Part shown: piece by piece, positions 1 through 64,000 of the stretch
How the letters are laid out: every line of letters starts with the position of its first letter
Position numbering within the stretch: the first letter of the stretch is position 1
Assembly (NCBI GenBank): GCA_017506865.1
Contig: JAFCMP010000057.1
Coordinates: forward strand, 744,001-808,000
Reading direction: 5' to 3'
DNA from: Tribonema minus
Lineage: Eukaryota > Sar > Xanthophyceae > Tribonematales > Tribonemataceae
DNA: 64,000 nt
Notes under the pieces: model-generated
Seen by the model: the letters and a program-made list of their open reading frames with translations, nothing else
Databases searched by the model: none
What the model was told of the DNA's origin: nothing
Translations under genes and position numbers: made by a program

Positions 1-3000
1 CGCCACTCACCGGTTGGCGCCAAACGAGCCCCTGACCATGCTCACCGCCAGACTGCGGTACTCCTGATTCATGGAGTAGCGCGACGCGCCCGCCCCCCCG
101 CGCGCGCCGCCGCGCACCTCTACCATGAGCGGCAGCACGCGGAAGGGGGACGTGCCGGCCGACCAGTAGTGCGAGCACCACAGGTCCCCCTTGCAGGAGA
201 CCTCCGGGGAGTCGTCGTCGTTGAGGCCCGCCAGGAACTCGTTCATAGCCGCGGCAAGCTCAGCGAGCTCGGCGTCCGCCCACGTACGCGCCTCGCGCCC
301 GCCCTCAAAGTGCTGTGCGATCAGCTCCACCACATCGGAGGCGCCAGAGAACAGGCGCAGGTCCCTGCGCGCGGCGAGCTGCAGGCCCGTGAGGGCGCGC
401 TCCATGACAGCAGCGCTCAGCTTGCGCCAGTTGACCATGTGGGCGCGCACGTGCTCAAACCTCTCCGGCTGCGACGCGTGCTGCAGCGACATGAACAGCA
501 GGTACTCCTCGAAGTATCAGCTGGTGTCGCTGCTGCCGCTGCTGCTGCCGCTGCTGCTGCCGCTGCTGCTGCCGCCACCAGCGCTGGTGCCACCGCCGCC
601 GGTGCTGCTGCTGCCCCCGCCGCCACTAGCGGACTTGTGCGCATTATTGAAGTTGATGATCATCTGTGGCACGCTGAAGACAGCCTGCTCCTCCGCGTCC
701 CAGACAATGCTGAACTCGTCGACAAATTGGCCGGGACGGCAAAACGGGCCAATGAGCTGGTCGGCAAAATACGCCAGCAGGTCAAATATGGTAAAACTGT
801 CGCTGAGCGCACTGTTCTGGATCTTGAGCCACTTCCTGTACTCCACCGTCTCGCTAACCTTAGGGTCAGGCTGCAGGCAGCCGCGCATGTCGTCGACAAA
901 GTCGTCGAGCACTGTCATGTGTGCCCCGCTTGCCTTGAACTGGATCATCGCCCGCAGCACATCGCCCAGGCCATCTGCGAGCTCGTACGTGTCTGCGAGC
1001 ACTGGGTATACAGGCGCCGGCGGCGCAGCCGCAGCGCCAGCGGCAGCCGCATCGGCGCCGGCGCCCTCAGGGTCAAACTGGCTGTGCCCGGCGACAGCAC
1101 CGGCGGTGCGTACAATAGCCTGAGCGCCGCGCGGGCGCTTTGTCGCGGGCTCAAACGACACTTCGAAGTTGGCGTCAACGAGCGGCGCTGCCTTCTTGGG
1201 GCCGATGGTCTTGGGCTGCGCGTAGCGGATGTTGGCGCACGCGGAGTAGGCGGCGCACAGCGCCTCCTTCAGGTTGGCGCCACGCTGCAGGTGCGCCACG
1301 AGCTCCGCCATGAGGTGCGGGTGCGCGGAGACGCTGTCGTAGTCGTGCGCGTGGGTGAGCACTGTCACGCGCGGCGTGCCGTCCGCCGTCACAAAGCCGT
1401 TGCGGCGCAGCACCTCGAGCTGCTCGCCGCACACGCGCCCGAAGGCTTGCACGACAATGGAGATCGACAGAGCGTTGGTGACGGAGAGCGTGAGGTGGGT
1501 GCCGACGCGCCGGCTGCTGCGGATGCTGTAGAGGCGCATGTACTGGCGGTAGCAGTACACAACGAGCGGCGCCTCCAGGTGCGTCTGGTCGATTTGCTCC
1601 AGCACCTCCCCGATGGTCTGCTGTGGCAGAAGAGGCAGCTTGGAAAGGCGGCGCGCCGCGTTTACTACGCGCTCCTGCTCCGTCACCATGACCCAGGCAT
1701 GCCCGGGCAGTTTGTACCTGCGCGCGGTTAAGGTTGAGGTATGGGTCCGCCAGATGCTGATCAACTAGATAGTCACATCACTATGATAATCTTGGTACCG
1801 ATGTGAGTTGTTGCACCAGAACAAATATGTGACCAACTCAGGTTTTCACTCTGCAAAGATCCTGCACAATATCTACTGCACAACCATATACACTTCATTA
1901 CAAAATTAGACTTATCATATAAATGCTTGAGAATGAGGCATACTTCTAAGACAGATTAGACTTATCATAAAAATGCTTGAGAATGAGGCATACATCTAAG
2001 ACAGCAGACCATCAGTTACTCAACGACTACAATGCCTCTTGAAAAATAAAACGAGGCAGAATATTGTATGGTGGTGACAACAATGCTGGGGGAGGCAGCT
2101 ATGATGTCACCCTTGCCGGCATGAGTGCACGACACTCAATTCATACTGCCAATCTGCTGAACATGTACCAACACTGCCGAAACAATGAAATTGTAGAGTG
2201 AGTTTGTAACCTGCCTTGACCAAGCTAGGGCTGCTTGAATTTTGTGTTTGACTGCAGCATGCTAAATCTTCTTTGAAGCTTATTTGGCCAGAAGCACCCC
2301 CCTCTGCCAGTGCCCACGTCACTGACAGGATGGCAGGGACTGAAGGCATCAACTGGTGCACACCCCCCAAAGGTCTGATGTATGCTTTGCTGAGACTGCA
2401 TATTTTATCCTAGGATCCGCTACCATGGTGCACACATATGGCATACTAAAAAATGGCGTCTCACATAATTCATGTGCACAAACAACGATTCAGAAGTAAG
2501 GCTGTCGCAGCACCAGGCCGCCGTTTCACTGACACCAAACAGCTTCGCCCCCATGCCAGGTTCTCTGAGTGTATTACATGAGAACAGGCAACCCTTATTG
2601 TTGCCAGCAATAATCACTGAACACAAAGCAAGTTATTAACTTGCTCTATGTATTGACATGTATAATTTTTGCGGGTGGGTGAAAGAAGCACACACACACA
2701 CTTGTTGAAGTACGCATTATGGTCTGGTATTTATAAAGGCTCCAGGGGACGCTTGCGTGTCCTGCATTCCCGGGGCTTCCTCATGTGCAGCACATGATGA
2801 ATTGCTTATAGTTCTGAGTAATGGCAACTATCACCCACCAAGTAAGCAATTACTCGTGAGTAATGATCAGAAGGTATACTTATTCATGACTGATGATTGG
2901 AAGATAAGTATATGGTTGCAAGATGATTGCCTGTGAATTATGAAGTGCGCACTGTGGCACTAAATTTCAAGGTCTGCCCGGCAGCCATCTGCTCCCAAGG

Positions 3001-6000
3001 CCTTGATGAAAAGTAGCATCGACACCAAGTTTCAAGCGCATGCTGCCGACTGGCAGGCTTGGAAATCTAGACTTGACAGGGCCGATTGTAATGGAGCCTT
3101 CAGTGAAATCTGATGGATATAGAGGAACAAAGCATGGCCACTGGCAGGTCCGATATGCATATCACTCACGTATGGCACAAATGCTTTGACAGGGTCGCTT
3201 GCACTGTATGGCATCATCCTTGTTTCCAGGAAAGCGGAATCCCGGAAGAAGCTTGATCCATGCCTAGCACAGTCGTTGCTCTGTCCTACATCAAGCTTGC
3301 TGAGCCTCGCTTCTTTGCAGCAAGGTTTGCAATTATGCATGGCTGCTGCCCCTGTCTTGAACGTATAATGTACATTGATGTGCAGCGTTTTGGGTCACTC
3401 ACCCGATGCCCTTGCCCAGCAAGACCATGACCACGGCGTGCGGGTACTTCTTTGCGGAGCGGTTGGCCAGGTCCATGTTGCTCTCTGTCGTGTACTGGCG
3501 GCTGTTGACCATGACGATGTGCAGCGAGCGCGGCCTCCCCATGGCATCGCTCATCATGAGGTCAATGCTGGGGGATGTGAACTTCGTCTTGACCGTCAGC
3601 TCGCCCGGCCGCAAGAACACGTCAAAGCCACGCTCGTCCTGCAGCGGCGCCATGTTGTCAATGCCTGCATACGTGCTGCCAGGCGTGGTGATGATGATGT
3701 CCTCGGCGGTGACGTGCTCACGGCCCTTTGCGGCCAGCAGCACTGGCAGCAGCGTCGCAGAGACGGAGAGCTTGACGAGCGGCGGTGTCTCGCTGTCGAA
3801 GAGCAGGTCCAGCTCTGCCTCCACCTGGCAATGCGGTGTGAGCGGAAGGTGCGGCCTCAGGTGCAGCCACAAATGGTATTTCGTCATACTTCTGAATGCT
3901 GCAAGGCCCTGTGCCTGCAGGCACTGATATGCTTAAAAGTCGACACATTCAGCTGAGGTGCAACACTACGTCAGGGGTGATTGTGACTGACGGTGTTGTC
4001 ATTGCTTCTGTTGAATGCAGTATCATGATACTTCTAAGTATACTTCAGTACCTACAAGTATGTGGGCTATACACACTGACATAAAAGTTCACAAGAAGGG
4101 CAAAGGCGTCGTCAGCAAGCAGCACCTATCATGTTGGTGGTCACATCTGGGCCCTTGGTGCTTCTTCGCATTCTCACGCGCGATGATCCCGCCAGCCGCT
4201 TACCTGTGTGGTACTCTCTGCCGTGCGGATCATGCCGTCGGCCTCGTCCAGCGTGACAGCGTAGCCAAGCCCAAGGCGACCGTTTGCCACGCCACCGCTG
4301 TTGTCGCCGCCGCCGGCGCCGCCGTACCTCTGCTGCTGAATGGCGGCCGCTTCCTCGCGCTGCAACATGTGATCGAGTAGCGGCAGGCGCGCCTTCTGCA
4401 CCTGGGCCTTGGTGTCGGACCGCACAATGCAGCCGTTGGAAGCGATGCAGTCCAGCAGTGCCTGGCGCGCCGCAATGCCGCGGCCATTGCCGGCGATGAA
4501 CTTGACGCAGAGGCCTCCCCAGCCCCACAGCTGTGACACCTGCATGGGTGGCGTACGCATGCGTATGCAGTGTTGCTTGAGCAGTGCAGCAATGACAGTG
4601 GACTCACACATGGAAAGGAGCAATTTGAAGAAGCAGAGCATATATGCAGAGGCTGTGCTGGGTACAGCATGGACATGATGGTGCTGAGGGGGCGTTCATA
4701 CAAAGTCGCTCTTGATCAAAACCGAATCAAAAAGATTTTGAGCTCTAGGTGACAAGGGATGGTTAGCCGCGAGTGCCGTCCACCAATAACCGTGGTCGCC
4801 GCTGCTGCAGTCATTGGCCATGAGTCAAACAGTGCCACCGTATCCACCAGTCAAAAAGACTTTTGTGTGCAAGCTTTTTAGCGTTCGAGGCATGGGTGTT
4901 CAGTATGGACAGGTCTCATGTGTTCGGTAGGCCAGCTCCAGCCGGCAGCCCAACACAGAGGTTCAGCAGCTAGTGACAGCGCTCTTGAATGCGCGTAGTG
5001 CAGAGTCGCTCTTGATATTGCACAGGCACAATAAATCCATTCTAGAGGTGCACGTATGCTTCCTTGATCAAGAATTTACAACTAAAACTTCCAATCCATC
5101 AGCTTTGCTGCTATGACTGTGGGCCTCTCACAGACACCCTTGCAAAAGAAGCATCACGCTGGCAGCAGCACTCAGCAGTGGCAGTGCCTCAGATTCACCA
5201 CAAGGTCTCATGCACAGTCATCGCAGCTTTTGGCAACCCCCTACCTGTGCCACCATTTCGTTGATCTTCTTGTGCAGGTCATTGCGGCCGCGCACCGTGG
5301 ACGTGATAAGGATGTGGGGCACGCCAAGCGCGTGTGTGAGCAGCGTGTGCACGAGCTTGAGGGGCGTCTTGCGGCTCTGCGTGTGCCCGCCCGAAACACT
5401 TGGCGCGTGGTCGTGGCACCCGGCGAACCCTGCCGCAGCGCTCCCGTCACGTGGTATCGATCGTACAGCTTGCGAGTGACGTCCAGAACGTTGAACCGAC
5501 AGATGCTGACCAGCCCTGTCTTGATGAGAGCCTCAATGATGCGGCCCACGATGACGCAGCGCCCGCTGACAGGGTCTTTCGCTGCGTCGATACGAAGTTG
5601 ACCTACGTCTATGTCAGTCCCTGCGCGAGCGCCTTCATTGCCTTGACTGCTATCGACTTCGTCGTCTTCATCATCAACCTCGTTGTCGGCCTCGGTCTCC
5701 GCTTGCTCCTCACGTCCGATCGCATCATCCGCAGCGTCGTACACGGCTGTCTCGTCCCTGTCCACCGCGCCGTTGTCTCCATCATGGCCTCCGCTGTTGT
5801 CATTGCCGGTGTCAACATGCATAACGGCCACTTCCGACTTGTGCTCCTCAAAGCCCTCATCTGGCCTGCCTTGACCGCCCCTTGACACGAGCCAGACCTG
5901 CCTGAGGGCGTCATCTCTTGCTGCCCTCAACGAGGCCATGGACCTCTCGTGTTCCGTGAGTTGAGAGCGCAGCTGCTGTGTCTCCGCAGCAGCTTTTCTC

Positions 6001-6107
6001 AGGCGCTGGTTCTCCTGCAGCAGATACTGCAGCACCGTGAGCCCCGCCGCTGCGGCGGCCCGCTCCACATCTACATCCATGATTGAGGCGACGCAGCGGA
6101 CCTCCAT
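1..6107 (-). CDS. Superfamily-2 helicase-like gene, 3' end beyond left edge, with several lesions
   Basis: Four exons are visible: 6107-5245, 4539-4204, 3824-3403 and 1717-11, the last ending in a GTGAGT donor at 10-5, so the C-terminus lies outside the window. Junction phases agree (0, 0, 2). The N-terminus is a short coiled coil followed by an acidic linker. Later motifs suggest an SF2 helicase: P-loop-like GHTQSRKT, a DEAD-type LDEAD in exon 2, a conserved VMVLLGKGI stretch in exon 3, and a motif-VI-like QAFGRVCG in exon 4. I infer the family from these motifs only. Lesions: a one-base frame change at about 5412-5445 just before the P-loop; Arg where the P-loop Gly is expected; and an in-frame TGA at 517-519 after a Gly/Ser linker, beyond which the same frame stays open for about 165 codons. 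It could be a pseudogene or carry assembly errors. Start at 6107 or 6080 (both ATG). Confidence 0.55.
1905..2004. repeat. 50-bp tandem duplication in a helicase-gene intron
   Basis: Two adjacent 50-bp copies (1905-1954 and 1955-2004) differ at about two positions and lie in the intron between exons 3 and 4 of the helicase-like gene. Confidence 0.9.
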
Positions 6108-6798
6108 GCCTGTCGAGTGTCGACCAGTTGTGAAAATTGTGCATAGCGTGCGAGAAAACCTCTTGATACGTTTGATGGGTCATGATTATGACCTAGCGCG
6201 ATTGATTTTGATTTTTTGATGTTTTGCACTTCAAGTTGATGTTGAAGGGCGGCGAAGAAAAGTGATGTCGATGCATGATGGCAGGGGCCTGCGATAGGGC
6301 CTTGTAGTTTCAAACCTCTCCTCATCACGAACACGCCGAGGTGCCGTGAAAGCTCGTACCAGAGCTCGCCGCCAGGCTTTAGTGCTACCCAGCCGCCCCC
6401 AGGTGACTGGGCTGAGCAGCACTTTTTTTTTCAGTGATGCTGTGGCCCAGCAAGATGCCTCAGGTCATGTTCTCAAGTGGCACATATTTTCTTTGCCAAG
6501 TGTGGCACGCCTCAGTCAGTGGGGGGCGCTGGCAGCGCGCACAGTCACGTGTAAAGGGCCTCAGATCGGTGCCAGGCAAGATTGATCCATGTATTAAAAC
6601 TTATGTAGAAGTATACGGCTGGTTCGACCGATCAGAAATGCACAAGCACTCGCAATCACAACAGAGGTGCAAGATTGCACATCAGCCATAGCCTGTCAGA
6701 GTCTTTTTTAAACGGACTGTATTAGCACTTGCGGCGCCCGCTTTCACAATGTGCACTGCCATCTGAGACAGCGGTATTAGATTCTCCGCGCACCGCAG
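6108..6798. other. Gene-free stretch upstream of the helicase-like gene
   Basis: I see no supportable gene here. The stretch contains a T9 run at 6422-6430 and presumably the promoter of the minus-strand helicase-like gene, but no recognisable core element. Confidence 0.5.
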
Positions 6799-6930
6799 AT
6801 GCAGGTGGGGGCGGAGCTGCCAGTGGAGTTTCTCTTCAACAGCGAAGCACCGCCACTCGTCATCTTCTCTGTCTCGCCTGCTGCACCTGCCGGTGCTGCT
6901 GGCAGCGCACGGCCGCGAGCGCATTCTCCA
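6799..6930 (+). pseudogene. Decayed inverted copy of helicase-like exon 3
   Basis: Reading plus, residues such as AELPVEFLFNSEAPPLV parallel AELDLLFDSETPPLV at the start of exon 3 of the minus-strand helicase-like gene (3824 downward). After a frame change, LLHLPVLLAAHGRERI parallels the next exon-3 segment TLLPVLLAAKGREHV. Both copies are preceded by a GCAG acceptor-like end (here ATGCAG). The similarity stops after about 130 bp. This is a diverged duplicate exon fragment in opposite orientation, from a paralogous gene or a local inverted duplication. Confidence 0.75.
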
Positions 6931-7450
6931 GGGACCTCATCATTGCCCTTACTGATGCACATAATGCATCATCATGTACAAAAAAATTACATGACTATTG
7001 TGGGGAGGAGCGTGGGATCCATGCTCAGCTATGCAAGCCAGCTATACAGATTTGCGTATGAAAAAAGTGGCGAATGCCAAAGTGAGCTCCTGTCCAATTA
7101 ACATGATAATGCGGTCAGAGCAGGCAGCAAACTACCAACGACGCACAAGGCAACTAAGAGCAGCAGTTTACAATGATGGTTGTAAGGGCCGTTCAATCAG
7201 TAAAGTCTTGCTTTAAATATTTTGAGATGACAACAGCTGACTTTAAGTGTAGCCGGTAGCACCAACCTTCTATCGGTGGGCCACATGGGGGCCTGCCATG
7301 GCTCAACGATGGATCAACCTGAATGTGTACATTGATGACATGTGTTGCAGCTAAAAAAAGTTATATTGGACTCTCCACCAATGTATTGCTTTATGAGACA
7401 GCTTGCTTTGTGAACAAGATTAATAACGCAGGCCACCGAGCGAAACGCGT
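6931..7450. other. Gene-free stretch
   Basis: No coding or RNA feature could be supported; only short chance ORFs are present. Confidence 0.5.
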
Positions 7451-9180
7451 TTACTTGCTGCTGGCTCTCATGTAGAGGCGCTGCGTTGCCCACTTGGCCG
7501 GCGATCCCTGATGCTTGGTGTGGAGGTGAGCGTAGAGCGCACTGCGCAGCGGGTGCCCACGGTCATAGGCACACAACCTGGGCGTGGGGACGCAAAAAGA
7601 GCCAGAAGGAGTGCGTTTTGTTTTGGATTACACCTCCATGGCTGCTGGCCTGTTGTGCGCATAGAGAAAAGCCACTTGCGCACAAGCGGCTCAAGGTTGT
7701 TGAGTTGCGAGACTGCGCGTGAAGATGGACAACTGCCGAAATGTCACAAGCATGTTCATGCCGGGCACCAGCAAAGCATGTTTCAGCAGACGTGCATAGT
7801 ACGGCAATGGAATGACAAGTGCTCAGGGCTATTCCTGGTTCCTTGTGAAGCAGAATCACGTTGGAGCAGTACATGCATACATTTATGAACATAAATTTGA
7901 TGGTAGGACGCCCTCTGGACCGTTCTGAAAAGAAGCATGGGTACTGTACTTCCTTTTCTTCAACAACAGCCCGCGACCCTCTTTAGACTGCTTCAGGTGC
8001 TGCAAGCAGCTGGGCTCCAACGGCCGTTGTGATGATGGTGGACATCAAAATGAGAGATTCGCCTGCTGGCTGTCCAGGAAAAAAGCACACGTGGCTGCCT
8101 CCATGCTTCTGCTTGAGTGCATTTGTTTATGGTCCATGACATGACCAGTAGATTTAGCGACACGCGCAGTAGGACCAGCACCGGCATGTGCTGAAGGCAG
8201 CCATGGATCAATCATGATGCATTGATCTGACACTTGTTGACTTGATATTACTGTTTAGTTATTTTAGAATACCTTGTAGGCATTGCCCTCTCCGTCCTTC
8301 CGATTATGTGCGATGGCGTGCTAGTGGCCTGATCAGTATGACAGCAGTAACACGAGCAGCATATGTATGTTGAGATCCAACATCCGCACTGCATCTAGAC
8401 GGGGCCTTTCTCCGATGAATTATAGGGCAACATGCAGCCCATAGGATCGCTACGGTTGGCACACACAAGTACATGGCCGAGAGCTATCATTTTGGCTGCG
8501 CAAACCCTAGGATCAGTGCTCAGCAGCACCCCCCCGATGGAAATATATAGAAACCCCACTTTAAAATACACCCCTATTTTTCAGGTGCTACTAGGCTTGC
8601 AATCATGCATTGGGCATTGCTTGTGCTGACAATCAGTTCAAAATATCTAAACTTCAACGTATGCAAACTGCATTGCAGGTGCTCGCTGGTTAACGCTCTG
8701 AAGGATGAGTTTGATTAGATCGTGCATCACTGACTGTCACGGCGACTGAAGCGCCTCTTATTGCCGAGGCATGCAAAGCGCACTTTTCATGACATTCAGG
8801 CATCAGTTGGATGGACGTCAAGCTCACCTGGGGTCCTAGCCGAATTGCGGATGTTCCATGGGCGCTGCTGCCTGCAAGCACACCGCTGTATTGCCGTTGG
8901 TCTTGTGGAGATGTGCTGGCACTGTCAGGGATTGGTGACCTGCAGTAGGCGGCAAGAAGGAAACTGTTACACACCGCGGCAATGCGTGTAATCCAATGTA
9001 CCTTATGTGAACATGTAGAAATAGTACTCCTACAATACTTCTATATGAATTGTACATATCCATGGGCAAGTAAACCAGGTTCCACGTGAAGTCAATGCGC
9101 AAGGAGGTGTTCCCCGATGCCATTAAATTTTGAACATAGGCTGAAAACAAAGTATTTCTCGCTTCCACCATTGTTGTCTG

Positions 9181-9219
<39 letters not shown>

Positions 9220-11593
9220 GCGCGCGCTCACCTCAAGCGTGGGCTAGCCGAACCCGCACAATTCCTCTGCCATGCCTGCCGCCTTTCCGCCTCCGTAAGG
9301 CCACAGCCGCTACTCTGAGCTGGTCGATCGCAGCAGCCCCTGCCCAGCACACGCGCGCCTGCTGCGCTTCGACCACGGTGCCCTAAGCCGTGAGCACTGT
9401 CGTGTAGGCCTGGCGCTGGGCGCTGCGGGTCTCGCTCGCCGCCACTTGCGTGAAGTGTCGAGCACTGCTGCAACAAGTCGCTTGCACGCAGTGGTGATGC
9501 TCCGGCAGTCCAGCCGCCGGCATGGTGCTCGTGCCTGCGCAGCTGGTGATCAGGCCTCAGCCGCGTGGCTTCCTGCGCCTGCATGTGATTGACTGGCGTG
9601 ACGGCATGCTGACTCCAATATACGACGCCAACAGAGGTGGCGCTCGTGCCGCCGCCGCCGCCACCTCGTCCGCAGTCTCCACCGCCGCCGCAGACAGCGA
9701 TGCTGCCACCTCCACTGTTGCTGCTGCCGGGGGTGACTGCCGCGCTGCTATCAGTGCTGATATCACGGAAGCCAGCGCCGCCCTTTGTCGTGCGCTCATG
9801 CACTGTCTGCAGCTGAGCAGATGCATGGTGACGAGCGGGGCTGGAGCTGCCGTGTGCAGCATTTGCAACAGTCGCAGCTGCTGCTGCCGCTGCGGTTGCA
9901 CCAGAAGGCACGGTAACGGCGGCGCGAGGAGAGGTGGCGGCGATGAGCTGAGCACTGCTGTAGCCGTAGCCGATCAGAATGTTGCCGCCAACGTGAAGGT
10001 CGCCATAGACGGAGACTGTGCCACTGGCGATCAGGTCGCCTTCGACCGTCAAGCTGCTGGGCTCCAGCCACGTTGGCAGGCGTGCCAATTCATGTTGTGC
10101 GCTCTCGCTGGTGTTGAATGCGGGTGGCGGCAGCTTGAGGTAATCGAGAGCTGCGATATCAAAGGGAGCTTTCCCAGCTGGCGCGCTCGATGTGGATACG
10201 TCGCAGGGGGTTGCAGGTGCACCACTGGCTGCTGCGCGTGATGTCGCTACACAGGAGCGTGCATGCGGGTTGTCTGCGCCTGTGCGACATGCTGTGGGGC
10301 TGTGACTCCACGCATCGCACGCGACAAAGGGCGACTTGACATTGCTTGGGTCACTGCCGCATGTGCTGCCTGCTGTGATGCCGTTGTGGCCAGTATTGCT
10401 GCTGCTGTTGTGGCTGCGCCCGGCGCTGCTGCCTCTGCAGCATCCCTCTCCTCTGCTTCCACAGCCACCGCCAGTGTGACCGCCACCGGCGCCAGCGGGG
10501 CCGTTGCTGCCGCCATTGCCGGTGCTGCAGCTACCCACCGTGCTCCTGTTGTCACAGCCGATGGTGCCGCCGCTGTTGCCCAGGTGTACAATGCTGACTG
10601 CAGCATTGCGAGGGGCAGAAGCCGTTGTTGCTGGCGCTGCTACACTCCTTGCTGGCGCTTGGTCGCTTTCGCTGGAACTCTGCGTAAGTGGCGCTGAATG
10701 GAGTGCACTGGCTGCTGATGGCCAAACGTCCTTAGCACGGGTAACCGCTGGCGTGGCTGCGAAGTTGCTGCCTTCACTCCCAGCCATGGCGCTGCCTCGG
10801 GCATAATCACCAGCATTCTCTTCAGCTGAGCAGTGTTGCCGGCCATCAGCTGCTGCAACTGACGCATGTCCTGTTGCGTGCATGCTCGACAACGGGTTCA
10901 TGTGCGCAGCGTATGTCTCACACACGCCGACGCAACCGCTTCCGTCACCAGCGCTGCAGTCGCTTGAGGAGCAGATGCGGTGCGGCTGCGCTGACACTGT
11001 AAGCTTTGGGCCGTCCTGCAAGTGCACTTGCCCGTGTCTACCGGGCTTGTGAGCAGTGTGCAGCATGCCATGCTCGTGATCCTGAGTGTATGGTGTGTCG
11101 TAGCTGTCGCCGCCCCAGCAGTACTGCGGCACCGCCATGTCGGGAGTCGCTGGCTCCTCCAGTTCCCCCCCCGTTGCTGCTGCCATGTGGTCCTGACGTT
11201 TTCTGGCGTATATGATGACATCGGCGGCGTCATCTGTGTCTGAGCGCTGCAGCGGCGCATCGCTCGCGATGTAAGCATGCACCTTGGTTGACGCTCGTTC
11301 GCCAGCGACTGCGGCATGCACAGATCTGCTGCTCCAATTATTGGAATGAAGGCTGATGTGCTGCTGTGGCTTTCTGCTGCGGTGATACCAGTATTGATTT
11401 GAAGGGCAGAAGTGGCTGCTGTCAGAAGGTGTCGAAGCGTCTGATGCTGAGCTGTCGCTAACATTGTACGCGCTGCTTGTGCACTCAGCTCCCTTGGGTG
11501 TCAAGACCCGATGCTCTGAGGTCAAAGTATTTGTATCTGGATCACGCTTGCGCTGCTGCTGCTGATGCTGCTGCTGCTGCTGCTGCTGATGCA

Positions 11594-11634
<41 letters not shown>

Positions 11635-12331
11635 GGCCGCCGGCGTGGGTGCTGCTGGTGTTGGTGCTGTTGCTGCTGATGCTGCGGGCGCTGATGACGG
11701 TGGTGCTCTTGCAGCCACCGCTGCTGCAGCAACAGCGCAAGTCCACACGAGTATGTAAAGCAGTCGCAATCGAGTAGACAGCTGCGTAAGGCTGTAATTG
11801 TGTAGTTTTAGGATGAGATACAGGTGCAACCTGAACGAGTCTTTGAGCCGCACAGCCCTGCAGATTTGCGCATATCAAACCCGGATTGTCACAACGCCGT
11901 GGCACACATGGCTCTTTTCCGTCTTCAAGGCAATTGCACTTGCATCTTCGTACCTGCTCTGTAGCCTCATATGCCGCAGGCCGTTGCCTGACCCTGCTTT
12001 TACTGTCTAAAATAGACTGGTCGCGAATAAACCACAGCGCCGCCGTAGTGGACGTGCAGTGTCGCGGAGCCCGTCGCTCTGCAGCTGTGAAATGAGTAGT
12101 GGCCTGCTGCTGCAGCCCGTGACGTTGCGACTGCTGAAGCGCCCTTGGCCGGTGTGCTACCGCCTGTCTAAGGGCTGCCTGCTTGTGCGCTGCGTCCACC
12201 GCCAGGAGATACTTGAGCCTGCCCAGCTCCTGCTCGTTCCAACAGGCCTGCGCTGCCTGGTCCAGCACAGCCAGAGCTTCGAGTGATGAGCAAATGGAGG
12301 GCTGGCACGGTGTGCGACCGTGCGGTGGCAT
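7451..12331 (-). CDS. Gln-rich low-complexity protein with a bactofilin-like motif, unknown function
   Basis: The core exon runs from about 11735 to 9232 and is open for over 830 codons. It begins with long Gln runs encoded by CAG repeats, passes through Ser/Gly/Ala-rich sequence, and near residue 570-610 has VEGDLIASGTVSVYGDLHVG, which resembles the repeating beta-helix of bactofilins and phage tail proteins. Its GAG/GTGAGC donor (phase 2) joins in frame to an exon at 8939-8828 (acceptor CTGCAG, donor GTGAGC), which supports the frame. A likely 5' exon starts at ATG 12331 (MPPHGRTPC) and runs to about 12000; its junction is unresolved. A likely terminal exon at 7577-7451 encodes an ALYAHLHTKHQGSPAKW stretch and ends in TAA; at least one exon between it and 8828 is missing from my model, and it may belong to another gene. 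Function unknown. Confidence 0.5.
9184..9226. repeat. (CA)n/(CG)n microsatellite at a 5' splice site
   Basis: A pure CA tract followed by CG repeats. Read on the gene strand, it begins directly after the GTGAGC donor of the Gln-rich gene, giving GTGAGCGCGCG then (TG)n. Confidence 0.9.
11553..11640. repeat. CAG/CTG trinucleotide tract (poly-Gln coding)
   Basis: Nearly uninterrupted CTG triplets on the plus strand, read as Gln runs by the minus-strand gene. Similar, shorter triplet tracts code Gly/Ser runs at 530-620. Confidence 0.9.
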
Positions 12332-12420
12332 CGTCGCAACATCCTCAAAGTGGTGCGCATGAACCAGCTGGCTCCAGACTGACAGTTACAGGATTCTGAA
12401 GTTGAAGTTCACCTAAAGTC
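12332..12420. promoter_or_regulatory. Probable bidirectional promoter
   Basis: Only about 90 bp separate the probable start of the minus-strand Gln-rich gene (12331) from the start of the plus-strand GPR89 homologue (12421). Both promoters must overlap here or in the neighbouring coding DNA. No TATA box is evident. Confidence 0.4.
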
Positions 12421-14514
12421 TTGATGCGCATGGGTGCCGGTGGCGGAGGCCTGGACAGCCTCTTGCTGCTGCCTTTGCTGCTATTGTACTACGTACTCTC
12501 ATGGGTTTTCTTTCAGGAGGCTCTCTTTCCTCACAGGGCCATCAACGCACCCTGCCAGGGCTTCGGCTCGCCTTCCAGCGCGCTGTCTCTGCTGGCAGCA
12601 GGGCGAATTTTCTGCGCCACCTTGGCCCTGTCTCTGGCCACATTTTCTCTGCTTTTATTCGAGGTGATCAGTGCCTTTGGTGCTGAGACACGGGCGGGGT
12701 GGTGGCGCCTGTGCTTGTGCGCCATGTTGCTCAATTTGCATCTCGTCACACCAGGATTCACCTTGGCCGCAATCATGCGAGAGGCGGGAATATCTCGCAG
12801 CAACTCGACAGCTGGCGCCGTTGCAGTTCTGGCGATCTTTTGGCTGGCCATGTATGTGATATCGCCAGGTGGCCACCATCCTTTTCTGTCGCTGGAGGCC
12901 GGAGTCACACGGGTCAGCGTGGTGGGCGTCGCTTGCTTGGCGGTATTGAGCGGTTTCGGAGCTGTGAACTTCCCGTTTCAGCGACTGCACGCCCTGTACG
13001 GCGTGCAAACAACAAAGGCGACGCTGCACGCACATCAGGAGCGGCTGCGACAGACACTGAGGCTGATAGCTGCGAGGAGGCATGCAATGCTGGCGGGTGG
13101 CGAGAGCAGCGGAGGCGGCAGAGCAGGTAAGCTTGAAGCCTAAACAAGTGCAACAGCTCTATGCCTACCTTTATGGCCAGATGCCTTCATATATTGTTTG
13201 AGTAAGTGGGCCAAAGTCACAGCTGGGCGTCCCTGTTCAGCTCACACAGGGGCTGCCGCCACCGGCTGCAGTAGCGGCCAAGGCGACAGTTCAGGCAGCA
13301 GTGCTTGAGCTGCTATCCCGCAACACTCAATCCCTTGAGCTGTGTGTCACCGAACAACGACCGAACGCTCCCCGCACCGCGCCGCCACCCGCGCGCGCGC
13401 GCAGCAGCGGCGGCGCAGCTGGCGGCGCTGGAACAGCTGAGCGCGGCGCAGTTCCGCGAGCTCGTGGACGCGGAGGCGGCGGCGTGCGAGCACGAGCGCA
13501 TGCGCGGCACCCTCGTCGGCAAGGCGTACGCGGCGCTCGCCGTCGCCGCCGCCGCGCTGTGCCTCTGGAAGATCGCCGGCAGCGCGCGTAGCCTCGCCTT
13601 CGGGCGCGGCGCCGCGGCGGAGGAGGACCCGGTGACGCGCGCGCTCGCGTTCGGCGAGCGGCACATGGCGGCGGCGGGGGGGGTGGAGGGGGCGGGGGGG
13701 GGGGGGGGCGTGGATGTCGCTGGTATCCGCGGCGCTGGTGGGGGCGCTGGTGATCATGCAGACGCGGGGCTTCCTCATGACGCTCATGAGCGTGTCGCAG
13801 GCGTTCACGGCGGGCGGCGTGCAGGTGAGCGCTGCTACCGCGGCGCCGGGTGTCGCTGAGTACGGGCATACATAGGGTCGGCGGTGTACTCTGGCGCTCT
13901 CACTGAGACGTGTGTGCATTGCCTCAATTAGCAGGGTACAAGCGTACCGGCAATTGGCTGGGGGGTGATCAGGGCGAGCGGCTATGGCAGTGCAGATGGG
14001 CGACACGTCAGCACCGTACAGTAGAAGTATTTGCATCGCAGCGCCACCTCATCGACAAGTCCAGGGAGTGATCACGTTGCCTCGCTTTTTTCAGCCCAAC
14101 CCTTTTGAAAGGCAGACAGTAGTGCTCAGCATACCATGCATACGCCAAGCATGATCATGGCAGCGCGTCACAGTTGATCCCTGCCTTGTTGCCCACGTAC
14201 TGCGGCCTCGTGTTCCGTCCAATCATGACAACACTCATCGTCAGCACAGGCGCTGGCACACCTTGCTCACTGCTTCCATGGCCGTGCTGCAGCTACCGAC
14301 ATGTGTGTACGTGCCGATTCTCGCCAAGGCCAATGGCACATGCTTGGGTTGTGCCCAACATCCCCCCCCCGTTCCCCCCCTTTGTTGCTATCAGTGCTCA
14401 GCTTCTGTCAGCTTCACCAACACTTTCCGTGGCTGCGCCACAGGCACCCGCTCCTATAATCGCCGTGCCAGCCTTCACCCTCGTGCGAAGGCTATCTGTG
14501 CGAACTTCACATGC

Positions 14515-14549
<35 letters not shown>

Positions 14550-14956
14550 CACAAACCAGCCATCATCATCATCACCTCTCCTGCTCACATCATGCCCCCC
14601 CCCCCCCTCCCCCTTTCAGCCACGCCACCTCTTCTGCTCACTTCAGCGCTCACCAAACGCCGCGCACACCCGCTGTCGCTCGCGTGCAGCCCCCGGCGCC
14701 CGTCTGGGCGCTCGTCCTGGCGCAAGCCGTCGGCACGTGCTTCACCTCCAGCGTCCTGCTGCTGCGCGTTAACGTGCCGTACCAGTACCGCGTGGCCATC
14801 ACGGCGGCGCTGGAGGGTCACGCCACCGCCGATAGCGGCGGCGGCGGCGCGCTGCACTTTGCCTTCTACCACCACTGGTTCGATGCCGTGTTTGTGGTGG
14901 CGGGCGTGGGGACCGCGCTCGCGCTGCTGGCGCTGAAGCGCGGTCACAGCGACTGA
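12421..14956 (+). CDS. GPR89: GPR89/Golgi pH regulator (GPHR) homologue
   Basis: A multi-pass membrane protein of the GPHR family, whose members act in the Golgi/ER as anion-conducting regulators of luminal pH (plant members: GTG proteins). Exons: 12421 to about 13126, 13405-13824 and 14690-14956; phases 1 and 0 match, total about 460 aa, the usual family length. Family landmarks: the hydrophobic N-terminal half with VGVACLAVLSGFGAVNFPF, a soluble loop with a helix around ELVDAEAAACEHERMRG, LCLWKIAG followed by DPVTRALAF, a segment with QTRGFLMTL, and the C-terminal SSVLLLRVNVP...FYHHWFDAVFVV. The second exon changes frame across a 14-G run at 13694-13707; one G fewer restores the family reading, so this is probably a homopolymer assembly error. 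The start could also be the second ATG at 12424 or 12430. Confidence 0.93.
13694..13707. repeat. G14 homopolymer causing an apparent frameshift
   Basis: The run sits inside exon 2 of the GPR89 homologue. The frame before it ends in DPVTRALAF; the family reading resumes after it (WMSLVSAALVGALV) only if the run is one base shorter or two longer. Confidence 0.85.
14518..14546. repeat. C29 homopolymer in the last GPR89 intron
   Basis: An uninterrupted run of 29 C about 145 bp upstream of the acceptor of the last exon, followed by further C-rich tracts; it probably serves as polypyrimidine-like sequence. Confidence 0.9.
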
Positions 14957-15787
14957 GCACTGCTTGTTTTGAACATCAACAGTGACACCCTGCCAGCACA
15001 GAGGGTGAACGGCTCCACATGCTTGCGGGTCAGGAGAGAGTGCATCTGCAAGCGCACCAGCACGCAGCACCATGCATGGCATGTTGAGACTTGAAGATCG
15101 TCTCGTTGCCCCATTCCGCAGGGGCACCGTGTCGATGTACGCGGCAGCACCAGCAGCGCCGCATCATGCATCAACTTCAACACGCGCAGGCATGTCCGCC
15201 TACAGACTACGCAGCGATGCAGGCTGCATGTAAGGCACAGGACTCAACCACCTCCATACACAGAGCCGGGCACAAGAAAACGGGATCTGTGAGCCAGTGC
15301 ACCGAGAGTACAGAATCTGGTATTGCAGCAGCGCAATCAGCACTGCGGTGAAGTCGCCGCCAACGAGCGCTGAGCACTGCCACCAGCGCCCTCCGGGAGT
15401 TACAGCTTGTGCAGCGCTGGCGCTGCGCAGTGACAGCATGCTGCGAGAAGGGTGCTCGGCAAGTCAGCTGTCTACGTCCGCACGTGTACACTTGCAGGCC
15501 TGCGCATTGACAGCCTAGCACTGCGGCTGCCCGAGCAAGCCGGCAAGAAATACTCAAATTTAGCGCCCAACTCCACGACATTGTCGCCGCATGAAGTGAT
15601 TGGAGTGTTGATCAACAAGTGTGGCAGCACACGATGGGACCAAGCAGGCATGAACTGAATGCAAAACTGCATATTGCCACCGCACGTGTGCGTGTGTATA
15701 TTATTTGTTTGTGCGCTTCCCATCTGTTGCTCTGAATCACATGGCTCAAGATCCAAAGATGGGGCGGCAGCAGCGGCGCCATAGCCG
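14957..15787. other. Intergenic spacer between convergent genes
   Basis: About 830 bp between the stop codons of the GPR89 (plus) and ABCF3-type (minus) genes. No further gene could be supported; it presumably contains both 3' UTRs. Confidence 0.6.
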
Positions 15788-18700
15788 CTATTTCTTGGTG
15801 GCCATAATGTCCGCTTTGTAGTCCATGAACGTGCCCTTGAACTTGTTGCACTTCCCCTTGCCCACCACCCACAGCTCCGTGCACACCTGCAGACAAAAGC
15901 GTCGCGCATGAATAATTCATTTAAACTTCAACTACTTGAAGTAATGTCAATGGCCGCGCTTCTCACAAATATCGTGTGCCCATTGAGCCTCGGTATATCG
16001 AGCTTGTCCAGTTGATAAGCTTGAAAATGCGCAAGAAATGCACATGCGGCGCACGGGTCTCATGCACTACACCAACTTTATACTTGAAGACTTGTTGAAG
16101 TACACACAGAACCTCAGGCAAAAAAGGCTGCTCGGACTCTTCGACCTCAGCGTCGCAGCACCACAAGTTCAAGAATCCCTTGATAGCCTACACAGTTGCC
16201 TAGGTATGTAAGCATTCAAGCTGCGCACCACAAGTTCAAGAATTTCTTAATAGCCTACACAGTAGCCTAGGTATGTAAGCATTCAAGCTGCGCACCAGCG
16301 CTCCGATACAACATTATGGCCAAATGCAAGCTAGAAAGCACGTCCGACTACTATAAACAGCTTTCAGAGGGTTCGAGCTTAGGGCTTACGGCAATAAAGC
16401 AACTAGAAGTAGTCGTCTTAACCAACAAACTCAATCAATGCAGTGCCGTGCTGACAAAAAGAGCAATGCTGCGCACCTGTGAAATGAAGTGCTGGTCGTG
16501 ACTGACACATATGACGGCACCCTTGAACTCCCTGAGCGCTTGTATCAAAGCGTTGATCGTCTCCATGTCCAGGTGGTTGGTCTGCGCAAACAACAACCAA
16601 GATGCAGAGACAGGTGCGGTTTGAGTTGCGCGCGGCCACGGCCATTTGATGGGTATGTACACATGCGCACCAATGTTCACCTGTTGATTGTGAGTGAGCA
16701 ACTGATTGTGAGCGTGTAGCGGGGGCAAGAATCAACCATCATGGCTCTGAAAGCGCGTTGTCAGTGTTATGCAACTGGATGTGGGTAATGGTATGATGGG
16801 TGGAAGTTCCTTAACTTGAAGTACTGTCGTCACGCATGTTACCCTAAAGCGTGCAAACACGTGGATCGATGCATGCGTTGGTGCAATCGCAAACAAGCCG
16901 AACCGATCGATGATTGGAGTTTATGTGCTTGTGCAGAAGTTGCAGCAGGTCATCCATCGAGCTTCACTGCAACACTGCTCGAATGGCCATGGGCAACTCC
17001 GAAACGTACGTTTCTACATGTAAAATGCTTGTAAACATGGGCAACTCCGAAACGTACGTTTCTACATGTAAAATGCTTGTAAACATGACAATCAAGCAAG
17101 GGTTTCCTTTCTCCAGTGTTGTTGCCAGAACTGTCACTCAGAGTGAAGGGGTGACTGGCAAACATTTTCTAATTTCCAATCTTCAAATCTCACCGGCTCA
17201 TCCATGATGATGACATGGGGGTTGGAGTAGGCCAGTGCCGCAAATGCGACGCGCGATTTCTGCCCCCCACTGAGGAACTTGAGGGGGCGCGTGGCAATGT
17301 TCCCCGTGATGCGGAACTTTCCCAGGAACGATCGCATGTCCTGCTCCGGCACCTTGGGCCACATGCGCAGCATGTTGTCCACCGCATTTAATCTGCGGAG
17401 GAGAAGGCGCAATCAATCGCTGGTGTTGAAGCGCAGTGCTCAAATTTCAAAAAGACAAAACCACGGCGATTGTTCCAAGACCAGCACAGCTCGCGCAGCA
17501 CACACGGCGTGAGACAGACTGCTTGCAAACTGCAGTGGATGGCAACAGTTGCTTCAGACTTGGCGCGCGGCTGTACTGCCAAGCTCATCACGACATTCTC
17601 CGAGATTTTTCAGAACTTGTGAGCGTGTATGATCATCATCACACCTGATGGACTGTGAACCACGTGCTGCATTCTGCGCGCTGCACACTGCTTGAAAAGA
17701 AATGCAGTAACCAACTTGCGCACCTGTAGTCAAACTGCTCGGCGTGGTGCTGCGTGAACGCGGCGATCTTGAGCTGCGGATTCCGGTGCACGTAGCCCGA
17801 CACTGGCTTGAGCTTGTCCATCATGACGTTGAGCAGCGTGGACTTGCCAGCACCATTGGGGCCCACAATGGCTGCATGTACAGCAGATAGGACAAGTAAG
17901 GCGACGGAGCCGCCAAACACACAGGGCCGCAGTCAGTACACAGCTTGATGGCGTAGAATCGCAAAGGCGCTTTGCGCAAACTTGAACGTGGCGCGATGGC
18001 TGCATGCAGGTAGGGCCAGTAGGGCAGCGAAGTGACCCAAGAAACGACACAGCTGTCAGCAAAACAGCATGGGATATTGCAGCCCGCTCTGCACAAAGAT
18101 TTGCGGTCGTGCCGCAGGGCATCATGTGTGCGCACCTTGCGTGCTTGGTGTTGAATCCTACAATGACGGTTCGTACATGGTGTTGCAGTGCTGGTAAAAT
18201 CTCATGTTTCGTCGCTGTGTCTCTGTGATGAAGTAGCACTCAAATGACCAAACTGCTATTAATTTGGGTGACCCAAACCGCGACAACAAACTTCAAGAGA
18301 GTGACCCCCCCACACCTTCCGCTCTCCATGTTGACGTTGTTGAAGTGCACAATCCGAAGCAGCAGCCGTGCACGGTTTCAAACCTCAAGTGTGTGACGCC
18401 CCCTCACCTATTCTGCTCTCCATGTCACGCCGGAGTGCACGTTCTAGACCAGCAGGCCATGCACAGCATCAAATTCACGCGTGTGACGCCCCATCGAACT
18501 TCAAGCGTGTGACGCGCCCTCACCTATTCTGCTCTCCATGTCCACGCCGAAGTGCACATTCTGGAACAGCAGGCCGTGAACAGCGTCATAGCCGAAGCTC
18601 ACGCCCTCCACGCCAAGAACAGGACGCCCAATGGCGGTCGGCTCGGGCAGCGAGAACTCAAAGGGGATCTCGTTTTCGACCTCGTCTATTTCCTCCATCT

Positions 18701-21700
18701 TGTCGAGGGCCTTGATACGTGACTGCACCAGCGACGCGCGCTTGGCGTTGTAGCGGAACTTGTCGATGAACTCCTGCATGTGCTCGCGCTGCGCCTTGTT
18801 GGCCTGCGCGCCGGGGGAAGGGGGGGGGGGGGGGTCACATACCGTGAGCAGCGGTTGCGGTCTCACAGCGGCGCGCGCGCACCTCATGCGCCTTAGCCAC
18901 GGATGCGTATATGAGCAGGCAACGCGCACGTTCGATCTGATCTAGGCCAATGTGCTCGCAGCAGGGGCTCTCCAGACAGGTCTTCAAGCAATGGCGTGCA
19001 ATCTGCTTGGGAGGCTCGTTGGCCTGTCTGCGCAGCCAGCAGCCGGCACTCGCGACGCCACGTTCAATTACTCTGAAGAACAGCGCCAAGCGGTGGATGT
19101 GATCATTGAGTGGCGTGCAGTGCAGGCAGAGGCGGTCGTGAGTTGGGCGTGCGTAGAGGCATGGGGAGCATTGGTAATCCCTTGTACACGAACGAGTCAG
19201 AATGACACAGAGACACAAGGACGTTCAATTGATTGCTTGCTTCAGGTTTGGTAAACCCAAGACACCGGGGGTTCAGTTCCACATCTGCTGAGTGTTGCCA
19301 CACTGAGTGTTGACGCAAAAGAAATGCTGTCCGCGTTTCGAATTCCAGTTGAACTTTCACATTGACTGCTGTGTGCTATGAATCTGACTCAAATCATATT
19401 GCAACTCCCAGCACCTCTGACCTGTCTGATGCGTTTGCACCAATACCTCTAGTAGTATCTCAAATTCTTTCGGCTTAGGTTGTAGAAATGTGCATTCAGA
19501 CACATACTATGCAACTTCAAAGCTTCAAATCAACTTAGTGCATCATGTACCTCACCTTGGTCACAGGCTGCATCTGCAGGCCTTCCGACACTAGTGATAC
19601 TGGACAGTAATTCTGCTGCTTAGACAACAATGACTGATACGTCTATTTCATTGATCCATACCATACATTCATTTGAGAGCCATCTGTTGTGTGTCAGCGC
19701 TCGGCGCTCACCTCGTACGCTCTGCGCTGGTTCTTCAACTGCTCGCTGCGGACGACCTCAAACGTGTTGTAGTTGCCCTGGGAAACGAAAGCAGATACCA
19801 GGGGTTAGAAAATGGCAGCACGCGCTTTGCGTAGGCATGAGCGTCAAAGGCGCAGGCCGTTAATGATGCCGAGGAATTACATGAGAAGGGTGATGCACAG
19901 CAGGTACTTCTTGAAGTAGCACACATCTCTCCTAGCAATTGAGGAGCACTTTGCTACGATGTGAGAACTCCGCACGGACGCTCACGAATGCCATCAATGA
20001 TGACCATGTGCCCCAACAAATCTCCAATTCCTCATTTGCCGCCCTTCTGTCCCGAAGCACCGCAAGGCCCAATAGCACCACCTTGCAGCAGCGGGGTTTC
20101 ACAATGTTAAGGTGTATGGTATCCGTATAAGACTTACTGGGGATCGCGCGGTTGTAAACTTCAACTCTTCATTCCTACGCTCTTCTCTACGTAGACGCGC
20201 CGCAAGGCCCGATAGCGCAACACTGACCTTGTGGTAGTTGAGCTTTGTGTCGTTGAGGTGTACAGCGTCTGTACGGACCTCATTGAGAAATGCGTGGTCA
20301 TGAACGTCAACTCTATTAACATTCTTAACTACCGTATTATCGACAATTAAGCCCATGGGGCGAGTTATTTGTTGAGGCGAAAAAAGGGGGGTGGGGTGCC
20401 CTTTATGTACGCCTGAAAAAAGGGTGGGGCACATTAATGTTGTGGCCTGATTGGCGTTGCCTACCACCTCCACTACCAGGCGTGGTATCGAGTGCCGTGT
20501 GTGAAGCGCGCGAATCGACAAAACTCTTGAAGTTCATTGAGACCCCCCGAAGTCGGTGCAGCAGTGGCATCAGCGAAAGGCACGACGGTGTGCGATGGCG
20601 TAGTGGCGTGCGGTAGGCCGTCTGAACATTGCGTGAAGTGCAGGAAGCCAAATGACGCAGTATGGTATGCATTTTCTGCACTGAAAGGCCACTTCAGCAT
20701 CACCAGCGAGCACCAGATATATATATACATTTATTATTGGGGATGTGGGTTCTGCTGCGGAGTGTGTTGTAGCGACGGAGATTGCACGTGCACGCTGGCT
20801 GAAAGAAAGGGGGGGGGCACAATATTGTGAGCTCAGAAAAAGGGTGGGGCAACTTTTTGTGAGAGCACGGAAACTCACAAAAAAACTCGCCCCATGGGCT
20901 TAATTATCGATAATACGGTAGACACACTTTAAGGCCCAACAGCGCCACTGACCTTGCAGTAGCTTGAGCTTCTTTTTGTTGAAGTGTATGGTGTCTGTAC
21001 AGACCTCATTGAGAACTGCGTGGTCGTGAACTGCAACTCTGTTTGTTACTTCTACTATATCCTTTATTCAGACGCACTTTAAGGCTGGACAGTATCACTG
21101 ACCTTGTAGTAGTTGAGCTTCTTTGTGTTGAGGTGTATGGTATCCGTACATTCCTCATTGAAGAACGTGCGGTCTTGAACTTCAACTCGATGTCAACATT
21201 CTCTTTGTAAACGCATTTCTTGAAAGGCCCAACAGCACAGCGCCACTGACCTTGTAGTAGTTGAGCTTCTTCTCGTTGAGGTGAATGGTATCCGTACAGA
21301 CCTCGTTGAGGAACGCGCGGTCGTGAGAGACCAGCAGCAGCGTCTTGGGGTACCCCTTGAGGTACTCCTGCAGCCAGATCACTGCCTCTAAGTCCAGGTG
21401 ATTGGTCGGCTCGTCCAACATGAGGACTGCGGCAGAGAAAGAGCATTCGTGTAAGTGCACCTTGAAATTATGTACCGGGTAGGATATTAAATTCAAGGAA
21501 AGGGCAAGATGGCGCCGGACTGTGGTATTACGCGACAGCTGAGTATTTGAGGGCAGAACGGCACCAGAGCTGAGGTCAGCAACAGTTGGGGGTGTCATGC
21601 TCCAAATGCAAACATCAAAACATTATAGTTGAGATGGCCAGCATGAGGTCTGCGGCAAAGGCACTGTGCGTGTGTGTATGCTGTCGTCACAAGGCGCCTT

Positions 21701-24700
21701 GGACGACACATGCGGACGACAAAGGCATTTGGCACAAAGACATAGTGGCCAGCCAGACTCAGTGGCTGCTGCCTGCCAAACTGCGTGCCGGAATGCGCTG
21801 GTATGCAGTAGAAGTGTATGCGCTATTCGCAGCTACCTACCGCCAAAGTGGCTTGTGCAACGGCATTGTACACAAGAGAAACCCACCCAAAGGCATTGTG
21901 CTTTGGTATGATACACAAGAGAAACCCACTGCAAGGCACAATGAAAATGGTACCTTGAGCTGGCACGAGGAGGGCGCCGGCACCTCATCAGCGCGTCCAG
22001 TGTCAACTAGGGGTAGGGTTAGGGTTAGCTCTGTTGCGTGAGTTCTCTTCTCAGATACAAAACAGCACTCAGAAGCGTTTCCTCAATACTTTGTGAGCCT
22101 AGAGTGCGCCGCGCCGGGCCTGATCGCCGCTGCCGCGGTCTCCACGCTGCCCTAGCCCTAACCCTAACCGCAACCCTACCCCTAACCTAACCGTAAGACA
22201 GCGCTACCTTCAAGCTGAACGAGAGAGCGGCGCCGGCGATGGCTACGCGCGTGCTAGCCACCCCAAGGCACTGCGACATCAAACCAAAAACAACATTTCA
22301 TTTGGAACCACCTCAGGCCCACAGTGCACAACGGCGTCGGTCTCGACCGCCGCAGCCACACAGCAATCCTCACGCGCCACCACAGCAACTGCCAACAACT
22401 AGAATCCATGCGTGCAACAGCGGCAGCAGCATGCGTACCTACAATGACTCTGGTCACAAACAAAGCGCACGTGCTGACGAGTGCGACGCAAGGCGGCACG
22501 CAGCGTCGCCGCCTACCTTCGGGCAGGATGAAGAGGGTGCCGGCGATAGCGACGCGCGCGCGCCAGCCTCCCGACAGCGCGCTGGTGGTGCAGGCACAGC
22601 AATCCTCACGGCTCACCGCAGCGACAGGGCAGAGACAGGCAGCGCCACCACCTACCTTCGGGCTGGATGAAGAGGGCGCCGGCGATGGCCACGCGCATGC
22701 GCCAGCCTCCCGACAGCGCGCTGGTGGTGCCGTGCATCTGCGCGTCGGTGAAGCCGAGGCCGTGCAGGATGGTGGCCGCGCGCGACTCCGCCGTGTGCGC
22801 GTCTATCTGGTTCATGCGGTCGTAGATCTGATGTGATCCGCGGGGCGGGGGAGGGGGCAAGAGGTGCGAGTGCTGAGCGTTGCCTCGTGGCGCTTATATG
22901 ATTGACGTAATGTGGAAGCTGAGGCGTGCTGCTTATCGGGAAGAGGACCACAGGCGCTTAAAGGAGTTTTGAATACAGTTGAAGTAAGGCTGAAGATGCG
23001 CGGCAGGTCTCTCTCCGAGGGTGGCACAACGCTCAGCAAAAACCCTTCTTTTCAAACGATGCACACGAGACCCAACGCCAACACCGTTCAAATGCCGCAA
23101 CAATTGGAGAAGAATCCACCAGCCAATGCCGAACAACAATAAACAAACAGTCGCGCCGGAGTGCCATGAGGAGCGTCACCTCTTGCGTTCTGACGGCGTC
23201 AAGCGCGGCCTGCGCGTCGTCGTCGGCAGAAGACGTGCCGTCCGCTCGCGCCGCCGCGCGCGCCGCGATGGCCTTGGACTCGTTGATCAACTGCAGGCGC
23301 TCGACGTCGCTGTCCAGGACCACCTCCAGCACGGAGCGTTCTGAGGGCTGCGTGATGCGGGAAGTGGAGGGGAGAGTCACCACTTAGGGTTAGGGTTGGG
23401 ATCAGGATTAGGCTCGGCGTCGCTGTCCAGGATGACTGCAAAGCACGGAGCGCTCTGAGGGCCGAGCGGTGAGGGAAGCGGAGGGGAGAGTCACCACTTA
23501 GGGTTAGGGTTAGACTCGACAATTCCAGGACGACCTCCAGTACGGACCGCTCCGAGGGCTGAGCCATGTGGGAAGTGGAGGGGAGAGTCACCACTTGGGG
23601 TTAGGGTCACGGGTCAGGCTCAAGATCGCTGGCAGCGACCACCTCCGAGCACTCTGAGGGCTGAGCGATGTGGGAAGCGGTGGGGAGAGTCACCACTTAG
23701 GGTTAGGGTCAGGCTCGACGTCGCTGTCCAGGGCCACCTCCAGTACGGCGCGTTTCTAGGGCTGAGCGATGTGGGGAGCGGAGAGGAGTGTCACCCCGGG
23801 TGCAGCGTACTTGAACTCTTTGCGCACCAGCCAGCAGGGGGTGATATGTGGAGCGGAGAGGAAGTCGCCGTGAGTTCCGGAAAGCGAACATCAAGCAAGA
23901 GGAGAGTCACTGCAGGTACAGCAAACTAAAAAAGTCTTTGCACCTGAGGAGGGCACGCCTGACCGCACCTTGAACCGCATGCATGCTTCATGGTCAGCGC
24001 AATATTGCTGCCGCCGCATCGTCAGTGCCGCCACTTGCAGTACTTGAAGTACTGGTGTGCATTATGTCAGTGCAACAGGGACAGACCAGGTGACCGAGGT
24101 GCGGCAGTGGTTGCACGACCCACTGACCAATTGATTCAGGGGCTACATGCAGTGCTGTCGCAAATCGGCGCATGCATGCGGGCTTCAGCGCTGCAGCAGG
24201 CACCCAATGGCAACTTCATTTCAAACATTCAACTAGCCTGAGGAATGACATGTTCTTCAGTTGATGCAACCAATAAGATGGGGCAAAGTCACCCAGCCAA
24301 TATCCGCGGTCATCAGCATACTTCAAGTACTGTATATACTTCACAAAGAAACTTCCATCGTACATGAGCGCTTTACTGGCGACGTTCACAAGGGCTAACG
24401 AGGGAAGTAAGGTTGCAAGCAGAGCAAGGCATCTGCTGACGCTGCTGCAGTCCTGCCGCCTTGGTTGTACAAATGTTTGTGCGGAGTGGAGGCCAAAAAT
24501 ATCACCAATGTACCTCAAAGTATACACGTTCAAGTGCTTGAAGTATGTGTAAGTCTCACCTTGATCTCTTGGCGCACGTGGAGGACGCGATGGTGTCTTG
24601 GGAATCCCTCAATGTCGTACGACGCCATGTGCCGGAGCAGCGTCGTTTTGCCTGCAATGCGCAGTTGAAGCAATGAGGTCAAGATGCGGCGTGGCACACG

Positions 24701-27700
24701 ATGGCGCTTCTGCTGTGACGCTACGCGCCTGAAAGGTGGCTTTTCCAGCAAATAGCAGTCAACAAGTGATGTCTGCAACGCTGCTGCTCTGTCAAATGAT
24801 ATGCTGGCGAGCGGTACACCTGTGGACAACATAGTCACTTGCCGTAACTAAATGCACTGCATTCATTCCTTCAGGGCAGGCGCTGCATACAGGATCCAAG
24901 CCGCATCATGACCTCGAAATAAGTAGGGAGGGCCTTTGCACTGAGGCAGACAGCATCACAACCAGTGAAGGTCCCACAGGCGTCATACAAACTTGAAGTG
25001 CCCAAGAACAAACCAACGTGCAAGACGCACGCATCGCACCGCACATTCTTCTCAGACAGCAAGTAACAGTAAAGTGAAATCCCATGCTCTCACCAATGCC
25101 GTTCTTGCCCGTCAGACCGTACTTGCGACCAAATGACAGTTTCAAATCGGCGGCCTCAAGCAGGACCAGCCCACCAATCTCAATGCCAAAGTTGTGAACG
25201 TGTATGTCCTTCTCATTGTTGCCGGAGCTGTAGTCGGGAAGCACCTGCAGTAGAAGAGCGAACATAGTGATGCGCATGTCAGTGGCGGGCATGATAACGT
25301 CTTGTGGGTACATACCGTCTGTAACCTATCAACAATGCATCCAATAGCTCACGCCGACGGGCAAATGGGACAGCTGGCTTGAATGAGCTGAACCACTGCA
25401 AACAAGAAATTGTAGGAGCCACGAAGGCGGCGGCACATGGTTGCAGCCAGTAAGCTGAACCACCGCAGCCGATTGGAGAATCCAGGAACAACAAGGCGTT
25501 GACACATGTTCGCACGGGAGCACTGCTGCCGTACACGCAATCGCGGCGCGGCCATCCTAACCATCATCCTCTGCGCAAGCGTGCATACACGCGCTGAAAC
25601 ACCAGCATTGAGTTTTCTACAACTTCGCTGGAAGTACGAACAAGAAGCTGTGATTTTTTGGTAGAGGGCCTGCGCGACGCACTGAGAAATGCTTTGCACA
25701 CAGCGACGGCGGAGGTCTGCTGCGGCCTGCACAACATCATGGCAACATTGTCCTCTCCGGCGTCCTCCACGCCATCGTGCGCGTACACGCAACAACACCG
25801 AGGGGGCACTCGCACTGTCTGAGCACTGCAACTGTGGAGCACTGCTGCGCTACACGCACCATCATGGCAATGTCGTCCTCGCCATCATCCTCCACACCAC
25901 CGGTGAGTGCCTCCAGCTCCGCGAGGAAACGCTCCTGAAAAGAGAAACACGCGCAAGCACAGCAGCGCCGCAGGCATGAGTACAGACGAGCACCGGGCGC
26001 TGAGCAGCTGACCACTACTCAAAAACATTTTGCTGCGCAGCACTGATGGCAACATGCGCTGGTGACATCGCCGCAGGCCATTTGCAACCGCTAGTGGCCC
26101 CAGGAATGTCAAGTCAGGATGCAGGCATCAGGACGGCTGCCCGACAGCGACCTCGAAGTGAGCCTGCCCCCTAACCCCATGCGCCAACCCTGGTCGCAAT
26201 GCCAGGTGGTCGTCAAAAGCTGAGCGTACACTGATGATGGCAGCTTCAGCAGCCGCCAACAAACAAGCAAGAAAACTGCCTTCCGCTGTTTTGCACTACT
26301 CAGGCTCAGCTGTATGTGCTAGCCTCATTTGAGGTGATTCGCACTTCGCATGCTGGTCCATGCCATCCATAAGCCTGTACATTCACATGTGAAAACACGC
26401 GTGCTGACCAGTGCGTGGAGAGAATGCGTTTGACAGCAGCAGTGCCCTAGAGTTAGAGTTGCGTTTGGCTCACCTGTTCTCGCTCAGCCTTCCGCATGTC
26501 CTTCTTGCTGACGTGCTGGTCCCAGTCGCGCACTTGGTTGAACTGCTTGCGCACCTGGCAGTTGCGGCGCAGCAGTTACACGCAGGAGCGGAGAGGCACA
26601 CTGTCTGCTGGCAGCCTCATTTGAAGTTGCATAGTGGAGCAGGTGCGAACTGTGCAACATTTTTGACGTGCAATTCAGTTATCCGCAAGGACGCCATGAG
26701 CCGCTTGATGCGCGGAGTTGAAGAACGATCATCATCACTTGGAGACTTGTGGTTTGATGCATGCCTGAAGAACAGCATTCCATCCATGCTCCATGAACGT
26801 GAGCAACCCCCTATTTGTTTGTGAAGAGACACAGTAGTGCGCATGGCCTTGTGCGCTGAGGCGCGCAGCGACGTGCGCATGCGCAAGTGCAAGTGCAGGC
26901 AACTTATCTGTTGAATTAGACAGCACATGTGATTGCAGAGGACGTCAACAGGAATTGCAGACGCAAGTGTGCCAGTAATGCCCTGGTTTTGAGGGTATGT
27001 ATGCTGTCACTATGAAATGCAAACAGCTGCCAGGTGTGCAATACTTCTATAATAATATAAATTGCCCCAGAGTTCGCCTTGTGGCACATGACATCCCCAT
27101 TATCATGGCCACGTGGTGTGCGGTAGCTGGTTGTGATACGCTTGTCAGCTTTGCCACGTGTGCTACATGCGGGTAAACTTTGATGGCAGGTCGACAAGGC
27201 GCATGTGACGAAGGCGGGCAACGTGGAGGTGAAAGACATACCTGTGCGCACGGAGTTCGCCAAACTTATTGCGCAGCAAAGCCATACACGTCCACCTAGC
27301 AGTATCGACTGAAGTAACTACAGCGCGCACAGCACCATTGGCCTAGCCTGCGTCCCCACTTGCCAGTCACCTACGCGAAACTTCAATGTTGAAGCTGGGA
27401 CAGGCGACCGTGCCACACAACACAATTGCTGCTGACCTTATCCGTGCCCCACATAAAGTCCAGGTCCGCCTTTGATCCTGCCTCCTCCTCTCCGTCCTTC
27501 ATGCGCACCATTTTATCCAGCAGCTGCGGCCGTGCCTCTATCACCTCGTCCCTGTCAGTCGCGAAACGCGTGGCAGTGCAGATGACTGATCAGGTACTTG
27601 GAATTTTACCGGTGTCTGCAATACAGCGGCGCACAGGCTGATGTGCAACGCGTGCCTCAACACAACAACACATTGTAATTACGCGTCAGAGTATGGTACA

Positions 27701-28582
27701 TTGGTGTAGTTTGCCTGGTCTCGTCTGTGCGTCCGTGTACTGATAATGGAGCAACGAGCGCTGCAGGTGGTGAGACGGCGTCATACTGACGCTGATGCAC
27801 AATTGAAGCTGGCGCACATCAAGCCAGGCTCCCCGCCTCAGCCAAGAAGGCTCTGCCGCTTGTTGCCAATACTGTACCTGCTCAGGACGTCACAGCCTTT
27901 GCATCACAGCCCTGGTTCCTTGCTTGCATGAAGCAAAGGTGACATGCCAGGTCGTCATGGAGCTACAGTCAGGATGCTGCTGCATTGTCCATATCCAGCA
28001 GGGGACGAGTGCCCCACATCACACCGAGAGCATACAAAGCTGTCCAGATCGTAGGCCAATGAAGCAAACCTTGTCTCGACTTCAAAGATGGTGTTAAAGC
28101 CCACGACTGGTGATGCTGCGCTTCATTGGCAAGTGTTCTTAGACATGATTGACACATGCAGCGTCGTCTGTGCTCATCTCATTCAAGTACAAACCCGTTC
28201 TTGTAGAAACAGCTCATGAGCAGCTCATGTCTGCGCACCTCCCATGATGAAGGGCAGGCAAATTGAGAGGCTGCGGCGATATAATTCATCAGCGCGTGCA
28301 GACCTTGCACACTTACCGCTTCTTGGATCCACCATTCGCCAGCCCCAGTGCCACCCTTAAAGCTTCAGCCAGCTCGCTGATCTTCGCCTCAACCTCGCTC
28401 TCGTCTTCCAACATGCCGCTGCTCAGCAAAAATGGTCCCACTGTCTCCTGCAGAGTCTCCTCATCGCAATCGTGGCTCTCCACGTCCGCCAGCATGCTCC
28501 CGACGTACTCGAAGACATCAGCATCCAGCTGCTTCAGGGCGGCCAGCTGTGAGTTGACGACCGCCTGCACCTTGGGCTGCAT
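15788..28582 (-). CDS. ABCF3: ABCF3/GCN20-type ABC-F ATPase
   Basis: A soluble twin-ABC protein; GCN20/ABCF3 proteins act with ribosomes and GCN1 in translation control. Fifteen exons: 28582-28317, 27551-27437, 26554-26474, 25934-25860, 25244-25094, 24651-24560, 23347-23180, 22827-22656, 21426-21251, 19777-19712, 18803-18524, 17871-17724, 17392-17194, 16581-16477, 15886-15788 (TAG). They sum to 2193 nt (730 aa) with every phase matching. Exon 1 carries the GCN20/ABCF3-specific N-terminal domain ([14 protein letters not shown]). NBD1: Walker A GKNGIGKTT split across exons 5/6, signature LSGGW, Walker [13 protein letters not shown], switch [10 protein letters not shown]. Linker: [21 protein letters not shown]2: [40 protein letters not shown]. 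Introns make up over 80% of the gene and contain exon-fragment arrays. All catalytic motifs are intact. Confidence 0.97.
16159..16292. repeat. 67-bp tandem duplication in an ABCF3 intron
   Basis: Copies 16159-16225 and 16226-16292 are nearly identical, including a shared CTAGGTATGTAAGCATTC segment, and lie in the last intron. Confidence 0.9.
16988..17083. repeat. 48-bp perfect tandem duplication in an ABCF3 intron
   Basis: Copies 16988-17035 and 17036-17083 appear identical, which suggests a recent event. Located between exons 13 and 14. Confidence 0.9.
18310..18475 (-). repeat. Two degenerate copies of the ABCF3 exon 11 3' end plus donor
   Basis: The exon 11 end (MESRI, donor GTGAGG at 18523) recurs at about 18411-18467 and 18317-18375, each with ATGGAGAGC...AG followed by a GTGAGG- or GTGTGG-type donor and GTCAC...CTTGAAGTT-like intron sequence. 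The copies have lost the exon frame. Confidence 0.85.
18820..18834. repeat. G15 homopolymer (C15 polypyrimidine tract on the gene strand)
   Basis: On the ABCF3 strand this is a C run about 17 nt upstream of the exon 11 acceptor at 18803. Confidence 0.85.
20099..21180 (-). repeat. Four partial copies of ABCF3 exon 9 in the following intron
   Basis: The 3' half of exon 9 ([16 protein letters not shown] to LNYYK, then donor GTCAGTG at 21250) is repeated at about 21103-21180, 20953-21030, 20228-20305 and 20101-20158. The first three keep the GTCAGTG donor, and two keep an open frame ([16 protein letters not shown] and [16 protein letters not shown]). Each copy starts after a GAGTTGAAGTTC-like sequence instead of the upstream exon half. 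Confidence 0.92.
20330..20920. mobile_element. 587-bp MITE-like element with about 35-bp terminal inverted repeats
   Basis: Left end 20332 onward (CCGTATTATCGACAATTAAG...) and right end up to 20918 are inverted repeats of about 35 bp with one mismatch. They are flanked by TA at 20330-20331 and 20919-20920, consistent with TA target duplication (Tc1/mariner-like or similar MITE). Subterminal AAAAAGGGTGGGGCA motifs occur near both ends. No transposase ORF is visible. The neighbouring tandem exon-9 copies lack the insertion, so one of them serves as an empty-site paralogue. Confidence 0.85.
21953..22592 (-). repeat. Partial copies of ABCF3 exon 8 in the following intron
   Basis: The exon 8 end ([20 protein letters not shown], donor GTAGGT) recurs at about 22517-22590 as [20 protein letters not shown] with donor GTAGGC; at about 22208-22255 as an RVAIAGA fragment with GTAGCG; and more weakly at 21953-21985. 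All lie downstream of the true exon (22827-22656). Confidence 0.88.
22009..22193. repeat. Interstitial telomere-like tracts
   Basis: GGGTAGGGTTAGGGTTAG at about 22009-22028 and a CCCTAA-rich tract in opposite orientation at 22150-22193, both inside an ABCF3 intron. Confidence 0.85.
23300..23805 (-). repeat. Five tandem units of the ABCF3 exon 7 acceptor region with telomere-like DNA
   Basis: Units start at about 23300, 23413, 23515, 23619 and 23714 (95-113 bp). The first contains the true intron end and exon 7 start ([10 protein letters not shown], acceptor at 23348). The others are degenerate copies lying in the upstream intron. Most units include TTAGGGTTAGGG-like sequence next to GAGAGTCACCACTT. 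Confidence 0.92.
25517..25795 (-). repeat. Two degenerate copies of ABCF3 exon 4
   Basis: About 25726-25795 reads [14 protein letters not shown], parallel to [14 protein letters not shown] in true exon 4 (25934-25860). A weaker third copy lies at about 25517-25570 beside another GCACTGCTGCxxTACACGCA sequence. Both lie in the intron after exon 4. Confidence 0.8.
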
Positions 28583-28797
28583 ATTGGGGACAGCGCTAAC
28601 GGAACAGCTGTCAATGCGGCGGCGGCAGTATCCACTTAGGCTGCCACTACCGAGTGTGTATTTCACGGCAACGTCAAACTTCACAGAGCTTAAGACTTGC
28701 AGTTGAAGTTTGTGGTGTTGGCGACACAAAACGGGAGCACTCGAGGCGGTATCAGCGCTAGTCATCCGTGTGTGCACAGACGATCAGCAAAAATTCA
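28583..28797. promoter_or_regulatory. Divergent promoter region
   Basis: 215 bp between the ABCF3 start (minus) and the first ATG of ankyrin copy A (plus). It contains a TTGAAGTT motif at about 28701 but no clear core promoter box. Confidence 0.35.
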
Positions 28798-29700
28798 ATG
28801 ACGCTAACCAGGGCCATGAGGAGAAAGGCGGCGGCGGCGGAGCACCCGATAATCACTCCTGTGCTCGCTCAGCACGTCGTAGCTTTCCTGCCTCCCTCGC
28901 TCAGGGTCAGGACTACCTGCGTTGCTTTTCGCACTGCGGCCGATGTCGTCAATCAGCTGCCGCGTAAGCTCTGGGCCACTTTGGCGGAGGATGCTGTCGC
29001 TAGCACCAGCCTCATCCGCTGGGCATTGGAGAATAACATGTTGCTGTCCATGGCCCTGGGAGCGTGCATACGCTGCGGCTATATCATGGGCCTGCAGCTT
29101 GTACGCACCCTCTGCGACCTGCCGTTATTGGCGGAGCACGCATCGCTGGCTGCCGGAGGCGGACATTTGCCCATGCTGCAGTGGCTGCGACAGAACAATT
29201 GCCCTTGGAACAGCAGCACTTGCAGCTCTGCTGCACGCTACGGGCACCTTGGGGTGTTGCGGTGGGCGCAAGCAAACGGCTGCGCTTGGTGCGAGAACAC
29301 CTGCTGCGCAGCTGCGCAGGGAGGGCACATGGCTGTGTTGCAGTGGGCGCATGCACACGCCTGTCCGTGGAGCTGAACCACCTGCGGCGCCGCCGCAATG
29401 TACGGGCACCTTGCGGTGTTGCAATGGGCGCGAGCAAATGGCTGTCCTTGGAACAGCTGGTCATGCAGCAGTGCCGCTCGCGGGGGACATTTCGAGGTGC
29501 TCCAGTGGTTGCATGCCAACGAGTGCCCCTGGGACTTCTCATCATGCAGCGCTGCTGCCGAGGGTGGCCATCTCGAGGTGCTGCAATGGCTGCGGCACCG
29601 CGGGTGTCCGTGGAGCGGGGACACATGCTTCATGGCCGCAGCACACAGGCACCTCGATGTGCTGCAGTGGGCGCGCGCCAATGGCTGCCCGGAGTGGTGA
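28798..29700 (+). pseudogene. Ankyrin-repeat protein copy A, interrupted by TGA
   Basis: The N-terminal segment (VLAQHVVAFLPPSL...TCVAFRTAA) resembles a short F-box-like helix region. It is followed by about eight ankyrin-type repeats of the form GHLxVLQWARANGCPW, a repeat style frequent in algae and protists and used for protein binding. An in-frame TGA at 29374-29376 (after CPWS) interrupts the array. The same frame then continues with intact repeats to a TGA at 29698-29700 (end ANGCPEW). Copies B and C end at the same place (ANGCPE), so the interior TGA is a lesion or a sequencing error rather than the natural stop. Start at ATG 28798, or 28816. Confidence 0.8.
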
Positions 29701-30240
29701 GGCAGTGGCGTGTGCAGTCAGAGTAGATGCTGTGCAAGATGCCTCGCATGAGTTCGGACAGTGCTTCAATGACAGGACTTGGCAGGGTAGAAGTAGACTT
29801 GAATGCCAAGGCGCGGATTGTGAGCAAGTAATTATATGTGCATGCAGACCTTCAACCCATCAGCAAGGTAACCGACTTACGAGCTCTCCCTGCAGAGCGT
29901 GCTGCTTGCCCCGTGTCCCCGTGTGATGCTGCACGCTGCTATTTTGTTTTTCGAACTTTCCTGAGCCGCACATCACGTTTAGCTGAGCTTGCATGGGTCA
30001 CGAGATGCGTAGTACAGTAGGTGACTTGGGGCACGTACTGCACCTGAGGAGCTAGCTGTCGATGCATGCCATGCACGTTAGCTTCATGACAACTCACAGC
30101 TCACCAGCACAGTGACATTTCTGCTGAGCACTGAGATCATACGGTGTGTTGCGTTGTGGTTCTCAATGCATCATGATCACTTGTAGCAGCATATATGCAC
30201 TAGCGCTGCAGTAGTCTTGAGTCTGTGTGGGGGTCGCTTG
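29701..30240. other. Gene-free stretch, partly homologous to flanks of copies B and C
   Basis: 29705-29810 resembles in reverse complement the DNA just after copy B (about 35560-35680), so the ankyrin duplications include the 3' flank. Nothing else could be supported. Confidence 0.6.
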
Positions 30241-30394
30241 GTTTTCACCTCTGGCACGGTGGTAGGTTCGCTAGTAAACAAGTACTGCACGCTTTCACAC
30301 TTCCAAGAGCACACTACGTGTGGTGATCACTGGGGTACTCAGGTCCAGCACGCCCACCCTGACGATATGGAGGCCAGCTTGCTCACATATGTAG

Positions 30395-30716
30395 CTCCAT
30401 CCACATTTCGGCCTTGCCAAGGTCCTTGGGGTGTCTGAGCTGTCGCGCAGATGTCGCAAAATACGTCCAATAGAGGCTCGGGCCAATAGTGGTGTTTCCA
30501 AGGTAGCTACCTTTGATCCACATGTTCCATGTAGCCAAAGTCTCTTGGGATGACGCTGTGCAGACCTCAGGTAGTGAAACAGGTAGGTACCAAAAAGAGG
30601 ATACAGGCTTGGTGGGTCGAGTAAGTAGCGCTTCGCCTATATACCTTATGGGTGGGTGTTCCACATGTTGTTGGGGGTGTTTGAACCCTCACACGGACTC
30701 CGAGGTTGTGGTCGAA
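30395..30716 (+). repeat. Degenerate tRNA-like short interspersed repeats
   Basis: Contains GGCTTGGTGGGTCGAGTAAG (from about 30607) followed about 50 bp later by GTTGGGGGTGTTTGA, the same order as the clearer copies at 30746 and 31725. A further partial copy lies near 30410-30440 (CCAAGGTCCTTGGGGTGT). Confidence 0.5.
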
Positions 30717-30745
30717 TGATGAAGAACGCACTTGATAGAGGTTTT

Positions 30746-30832
30746 GGGCTTGGGTGGTTCAGTGATCATGTTGGTAGCTAGCTTGAGGATTCACGTTGGT
30801 GTAGCCAAGGTGCTTGGGGGTGTTTGAGTCTG
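30746..30832 (+). mobile_element. tRNA-like SINE copy
   Basis: The head GGCTTGGGTGGTTCAGTGAT resembles the start of the tRNA-Gly gene at 32980, followed by CACGTTGGTGTAGCCAAGG and TGCTTGGGGGTGTTTGAGTC. The second half is truncated. Confidence 0.6.
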
Positions 30833-31655
30833 CACACATGCACAAGCCAGATATACAATAGCAAGACTACAATCAGGAAGTTCGTGCGTACTGAAAAGGC
30901 GCGTGTGTGTGCTTGTCCTGCTCATGCATGATGATGTTGCTTCAAACACATTTTTGATGCTGGCATGCGCGACTTCAGTTCGTAGCATAATATGTAGTGC
31001 CTGCAAGCAGCTGGCAGGCCACATTGTGCACTCTAACCCAACACCGCAGCATTTTGCTTGTTGCTGACACGGTTTGATGTATCTAATTGAAGTACTTGCT
31101 AAATCAATAGGCTTATGATGTGTCAGTGCCCTCATGTTCCGAAGTTCAGTCTTCAAGTTGTGTACATACACTGCTGGTGTCGCCTGTGCGGCCACTGCTG
31201 TCTGCTGTCAAAGTCTGGCCCCGGCCTGCTGGCTTTTGGCGAAGGTCTGCCATGAGGCGCTGCGAGAAATCCATCTGGCCTCCGCCTGATAGAACAATGG
31301 GCCCTGTGTGTGTTGCGGCGCGCTGCCGATGGTGCTGAATCTATGCAAGGGTCAAACTCAGCCTCTCTGCGGAGTGCGGCGTCGAGACTATGCGTGTGCT
31401 CTTCCAGTGAGCGGTCCTGCCTCTGATTTCTGAGTCGGCGGTTAAAGAAAGCACCTGCAGGTGAAGTTGGTGACATGCCGCGTTCCGTCTACCACACGGG
31501 CGGTGTCAGCCAAAGCCACCCCGACACGATCATGGCTACTCAGTACTCTGCGAGTATGATGCCCTTCCAGGCACTGATCATGATCGCGAGCAGTACTGCG
31601 CATGCGCATGCGCATGCAAAGCTGGAGAGCTACTGGATCCACGGAGCACTCGAGC

Positions 31656-31715
31656 TGGGTAGGGCAATCGCTAGTGGGTCAGATACTCAACATCGCGCCT
31701 CTAAGCACGAATAAA
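31656..31715 (+). repeat. SINE 3' tail copy
   Basis: ACTCAACATCGCGCCTCTAA then GCACGAATAAAAAAC: the tail shared with the copies at 31725-31850 and 31890-31938. Confidence 0.75.
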
Positions 31716-31724
31716 AAACAAATC

Positions 31725-31850
31725 GGCTTGATGGTTCAGTGATCATGCTGGTATGTAGCTAGGTGGATCCACGTTGGTGTTGGGGGTGTTTGAGTCTCTG
31801 TATGATATGTGGGTTGAATAATCAACATCGCCCCTCTAAGCACGAATAAA
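31725..31850 (+). mobile_element. tRNA-like SINE, most complete plus copy
   Basis: Head GGCTTGATGGTTCAGTGATC, middle GTTGGGGGTGTTTGAGTCTC, tail ATCAACATCGCCCCTCTAAG ending in GAATAAAA. The head resembles a tRNA 5' half (acceptor, D arm, possible A box); the tail is A-rich. Length about 126 bp, with no coding potential. Confidence 0.72.
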
Positions 31851-31889
31851 ACTGCTGCAGCAATGCCATGCATGTACAGCATAATACCC

Positions 31890-31938
31890 CTGTATATGTG
31901 GGTCAGCTACTCAACATCGCGCCTCTAAGCACGAATAA
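31890..31938 (+). repeat. SINE 3' tail copy
   Basis: GTGGGTCAGCTACTCAACAT...CTCTAAGCACGAATAAAAAA, almost identical to the tail at 31656-31715. Confidence 0.75.
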
Positions 31939-32660
31939 AAAAAATGGCGCACAGCGATCAACGTGTGCTTCGTGGTTCTGGTCAGCGCCTGGTCGGGGGG
32001 CTCACGGCCGCTTTCCTTGTCGCGTCCGGCGCCGAGTACCTTGTTACGGGCGGCCTGGAGATCAGACTGGCGGCAGGAGCCGATCCGGTCCTGGGAGTGT
32101 AGGTTTGGAGTGCGGCGGCAGTTGCAACAGAATTCACACTTGCATGACGAGGATGAGCTGCAAATCCAACTGTGCCTCTCTCTGCGCTGTTGCAATCGCC
32201 ATTGCCTGGTCACGCATGCACTTCACCAGCATCAGCACTGCTTCACCAGATTGTAGTTGGTGTCTGCATGCATCCGCAGAGTTGGTAGGCAAGATGGCGA
32301 GGGCTGTGTCGTGTTGGTGGTGGCCTGCATATGGCACTGCTGCAGTAGTGCGCAGTCGGACATAGATGCATGTGAGAAATTGTCACAATCCAACAAGACC
32401 ACTGCACTCTCTGCAACAACTTGTAAACAGAGGTGCCACGCATACTTTGTTGTGGGTCGGGGCAACGTTTTCGAGTAGTAATACTTGGCAGTTGATGACC
32501 GTGCTTCGTCAGCATATTGACCATGATTTGAACTGCACCCTTCTTTCAAGGCGACTCTGTTGACCATTTTATTTGCCGCGCCGCTGCATACCAGCTCTTT
32601 CGGAGCCGCGGAAGCCAAGTACTGCACAACATGCACGCGAGAATAAACATCCGAGAATAA

Positions 32661-32784
32661 GGTTTATTCCTGCTCAAGTGCGTGCTGCCGAGTATATCTG
32701 ACCCGCATATGCAGACTCATGGATCCCCAACCGCCCACCTTGGCACACCTTAGGCTACCAGCATGATTACTGAACCACCAAGCC
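32661..32784 (-). mobile_element. tRNA-like SINE, minus copy
   Basis: On the minus strand: GGCTTGGTGGTTCAGTAATC, then GCCAAGGTGGGCGGTTGGGG, a TGAGTCTGCATATG segment and a GAATAAACC end; same module order as 31725-31850 over 124 bp. Confidence 0.68.
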
Positions 32785-32979
32785 ATTTCAATTATTGTTC
32801 ACGTGCGTGACCATCACCTGAGTGCTCACTACTGCCAAGCACAGAGGCTGTAGAGCAACTGGAGGTATTGCGGGTTGGGAGGCCCAAGTAATCGCTGACA
32901 CAAGTACAGAACAACTTTTTTAGTCTGTGTATGTGCGTGAGACACTCAAAATCACAGCTTTAAGCATGAACACAAAAAA

Positions 32980-33050
32980 GGCTTGGTGGTTCAATGGCAG
33001 AATGGATGCTTGCCATGCATTCGACCCGGGTTCGATTCCCGGCCAAGTCA
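32980..33050 (+). tRNA. tRNA-Gly (GCC)
   Basis: A 71-nt cloverleaf without intron: acceptor GGCTTGG pairs with CCAAGTC (one G-T pair), D arm GTTC/GAAT, anticodon stem GATGC/GCATT around loop TTGCCAT (anticodon GCC), variable CGAC, T arm CCGGG TTCGATT CCCGG, discriminator A. The A box (TGGTTCAATGG) and B box (GGTTCGATTCC) match RNA polymerase III promoters. CCA is not encoded. A SINE-like tail (32905-32979) abuts its 5' end and a T6 run follows 30 nt downstream. Confidence 0.95.
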
Positions 33051-33080
33051 AGCTTCTCTTTGCCCTCGTCGCAACTTCTC

Positions 33081-33086
33081 TTTTTT
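33081..33086 (+). terminator. T6 Pol III terminator after tRNA-Gly
   Basis: A run of six T, 30 nt past the discriminator base, the usual Pol III stop signal. Confidence 0.5.
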
Positions 33087-33234
33087 CCCACCCCTCCAGA
33101 CCCGGGTGATACTGTGTATGTACTTTTATTATATTCCACTTGTGGCTGTGGAAATGCCATGTTGTAGGTGTGTCGCCTTGTTCTCACTCTTGGATGTAGC
33201 ATGCAAAGCTTGCACGCCACACCCCGCCCCCCAC

Positions 33235-33870
33235 ATCACCCCCAACAAAGCATCCGCAAGCGACTGTCCCCCACATACTAGCAGGGATACCAAACAAAGC
33301 TACAAGACTCTCCCCCCACAGACAGACCCGTCTTAGGGCCACCCAGCTCCACGCAGACTCCATCTCAAAGTTTTCATGCAGGCCAAGGTCACCATAATGG
33401 GCCCTGAACTGGAGATTGTGGCTATCTACGTGAACCCCGATATCATAAAGATAAGCAGAGGGAGTCACTGGGCGCCAGGCGCTGGCGCTAGAAAGAAAGG
33501 CTATATAACTAAGCAAAGCATCGCCTCCTTGATGAGCGGGACGGTGGTTCACCGGGCCTCCCATATCACCCCCAACAAAGCATCCGCAAGCGACTGTCCC
33601 CCACACACTAGCAGGGATACCAAACAAAGCTGCAAGACTCTCCCCCCACAGACAGACCCTTCTAAGGGCCACCCAGCTCCACGCAGACTCCATCTCAAAG
33701 TTTTCATGCAGGCCAAGGTCACCATGATGGGCCCTGAACTGGAGATTGTGGCTATCTACGTGAACCCCGATATCATAGAGATAAGCAGAGGGAGTCACTG
33801 GGCGCCAGGCGCTGACGCTAGAGAGAAAGGCTATATAACTAAGTAAAGCATCGCCTCCTTGATGAGCGAG
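33235..33870. repeat. 330-bp tandem duplication with in-phase open frames
   Basis: Copies start at 33235 and 33565 and are about 95% identical. Because 330 is a multiple of three, both strands stay open across the junction (minus 34149-33184, 321 codons; plus 33376-33846, 156 codons). The plus reading includes ELEIVAIYVNPDI, faintly reminiscent of retrotransposon endonuclease sequence, but I cannot assign a family. Possibly a fragment of a decayed element. Confidence 0.8.
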
Positions 33871-35560
33871 GTCACGGCTCACCGCAGGCTGCAAGCCTGA
33901 CAAGATATTGCCATTTACCGCTGCGAGTAACTTGTGGTTGGTGCCGTGGTGTGCAGCCGACTCCGCTTGCTCTCCAAGCACGCCAAGCCGCTGCCTGTCC
34001 CTCCTCCGCACGCCAGCCAGGGCTTCCGAGACACCACCACACGTTTGAAGTTCTCTCGAAGGGGCTACGCACGCTGGCATCACCTGAGGGCCGCTGGTGC
34101 TAGCTCCTGCAAGCCCTGCAGCCCAGCCCACCCACCAAACCAGCCGCATTCGCTGCCACGCCTTTCGGCGTTAACGAGCTTGGGACGCTTGTGTACTTTT
34201 ATTATGTACTTATGATCTTGTATTTATAGCAGCCCCAAGGTGGGCTTGATGCGTTGGATAAGAATGCAAAAAACTAAAATCGGACGGGCCCTTAGAGCCC
34301 TGCGTTGCAGGCTTGTACTAGACTCATGGGGGGCAGACACAGCGGCACCCAGTCTGAGCCACACCTATCGTAGCCGATGTCTCCATCTCTTGAGCGAAAA
34401 CGCCGGAGGACCGCGGTTATGCCTCTAGTATACATTTGGGCCAGAGGCGCCCGGTCCTCGATTCCTTGCCTAAGCACGCCGCTGACGTGCCTGGCCGAGG
34501 TTCTCTTTCTTGCGTGTTCAAGCAAACGATCTACAGTGTGCCCTGATGCTATCCGTATCCCCATGTTCCAATATCCCCTGCTGCTGCCCAAAGCCGTATC
34601 CTCACCACACGCGACTCCGCAGCTCCTGCTCACAGCCAGCATCTCCCATCCCCTTGCTGCCTGATGCACCCTCGCCACCATCAGCGCCACCGCGAGTGCT
34701 GCCGCACCTCTCGGTGCTAACGAGCTGTAATGTATGTACTGTAATGTAAGTGTTGTTTGTACAGATGTGCAGGCTTGCCTTTGCAGATCTTGACAACCAT
34801 GGATGCCCTCGGGCCTGTCAAGCTTTGTCATGAGGCACCAATGTACATGATGACGGCTGTACGCATGTCTATATTCACACTGTCAACATCGCACCCTGCT
34901 AATTGAGATCGCCAGTAGAGCAGCAGGCAGCATACCATCGGTCAGGTGGCAGATGAGATGAATATGACAATGGATTGCACGAATGTCCATCTCAGCACTA
35001 CCTGTTCCTGCTCAGTGCCCTGCACGCCCATGCCATTCGCCTTGCAACGTGGTCACATGTGACCATGTCACAATGATGGCAAGCACAGTGATCGATAAAA
35101 TAAGCCATCTGGTGGCGGGCCTAGAAAATTCAAACACTTGCATTTTCAAGCAGCGCGAAGCATTCGCCCCTCGCGCAAGTGTAGTTGCGCAGGGATGAGC
35201 GTTGATGTGGTGATAAAATTGACATGAAAAACAGGTGTGCATTGTTTGAATTGACAGCTCTGACATGCGCTGCGTTCGTTGAGACACGGTCATACCCTCT
35301 TCAAATGCTCAGCTGTTCTGTGGCAACACTGCAGCCGGCTTTCAGAACAACAATTTGCAGCATTCGGCATCACAAGGAGACATGCAGCAAGCAGCACATG
35401 AAGAGAGCACATGAGCCATCTCACAGTATCATCTTGTCTTCATAGCGGCCTTTAGTGGCTTGGCTTGTCCATGTGTAAAACTAAAAGCGAACAGTCAGAG
35501 CCCTTTATTGCAATATAACTCTTGCCGACTCGCTGTAGTTCTGCATGCACATCTACATGC
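33871..35560. other. Gene-poor stretch with related repeat ends
   Basis: 34140-34215 and 34690-34750 share CTCGGTGCTAACGAGCT-like and GTATGTACT-like sequence, suggesting two related element ends. 34980-35460 is a diverged copy of about 36960-37650. No supportable gene. Confidence 0.55.
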
Positions 35561-35681
35561 TCATTGTCCGCACGCTGACATCTGAATCAACTTCTACCCG
35601 AACTGTAGAACTGTCCGAGCTGTTGCTGCAACAAGTCGCATTGCTTGCACTGTACCTGCTCTGACTGCACGCGCCACCGCC

Positions 35682-36581
35682 TCAGCGCTCCGGGCAGCCG
35701 TTGGCGCGCAGCCATTGCAGCACGTGCCTGTGTTGATGCCCCTTCGCAACATGAACACCCAGCGGTCCACATGGCACCCATGTCTATGCGCTCACTGAAG
35801 CACCTCCAGGTGCTCGTGCTCTGCGGCCCTGTGGCATGTGTACATATCCCACGGGCACCCGTTGGCGCGGAGCCACTGCAGCATCTCCAGCCGCCCTGTC
35901 GCCGCAGCGCCCGCGCACACCCCGGCGTCCCACGGACAGCCATTCTCCCGCGCCCACTGCAACATCGCGAGGTGCCCATGCGCAGCGGCTTCCCGGCACG
36001 TGGTCGACTTCCATGGGCAGCCGTGTGCACGCGCCCACTGCAACACGGCCATGTGACCTCCCTTGGCGGCTTCGCTGCACGTTTTGTCGCACCAGGCACA
36101 GCCGTTGGCGCACGCCCACTGCAGCACCGCAAGGTGCCCATGGCGTGCAGCGCTGCTGCAGGTATCGCTGTCCCAACGGCACCCGTTATGTCGCAGCCAC
36201 TGCAGCAAGGGCAGATGTCCGCCTTTGGCAGCCTGCGATGCGTGCTTTGCCGATAACCGCATGGTGTACGGAGTGGGTAGATGGCGCAATCCTGGTGGTT
36301 TGCCGCAGCGCATGCACGCTTGCAGGATCATGTCCGGTAGCACGTCATTCTGCAACGCCCAATGGGTAAGGCTGGCGCTGACAACAGCGTCCTTCACCAA
36401 AGTAACCCAGTGCTTCGTGTGGAAGACCTCGCATCATAGTAGGCTTGTGCACCTTCTCGGCCGCACTGCGAAGAGCGACGCATGTGCTTCTTACCATGAG
36501 CGAGGGAGGCAGGAACGCCGCGATGCACTCAGCGAGCGCAGGAATGAGCATGGGGTGCCCTTCCGCCGCCCTCCTCCTCAC
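35682..36581 (-). pseudogene. Ankyrin-repeat protein copy B, frameshifted
   Basis: Same family as copies A and C: N-terminal LAECIAAFLPPSLMVRSTCV, then about eight GHLxVLQWARxNGCPW-type repeats. The frame breaks at about 36410-36440, where VHKP leads out of frame while KDAVVSASLTHWALQND continues in another, and again near 35790, where HLEVLQ is followed by a stop while the final repeat (ANGCPER, TGA at 35684-35682) is in another frame. With two breaks at positions different from the other copies, this is best read as a decayed duplicate. Confidence 0.82.
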
Positions 36582-36584
36582 GCC

Positions 36585-37801
36585 TCGTTTGCGGCATCTG
36601 TTGATGTTGATCGTTGCGGAGGCAATGACTAGCGCTGATGCTGCCTCGGCAGGACTGCTGGTGGCGAATTGAAACGTACAATATTACTGGCGTACTGTCG
36701 CTGGTGACGTGACTGAAGAAAAAACTCAAGTGAACTTCAACTGCGAACTTCAAGGACTGTTTTAAAAAGTTGACCTTGCCCAGCCTCATGACAAGTCCCC
36801 GAGGCCAACATGGACGCCATTCACTCTCATGCTCCATTCAATTTGCTCATAGAGGTCGAGCCGCCACACCGTAGAGTAGAGCAGCGGGCAGCAACAACAC
36901 TGGTGGCATAGTCTACGCATGTGTAACATGATTTGCACGACAGCATAACGCGAATCCTGTTCAGTGCCATTCGCGCCTGTTCCATCTGCCATATCAAATG
37001 TCCACATTAGGATCAAGTCAGAACAGTTCTGCCCACATATGATCGCATGCACAGTGATCGATGAGAGAGTCGGCTGGTGACTTTGACGACTACCAACAAG
37101 GTACTTTCAAAATTAGGCTATTCATGCCATGGCAGAAACGTCCACAGGCGTGTAAAGCAATGCATGCGCAGACAACCAGTTCATGACTGCCAAGTCTACG
37201 CATGGCGCTGCATGTGTATGTACTTTTTATTAATTCTCGCTCAGGGCGCGAAAAAGCCCAGATGATTGGCATCTAGCTGTAAGGAATCTACATGTCGTAT
37301 GACAGTCTGAAAGTGTATGTACCCTCAACTACAATGACATGCAACACACTGCGCTGTCTGTGGGTGCAGCGCTGGCCATGCGATCTCTACAGTGTGGACG
37401 CGCTGGACGTATGCTGCAGGGATGAGCATCAATGTGCTGATGCAATTGTCTAAAACCTTGATGTGCATGGTTTGCATTGACAGCCCTGACATGCGCTGCA
37501 TATGCTAAGGCACTGTGATGCGCTATTTGGGCCAACATTTGCAAATGCTCAATGACTTGCGGCAGTCCTGTAAGAGGCTCTGGAGTTGACTAGCAAGAAA
37601 GGGGTCATGGGCAAGCACTTAAGAGAGAGCACATGGGCCATTTTGCTGAATCGCTGAACGTCAGGTCGCATGCGCAATTAGTTGCTCATCATGCGCGCTG
37701 GCACCTGAATCAACCTCTAACCTACTGAGGGATTGTGCGAGCTGATGCGAAGCATGACGGTAATTGCACTGCACCTGCTCTGACTGCCACACGCTACCGC
37801 G
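36585..37801. other. Gene-free spacer between ankyrin copies B and C
   Basis: About 36960-37650 resembles about 34980-35460 (for example ATGCACAGTGATCGAT and GCAGGGATGAGC segments). B and C therefore sit in a tandem segmental duplication of at least 1.5 kb. No gene supported. Confidence 0.6.
37217..37316 (-). repeat. 100-bp dispersed repeat, copy 1
   Basis: In reverse complement this matches 52439-52538 with one visible mismatch. It contains ATTAATAAAAAGTACATA on the minus strand, like a polyadenylation-region or element 3' end. Confidence 0.9.
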
Positions 37802-38690
37802 TCACCCCTCCGGGCAGCCGTTGGCGCGAGCCCACTGAAACACATGCCATTGCCCAAACTCTGCGGCAACGCAACATGTGTTCGCGTCCCATGGCACCCA
37901 TTGGCCCGCAGCCACTGCAGCACCTCAAGATGTCCGCCCTGAGCAGCACTGCTGCACGAGCAACTGCTCCAAGGGCACCCGTGGGAATGCAACCACTGGA
38001 GCACCTGTAGCTTGCAGCACTGCTGCACACCCGACTGTTCCACGGACAGCCATTATCCCGCGCCCATTGCAATACGGCGAGGTGCCCGTAAGCAGCGGCT
38101 TCCCTGCACGTGCTTGACCTCCATGGGCAGCTGTGTGCACGCGCCCACTGCAACACCGCCATGTGTCCTCCCTTTGCGGCTTTGCTGCAGGTCGCCCTGC
38201 TCCAAGCACAGCCGTTGGCGCGCGCCCACTGCAGCACCATGAGGTGACCATGGCGCGCAGCTCTGCTGCAAGTACGGCTGTCCCAAGGGCAACCGTTACG
38301 TCGCAGCCACTGAAGCATGGGCAGATGTCCACTTTTGGCAGCCAGCGATGCGTGCTTTGCCGAAAACGGCAGGTCGCAAAGGTTGAGTACAAGGCGTAGC
38401 CCTGTAATATAGCCGCAGCGTATGCAAGCCTTCAAGGCCACCTTTGGCAGCAGGTCATTCTGCAACGCCCATTGGATAAGGCTGGTGCTGGCGACAGCAT
38501 CCGCCGCCAAGCTCGCCCACTGCTTATGGATAGGCGGGTGAACCTGCTCGGTCGCACTGCGGAAAGCAACGCACGTGCTCCTGACCATAAGCGAGGGCGA
38601 CAGGAAGGCCACGATGTACTCAGCGAGCACAGGAGTGAGTATCGGGTGCTGTGCCGCCGCCCTCCTCCTCATGGCTCTGGTATGTGGCAT
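37802..38690 (-). pseudogene. Ankyrin-repeat protein copy C, frameshifted
   Basis: Best preserved copy: from MPHTRAMRRRAAAQHP through the F-box-like VLAEYIVAFLSPSLMVRSTC and ankyrin-type repeats (HLMVLQWARANGCAW, HLAVLQWARDNGCPW). The frame breaks at about 38020, where SSAAS runs into the next repeat with several bases missing, and at about 37885, where TGCCATGG replaces the expected TGCCCATGG. The corrected end is ANGCPEG with TGA at 37804-37802. The frame is open upstream to 38870 through a Gln-rich stretch (CTG tract at 38725-38765), so a longer N-terminus is possible. Confidence 0.82.
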
Positions 38691-38870
38691 TCTGTTGCCC
38701 CTGGTCGTTGGTGCAGACACAAATGACTGCTGCTTCTGCTGCTGCTGTTGCTGGTGCTGCTGCTGTGGCGAGATTCGTCGAAGTGAGATCTTCAAGTTTT
38801 TCTTGAAAAACTTCAAGTTGGATCCTTGTGAAGAATCTGGGACAGGAGCCCGACGGACCGTACTCTTCAA

Positions 38871-40286
38871 GCTAAAGGTGGCGAGACGACAGGATCACGG
38901 GCAGAGGCAATCCCAATCACGGAGCTACCTGCATTACAAGTAGCGTGCGTACCTGATTCAGGGAGAGTGGAGGCGTATCATGTTCAGAGGAGGGAAGGTG
39001 CGCTTTCGGCAACAAGGGGGGGGCAGCCTGCACATGCCTATAGTGGCCGCTGTCGTTGGTGTGATCTCAGGGTGAGTTCACTGTTCGAGGCATGTCAAAG
39101 GGGCAGCAATTCGTCTGGCCATAATGCACATCATCAATCTGAGTTTTTTTATGAAGAGAGCTAGGCTTGTGCTGGTCGATCAATCGGGGGCTTGGCTCAC
39201 TGGCTCTTTGGTACCCAAGAAGGCTGGTGGTCGTCGCCAAAGTCGAACCTCACGTTAAATCCTTTCGAAGAGGCTGATGTCGTCATCTGAGGACGCTGGC
39301 TCAGCGTGTGCAAATTTTGAGGGTATGCAGCATGCTTGTGCATTATCAACTGGACAATGATGCTGTGAATGCTGCGTTGAAGAACCTCAGTCAAGACCTG
39401 CAGATCAGTTGGGCGAGCATACCGACACCATGCCTGCTCGCATGGCATTCATATGTAGGTTTCAAATAAGCGGCAATGCACCATGTGCAGATGCGCACAT
39501 GAGATGCAGTCGCCATTGCACTGGGCTGCACATGCAGCTGCCTGGTACGGTAACTCAAACCAAACTCATGCAAGGCGCGCCAGCCAAGCAGCAGCGCTCC
39601 GCAGCATAGTGCAGCACGTGGGACTGCGACGCAGGCGCCCACGAAACGCTGTAGAATTGATTTTTTCTTATGACCATGTTCATCACAAATGAATGCGGCA
39701 AAGATTCCCACACAACGTTGGGGAATGAATCCACACATGCCAAGCTTAGCTTCTGCGCCAAGGAATGGACTCACACATCCTAAACATTGCTGTTGCGCCC
39801 CCCACGCTGCATTGTCAGTCCTGTCATACATTCTACTGTAACTAGGGCTGCTTCAGCATATCATTTCACTGTATGCACTTGCAACTGGTGCCAGCCTTGC
39901 AGCTACAGTTGCAGGTTATGCTTGACGGTTATCTGATTACTGACCTGACCACTTCTACTGCAGTATGGCATGTGTCAGGTGCTGAGTTACACAGGTGCTG
40001 CCCACTGCCACCTCTTTTGGCAGTCTCTCTGGATGCAGCTTGTCATAATTTCTGGCTGAGAATTGGCCTTGATGGTCCGCTTCGCGTGGCTCACTCACAG
40101 ATTGAGATCACCAAGATAGAATGAAAAACGCATCAAAAAGATCGTTGAGCTCTAGAATAACGGATTTTTGTCCGAATTGACTTCGATGCAAGCACTTGTT
40201 ACCAGCCAGAACACATGATGACGATCGTCTGTGGTGCAATGGGGACAGACACTGTCCTAGCTTCAACTAGAGTATGTGTCTTGCAG
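38871..40286. other. Gene-poor stretch
   Basis: No ORF with recognisable domains or clean splice signals. If 40287-40512 is a real terminal exon, its upstream exons should lie here, but I could not identify them. Confidence 0.45.
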
Positions 40287-40512
40287 CTGGGCCATATACT
40301 CGTGTCTGTACAAATCGCTTGCAAAGGCTGCATGGACACTAAGCACCTTGCGTCGCTCCAACGCCTGTCACCTGGATGCTGTCAACAGGGTCTACATCTT
40401 TAAGCCCATACTGGAAGACATAGCTGCAAAGCAGGCGGCGCGGAAGGGACAGGAAGCGGGGGCGGCAGCACAGCAGCAGCAGCAGCAGCAACCTCAGAAA
40501 CAACAAGACTAG
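40287..40512 (+). CDS. Possible terminal exon of an unknown gene
   Basis: Preceded by an acceptor TCTTGCAG and open to TAG at 40510-40512 (74 codons). The reading contains WAIYSCLYKSLAKAAWTL, then HLDAVNRVYIFKPILEDIAA, and ends in a Lys/Ala-rich and poly-Gln tail. The amphipathic, helix-rich composition and the splice signal suggest a real C-terminus. I do not recognise the family and no upstream exon was found. Confidence 0.35.
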
Positions 40513-43500
40513 CTCGCAGAAGTAATTGCTAGCACAGTGCTTTGGTCACTGGGAAGCCAGCCGTGTTTTTTAGGAGTTTAGCTACATGTATATATATACA
40601 TACCGTCTTGACCCAGGGAGGGCACCGAGGCTGCTGACGCCGCCATCGGCCAATGCAAAGCACAACATGTAATATTGACCACCACATCAGTATTTTGCTG
40701 ATGCCTTGAGTCGGACCTGCTTCGAAGCATCTATTCTTCTTGCTGCTGTGGTGCTGGCGTCGACGTGTGAAGCAGCACCGACTGACATGTTGCAGACGAA
40801 TGTACATGTGAGTATATGCGCCATGTGCTGTGACCGTGCTGTCGTCATGCGGCGTGCATCGACGCATCTGGAGAAGTGTTCGCAACGCGCTGATGAGAGC
40901 AACACAATGTGGCATGTGCGGTTGACCATATTGTGTACCGCAGCGACATTGCACAAATGGGAGCTCACAGGCAGATGCTAGTTGTGCACATCGGTGTGGA
41001 CAGGCAATATCGCTGGATCACTGAAACGCAACTACTGCTGATGGTATTCTTGTCAAAATACCTGTTGTATCTAGCACTGCAGATTCAATGGCGTGTGAAT
41101 GAGTATGAAAGTGTGCAGCGGTAGATGATGCATGAAAAAAACCCATCAAATCAGAAATGTTGACAAGCACCGCCACAGTCTTCAAGAGATGCTAAAAAGC
41201 CATCAGCAACAAGTGGCAGACCAGATGACCGAAAAGAGGCCGTGCCCTTTGCCTTCAGCACCACATGGCATGGAAAACGTCCTTCACTTCGTGCCAAAAT
41301 GATCAGACTCGGCGATGCGGCAGTATAGCATGATACACATGCAGTGTAAGACAGGACTGAACCACCTAGAGTACTGCTACAACGTACCTCAATGTGCAAG
41401 GTTAGTAGTGAGCTGATTGCAGACAAAGTGAGCCCAACTCTATTGCAATATGTTGTGCGCCCATGCAATGCTTGCGAATGCGTTATCCGACGCTCAAGAG
41501 CTCAACATTCAGCGCTTGCTGACAATCTTGATAGTTGTTCATTATTCACCAATCAGCAACATCAGCAATATATGAAGCAAAATGTGGACTTTGCCACTAC
41601 GGCACATCTTCATCTGCAGTATGTTGTCAGCAGGTACAGGGTGCATGTTCAGTGCCCCCAAACTGCACATGGGCGACTGGCTTAATCAGCTTGCACCTGT
41701 TTCGATGAATACACACCACCACCTTCACCAAAGCATTTTCCATAGCACTTGACCTGATGGGTACATTGACTTCATTGTGTACTTTATGGTCAAAACATGG
41801 CTGTATGGTGAAGTGAGTGCAGCGCGCACAAGCATGCTGGAAGCAGTCCGCACATGAGGTGAATACTCCAGCGTCCGCATATATGGCGAGCCAGCAGGAC
41901 ATGACAGCGCAGAAGCTACTGAATGTACAGCGCACAAACTGTTGACACTGCTGTTAATCGACCTGCTTTTGCATGCAAACGCCATTCATGACAGGAACGG
42001 CATGCAGATGTAAAACAGTCGTGACCTGAGCTCGATCAAGAGGGTTTTCACAAAGCAGATGATCACACGCATTCATGAAGGATCACATAGTCTGGACAAA
42101 TGAAATGGAGCAACAACAGACCTTGCCTACAATGAGCAATTTACCTCAATGTGCCAAACACCCGCAAGCGTATTGCGCCTGTACTTGAATTTATGACACA
42201 GTTCACATCATGATCATCCATATCACAAAGCCAGGGTAGAACGCACACACAAACTCTCACCCCAAATGCGCTGAGAGTCTGCAGCGGGGTGTTACTCCTC
42301 GCATAACTGCCATGCCAACTAATTTTTTGTTTTGCGCGCACCAATAAAAATTTGGTGCCATTGGCGTTCGGCTGTCTGCTCCTTCGTTACGTGTCCGTTG
42401 GGCGCCAGAAGAAGCCCTTTCAAAGGCAATGCTGTGCTGTCTGCTCCCTGGTGACATGTCCTTCGCTTGCGGAAGAACGATGTCACAATCTATGCCATGC
42501 TGCAAGGCCGCCAGTTGATGATGTCCATGTGGGCATAGGCAGCTCGCCCATGTGCTCAATCAAAGCCCCTGCGTACTGCCAGTGGGGCCGTCAATGTGGC
42601 CGGTGCCATCATCCATATTGTGCAGTCTGCGCCATCAATGTAGCATTTCTGCTGGGCGGCCCAAGCACGAGGTGCCACGGGGCATGCCATGCAAATTAAC
42701 ATTATAACAGCTGGCTCTCATCTCCTCACAGTCACCAGCCATTCAAGGCGCTGCACCACCAGAAGCCCAACGACTCTCATTCAAGCACCTGCCATGGCCA
42801 AGGCGGTCAGTTCAGGGATTACACCAGCGTCCACGGTCTTCTGCTTGCATGTGGAACACCACCAGCATGCAATAGGTCAACAGGGCCCTCAGCGCAAGCT
42901 TGCAGCGGCCTCGTACGCAGGAGCCTTGCCGCACTGTCTGCTGCTTTCTCCTCTGCTGATAAAACTAAACACAAGTCTAATATATGCATGGATAGTAGGG
43001 TGGAGTGTGGGATACTAAGTACAGTACATCAGGCCGCAACAGGCTGCCAATGTATCCAGGCAAATGCACAAGCCTCTGCAGGCGTTGAAGACGAGACGGA
43101 ACTGACAACAGCTTGTCGACGCTGGTGAAGAACCTGACAAGGCTATTGCATGAAGCCTTCAAGCTTCTCTCGGCCCTCTTGTCCTGCATTTGCACACCCA
43201 GAATGTTACCTCCTTCTCATGTGGCACGCCGGCACCGCGGGCGCTGCAACGCCTGCCCCCCCGTCCCCCGCCCCGTCGTGCTGCACACATTTATGACCAT
43301 GAGTGTCGCCACTTCCTCCTGAGCTCCGTGGGTGCTATGGGCAGACGACAACCTCCGGCAGCCTCGAGGCTCGCCACTCCCCATTACCCGCTCTCAACGC
43401 ACTCGCTTCTCCCCATCAGTTCCGTCACCGTGCCGCCTCCCACTGCCTGCCCCGTCCTTCGTTTTTGTTTTGGAAGTGAAGTTGACCAGAGGCACGCGCA

Positions 43501-45051
43501 CGCACCCATGCAGGGGGGCGTGCACATTTTCTAGTGCGCAACCGCGTCAACGCAGCTAGTTGAGTGCTGCTCGTCGGTGCACGGTTGTCGGTGTTGAGGT
43601 TTTTACGTGGCGGCGGCAAGCGCGGACTCAACTTCAACCCGACGAAGCTGTGCTGCCGCCTAAGAGGACACTTTTGTGCACATCAGCGCCTCGCCACTGG
43701 CAAGCCCAGTCGCCCGCCGTCAAGTGCACGCCGTGCCACCGCGCAATTGCCCTCCTGGAACGCTCAACGCGACACACACACCAGCGGTGTGGACGACACA
43801 TCAAAGACGTTGACCAGCCGAGCTGACATCTGACATCGCGTCGTGCCTGACCGCTTCGTCGCGACGGCAGCAGCAGCAGCGACCCCTGTATGCATGCTGC
43901 GTGCATGCGGCCAAATCGAATTTAGGCCCCTAGGAAAGGAGTGTCAGCGAGTTTATGGTCATAAGACGCGGCGCCGCGCTCAGGATGCCGCCGGCCTCGC
44001 ACGCGCGCGCATCGACCGCCGCCTGACAGCAGCCTGTCCATCACATGCCATCGGTCCTCGCTGATGACGCAGTCAGTCGCTCTTGACGTGGCTAGGCCAC
44101 TAAAAAAGTCGTTACTGCAACGATGCCTTTCGAAGAGACCTGGAGACAGACGACTTTTTACTGCCGAACTGGCCAGTTGCCGGACGAGCGTTGGAGCTCT
44201 AAGATGCGGGGTTTGAGCTCTAACGGGTGCAAGGCTTTGTCTCCTTCCGTTGTTCACTCACACCAGAACCCGCGAGGTACGCACCAGCCTGCGCTGCTGC
44301 GCAGCAGGTGAACAGCCTGGCCTGCCAGTGCCTGCGTGCCATATACAGAGAACGCTTGCCAGCGCTGCCTTGCTGACGCTTCGTGAGTGGTGCCGTGCTG
44401 TTAATGGCTTTCGGCTGCCTATCTATCGTTCATGCTCATCGCTCTGCTGCTTGTCTGCCCCTGCGCTTACCGCCAGATCACGATCGCACTTCAGGAGAGA
44501 GAGCTTTCAGGTACGTGCTTTCGCACGCGATTTCTACTATCATTAGCGGCGCCAGTAAGGCTCTATTTGCCTGGCCTAGACGGAGTAGATGCACTGCTAA
44601 GCTGGCCAGCGTTCGGCCTGCGGTCTGTGTTGTCAAGGCCGCATTTTACGATCTTCGCCGGTTGCGAGAAGCTGACCTTTTTGAGGGAGTGGTTTGGGTC
44701 TGAGATGGAGCTAAGTGCCTCCTTGTACCAGTGTGCAGCTGCTATGTGTCTTCTTTGAAAGTATACCTGTACTTGTGCATTGCTGCACTAGTAGGCATGG
44801 GCATCACCGTTCCAAGGGTTTGACCTGAAGTCCACATGATCATGAGTTGAAAGCCAACATTTGCTGTTGAACCTGCAAGCTGCAAGTGCAACTCACCCTG
44901 GCTCTTGGCCATAGACAATATTCAAGTGCCAGAGTCTATGCAATGATAGCGCCTTGCTGCCTTCCTCCTGCCCCCCATATCTGATCAATGTGTTTGATGC
45001 TTCTGCCCATCCTCGTGCGCCACAGGCTTCACAGCCCCGACCCAGTGGACA
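40513..45051. other. Gene-poor, partly GC-rich stretch
   Basis: Short ORFs only. 43.2-44.75 kb is GC-rich, and an open frame at 44432-44758 reads a hydrophobic start then RPHFTIFAGCEKLTFLREWF; it could be a 5' exon of the TBC gene, but no junction was established. The 45052 exon is preceded by an acceptor-like GCCACAG at about 45024, so an upstream exon is possible. Confidence 0.45.
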
Positions 45052-48000
45052 ATGCCGCAAGGCAATCCACTCGAAGAGATTTTACGCAACATCCTCCACT
45101 TCTTCCAAGGGAGGGACCCCTCGCAGGACGCCGGCACGGATGAGCCGCGCGCCTGTGAGGTGGTGGCTGTGGCGCCGCAGAAGGTCGAGCTGAGCACTAC
45201 GACGCCCAGCCCCCTTGCCGCCACCAGCGCTCAGCAGGAGGGGGGCGCAGCGCGCCAGCACGACGGCGCCGCCGCGCCAGCGCAGCGCGCCGCTGCCGTG
45301 CAGGATAGCTGTATCGTCCCCCCCGCCGCGTCCACCACCACTGCCACCCCCAGCATCACCAGCCCGGCCACGGTCAGCGAGCCTCCTTGCGGCTCCGCCA
45401 CGACCGTCTGCGCCGAGGCTGCTATCTGCGGCGGCGCTGCCGTCGCCATGGCTCCGGCCATAGACAACACGCCCGCCACCACCGCCGCCTCCGCCGCCGC
45501 CAGCACTGCAGCAACCACCGCTGCTACTACTTATGCAGCAATCAGCATCAGCGAGCTCATCACCGAGCCCTCCGCGTCCGACGACGTCACCGCCTCCATC
45601 GCCGCCGCCGCCGCCGTCGCGGCGCTCGCTGACGCTGCTGCGGTGCGCGTCGCCGCCGTCGAGGACGCGCTGCCCGCTGCCACTTCTGCCGTCACGGTAC
45701 CGCGCGCCAACGAGGAGTCCGCCGCCACCGCCGACGACAAGACGGCGATCTCCGCTCTTGTGGTTACTTCACCTGTGAAGTACGTCGACGAGCTCACTGC
45801 GGACGACCGCGCGTCCACTCCCGCCACCACCGCCACCGCCGCCAGCGCTGCAGCGGTCATTGCGGCTGTTGCTTCTTCTGCGGCTATCGTCGTCAGCGAG
45901 CCCATCGCTGGCGCCGCCGCGACTGACGGCGGCATTACTGCCGCCGCAGCTGCCCCAGCGCTCGACGACTCTGCCGCGCTGATCATCACCACCGCCGACG
46001 ACGACTCGAGCACCGCCGCGTCCGCCGTCTCTTGCGTTGACGAGCTCTCCCCCAAGACCACGGAGGACGCAGACGTCACTTCAACTTCAACTGTGACGTC
46101 CGCCAGCGAGCTCGTCCCCAACAGCCGTGCGCTCTCGCTCGCGACGGCGTCCACCGCCGATGCCGCGCAGCTCCTCACAGCTGACACTCACGCTGGTGCT
46201 GCACCCATCGGCGGCAACGCAAGCATCACCCCTTTCACAGTTGCTCGCAGCGACGAACCCGCCGTCGCCGCTGCCAAGATGAGCGCTGATGCAGCGACCG
46301 CTGCCCTCGAGCCGACCGTCGCGCTGCCCGCGCTTGAGGACGCCCATCTCCTAGCCACTTCTGCAGTCGCTCGCCCCAACGAGACTGCCGTTGTCACCCT
46401 TGGCAGCAACGACAGCGACATCATGGGCTACGGCGCTCCATCATCTTCAACTGTGACGCTCTCCGCCGAGCTCACCGCGGACGGCCACGCGTCCGCGCCC
46501 GCCGCCGCCTCTTCTGCGGTCATCACGCAGCTCGGCACGGGCGCCGCTTCAACCTCCGCCGTGGCCGTCAACGACGCCACCGGCATGATCGCCGCCCCTT
46601 GCGCAATCGCGCGCGCCGACGAGCCTGCCGCCGCCGCCGCCAGCAGCATCGCCGCCGCGGGGATGAGCACTGATGCGGCGGCTGGCACCCTCGAGCTGCT
46701 CATTGTACCTGCCACTGCCGCCGAGGACGAACTGCCCTCCGCCATCAAAACCGTCGCCCGCGCCGACGAGTCCGCCGCCAAGACCGCGGACTTCGCCGGC
46801 ACTTCAGCTGTGACGTCCCCTGGCGCGCTCATCGCGGACGGTCGCACGCGCTCGCCCGCCGCCACCTCTGCAGCGGACATCGCGCAGCTCGGTTCAACCT
46901 CCTCCATAGCCGTCGACGCCGCCGACGTGATCGCCACCCCTCCCGCGATTGCGCGCGCCGACGAGCCTGCCGCCGCCGCCGCCGCCAGCAGCATCGCCCT
47001 CGGGATGAGCACTGATGCAGCGGCTGGCACTCTTAAGCCGCTCGTCGCACCCGGCGCCGCCGCCGAGGACGAGCTGCTCGTTGCCTCGTCCACCATCATG
47101 TGCGCCGACGCGTCCGCCGCTAAGACCACGGACTTTGCCGTCACTTCAACTTCAGCTGCGACGTGCCCTGGCGCGCTCATCGCGGACGGTCGCCGGCGCT
47201 CGCCCGCCGCCGCCTCCGCAGCCGACTTTGCGCAGCTCATCGCTGGTGACGCTCCAACCGTCGTCACAGCACCCGTCACTATCAAAGACGTAATCGCCGC
47301 TCCTTGCGCGGTCGTCTGCGCCGACGAGCCTGCTGCCGCCGCCGCCGCCGCCGCCGAGATGATTGCTGACGGCCCCAAGATGACCACCGTGCCCTTCGCT
47401 GCTGCCGCGGTGTCGGCTCGGCACGTCAAGGACGCAGACATCAAACAGGTGAGGATTGTCTTCGTCCGCTGGTGTTTGTGAATGTTGCAACTCTGGCGTA
47501 CGCAGGCTCTGTTCAGTAAATTGTGTGTGTGAAGTTCTGCAGGAGTTGAAGTTGTGGTAGTACATGCATGGGTGTAAAGTAGTGCTCTCTTCAGCAAAAC
47601 CATTTGAGACGTTATGTAGGAGTCAAGTATTGATGACATGCATGGTTGCAAAGTGTGCAGGTACGCTTGCTGCTTCGAAGTACTAGCTGCTTGCTACAGG
47701 TTTCTTTCTTATACTTTGAAGTACTTCTTTTTCCAAGTAGATTTTCTCCAGTTCCGTGCTAGACTCCCGCGGATCTACGCACGAGCGTCAGTTGTGTATG
47801 TGTGCATACGCCAAGTCAAGCGCAGTCGAACAGGAATATACGTCAAGTAGCACGCACGCCATCTGCACAATTTGAAGTTCTCAGTTGTCTGAAACTCACT
47901 GTTTCTTTCCAGAAACTTGTGGTCATCGCGTCGCGCGTAATTGCGGTGCATGATACCTACTGCCCGCATACGTGTGCGCATTCACTCTACATACCTATGA

Positions 48001-51000
48001 TCACACATACTTCCACTCCGACTTTGAAGAGCGCCTACCAGCGACTTCACGGTCATTTGACCAGAGTAGCGCAAAACAGCGTACTGCGATGTATTTGCCG
48101 CACAATTTCTGACCAACGCGCACTTCAACTCTATTTGCTCACAGGGCTCGCAGGTCATCGCCGCCCCCCCTCCCGCGCGGCGCGCTACTGCGTGGGGGCA
48201 CGACCAGCAGCACCGACGGACGGCGCGCGCATCCTCCGCCACTCCTCAACGGTTCCGCACAACCACCACCGCCAGCAGCAGCGTCAAGTTCAGCCCTGCG
48301 CCGACGGCCAAGCAGCAGGCAGCGCCAGCGCCGGCGCCGATCGGCACCGCAGCGGCGGACGACGACAGCGACGACGATGACTGCTTGCCGCCAGAGCTGC
48401 CGCGGCTGACCAGGCCGCAGATGCCAGCGGCGGCAGCGGCAACAGCGCCAGCGCCGGCTATTCACAACGCGGGGCTCAGCACGCCGGCCAGCAGCGCAGC
48501 GGCAGACGTCGACAGCGACAGCGACAATTGTCTGCCAGCAGAGCTGCCGCAGCTGACGCGCAGCGCGGAGGCGGCAGCGGCAGGAGCGCCGGCAGCGCCG
48601 GAGGCTGCTACGCGCAGAGTAGAGTTCACCACGCCGCCGCGCTCCCGGCGTCCGCCCCGCGCGTTCCCCTCCATCGGCACGCCGCGTCGTCAATTCGAGC
48701 GGCTCAACGACGCGGCACAGCTGACGGAGGCAGCGGCGGCGGCGGCAGAGAGCGATGACGACAGCGACGGCGGCACTCCGCCGCGGGACTTCGCGCGCCT
48801 CGAGCGTGTCTTCCCTCCGCCACCCGCGGCAGCAGCGAGCGCTGCCATCGAGGGCGACTCGCAGGCGCCGCAGCGCGCCGCTTGCCTGCAGCGCGCGCTG
48901 CTCAGCAAGCCGCTGCGCAAGCCCGCGCCGCCGCTCGTCCTGGCGCTCTCCTTCCTCGGTGACGCGCGCGCAACCGCGGCGGCGGCGGCCGTGTGCACGC
49001 AGTGGCGCGCCGCGCTGGCACCGCATGCGCGCGCGCTGCTGCTGGGCGCGGCCGTCTGCAGCGGCATCCCCAACGGCGCGCGCGCGCCGCTGTACGCGCA
49101 GCTCGCGGCGGACACGCAGCGCGCCGCAGAAGCGGCTCGGCGCGCCGAGGCAGCGGTGCGGCGCCCCAAGAACCCCGTGGTGGCCTGGTGCCAAGACATG
49201 TGGAAGCGCATCTGCGGCGGCGGTGGCGGCGGCGGCGGCGGCGACACGGGCCGCCGCGAGCACGACCGCCGCGTGAAGAGGGGCGCGGCAACGCCGGACG
49301 CCGCCAAGATCCGTAAGGACATCGGCCGGGCGTTCACCACGAACGCTGCGGTGTCGCGCGCATCTCTTGAGCGCCTTTGTGAGGTAAGCGTTGCCGCTGC
49401 TCGATGCCTGGCCTTGCAAGTCTGGTTTTGATGTAGTGTGATGTGTTGCTTCATGTCACCGTTTGGCGCAGTGCGGAAGGGGCGCACTGAGGAGGCGTTG
49501 ATCACTTTGCATTTACAGTCAGCGCATGTAGACGTTCATTTTGCACTGCACATACAACAACCAGCCCCACTTACCACATCGCAGGCGCTCAGTGCTGTGT
49601 AGACTGCCGTGCTAGCGCTGTGCGTGCAGTGCTTTTAGGATACATCGCGGCCTGAATCAGGGCGACCGCGGCATATTGCATAGTGCCGGGGTTGAGCGCT
49701 TATCCAGGCGCACAAGATTGTTCACAACTCGACATGATTCTCACAGTACTGTACAAGCTCCACAGTCGTCCGTACCCCCCGCACGCCTCACTGTAATGCG
49801 GGGGTTCTAACCGGCTGCCATGACCCCCACCCCCCCCGCCCACTACATCTAATACTGCAGCACACTTCTACGCCCACCACATGTCATCAACCTAGAGCTC
49901 TCAAATGCCTTCGCAAATGCACCACAACAGCCCAGCAATTTATGTCACCATCACATCTTACACCGCGCCTGCTGCGCCCCCCTCGCAGGCCAACGCAGCC
50001 TGGGACCACATCGGCGTGCCCATCGACGTTCGCCGCGCGTGCCTTGAGAACATTCTGTTTGCCAGCGCCGGCGCCCCGCGCCCTTCGCCCTACCACCAGG
50101 GACAGGACAAGATCGTCAGATCGTCGCGCTTCTCATGCGCATGTACTGTGAGAACGCGCCGGAAGGACGTGAGTGATTTGGCTTGTTGAAGTTTGGTTTT
50201 GCCGTTGGCAGTTACGTGTTGAAGTACGTTGGGGTGATCGTCGATGCTCGTTGAGCCACTTATTGTCACAAGGTGCGAGTACATCGCGGAGGCTTGGTTT
50301 ACATAGATACTCTGTAGATAGTGTGTTCATGGATAGTTTAAGCGAGTCCGGTTGTACACCGCGGCTGCCGTGGCATTGCTCAATGGCATATGCATACTAG
50401 GGTTTGGGTAAGGGTAGGGTTAGAGCTAGGGCAAGGGCTGTGGAGAAGGCTTACATAGGGTCAGGCGCATTTGCGCAGTCACACTCCACGCATGGCCAGC
50501 CAACATTCCCGACAGCATCATCATTGACGACTTTACTTATTTGCATGCCATGGCTCGCAGTGGAGGAAGAGATACAAGGCGAGCCTGGCCCTTGGGCATG
50601 GCTCTTTGGCAGCAGCAGCGCTCCGCCCAAGACGGGGCGGAAGGTCTACAACCTGTACGCGCAGCTGCTTTCCACATACCGGCTTGAGGAGGTAAGATCA
50701 TGCATGGCGTTTTGTTTGCCACGCCCGTCACTCATGTATACTCGATTGACGAGGCTGTTTCTTTGTCACTGATTCACAAGTATGTAACCGCCAGATGCAA
50801 GATTGATCCATGCTGTAACGTGAGAAGAAACTACAAACTAATGTTGAAGAAGACAATTGTGAGCAATGTTGACATTGGTGACTTTTTCACACACAAAAAG
50901 TATGGTTGAAGTTGAAGTATGGTGCTTGCACTACGCGAGGTTGCGCAGTCTTGAGAAGCTGTCCGCGCGCACGCATTCCATCGTCAATCTGGCATTGCAG

Positions 51001-52424
51001 TACCGGAAGGTCACGTCAAGCACAACGCGCCATGGGCGCCGTGCGCAAGCTCGGTAGCCCAACTGCGCTCACAACGCTGTGCTGACACATGACATTCCCT
51101 GACGCGCGCGCACGCCACCCCCGCAGATCTACGCCCCCCAGACGCAGGGGGCCAGGGTCCTCGGAGGCGTGCTGCGCCAGCTCATCGAGGAGCAGCTGCC
51201 CACGCTCTCTGACCACATCGAGCGCAAGTGGCGATGCTCGCTCGACGGCATCCTGGGAGACTGGTTCGCATCGCTGCTGACGCACCTGCAGCTGCCGCAC
51301 GAGCTGCACGTCGCGCTGTTTGACTGGTGGATGGTCAGCGGGGACCTCACCGTGTTCCTGCGCGCAGGTGAGCGCTGCTGCTGCTGCGCAGTGTGTGTCG
51401 CTGTTGAAGTTGTAGTTGCGTGCTGGCGTCGGGGTTGAAGTGGCCGTGGCGGCGCTGCGCGCGTCATGTGAAGCGCCTGTTCTTGGCGCTGCACGTGACA
51501 TCAATGCCAGCCAGCAGTGTGTGTGCACATGCGATCAGATTGCGAGTGACATCATGTCGATGACGTCACTGAGGTTCCATTCTCAACTTCAAACGCCGCT
51601 TGCACTTTGCCTGGACCCGGCAGGCCTCGCACTCTTTGCGACGAACGAGAACGCCCTTCTGGGCCTAGACGACAACACGCCCGCCAACCGCAACAGGCTG
51701 GTCAAGTGCCAGTGGGACGACAGCATGTCTGCCACTCACGTGCTGCGTGCGGCTCTGGAGCTGCAGCTGCCGACTGCGGCTCGGCTGATGGACATTGAGG
51801 CCGGTGTGCGCGCCGAGATGGGGTAAGTAGCACACGTGATGCTTGCTTTTTGAACATGGTCCCAGTGACTCAGTCGGACTTGAAGTTATGAGAGGGTAGG
51901 GTTTGTGCCTCTCTCGATGCCTGTGCAGTGCAGTCACTGAGGGGGGTGCGCACTGTGCAGCATGTCTCGCAGGGTCCAACTGCCTGTGCACAGTTGGCTT
52001 TATGCTGCAACTGTTGCACCCCTTGTACATTAATGACAGAGAGTCGCGTGCTGAGGCACCTGCTCAATCGAGCATTGCATATGTCACACGCGCCTTGGCT
52101 GTGAACCATCTTGCAGCAGTACAGTACACTCCAGTATCGTCACCACGCGTAGTACACTCGTGTACTTTGGAGCTGTACACTGTGTGCTATGTGCATACAA
52201 ACGTTCAAAGTCCTCCAGGCGAAAGCACATGAAATTGAAGTACATACCCTAAAGCTCTCAAGGGCATCGCCCTGGCGCGCTTACGCTCGGCACTATCGGC
52301 AGCGCTCCACATGGCGTACTCTGGCCGTGTCATGACACACATGGCAGAATCCAGGGGGGGGGGGCACATGGAGGAGGACGTAGGGGAGGACCCCGAGATG
52401 CCATTTGGCGGCGGCGGCGTTTGA
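45052..52424 (+). CDS. TBC (Rab-GAP) domain protein with Ala-rich repeat and F-box-like regions
   Basis: Exons 45052-47448, 48145-49383, 49989-50168, 50561-50691, 51127-51367, 51624-51822 and 52241-52424 (TGA). Lengths sum to 1521 codons only if an 8-bp duplication (AGATCGTC twice, about 50110-50126) is reduced to one copy. Exon 1 is about 800 residues of Ala/Thr/Ser-rich sequence with 340-360-nt repeats (ARADEPAAAA). Exon 2 has acidic and Pro-rich segments, then an F-box-like LALSFLGDARATAAAAAVCT, and the TBC start IRKDIGRAF with the presumed Arg finger. Exon 3 has YHQGQDKIVALLMRMY, holding the Gln finger motif (usually YCQG). Exon 5 has HELHVALFDWWMVSGDLTVF. TBC proteins stimulate GTP hydrolysis by Rab GTPases in membrane traffic. 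Exon 1 is supported by its phase and length, not by homology, and the start may lie upstream. Confidence 0.82.
46603..47330 (+). repeat. Tandem coding repeats of about 350 bp in the Ala-rich exon
   Basis: Units beginning near 46603, 46945 and 47307 share CGCGCCGACGAGCCTGCCGC. More diverged units extend upstream to about 45800. Confidence 0.8.
50110..50126 (+). repeat. 8-bp direct duplication (frameshifting) in TBC exon 3
   Basis: GATCGTCAGATCGTC: with one copy removed the frame reads QDKIVALLMRMYCENAPEG and the donor phase matches the next exon; with both copies neither holds. Confidence 0.85.
50398..50437. repeat. Degenerate TTAGGG-like tract
   Basis: TAGGGTTTGGGTAAGGGTAG followed by similar units, inside a TBC-gene intron. 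Confidence 0.75.
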
Positions 52425-52438
52425 GTGGTTGTCGTTGC

Positions 52439-52538
52439 GACACTTTCAGACTGTCATACGACATGTAAATTCCTTACAGCTAGATGCCAATCATCTGGGC
52501 TTTTTCGCGCCCTGAGCGAGAATTAATAAAAAGTACAT
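52439..52538 (+). repeat. 100-bp dispersed repeat, copy 2, in the TBC 3' UTR
   Basis: Begins 15 nt after the TBC stop codon and matches 37316-37217 in inverse orientation. Contains AATTAATAAAAAGTACAT, a possible polyadenylation region. Confidence 0.9.
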
Positions 52539-53790
52539 AGAATCCGTCAGTTCTCAACATCTCACAGGACAGTCCACTGGTTCCTCTGCCGTGCAGGGTT
52601 CAAGTGCCTCGTGAGCAGCTTCTGCTTCGCGCGCCTGGCATCACCTCGGGAATGTGAAGACTGCGCGTGTGTGAACTGCCTTGGCTGTCGGATGATTCCG
52701 CAAATTGGCGCAAGCGTCGCGGCTCTACCAAGCCGCCAGACTTTCGCGGTTCACCCAAGAAATAAGCAAGTTGCTGTGGTGATGATTCGGTGTAAGCATT
52801 GGCAATCCCACAAGCCTTCTGAGATGGATTAATTGTTGATGATTTGGCACTGCTGTGGCAACTCCACAAGCCCTGTGAGGAATAAGGGATGGTTTGCTGA
52901 GGTTTTCCGTGATCTAATTGCGCAGCCCCACATGCACACGTTGTGTCTGCGGTTGCGGTGCTTGCAGGGCATTCTACTTGTATATGGCAACTTCTTATTG
53001 CAAGATGTTTGTCTCTCCAATGACTCTGCTTTGTTCGTGCTGCTGTTGCGTTTGATCTTCTTACGCCTTTGCTGGTTTGGCGTTTTTTTGTTTCACCAGG
53101 ACGACGACAGTGCCTTCCTCGTGGTATGGTATGAATATGCATTGGTTAGCTTCTTGAACACACGCGCATGCCATAAGTGCTTGCGCACGAGCATGGTTCA
53201 CAAACGCGCCACCATCAACAGAAAGTGCCGCTAGCATGACAGCACAGGCACGACATGCGCAGGAAATAGCACACAGGACAGCTGCCAATCACAAGAAAAT
53301 GCTCAGTCAGCGCGTATATGTGCAGGCATGTATGTATATGTGTTTAGCGGAGATCCAAGCAGGCACTTGCTGCGCTGCGCCACGAAAAGGTGCCCGCTAA
53401 CACCCATGTGACAACAGCCTGGCGCTGCTTCTCAAACACCCACAGTCGTTGTCAGCGTGGTCTCTTTCAGCTCTCGGAGCTGCAACAGCACCTCCAAAAG
53501 ACATGCAGGAGGCTGACCACACCAACCATGTGCCACTGCGCAAACATGCGCTGTATCCTTCATGCACGAGATTACGAACTGACCACGCGTAAATGCGGCT
53601 GCCCAAAGATGGGCAAAGGTGCGTCCCCCGCAACTGTCACAGTTGAAGTACTCGGAAGTAAACTAGGCAGCAGGGCAGGGCTCATCATCCGACGGCTAGC
53701 AGGAAAGCGCGTGCGCGCCATGCTCGACCTGCACGTGCCGCAAGCCCTCGGAGCCTGACTTCAAGTTGAAGTTTATGTACTCCGCAGTGC
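52539..53790. other. Spacer between convergent genes
   Basis: Only chance ORFs. A local duplication of about 50 bp (52780-52832 against 52837-52885, sharing CCACAAGCC) is present. No gene supported. Confidence 0.55.
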
Positions 53791-55813
53791 TCAGTTGATA
53801 GGGGGAAGAACCCCCCCGGCGCGCTGAGCCAGCGCTGCGCCCACTGGCACCAGGTCCCCCACGATGGTGCTGAGGCTCACGAGGAGCAGCACCAGTATGG
53901 CCACGCCGTTGATGGCCTCGGTGACGCCGCGCTGCAGGCGCTTGCCGTTCACAGCTTCAACTGCAAGGAAGGCCAACTGCACGGGGGGGGGGGGGGGGGG
54001 GGGCACAAGAGGTTGCGGATGGTCAGCGGCCTTGTCACTGGTCACGCCTGCTGCAGACCTTCAGTTGTCAGCGCGTTATTCAATGCACGTGCAGCAATGT
54101 GAAGTTGAAGCAGAACCTGCAGCTGCTGGAGCAGTCGACGCTTCACGGCTTTGGCTGCAAGCAGAGCAGCTACCGGCCCCACTAAGACCAAGACATGAAG
54201 ACCAAAGCACATCAAATGCAGACGTCGCTTTGTTGGATGACACAGGTGATAAGCACACATTACAGCATCCACATACTTTCAAAAAGAGACTGCACACGAC
54301 GCCCCTCACCTGACCGCCGTCGAGTCCCGGTATCGGCAGTGCGTTGATCACGGCGAGGTTGACCGATATGATGGCCGCAAACTGCAGCAGTGCCAGCGCG
54401 CCGTCATAGCGCGCGAGATCCGCCCCCTGTCGCACCACCCCCACCGGGCCGCTCAAGTTCTCCATGTCTGTAGCGAAGAGGGCGCAGCAACCGGGACGTC
54501 AGCGGCTCGGCTGCGCGCTGTGCAAAAGGTGGCAGCTTGCATTATTCAACAAGCAAAGCTTCCCAAGAAAATCAAGTTCAACCAGTTTCATCTTCATGGT
54601 GAGACCTGACCCTCACCGCAACCTGTAACCCTGGTCTAGCCCTAGCTTAGGCAAACAGGTGTTCGCCTCATGCGACAACCACAACTCTCGGGCACACTCG
54701 CGCGATAGGCACCTGAAACAGCGACGCCCCGACAACAGTGCAATCATACATGCCCGTCTCCAACCTCTGCGGCGCGACGTCAAGCGCAGTTCTATAATGC
54801 ATCGCCCCTTGCGGCTGTCCGCGCCTTCTTGAAAGCGCCCGCACGCTGCGCCGCATGTGCATCGGATGCAACTACATGAACGCGGCGGCTTCCCCACTGC
54901 AAGCTGCCGACACGTGTGACGCGGTGCGTCGCTGAGCACTGACACAAGAAACGTCAGCTTTGCCAGCACATGCCGGCGCCAGCTCACCTCCTGTTGACAA
55001 GCTCTTCCGCAACCCCGCAGTGGTGAGCTGAAACAGGCGTCCCGTCTCCTTGGTCGCCATTCCCGCGGCCTGGCAAGGATACCACAAGTTTAATACCGTT
55101 GAATGAAATAATTTCAGATGTCTAGAGGGTGCTGCGAAGTGCGTACGTGGCGACTCGGCATGTTGGCACAACCGCGCGGGCTGTTCGCATTGGTGGGCTC
55201 TGTAGAAAACGAGCAAGCACCAGATGCTGTGCTCGCAATCCGACGCACAACACACACCAGGGTAACGATGTTTGAACTATCATAGTCTGTGTGTGTGTCA
55301 GCTCGGACTGCAACCAACATCTGGTGCATTTGACCTTACAACCCTAGCCATAACCCTAATTTTAACCCTAACCCTGACCCTGTGCAAAGGCATGACTGAG
55401 CATGAGGGTGGTCTTTCAGCCTGCTTTATAATGTGTGTGGACGCAGTACAGCTGTGTCACCTGAGGTAACAACACCGCAGCGCTAGATCTGAAACTACAC
55501 ATCAGGAAAAGCACTTGGTGCCTCATATTGTGCTCTCATTCTTGTGAAAGTTTGGGCTTATGTTTTGATAGTCTAGCCCATGTTTTTTTAACAATTGTTG
55601 ACAATATGTTGATGACCTGCATCAACATTACACACCACAAACCTCACAACTATTGCAGCGCTGTCAAAGCACTCCCATTTACACAAGAGCGTTCTGTGAA
55701 GCATCATGCACTCCGCTACAGTCATGATGCATCACATTTCAGCTACTTCAACTTGAAATCATGAACTGCGGAAAACAGCCCTGTCGGCGCTAGCGGCGTG
55801 CGGAATGCGCAAC

Positions 55814-55854
<41 letters not shown>

Positions 55855-58800
55855 GGCACATGCAGCCCAGGATGTTGTTTAAACAGCCAGGCACCCTAGG
55901 CGCGAACCGATAGCTGGCTGCGTGGCGGCAAATGCAACCGCAAGCCACTGGAAGCATGGGATTCTGGTTGAGGAAAGCGAACCATCACGAATGCGCACCT
56001 CAACTGGACTGCTGGGGAACACGCTGTCGACGCGGTCCGTGTTGGGCACGAGTCGCACGCCGATGGAGTAGTAGCCCGGCTTGCTCTCCGTCGGCCGCAC
56101 AATCTGCCGCACCGGCCTGCCCTGCCGCACCAGCGACAGCTGCGGGTACGCGCGCACACGGCAGTTACGTGGCAGTTACAGAAGGGGTCAGCGTTCTGCT
56201 GCTGCGTCACGCGCTTGTGAGAGTTGTGTACAAAAGTTCAGGTGCAATATGCCCCTGACGGACATCCTGTGAAACCCGTGGAAACCCGTGGTTCTGAGCG
56301 CTGCTGCCAAATCATTGATGAATGCCCCAGTGCCCTTCAAACCTCCCCCAGGATCTGTGGGCGATGCTCATGATCAGTCATTACCAGAAATGTATGCAAA
56401 GTGATCAGCCATAAACAGCAATGTACGGAAAGCGTACCGCTACATATGTACGACTTCAGCATGAAGTCACCACCCCTTTCATCACAAGATAGAAGTGCCT
56501 CGCCTCAATGGGTGCCCCCGTTATTGAGTGGTCACTCGCGGCATTACGCAAACATGGTCTCCCTAAAGACGCATGCAAACCCGGGGGCAGCAGCAGACAC
56601 ACGCACATGACTCCTGCGCCAAAGCACTGAAGGCATGGAAAGTGTGCCGGCATATATGCACGACTTCAGTGTCAAGTCACCTCTTTTCAACTGCTATGGA
56701 AAACTCACATCACCAAGTCTTTGATCAATAGAAATACCAGTGGCTCACCTCAATAGGTGCCCCCCCAGATGTCTTGATCATCCCCACAGCAGCCTCCAGG
56801 GACCCCTCCCCCGCCGCCAACGCCCTGCCGTTGATGCTGAGCAGCGTGTCCTGAGCCTGAACATTATGCATGATGCAACGAAAACGCCGTTTCAATCGCG
56901 TGCTACAGGCTGTTGTGACCTCGACGCGGTACATGAGCATTGCATTATACTGTAGACGTCTCAGCAACTTCAGCGTCGGACCCATGATGTATGCGGGCAT
57001 GCGGTTGATCCTGTCAGCATACTCAGTACTGTCGTGAAATCAGTGATATGCAACGTTTGCTCGCGTGATGAACGCAGCACAGAGTACACAGTGCAGTGTA
57101 CACATTCGTGCACTGTGCACTGTACACTATACACAGTACAGGGAGGGTCAGCAACGCACAGCAGCTCCGACTGATGTACACTGACACGCAAGAACGCGTT
57201 TGAGCTGCGCATGCAGCTCCGCGTTTGGTACGCTTCACGTCGCCAGCTGACGCGTGCGCTTGTGAGCACAAAGTGACGCACCATGACATCCCTTCACAGC
57301 TCTCAACACAGCGATCACATCCGGATTTTGACATCAACGAAGACGCTCGGTTACCTACGCAGCGCCACTCACACATCCATTGCCTTGTCTTGCGCAAGCT
57401 CAAGCCGGTGCAGCAGTCGCCAAAGCCTAGCAAAGAGCACCACCCCCCACGTTCCTCAGCAGCAAACCCCATCAGCTGTAGCGCCCATTGTCGTAGTGAA
57501 GCAAAACTTCAACATAAACATCAGGTGCGCAGTCCAAAAAAACAGCATGGCAACCACACGAAGCGCACGGTGCAGGGCGAAGGCTTCAAGTGTGACGCAC
57601 CTGCAGCCCCGCGCGCGGCCGGCCCCGCGTAACCGCCCACTACTTGAGCACAACCTCAACACAAACTTTAACTATTTCACACACGCAGCAAAGTGGTAAA
57701 CTCACGCAACGCCCAGGGCCAAAATTTCAACTGTGACGCACCTGCAGGCCCGCGCGCCGCCCATTGTTTAGCACAACTTTAACATAGACTCCAACTATTC
57801 CACACATGCGAGGTGGTAAGCTCACGTAACGCCAGGTGCCAAATGTTCAACAGCGATGCACCTGCAGGCCCGCGCATGAGGCCGGCCCCGCGGCGTCCGT
57901 CACTCAGCCACAACTTCATCATAAACTTCAACAGTCACGCATCCCGACACCAAAGTGGTGATCTTGTGCAACTTTCAGGGCTGAAACTTCAAGTGTGACG
58001 CACCTGCAGGCCCGCGCGCGCAGCCGGCCCCGCGACGTCCGTCACCGCGCTCAGCACAACGCCCGGCGAGTAGCTCATGTGCGGCACGCCGCTCGCGCTC
58101 ACGGACGCAAAGAGGCACGCCCACGTCAGCACGATGTTGGCGATGATGCCCGCGCTGATGACAAGTGCGCGCTGCCCCACCGGACGGTTCTGCAATGGCG
58201 GTGGCGGCAGCAGCATGTATATATTATAAAGAGAGAGAGGTATGGTGTACTGCTGAGGGGCCGGGTGCGCTCCCGTGCGTGGCGCCAATAGTACTTAGTG
58301 CCGGTGATTCTCGTTGCCGCGTGTGTGTGAGTGCATGCAAATGCTAGTGCAGACACTGGTATGCTAGTGAGAGATTTGCGCTGCTGCCTGCACGACAGAT
58401 CGCCTGACACTGCAAGCAGCGAGGGTGCGCATCACTCTGCCCGCTACGCGCATGTTGCTAGGATTACGCGGACAGTTACATGACGATTGACAGTGGCGCG
58501 TCACTACATCCAGAAAAGCATGCAGAAGGTTGTGTACTTCAATGTATACATATCATAAGCTGCAGGTGCACACTTGATATGTGTACGCGCTTGCCATGTG
58601 TGCCAAGCGCCAAGCAGCAGCGCTCAGCAGCAGCGCTCGCATCCCTGCTCATAAAAAGAGGCAGCGGTCTTGTAGCACACTGCCACAGTGTTGGCGCGTC
58701 TCGTTGTGCGCCGACACTAGCTTGAGTTAGGGTTAACTTGGGTGCACCTAGGCTTTGACAGTGATTCCTGCCCCTTCTGCAGACCCCATCCCCGCTCTAA

Positions 58801-60841
58801 GTTGCACCCAAACATTTGATGTACAGGCCACCTCATAGCAGGTGTGCGCACAACGGCATCGCATTTGCACCACTCGACGCGATCGGGCGCTTTGCGAGGA
58901 TTCATCGTTGCTGAGCACCCAAATCACAATAAAAGTACTGCGCTGTCTCCCTTCACTGCACAACATACGCATGTCGCTTCACTGCAGCTCCAAGCAGGGT
59001 GTGTATGACTGCAATCTCAACAAAGTATTGAACAACTTCCCAAAACTCTAAATCTCCTACTTGAACATTTCAAGAGGTATATACACTTGAAGTTTGTACA
59101 AGAACCATTGGGTTTTTCCAGCAGTCGGTGCCCAAGTGCAGCAACACTCAACAGAGTTCACTGCTCACGTCAAACAAAGCAGCTGTGATAGCGTTATTGA
59201 TGTGAAATGTTCCAGCCACTGTCTGGCTGTATCAGTCAAGAGTGCAATAGCACTTGCAGGTAACAAACATTTGCTCGCAACAACTATGAAGCTTTAGAAT
59301 GCCAGAGTTGTTTATTGTGTCGCAGTGAAATATTCAGGCTACCGTTTGTCTGTATTGGTCAGGAATGTAGTACGCTGTCCCCATGGAAAGGAGGGGTTGT
59401 GTTTTTCACCTTATGACACCGGATGTTACAGCCTGGCAGATCATTCTGCCATGCTACAAATGCTGCATGTGCCGACATGCGGCACTACACACGACATAAT
59501 GGAGAACACAGAGCTGTCACTCCTATGACACGTCCAAACTGCATGACTTGCATACCTGAACCAATTCCGTGTATGCACGCCTGTGACAACATGTCCGATC
59601 AATCCTGCTCCATGATCTCCCCCTCACCACATATTTATAATGACACGAATTGCACACCTACAGACATTCGCGTATATACACCTGCAACAAGTCCGGGTGG
59701 TCATCCTCCACAATCTCCCCCTCCTCCCCCTCCTCAAAGTTGACGGGGAAACTGACAAACCCCCCCACCGGCACCAGCCGCAGCGCGTATTCCACATTCT
59801 CTGCCTCATCCCGCGACTCTTCCTCCTCTGCGCCTCCCAGCTGCAGGCCGCGCCCCTTCTTGTAAGAGAGAAGCTTGGGGCCGAACCCGATGCTGAAGTT
59901 CTGTTGCAGGCAGGTGGCAGTGAGTAGGCACAGCCTGTTGCTGAGTTGAAGTTGAAGTGTGTGCTCGAGCGTCACTTTTATGGCCTCTTGAGAGCACAAG
60001 ATGAGCAGCGAAGAGAGCACCAGTGAGCGCAAACTGCTCTGGATGCTGCGACGGCAACTGATCTGTCAGTGATGTCTGTCTGCGGCTTGATGTCTATCAA
60101 TTGCAGCTCATGAGGCAAACCTTGACTTGCTTGCTGAGCCCCTGGCCAGGAGCTGAGCATATGTACCTAAGAGCACTGAATTGAGATGCACATATGGGCA
60201 CACTGAAATACCATTTGGAGTGCCACTATGCCTTGCAACAGTGTGTTGTTCGCATCCAATTCTGAAGTTGTACCTCGCAGGTAAAAAGTAGGCCTGGCTT
60301 TGGCTTGCTCGCAGGCTACAAGGAGAGTGAGCCCCAGCACATGCGTGCGGGTTTGTACCAGGCCTGGTGCGTAAAGCAGCAGGATCATCCGAGATGACAT
60401 AACATTACTCGCTGGACTTCTGAAATGACGCGTTGAGCCTGGATTAGTGCTCTGTGAAGACAGTGGTCCACTCACCTTCACTCGTATGCCTTGCGTGCGG
60501 GCAGCGAGGAAGTGTCCCGCCTCGTGTATAGCTATAACACCAGTCAGCACCAGCAGCGAGCTGGCTTGGAACACCAAGCTTTGAAGTCCTCCAGCAAGCA
60601 TGGTGGTCGTGCTTCGCCGTCTTCGGCGGCTGTTACTGCTGACGCCGGCATGCTGAACGCGAGATGCAGCAAAGGCACCAGAGACGCAGCCAACGCCACT
60701 GCTCGTCTGTAATCTCAGGCTGCTGCTTGGGACAAACGAATGTCGCACTGCTGCTCCCCACTGAACGATCGGAGTGAAGGAAGAACATTGGGCTAGCTGT
60801 AGAGCCAGCAGAGCGCCAGCGAGACAGCGTGTGCGGGGCAT
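53791..60841 (-). CDS. RseP/ARASP-like M50 site-2 protease, probably plastid-targeted
   Basis: Eight exons: 60841-60476, 59900-59682, 58189-58004, about 56857-56750, 56139-55999, 55069-54988, 54467-54310 and 53976-53791 (TGA); 481 aa with all phases matching. Intramembrane zinc metalloprotease: active-site HEAGHFLAARTQGI in exon 1, FSIGFGPKL and LRLVPVGGFVSFP in exon 2, membrane helix QRALVISAGIIANIVLTW in exon 3, a PDZ domain in exons 3-5 (GPAARAGLQ, DTLLSINGRAL), LSGPVGVV in exon 7 and the zinc-binding third motif NALPIPGLDGGQ, then a final hydrophobic segment with GVTEAINGVAILVLLLVSL. The N-terminus has a hydrophobic signal-like stretch ending CSSF, like the ASAF motif of complex-plastid targeting signals, followed by a Ser/Arg-rich transit-like region. 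All catalytic residues are present. Confidence 0.95.
53983..54003. repeat. G21 homopolymer (C21 before an acceptor on the gene strand)
   Basis: On the protease strand, 21 C are followed by GTGCAG and the last exon, so the C run is the polypyrimidine tract. Confidence 0.9.
55342..55855. repeat. Interstitial CCCTAA tracts
   Basis: A degenerate tract at 55342-55382 and a nearly perfect one at 55811-55854 that mixes CCCTAA and CCCTAAA units. Both lie in introns of the protease gene. Confidence 0.9.
57072..57142. repeat. Imperfect GTGCACTGTACAC inverted repeat
   Basis: Alternating GTGTAC/GTGCAC blocks could form a long hairpin. Intronic, function unknown. Confidence 0.6.
57601..57905 (-). repeat. 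Three degenerate copies of the protease exon 3 end plus donor
   Basis: The exon 3 end (gene strand GCGGGCCTGCAG, donor GTGCGT at 58003-57998) recurs at about 57861-57905, 57741-57765 and 57601-57635, each followed by GTGCGTCAC or GTGCATCGC and then a TTGAA motif. Units are about 120-140 bp apart. Confidence 0.85.
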
Positions 60842-60957
60842 GGTGCAAGTTTATGGACACAGCCGCCGAGCTGCTGTGCCACAGCTGCACCTCCACGTTG
60901 TGATGCGTCAGGAAAAGAAGTTTGTGCAGCTGCTCATCAAAGAAGTTTTGTGCAGCA

Positions 60958-60996
<39 letters not shown>

Positions 60997-61431
60997 GCAG
61001 CGGCGGCGGCAGCGGCAGCGCTCACACTGACACCATCGGCGCCACAACAGCAGGCTGCATTTGACAGAGGCAAGATCGATACACATGAGCTCAGCTATTG
61101 CTGCCAACATCGTTTAGAGGCACAGTCTCAGCGATCAAAAGTGATCTCTGAATAGATGCTGTAAGTTGTTCAGGTCATGCTACAACTGCTGGGTAGAGAC
61201 GAGCTGCAGCAGCAAATGCATCATGCAACTACACATTGCATAGCAGCTCATGCAGCGCCCTTGACAGGGGCTGCGCGTTCACTGTGCGGGTGCTGTTGTG
61301 GCAGCTCAGTCCTCCACAAGACAAGTGGCAGCAAACCAGACGGGAAAGCGTACAAACTGCAGTCGCAGTGATTTGTGTGCGTAAATGTACTCTGCGCGTG
61401 AGCGCTGCTGTAATGATGGCATACAGTGTTG
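60842..61431. other. Spacer with GGC/GCC triplet tract
   Basis: Upstream of the protease start and downstream of the acetyltransferase stop. Contains (GGC)n at about 60957-60995 and GCAGC repeats to 61020. No gene supported. Confidence 0.6.
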
Positions 61432-62592
61432 CTACGGCGCCAAGGCGACCTGCTTCCGCAGCATCACTAGCTCCACGTGATGCCCGTCTGCTACTATATC
61501 CGGCGAGGGGAAAACCTGCCGCTCCTGTTCTTGGTAGCCCTGTTTTGAGTACCAGGGTATCAGAGGATCCACACGCCCGCTCACTATGGGTATTTCCATG
61601 GTAAATGTGTCGCCGCTTGCGCCCATCGCACGCAACCGTGCGGCGCACAGGCTCTCTGCGGCGGAGATCAAGGCTGTGCCAATGCCCTGCTTGCCGTGTT
61701 TGTCCGGCACCGACACCATGCTGCAGTGGCCGATGCAGCAGCGAGACAAAGTTGAACGTGTGAGGTGCGCACATGGGGCGGCATACTGATGTCATGCTGT
61801 GCATGCTGCATATGCATACAGCAGGCCTAGTGGCAGCTACGCGCACATGGCAGATGGGACACGCCTCCTAACCGGAACCTTGCCATGCATATCCTGAACT
61901 ATTGCATCACAGCGTCAACAAAGGCTGGCAAAGACCTCGAGGCCATCAAACACTGCGGTTGAAGATGTGTCATGGCGGCAAATTCTCTTGCGTGCGCTGC
62001 GACTCCATGCTGCCTGCTGTCATGGTGCTTCAGTAGACACCTTCATGTGAGTGCAGCACCACCTCAAGTCGCAGTCTCAGCGCAAGTTGATGGCCACTAA
62101 CCTGACGCTGCCTGTAGGACCCGGGCACACCTCGGGAAAGCTGTTTGATCCATGCAGGTGCCAGTGCACGAATAAGCACCCCATCATTGTCGGCTCACCG
62201 CTGCTGCCTGAGCCTGCAATTAGCGTGGTTGACGATACTCTCTCCGCCACAATAAAGTTGCCTGAGCTTGGATCGCGCTCCATCATCTGCTTTGCCAGGG
62301 CCCCCTCCCAGTCTAGCCTGTAGATCTTATCTGGCTTCTTGAAGAAGGCGTCGGCCATGAATGCATCGTTGACAACGGCACTCAGGGTTTTTGCATCCGC
62401 AGCAGTCGCCTCCCGTATTGCAACAGACCCATCCGCTGTCGTCCAAATCGGCTGTTGTTGAGGTCCAGTTCGAACAGTGTCGCCACTCATGCCGCCCATC
62501 ACAGTTGCCGCAGCTTCCCCATCGCAGATGTCGTGACCCCGTCGGTCGGTCAGGGCGGCAGTTCTCAGCTGTGCCTCAGCCTCGGCGTTCAT
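61432..62592 (-). CDS. GNAT-family N-acetyltransferase
   Basis: Exon 1 runs from ATG 62592 to about 62131 and exon 2 from about 61708 to the TAG at 61434-61432. The protein starts with about 50 unremarkable residues, then SVAIREATAADAKTLSAVV, a substrate-side segment (NDAFMADAFFKKPDK), beta strand GCLFVHWHL, and in exon 2 the acetyl-CoA-binding motif A, MVSVPDKHGKQGIGTALISA, followed by PWYSKQGY (typical GNAT motif B) and a short tail. GNAT enzymes transfer acetyl from acetyl-CoA to amines; the substrate cannot be predicted. The exon 1 donor (GAG/GTGTGC, phase 0) does not match the phase of the simplest exon 2 acceptor (CTGCAG/CATGG), so the junction is uncertain, or a small exon or indel is missed. 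Confidence 0.8.
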
Positions 62593-63299
62593 GGACGCAC
62601 TCAGGGTCTCTCTCGACTACACCTAAACAGCAGCCGGGCGTGCTGTCAGCCCGGAGGTGAGTGAGGTTGATACTGGTTTGCAGGCTGTTGACGAATTCGT
62701 GCTCGCCATTCCGCTACCCCACCGCCAAGCAAGAGCGGTAAAATTGTCGAGGTCTCCACAACTGCTACTATGGACGCCCTGGCAGGGCCTCTTTTTGAGT
62801 CGATGATTGTAAGCTGACCTCATGGCGCCCTTCTCCTCCGCGCCTGCGCCTGCTGCAGGCCTGCAACAGCTGCCGTATCTGCCGCACCTGATTGAACACC
62901 AAATGGCTGTTGGTGGATTGCTGTGATAGGTGGAGCAGTTGCACGGCGGCTGTGCCAGCCAGCGGACAGGACGGAGTGCGGAAGATTGATGTTTGCCTCG
63001 TATCAGTGAGTGCCATCGAGCGGTGCTGATATGCTTCTGTGTTTCGCGTATGCGCCAAGGCGCCAATCAAATTTTAAATCGTGCAAGGACAGCGCAGATG
63101 ACGTGCTAGGCTGCGTGAGGCTGGCTGGTGCATTCTGCTTGGGCTACGCCGGATTTGCCCAAATGAGAATGGGAGGAGGTCGGTATTCAAAAGACCTGCA
63201 ACTGATTTCTCAGTAACCTTCGCAGTGCTCTCGACTTGATGTTTGACACCACCTGCCCATGGCTGCCTGGTGAATTCTGCTGCTTTCTGCTGCCACCAG
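62593..63299. other. Spacer between divergent acetyltransferase and kinase genes
   Basis: Contains a donor-like CCCGGAG/GTGAGTG at about 62656 whose phase (2) fits the kinase exon, so a 5' kinase exon may end there; no start codon could be assigned. Confidence 0.4.
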
Positions 63300-64000
63300 A
63301 CGCGCATCTGTGGATGTGGGCACTGGCAGCGGCGCCTTTGCTGTCGACCGCAAATACGTCAACCTCAAAGTCATTGGCGATGGCAGCTATGGCGTGGTGT
63401 ACTCTGCCTACGACACGAAGAAGAAAACCAGGGTGCGTGCCATGTAATGACCTCGTCCACACGTGCAAGCCTGAGCGCATTTTTTACATGTACACACACC
63501 ACATCAGACAAAGTTTACCGCTTCAGCACCATTGATGGTTACGATGGCCACTTCACGTCATTGCGGTCGCCAACATTTTTAAAATCAGGATGGCCGACAT
63601 TTGCAAGGAATGCGGCAGCGCCTTGCCGAGCGCTGCGACGAGGCACGCCGAGATGCGTGCCTCTCACTCATACATCAAGTTGATGTTGCGGCCCTTCGCC
63701 ACCTGCCTCACATTTAACGATGTGTGGCATACAGCCTGCAAGTCAGTTCGCACTGGTGTCGCGCCTTGCTGCTTTTGATAAGGCAGCCTTCCGCATCTTG
63801 TCACGCCCGGCGCATGAAGTTTTGATACCCGCGGTGCTGGAACGGTCGCGCTACGCATCTGAATGTCGCTGGTTTGCAGAATTTGCATGCAGCTGACAAA
63901 TGCTGGAAGTCATGTAACCTGTATGCTTCTTCGCTTTCAAATGCAAAAATGTAACTTGAAAGGCCCTTGCTGTTGAGCATGCCACATGCATGTGTGAGAC
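63300..64000 (+). CDS. Protein kinase, 5' part only (gene continues beyond right edge)
   Basis: One exon is clear: from an acceptor at 63299 (CCACCAG) or 63329 (TGGCAG) to 63432, followed by donor GTGCGT. It reads DRKYVNLKVIGDGSYGVVYS AYDTKKKTR (written with a break), which contains the glycine-rich ATP-binding loop GDGSYGVV of serine/threonine kinases; the layout resembles the start of MAP-kinase-like domains. The catalytic Lys and later motifs should follow in the next exon, which I could not identify in the remaining 560 bp. Family assignment beyond protein kinase is tentative. Confidence 0.65.

Follow-up and report, generated by a model that had tools for sequence, protein, structure and literature searches.

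Local direct copies of splice-junction regions in the introns of Tribonema minus, with a preference for exon edges

Several introns of the window, i.e. of the 64,000-nucleotide stretch of Tribonema minus DNA that was analysed, contain copies of the splice-junction region of the exon next to them, which raises the question of what kind of process places such copies there. Intron lengthening is usually attributed to transposons; the sequence-only reading of this stretch had proposed a genome-wide process, possibly coupled to transcription or splicing, that copies 5' splice-site regions of the local exon downstream into the intron, each copy ending at the donor.

The copies occur in two genes, identified as an ABC-F gene by its PDB match to ABCF1 (E 1.1e-123) and as a protease gene of the Peptidase_M50 family (E 1.5e-36). 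The gene models were completed with an HMM gene finder that was built for this analysis and trained on these exons; the ABCF exons from 25244 to 15788 are supported by homology, while those further upstream are gene-finder calls only. The exon count starts at 28317-28576, in agreement with the earlier numbering; the gene-finder chain extended to 36551 through ankyrin-like exons, which we have taken as a separate gene and excluded from ABCF. The features are the following:

15788..28576, minus strand: ABC-F (ABCF) gene, 15 exons as numbered here, from the PDB match and our own HMM gene finder.
25860-25934, minus strand: ABCF exon 4, gene model.
25699..25902, minus strand: donor region of exon 4 (25824-25902) with a single copy downstream of it (25699-25777), from self-BLAST.
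23180-23347, minus strand: ABCF exon 7, gene model.
23299..23810, minus strand: ABCF exon 7 acceptor-side array, functional exon start and four upstream copies.
22656-22827, minus strand: ABCF exon 8, gene model.
22497..22730, minus strand: exon 8 donor region (22636-22730) and a downstream copy (22497-22591, 89%).
21251-21426, minus strand: ABCF exon 9, gene model.
20064..21326, minus strand: exon 9 donor array, five copies spaced about 146-150 bp, with one interruption.
20330..20921, no strand assigned: dispersed element, about 590 bp long and bearing inverted ends, inside the exon 9 array.
18524-18803, minus strand: ABCF exon 11, gene model.
18289..18588, minus strand: exon 11 donor array, three copies.
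53791..62849, minus strand: M50 protease gene as modelled.
58004-58189, minus strand: M50 protease exon 3, gene model.
57573..58045, minus strand: M50 protease exon 3 donor array, functional copy and three downstream copies (77-88%).
16158..16297, minus strand: tandem repeat inside an intron, without exon sequence, for comparison (67 bp x 2.1, 94%).
16988..17087, minus strand: a second such repeat, for comparison (48 bp x 2.1, 100%).

The donor-region copies at ABCF exons 4, 8, 9 and 11 and at protease exon 3 are thus all present and all downstream, as had been read from the sequence. They are more than chance would give, as the BLAST cut-off permits about 1e-3 random matches per query and interior points of the supported introns have a copy at 25/390. 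The exon 4 copy is weak (74% over 81 nt by self-BLAST), and a third copy at exon 8, located at 22204-22254, is short and degraded (84% over 51 nt). At exon 9, the repeated unit consists of exon tail, donor and intron head, the functional copy being the first (about 21224-21326); the element that splits this array, of which near-full copies elsewhere are 68-97% identical, must be younger than the array. At exon 11, the functional copy (18494-18588) is followed by copies at 18378-18471 (87%) and 18289-18373 (76%), and in the protease gene a single, weaker copy also lies downstream of the donor of exon 59682-59900 (69%) and of that of exon 56749-56850 (76%). The four copies of the exon 7 array, which has a spacing of about 97-114 and contains CCCTAA telomere-like stretches, lie upstream of an acceptor, contrary to the claim that copies are found downstream only. 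Within the window alone, donors lead (copies at 7/40 donors vs 2/40 acceptors), and junctions do not significantly exceed interior points (9/80 vs 30/504, p = 0.09).

In the wider set of homology-supported genes, a junction-spanning, local, direct copy is found at 29/85 donors and 26/85 acceptors, one C514 exon without copies being counted twice (L035 and L040), so that the true numbers are 84 + 84. With acceptor and donor regions copied at similar frequency, there is no bias along the gene, and the proposed specificity for 5' splice sites does not hold; all 53 donor copies are downstream and all 68 acceptor copies upstream. In a search of 2.5 kb each way, all 121 spanning copies (121/121) lie inside the adjacent intron, and an inverted spanning copy occurs at 0/170 junctions. 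The repeat periods are mostly about 60-330 bp, often in tandem arrays. The spread between genes is wide, from 0/10 junctions in L039 to 6/8 in L023; the two edges of one exon tend to be copied together (odds ratio 4.1, p = 0.006), while copies at both ends of one intron do not co-occur significantly (odds ratio 2.0, p = 0.26). The supported set omits L029, L030, L037 and L038 (intron-poor or overlapping), and its genes other than dynein and kinesin come partly from stretches picked because arrays were present; the three kinesin genes were selected for many spaced exons, and hence for long introns.

The preference for exon edges has been examined against several controls, with Fisher tests in which adjacent points or junctions count as independent of each other. 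Copies are found at 25/390 interior points of supported introns and at 1/58 exon centres; for young copies, i.e. those of at least 85% identity, the contrast is 28/170 junctions vs 2/390 interior points (p = 1.4e-13), in line with the boundary preference that had been suspected. The process also extends beyond the window: in 20 stretches of 10 kb, set by hand at round coordinates before their sequence was seen (two adjoin the window, and exons are predicted only), copies occur at 35/284 predicted junctions vs 69/1545 points off exons (p = 2e-6), and young copies at 17/284 vs 16/1545. At the dynein and kinesin loci, the figures are 35/105 junctions vs 19/249 points (p = 6e-9); L029 and L030 are included again in the analysis that yielded 35/284, 35/105 and the window counts.

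An excess of this kind might arise if ordinary tandem duplication were uniform and the conserved exon side of each copy stayed recognisable for longer, perhaps reseeding copies by recombination. Such an account, which we consider improbable, is favoured by the existence of arrays without exon sequence (of 58 tandem arrays, 28 are at junctions, 23 intron-internal, 5 exonic and 2 intergenic), by the modest excess in a circular-shift test of whole arrays (28 junction arrays observed vs 18.0 +- 2.9, weaker than in the point-based tests) and by the non-significant excess in the window alone. It is opposed by the young copies, in which the excess is larger, not smaller, and by a simulation of uniform tandem duplication with a one-sided exon constraint and no homology-driven reseeding, run once at each of four rates: simulated junctions vs free interior points were 7/80 and 7/66, 12/80 and 9/62, 16/80 and 21/66, and 28/80 and 25/65, i.e. 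no excess, where the real counterparts are 55/170 and 18/194. The sequence-only reading had held that ordinary tandem duplication would show as equally frequent upstream copies and no preference for boundaries; the first is what we observe, the second is not.

If the duplications were instead coupled to transcription or splicing, they would be provoked or templated at both splice sites by RNA that is nascent and still unspliced, by R-loops or by sites to which the spliceosome is bound. The fact that donor and acceptor edges are both preferred, the direct orientation and the restriction to the adjacent intron agree with such a coupling, as do the coding ends: copies occur at 0/17 stop edges and 1/11 start edges, both predicted and together 1/28, vs 95/490 splice edges, a deficit that hints, with small n, at a tie to the splice junction rather than to coding DNA. 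The similar frequency of donor and acceptor copies and the arrays devoid of exon sequence speak against it, and we regard it as hardly a likely explanation. Splice-site strength has been rejected as a cause, since the scores are alike with or without copies (p = 0.21 and 0.77); at copied acceptors, the exon-edge G+C is slightly higher (0.67 vs 0.62, p = 0.055) and the exons are longer (p = 0.035).

The copies do not end at the donor, as had been supposed, but run on into the intron, where the identity in 6-nt bins stays at 0.76-0.87 as far as +59. Summed over bins within +-60 nt, the identity between copy and functional site is 0.87 for the exonic part and 0.79 for the intronic part; such a difference would be expected if the copy alone decays in the exonic part and both sequences do in the intronic part. 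The extra copies look like pseudo-exons that decay close to neutrally. A selected function, with copies retained to provide back-up splice sites, to act as decoys or to serve as alternative exons, is very unlikely: GT is kept in 46/53 donor copies (two further keep a GC donor) and AG in 59/68 acceptor copies, which is somewhat above the roughly 76% given by the squared exon-side identity in an informal comparison, and the L026 gene model joins copies in frame; however, the functional splice site is invariant, so that only one lineage decays and about 80% retention would be expected under neutrality, the splice scores are neither weaker nor stronger at copied junctions, and the copies are partial exons. 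Duplicated, mutually exclusive exons would be copies of whole exons that are under coding constraint and used in RNA; the copies seen here are partial, with near-neutral decay.

The breakpoints of young copies are sharp at the exon-side end, where similarity continues beyond in 1/31, while on the intron side it continues in 8/32. At 14 junctions, the young copy is located 6-106 nt from its source across a filler-like gap without clear similarity, and simple slippage thus does not fit all cases; decay of the intron part may account for some of these gaps. Telomerase filler at the breakpoints has been rejected, as telomere hexamers track the arrays and not the gaps in particular (1.0% of array-copy bases, 0.84% of gap bases and 0.43% of other non-exon bases). 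An outward conveyor belt, with the nearest copy youngest, is likewise unsupported: the mean rank correlation is -0.16 over 18 junctions, and the copy closest to the source shows the highest similarity at only 13/30 multi-copy junctions.

The suspected link with longer introns is seen as an association: introns beside copied junctions measure 1184 and 1198 nt, vs 586 and 584 nt for the others (p = 0.0003 and 0.0002), where length is taken to the next supported exon and an unrecognised exon could be skipped. As long introns give more room for copies, this roughly twofold difference does not prove cause; we infer that the copies cause the greater length.

The local origin of the copies, as opposed to a common element, is borne out by their position in the adjacent intron and by a genome-wide search with two loci (best 40 candidates each), in which neither dispersed array copies nor a second allele appeared among the matches listed; apart from the loci themselves, the matches were to a short element that is dispersed, to repeats of telomere-like sequence and, in three short cases, to exon sequence, presumably of paralogous cellulase genes. 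Separately, light-harvesting proteins had 92 matches in the genome.

Gao and Lynch, in 2009, reportedly described frequent duplications within genes, exon-intron borders included, in connection with internal gene duplication and intron creation, a feature shared with the present duplications. In the literature searched, no boundary-preferring, two-sided duplication was found among the matches listed. Pace et al. 2009 (PMC2671141) describe repair-mediated duplication in which proximal DNA is captured, up to 619 bp and within a few kb, sometimes with splice sites included and with filler at breakpoints; the sources are mostly intronic (278 intron vs 4 partial exon/intron), which is typical of that process rather than defining, and one exon copy reported there is inverted. 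Our duplications are likewise of similar size and close to their source, all 121 spanning copies lying in the adjacent intron within the 2.5 kb searched each way; gaps that may represent filler are seen in the current sequence. They differ in favouring exon edges and in the lack of an inverted spanning copy at any of the 170 junctions. According to the model in which introns are gained by tandem genomic duplication (Rogers; Hellsten et al.; potato, PMC4974935), a duplicated exonic AGGT segment gives rise to a new intron; here too, splice signals are duplicated, and splicing would skip the extra copy and leave the protein unchanged, but existing junctions are copied, an existing intron would be lengthened and, past the splice site, the copies continue with intron sequence of the same gene. 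Introners or introner-like elements, according to the sections of PMC9860276 used, are families copied into many genes; they share a genome-wide, intron-changing character with the present process, in which the source of each copy is the exon edge next to it, dispersal having been sought with two loci.

In the sample, the duplications are local, direct, restricted to the adjacent intron, two-sided and edge-preferring; they decay near-neutrally and are associated with longer introns. We consider it probable that they reflect frequent local duplication favouring exon edges, with the direction set by which copy remains joined to the exon body. The genome would make local direct duplications several times more commonly at exon edges than in intron interiors; when a duplication spans a splice junction, whichever copy is attached to the exon body would stay functional, i.e. 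the first at a donor and the last at an acceptor, and the surplus copy would be left in the intron. This geometry, together with selection against duplications inside exons, would place copies downstream at donors and upstream at acceptors, irrespective of the direction of transcription. The surplus copies would then decay largely neutrally, sometimes multiply, be open to insertion of transposable elements and add to the length of the intron. The events would be DNA-level duplications via replication or break repair, and the edges would be favoured because the exon DNA itself, or some factor bound at its edges, acts as a hot spot of duplication.

The share of splice junctions with recognisable self-copies ranges from about 1/8 in the hand-placed stretches to 1/3 at the dynein and kinesin loci, and the mutational origin of intron length becomes directly testable within one genome. 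The many half-decayed splice sites are raw material for new exons and also a hazard for annotation, as an exon copy within an intron can be mistaken for an exon. It is conceivable, though unlikely, that splice junctions themselves, through the spliceosome, an R-loop, unspliced RNA or exon-edge chromatin, trigger or template DNA duplication at both intron ends; if so, the introns of this lineage would grow from both borders as further copies of the splice regions at their own ends are added.

The copies of donor (5' splice junction) regions that the sequence-only reading had placed downstream of exons 4, 8, 9 and 11 of the ABC-F gene (ABCF) and of exon 3 of the Peptidase_M50 protease gene are present; two further parts of that reading are revised. 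Similarity does not stop at the donor but continues past it into intron sequence, and copying is not confined to the downstream side: ABCF itself carries an array at the acceptor (3' splice junction) of exon 7. The arrays and inserted elements considered here are as follows.

Window 21251-21426, minus strand: ABCF exon 9; its donor array of five copies, spaced at about 146-150 bp, is interrupted by a dispersed element whose ends are inverted
Window 23180-23347, minus strand: ABCF exon 7, preceded by an acceptor-side array, upstream of the exon, of four copies of exon start plus intron end
Window 20330-20921: dispersed short element of about 590 bp, inside an exon-edge array
Sampled locus L042, 7475-7928: dispersed short element of about 454 bp, inside the acceptor array of that locus

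The ends of both elements also match on the opposite strand, in the manner of terminal inverted repeats, and their position inside exon-edge arrays makes those arrays older than the insertions.

The genome is eukaryotic (158 Mb, 554 contigs), and its 92 matches to light-harvesting proteins identify a photosynthetic alga. Light-harvesting hits with identical scores occur on paired contigs (C70:84559-85430 and C489:5435-6306; C490:834530 and C296:14307); these are possibly haplotypes or recent duplicates, useful for copy-number polymorphism tests.

Exons have been predicted with a small HMM gene finder, trained on the exons of ABCF (minus strand; PDB ABCF1 match across exons, E 1.1e-123) and self-retrained on the window and 20 hand-placed 10-kb stretches, where it yields 209 exons; all 11 ABCF exons are recovered, as expected of the training set. 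Independent support comes from six predicted proteins that match Peptidase_M50, GH5 cellulase, GH81, methyltransferase, metallophosphatase/cyclin and, weakly, an NAD-binding family, and from the coincidence, judged by eye, of predicted exons with Pfam kinesin and dynein hits. Exons with homology support contribute 85 donors and 85 acceptors to the supported set (84 of each once a doubly counted exon is removed); a spanning copy lies within 2.5 kb and crosses the junction by at least 10 nt on both sides. The supported set was partly picked from array-bearing stretches, and the hand-placed stretches, where every predicted exon of at least 40 nt is taken, and the Pfam-located loci are therefore reported separately.

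In the supported set, at least one spanning copy is found at 29/85 donors and 26/85 acceptors: all 53 donor copies are downstream, all 68 acceptor copies are upstream, all 121 lie in the adjacent intron, and an inverted spanning copy occurs at none of the 170 junctions. Taken by themselves, the dynein and kinesin genes, which were found through Pfam rather than through repeats, give 15/43 donors and 17/40 acceptors, while in the cellulase gene of locus L023 three consecutive exons have copies on both sides. A link to the direction of transcription is thus not borne out; the downstream impression is explained by the window itself, where 7/40 donors and 2/40 acceptors have a copy. The copy joined directly to the rest of the exon remains in use, which makes the apparent direction a matter of geometry.

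Exon boundaries are preferred over the interior of introns. Copies are found at 25/390 interior points of supported introns, all of them 100 nt or more away from exons and outside junction-derived copies, and at 1/58 exon centres; young copies, those of 85% identity or more, occur at 28/170 junctions versus 2/390 interior points (Fisher p = 1.4e-13, neighbouring points not being strictly independent). The hand-placed stretches give 35/284 junctions versus 69/1545 points (p = 2e-6; young copies, 17/284 versus 16/1545), and the dynein and kinesin loci 35/105 versus 19/249 (young copies, 17/105 versus 2/249); within the window, the excess is not significant (9/80 versus 30/504). Junction copies stay recognisable for longer because their functional exon side is conserved, and this asymmetry has been included in a simulation of uniform tandem duplication, run once at each of four rates: junctions versus free interior points are 7/80 versus 7/66, 12/80 versus 9/62, 16/80 versus 21/66 and 28/80 versus 25/65, compared with 55/170 versus 18/194 in the real data tallied in the same way. 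In a cruder test, in which arrays are shifted as a whole, the excess is weaker, at 28 observed versus 18.0 +- 2.9. We take the preference to be real and several-fold in size; between genes, junctions with a copy range from 0/10 (locus L039) to 6/8 (L023).

Identity to the functional site is 0.87 in the exon part of the copies and 0.79 in the intron part (bins summed over 60 nt), which is close to what a neutral copy would show against an exon under constraint and an intron under none. GT is retained in 46/53 donor copies, with a GC donor in two more, and AG in 59/68 acceptor copies, somewhat above 0.87 squared, which leaves slight room for function. Junctions that have copies do not differ in splice strength from those that have none. 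Among young copies at a cut-off of at least 87% (n=32), the exon-side end is sharp, similarity extending beyond it in 1/31, compared with 8/32 at the intron-side end; at 14 junctions, such a copy is separated from its source by 6-106 nt. Median introns measure 1184 and 1198 nt beside copied junctions versus 586 and 584 nt (to the next supported exon).

Dispersal has been checked by whole-genome searches with two array-rich genes: besides its own locus, L042 finds the dispersed element of about 454 bp, and L023, among the matches listed, finds telomere-like repeats and three short exon-sequence matches, presumably paralogous genes. For these two genes, and among the matches listed, the copies look local.

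Introns often contain interstitial TTAGGG/CCCTAA stretches (window 22150-22196, 23299-23810 and 55813-55854; L023 6780-8800), and their density in array copies is 2.4 times that in other non-exon sequence; as this repeat also forms tracts where several contigs begin (C2, C3, C312, C524, C533), it is probably that of the telomeres. Non-exon sequence of the whole sample is enriched in the motif GTTGAAGTT / ACTTCAAG and its variants (ratios between about 12 and 78 for the listed 9- and 10-mers), which occupy 1.55% of bases in array copies versus 0.66%. Two further repeats lie in the window: a 330-bp direct repeat, 96% identical, that overlaps no predicted exon (33220-33868) and is a recent ordinary tandem duplication, and two blocks of about 1.1 kb, 74% alike and 2.1 kb apart (35543-38710), which carry ankyrin-like repeats of the '...WARANGCPW...' type and represent an old tandem duplication of a gene or of a domain.

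In the best-supported account, local direct duplications would arise often, preferentially at exon edges, and would persist where the extra copy lands in an intron. Replication or break repair is the probable route, judging by the direct orientation, the local range and the gaps that resemble filler. As a possible reason for the edge preference, a hot spot centred on exons, together with selection against events within them, would fit the co-occurrence of copies at the two edges of an exon (odds ratio 4.1, p = 0.006); the association between both ends of one intron is not significant (odds ratio 2.0, p = 0.26). A link of the edge preference to splicing would fit the scarcity of copies at stop edges (0/17) and start edges (1/11), few as these are, versus 95/490 splice edges.

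Local range and similar size are shared with the repair-mediated duplications of vertebrates, the sources of which are mostly intronic (278 versus 4 partial exon/intron; PMC2671141), whereas exon edges are favoured here. The tandem-duplication model of intron gain makes new introns out of exonic AGGT segments (PMC4974935), and introners (PMC9860276) form families with copies in many genes, in contrast to the local-looking copies seen here. Among the matches listed from the open-licence literature, titles and abstract openings describe no boundary-preferring, two-sided duplication of splice regions.

At locus L026 (1841-2618), the gene finder has treated two intronic copies of a real exon as exons too and linked all three in one frame; such copies are either a pitfall for annotation or a source from which alternative exons could arise.
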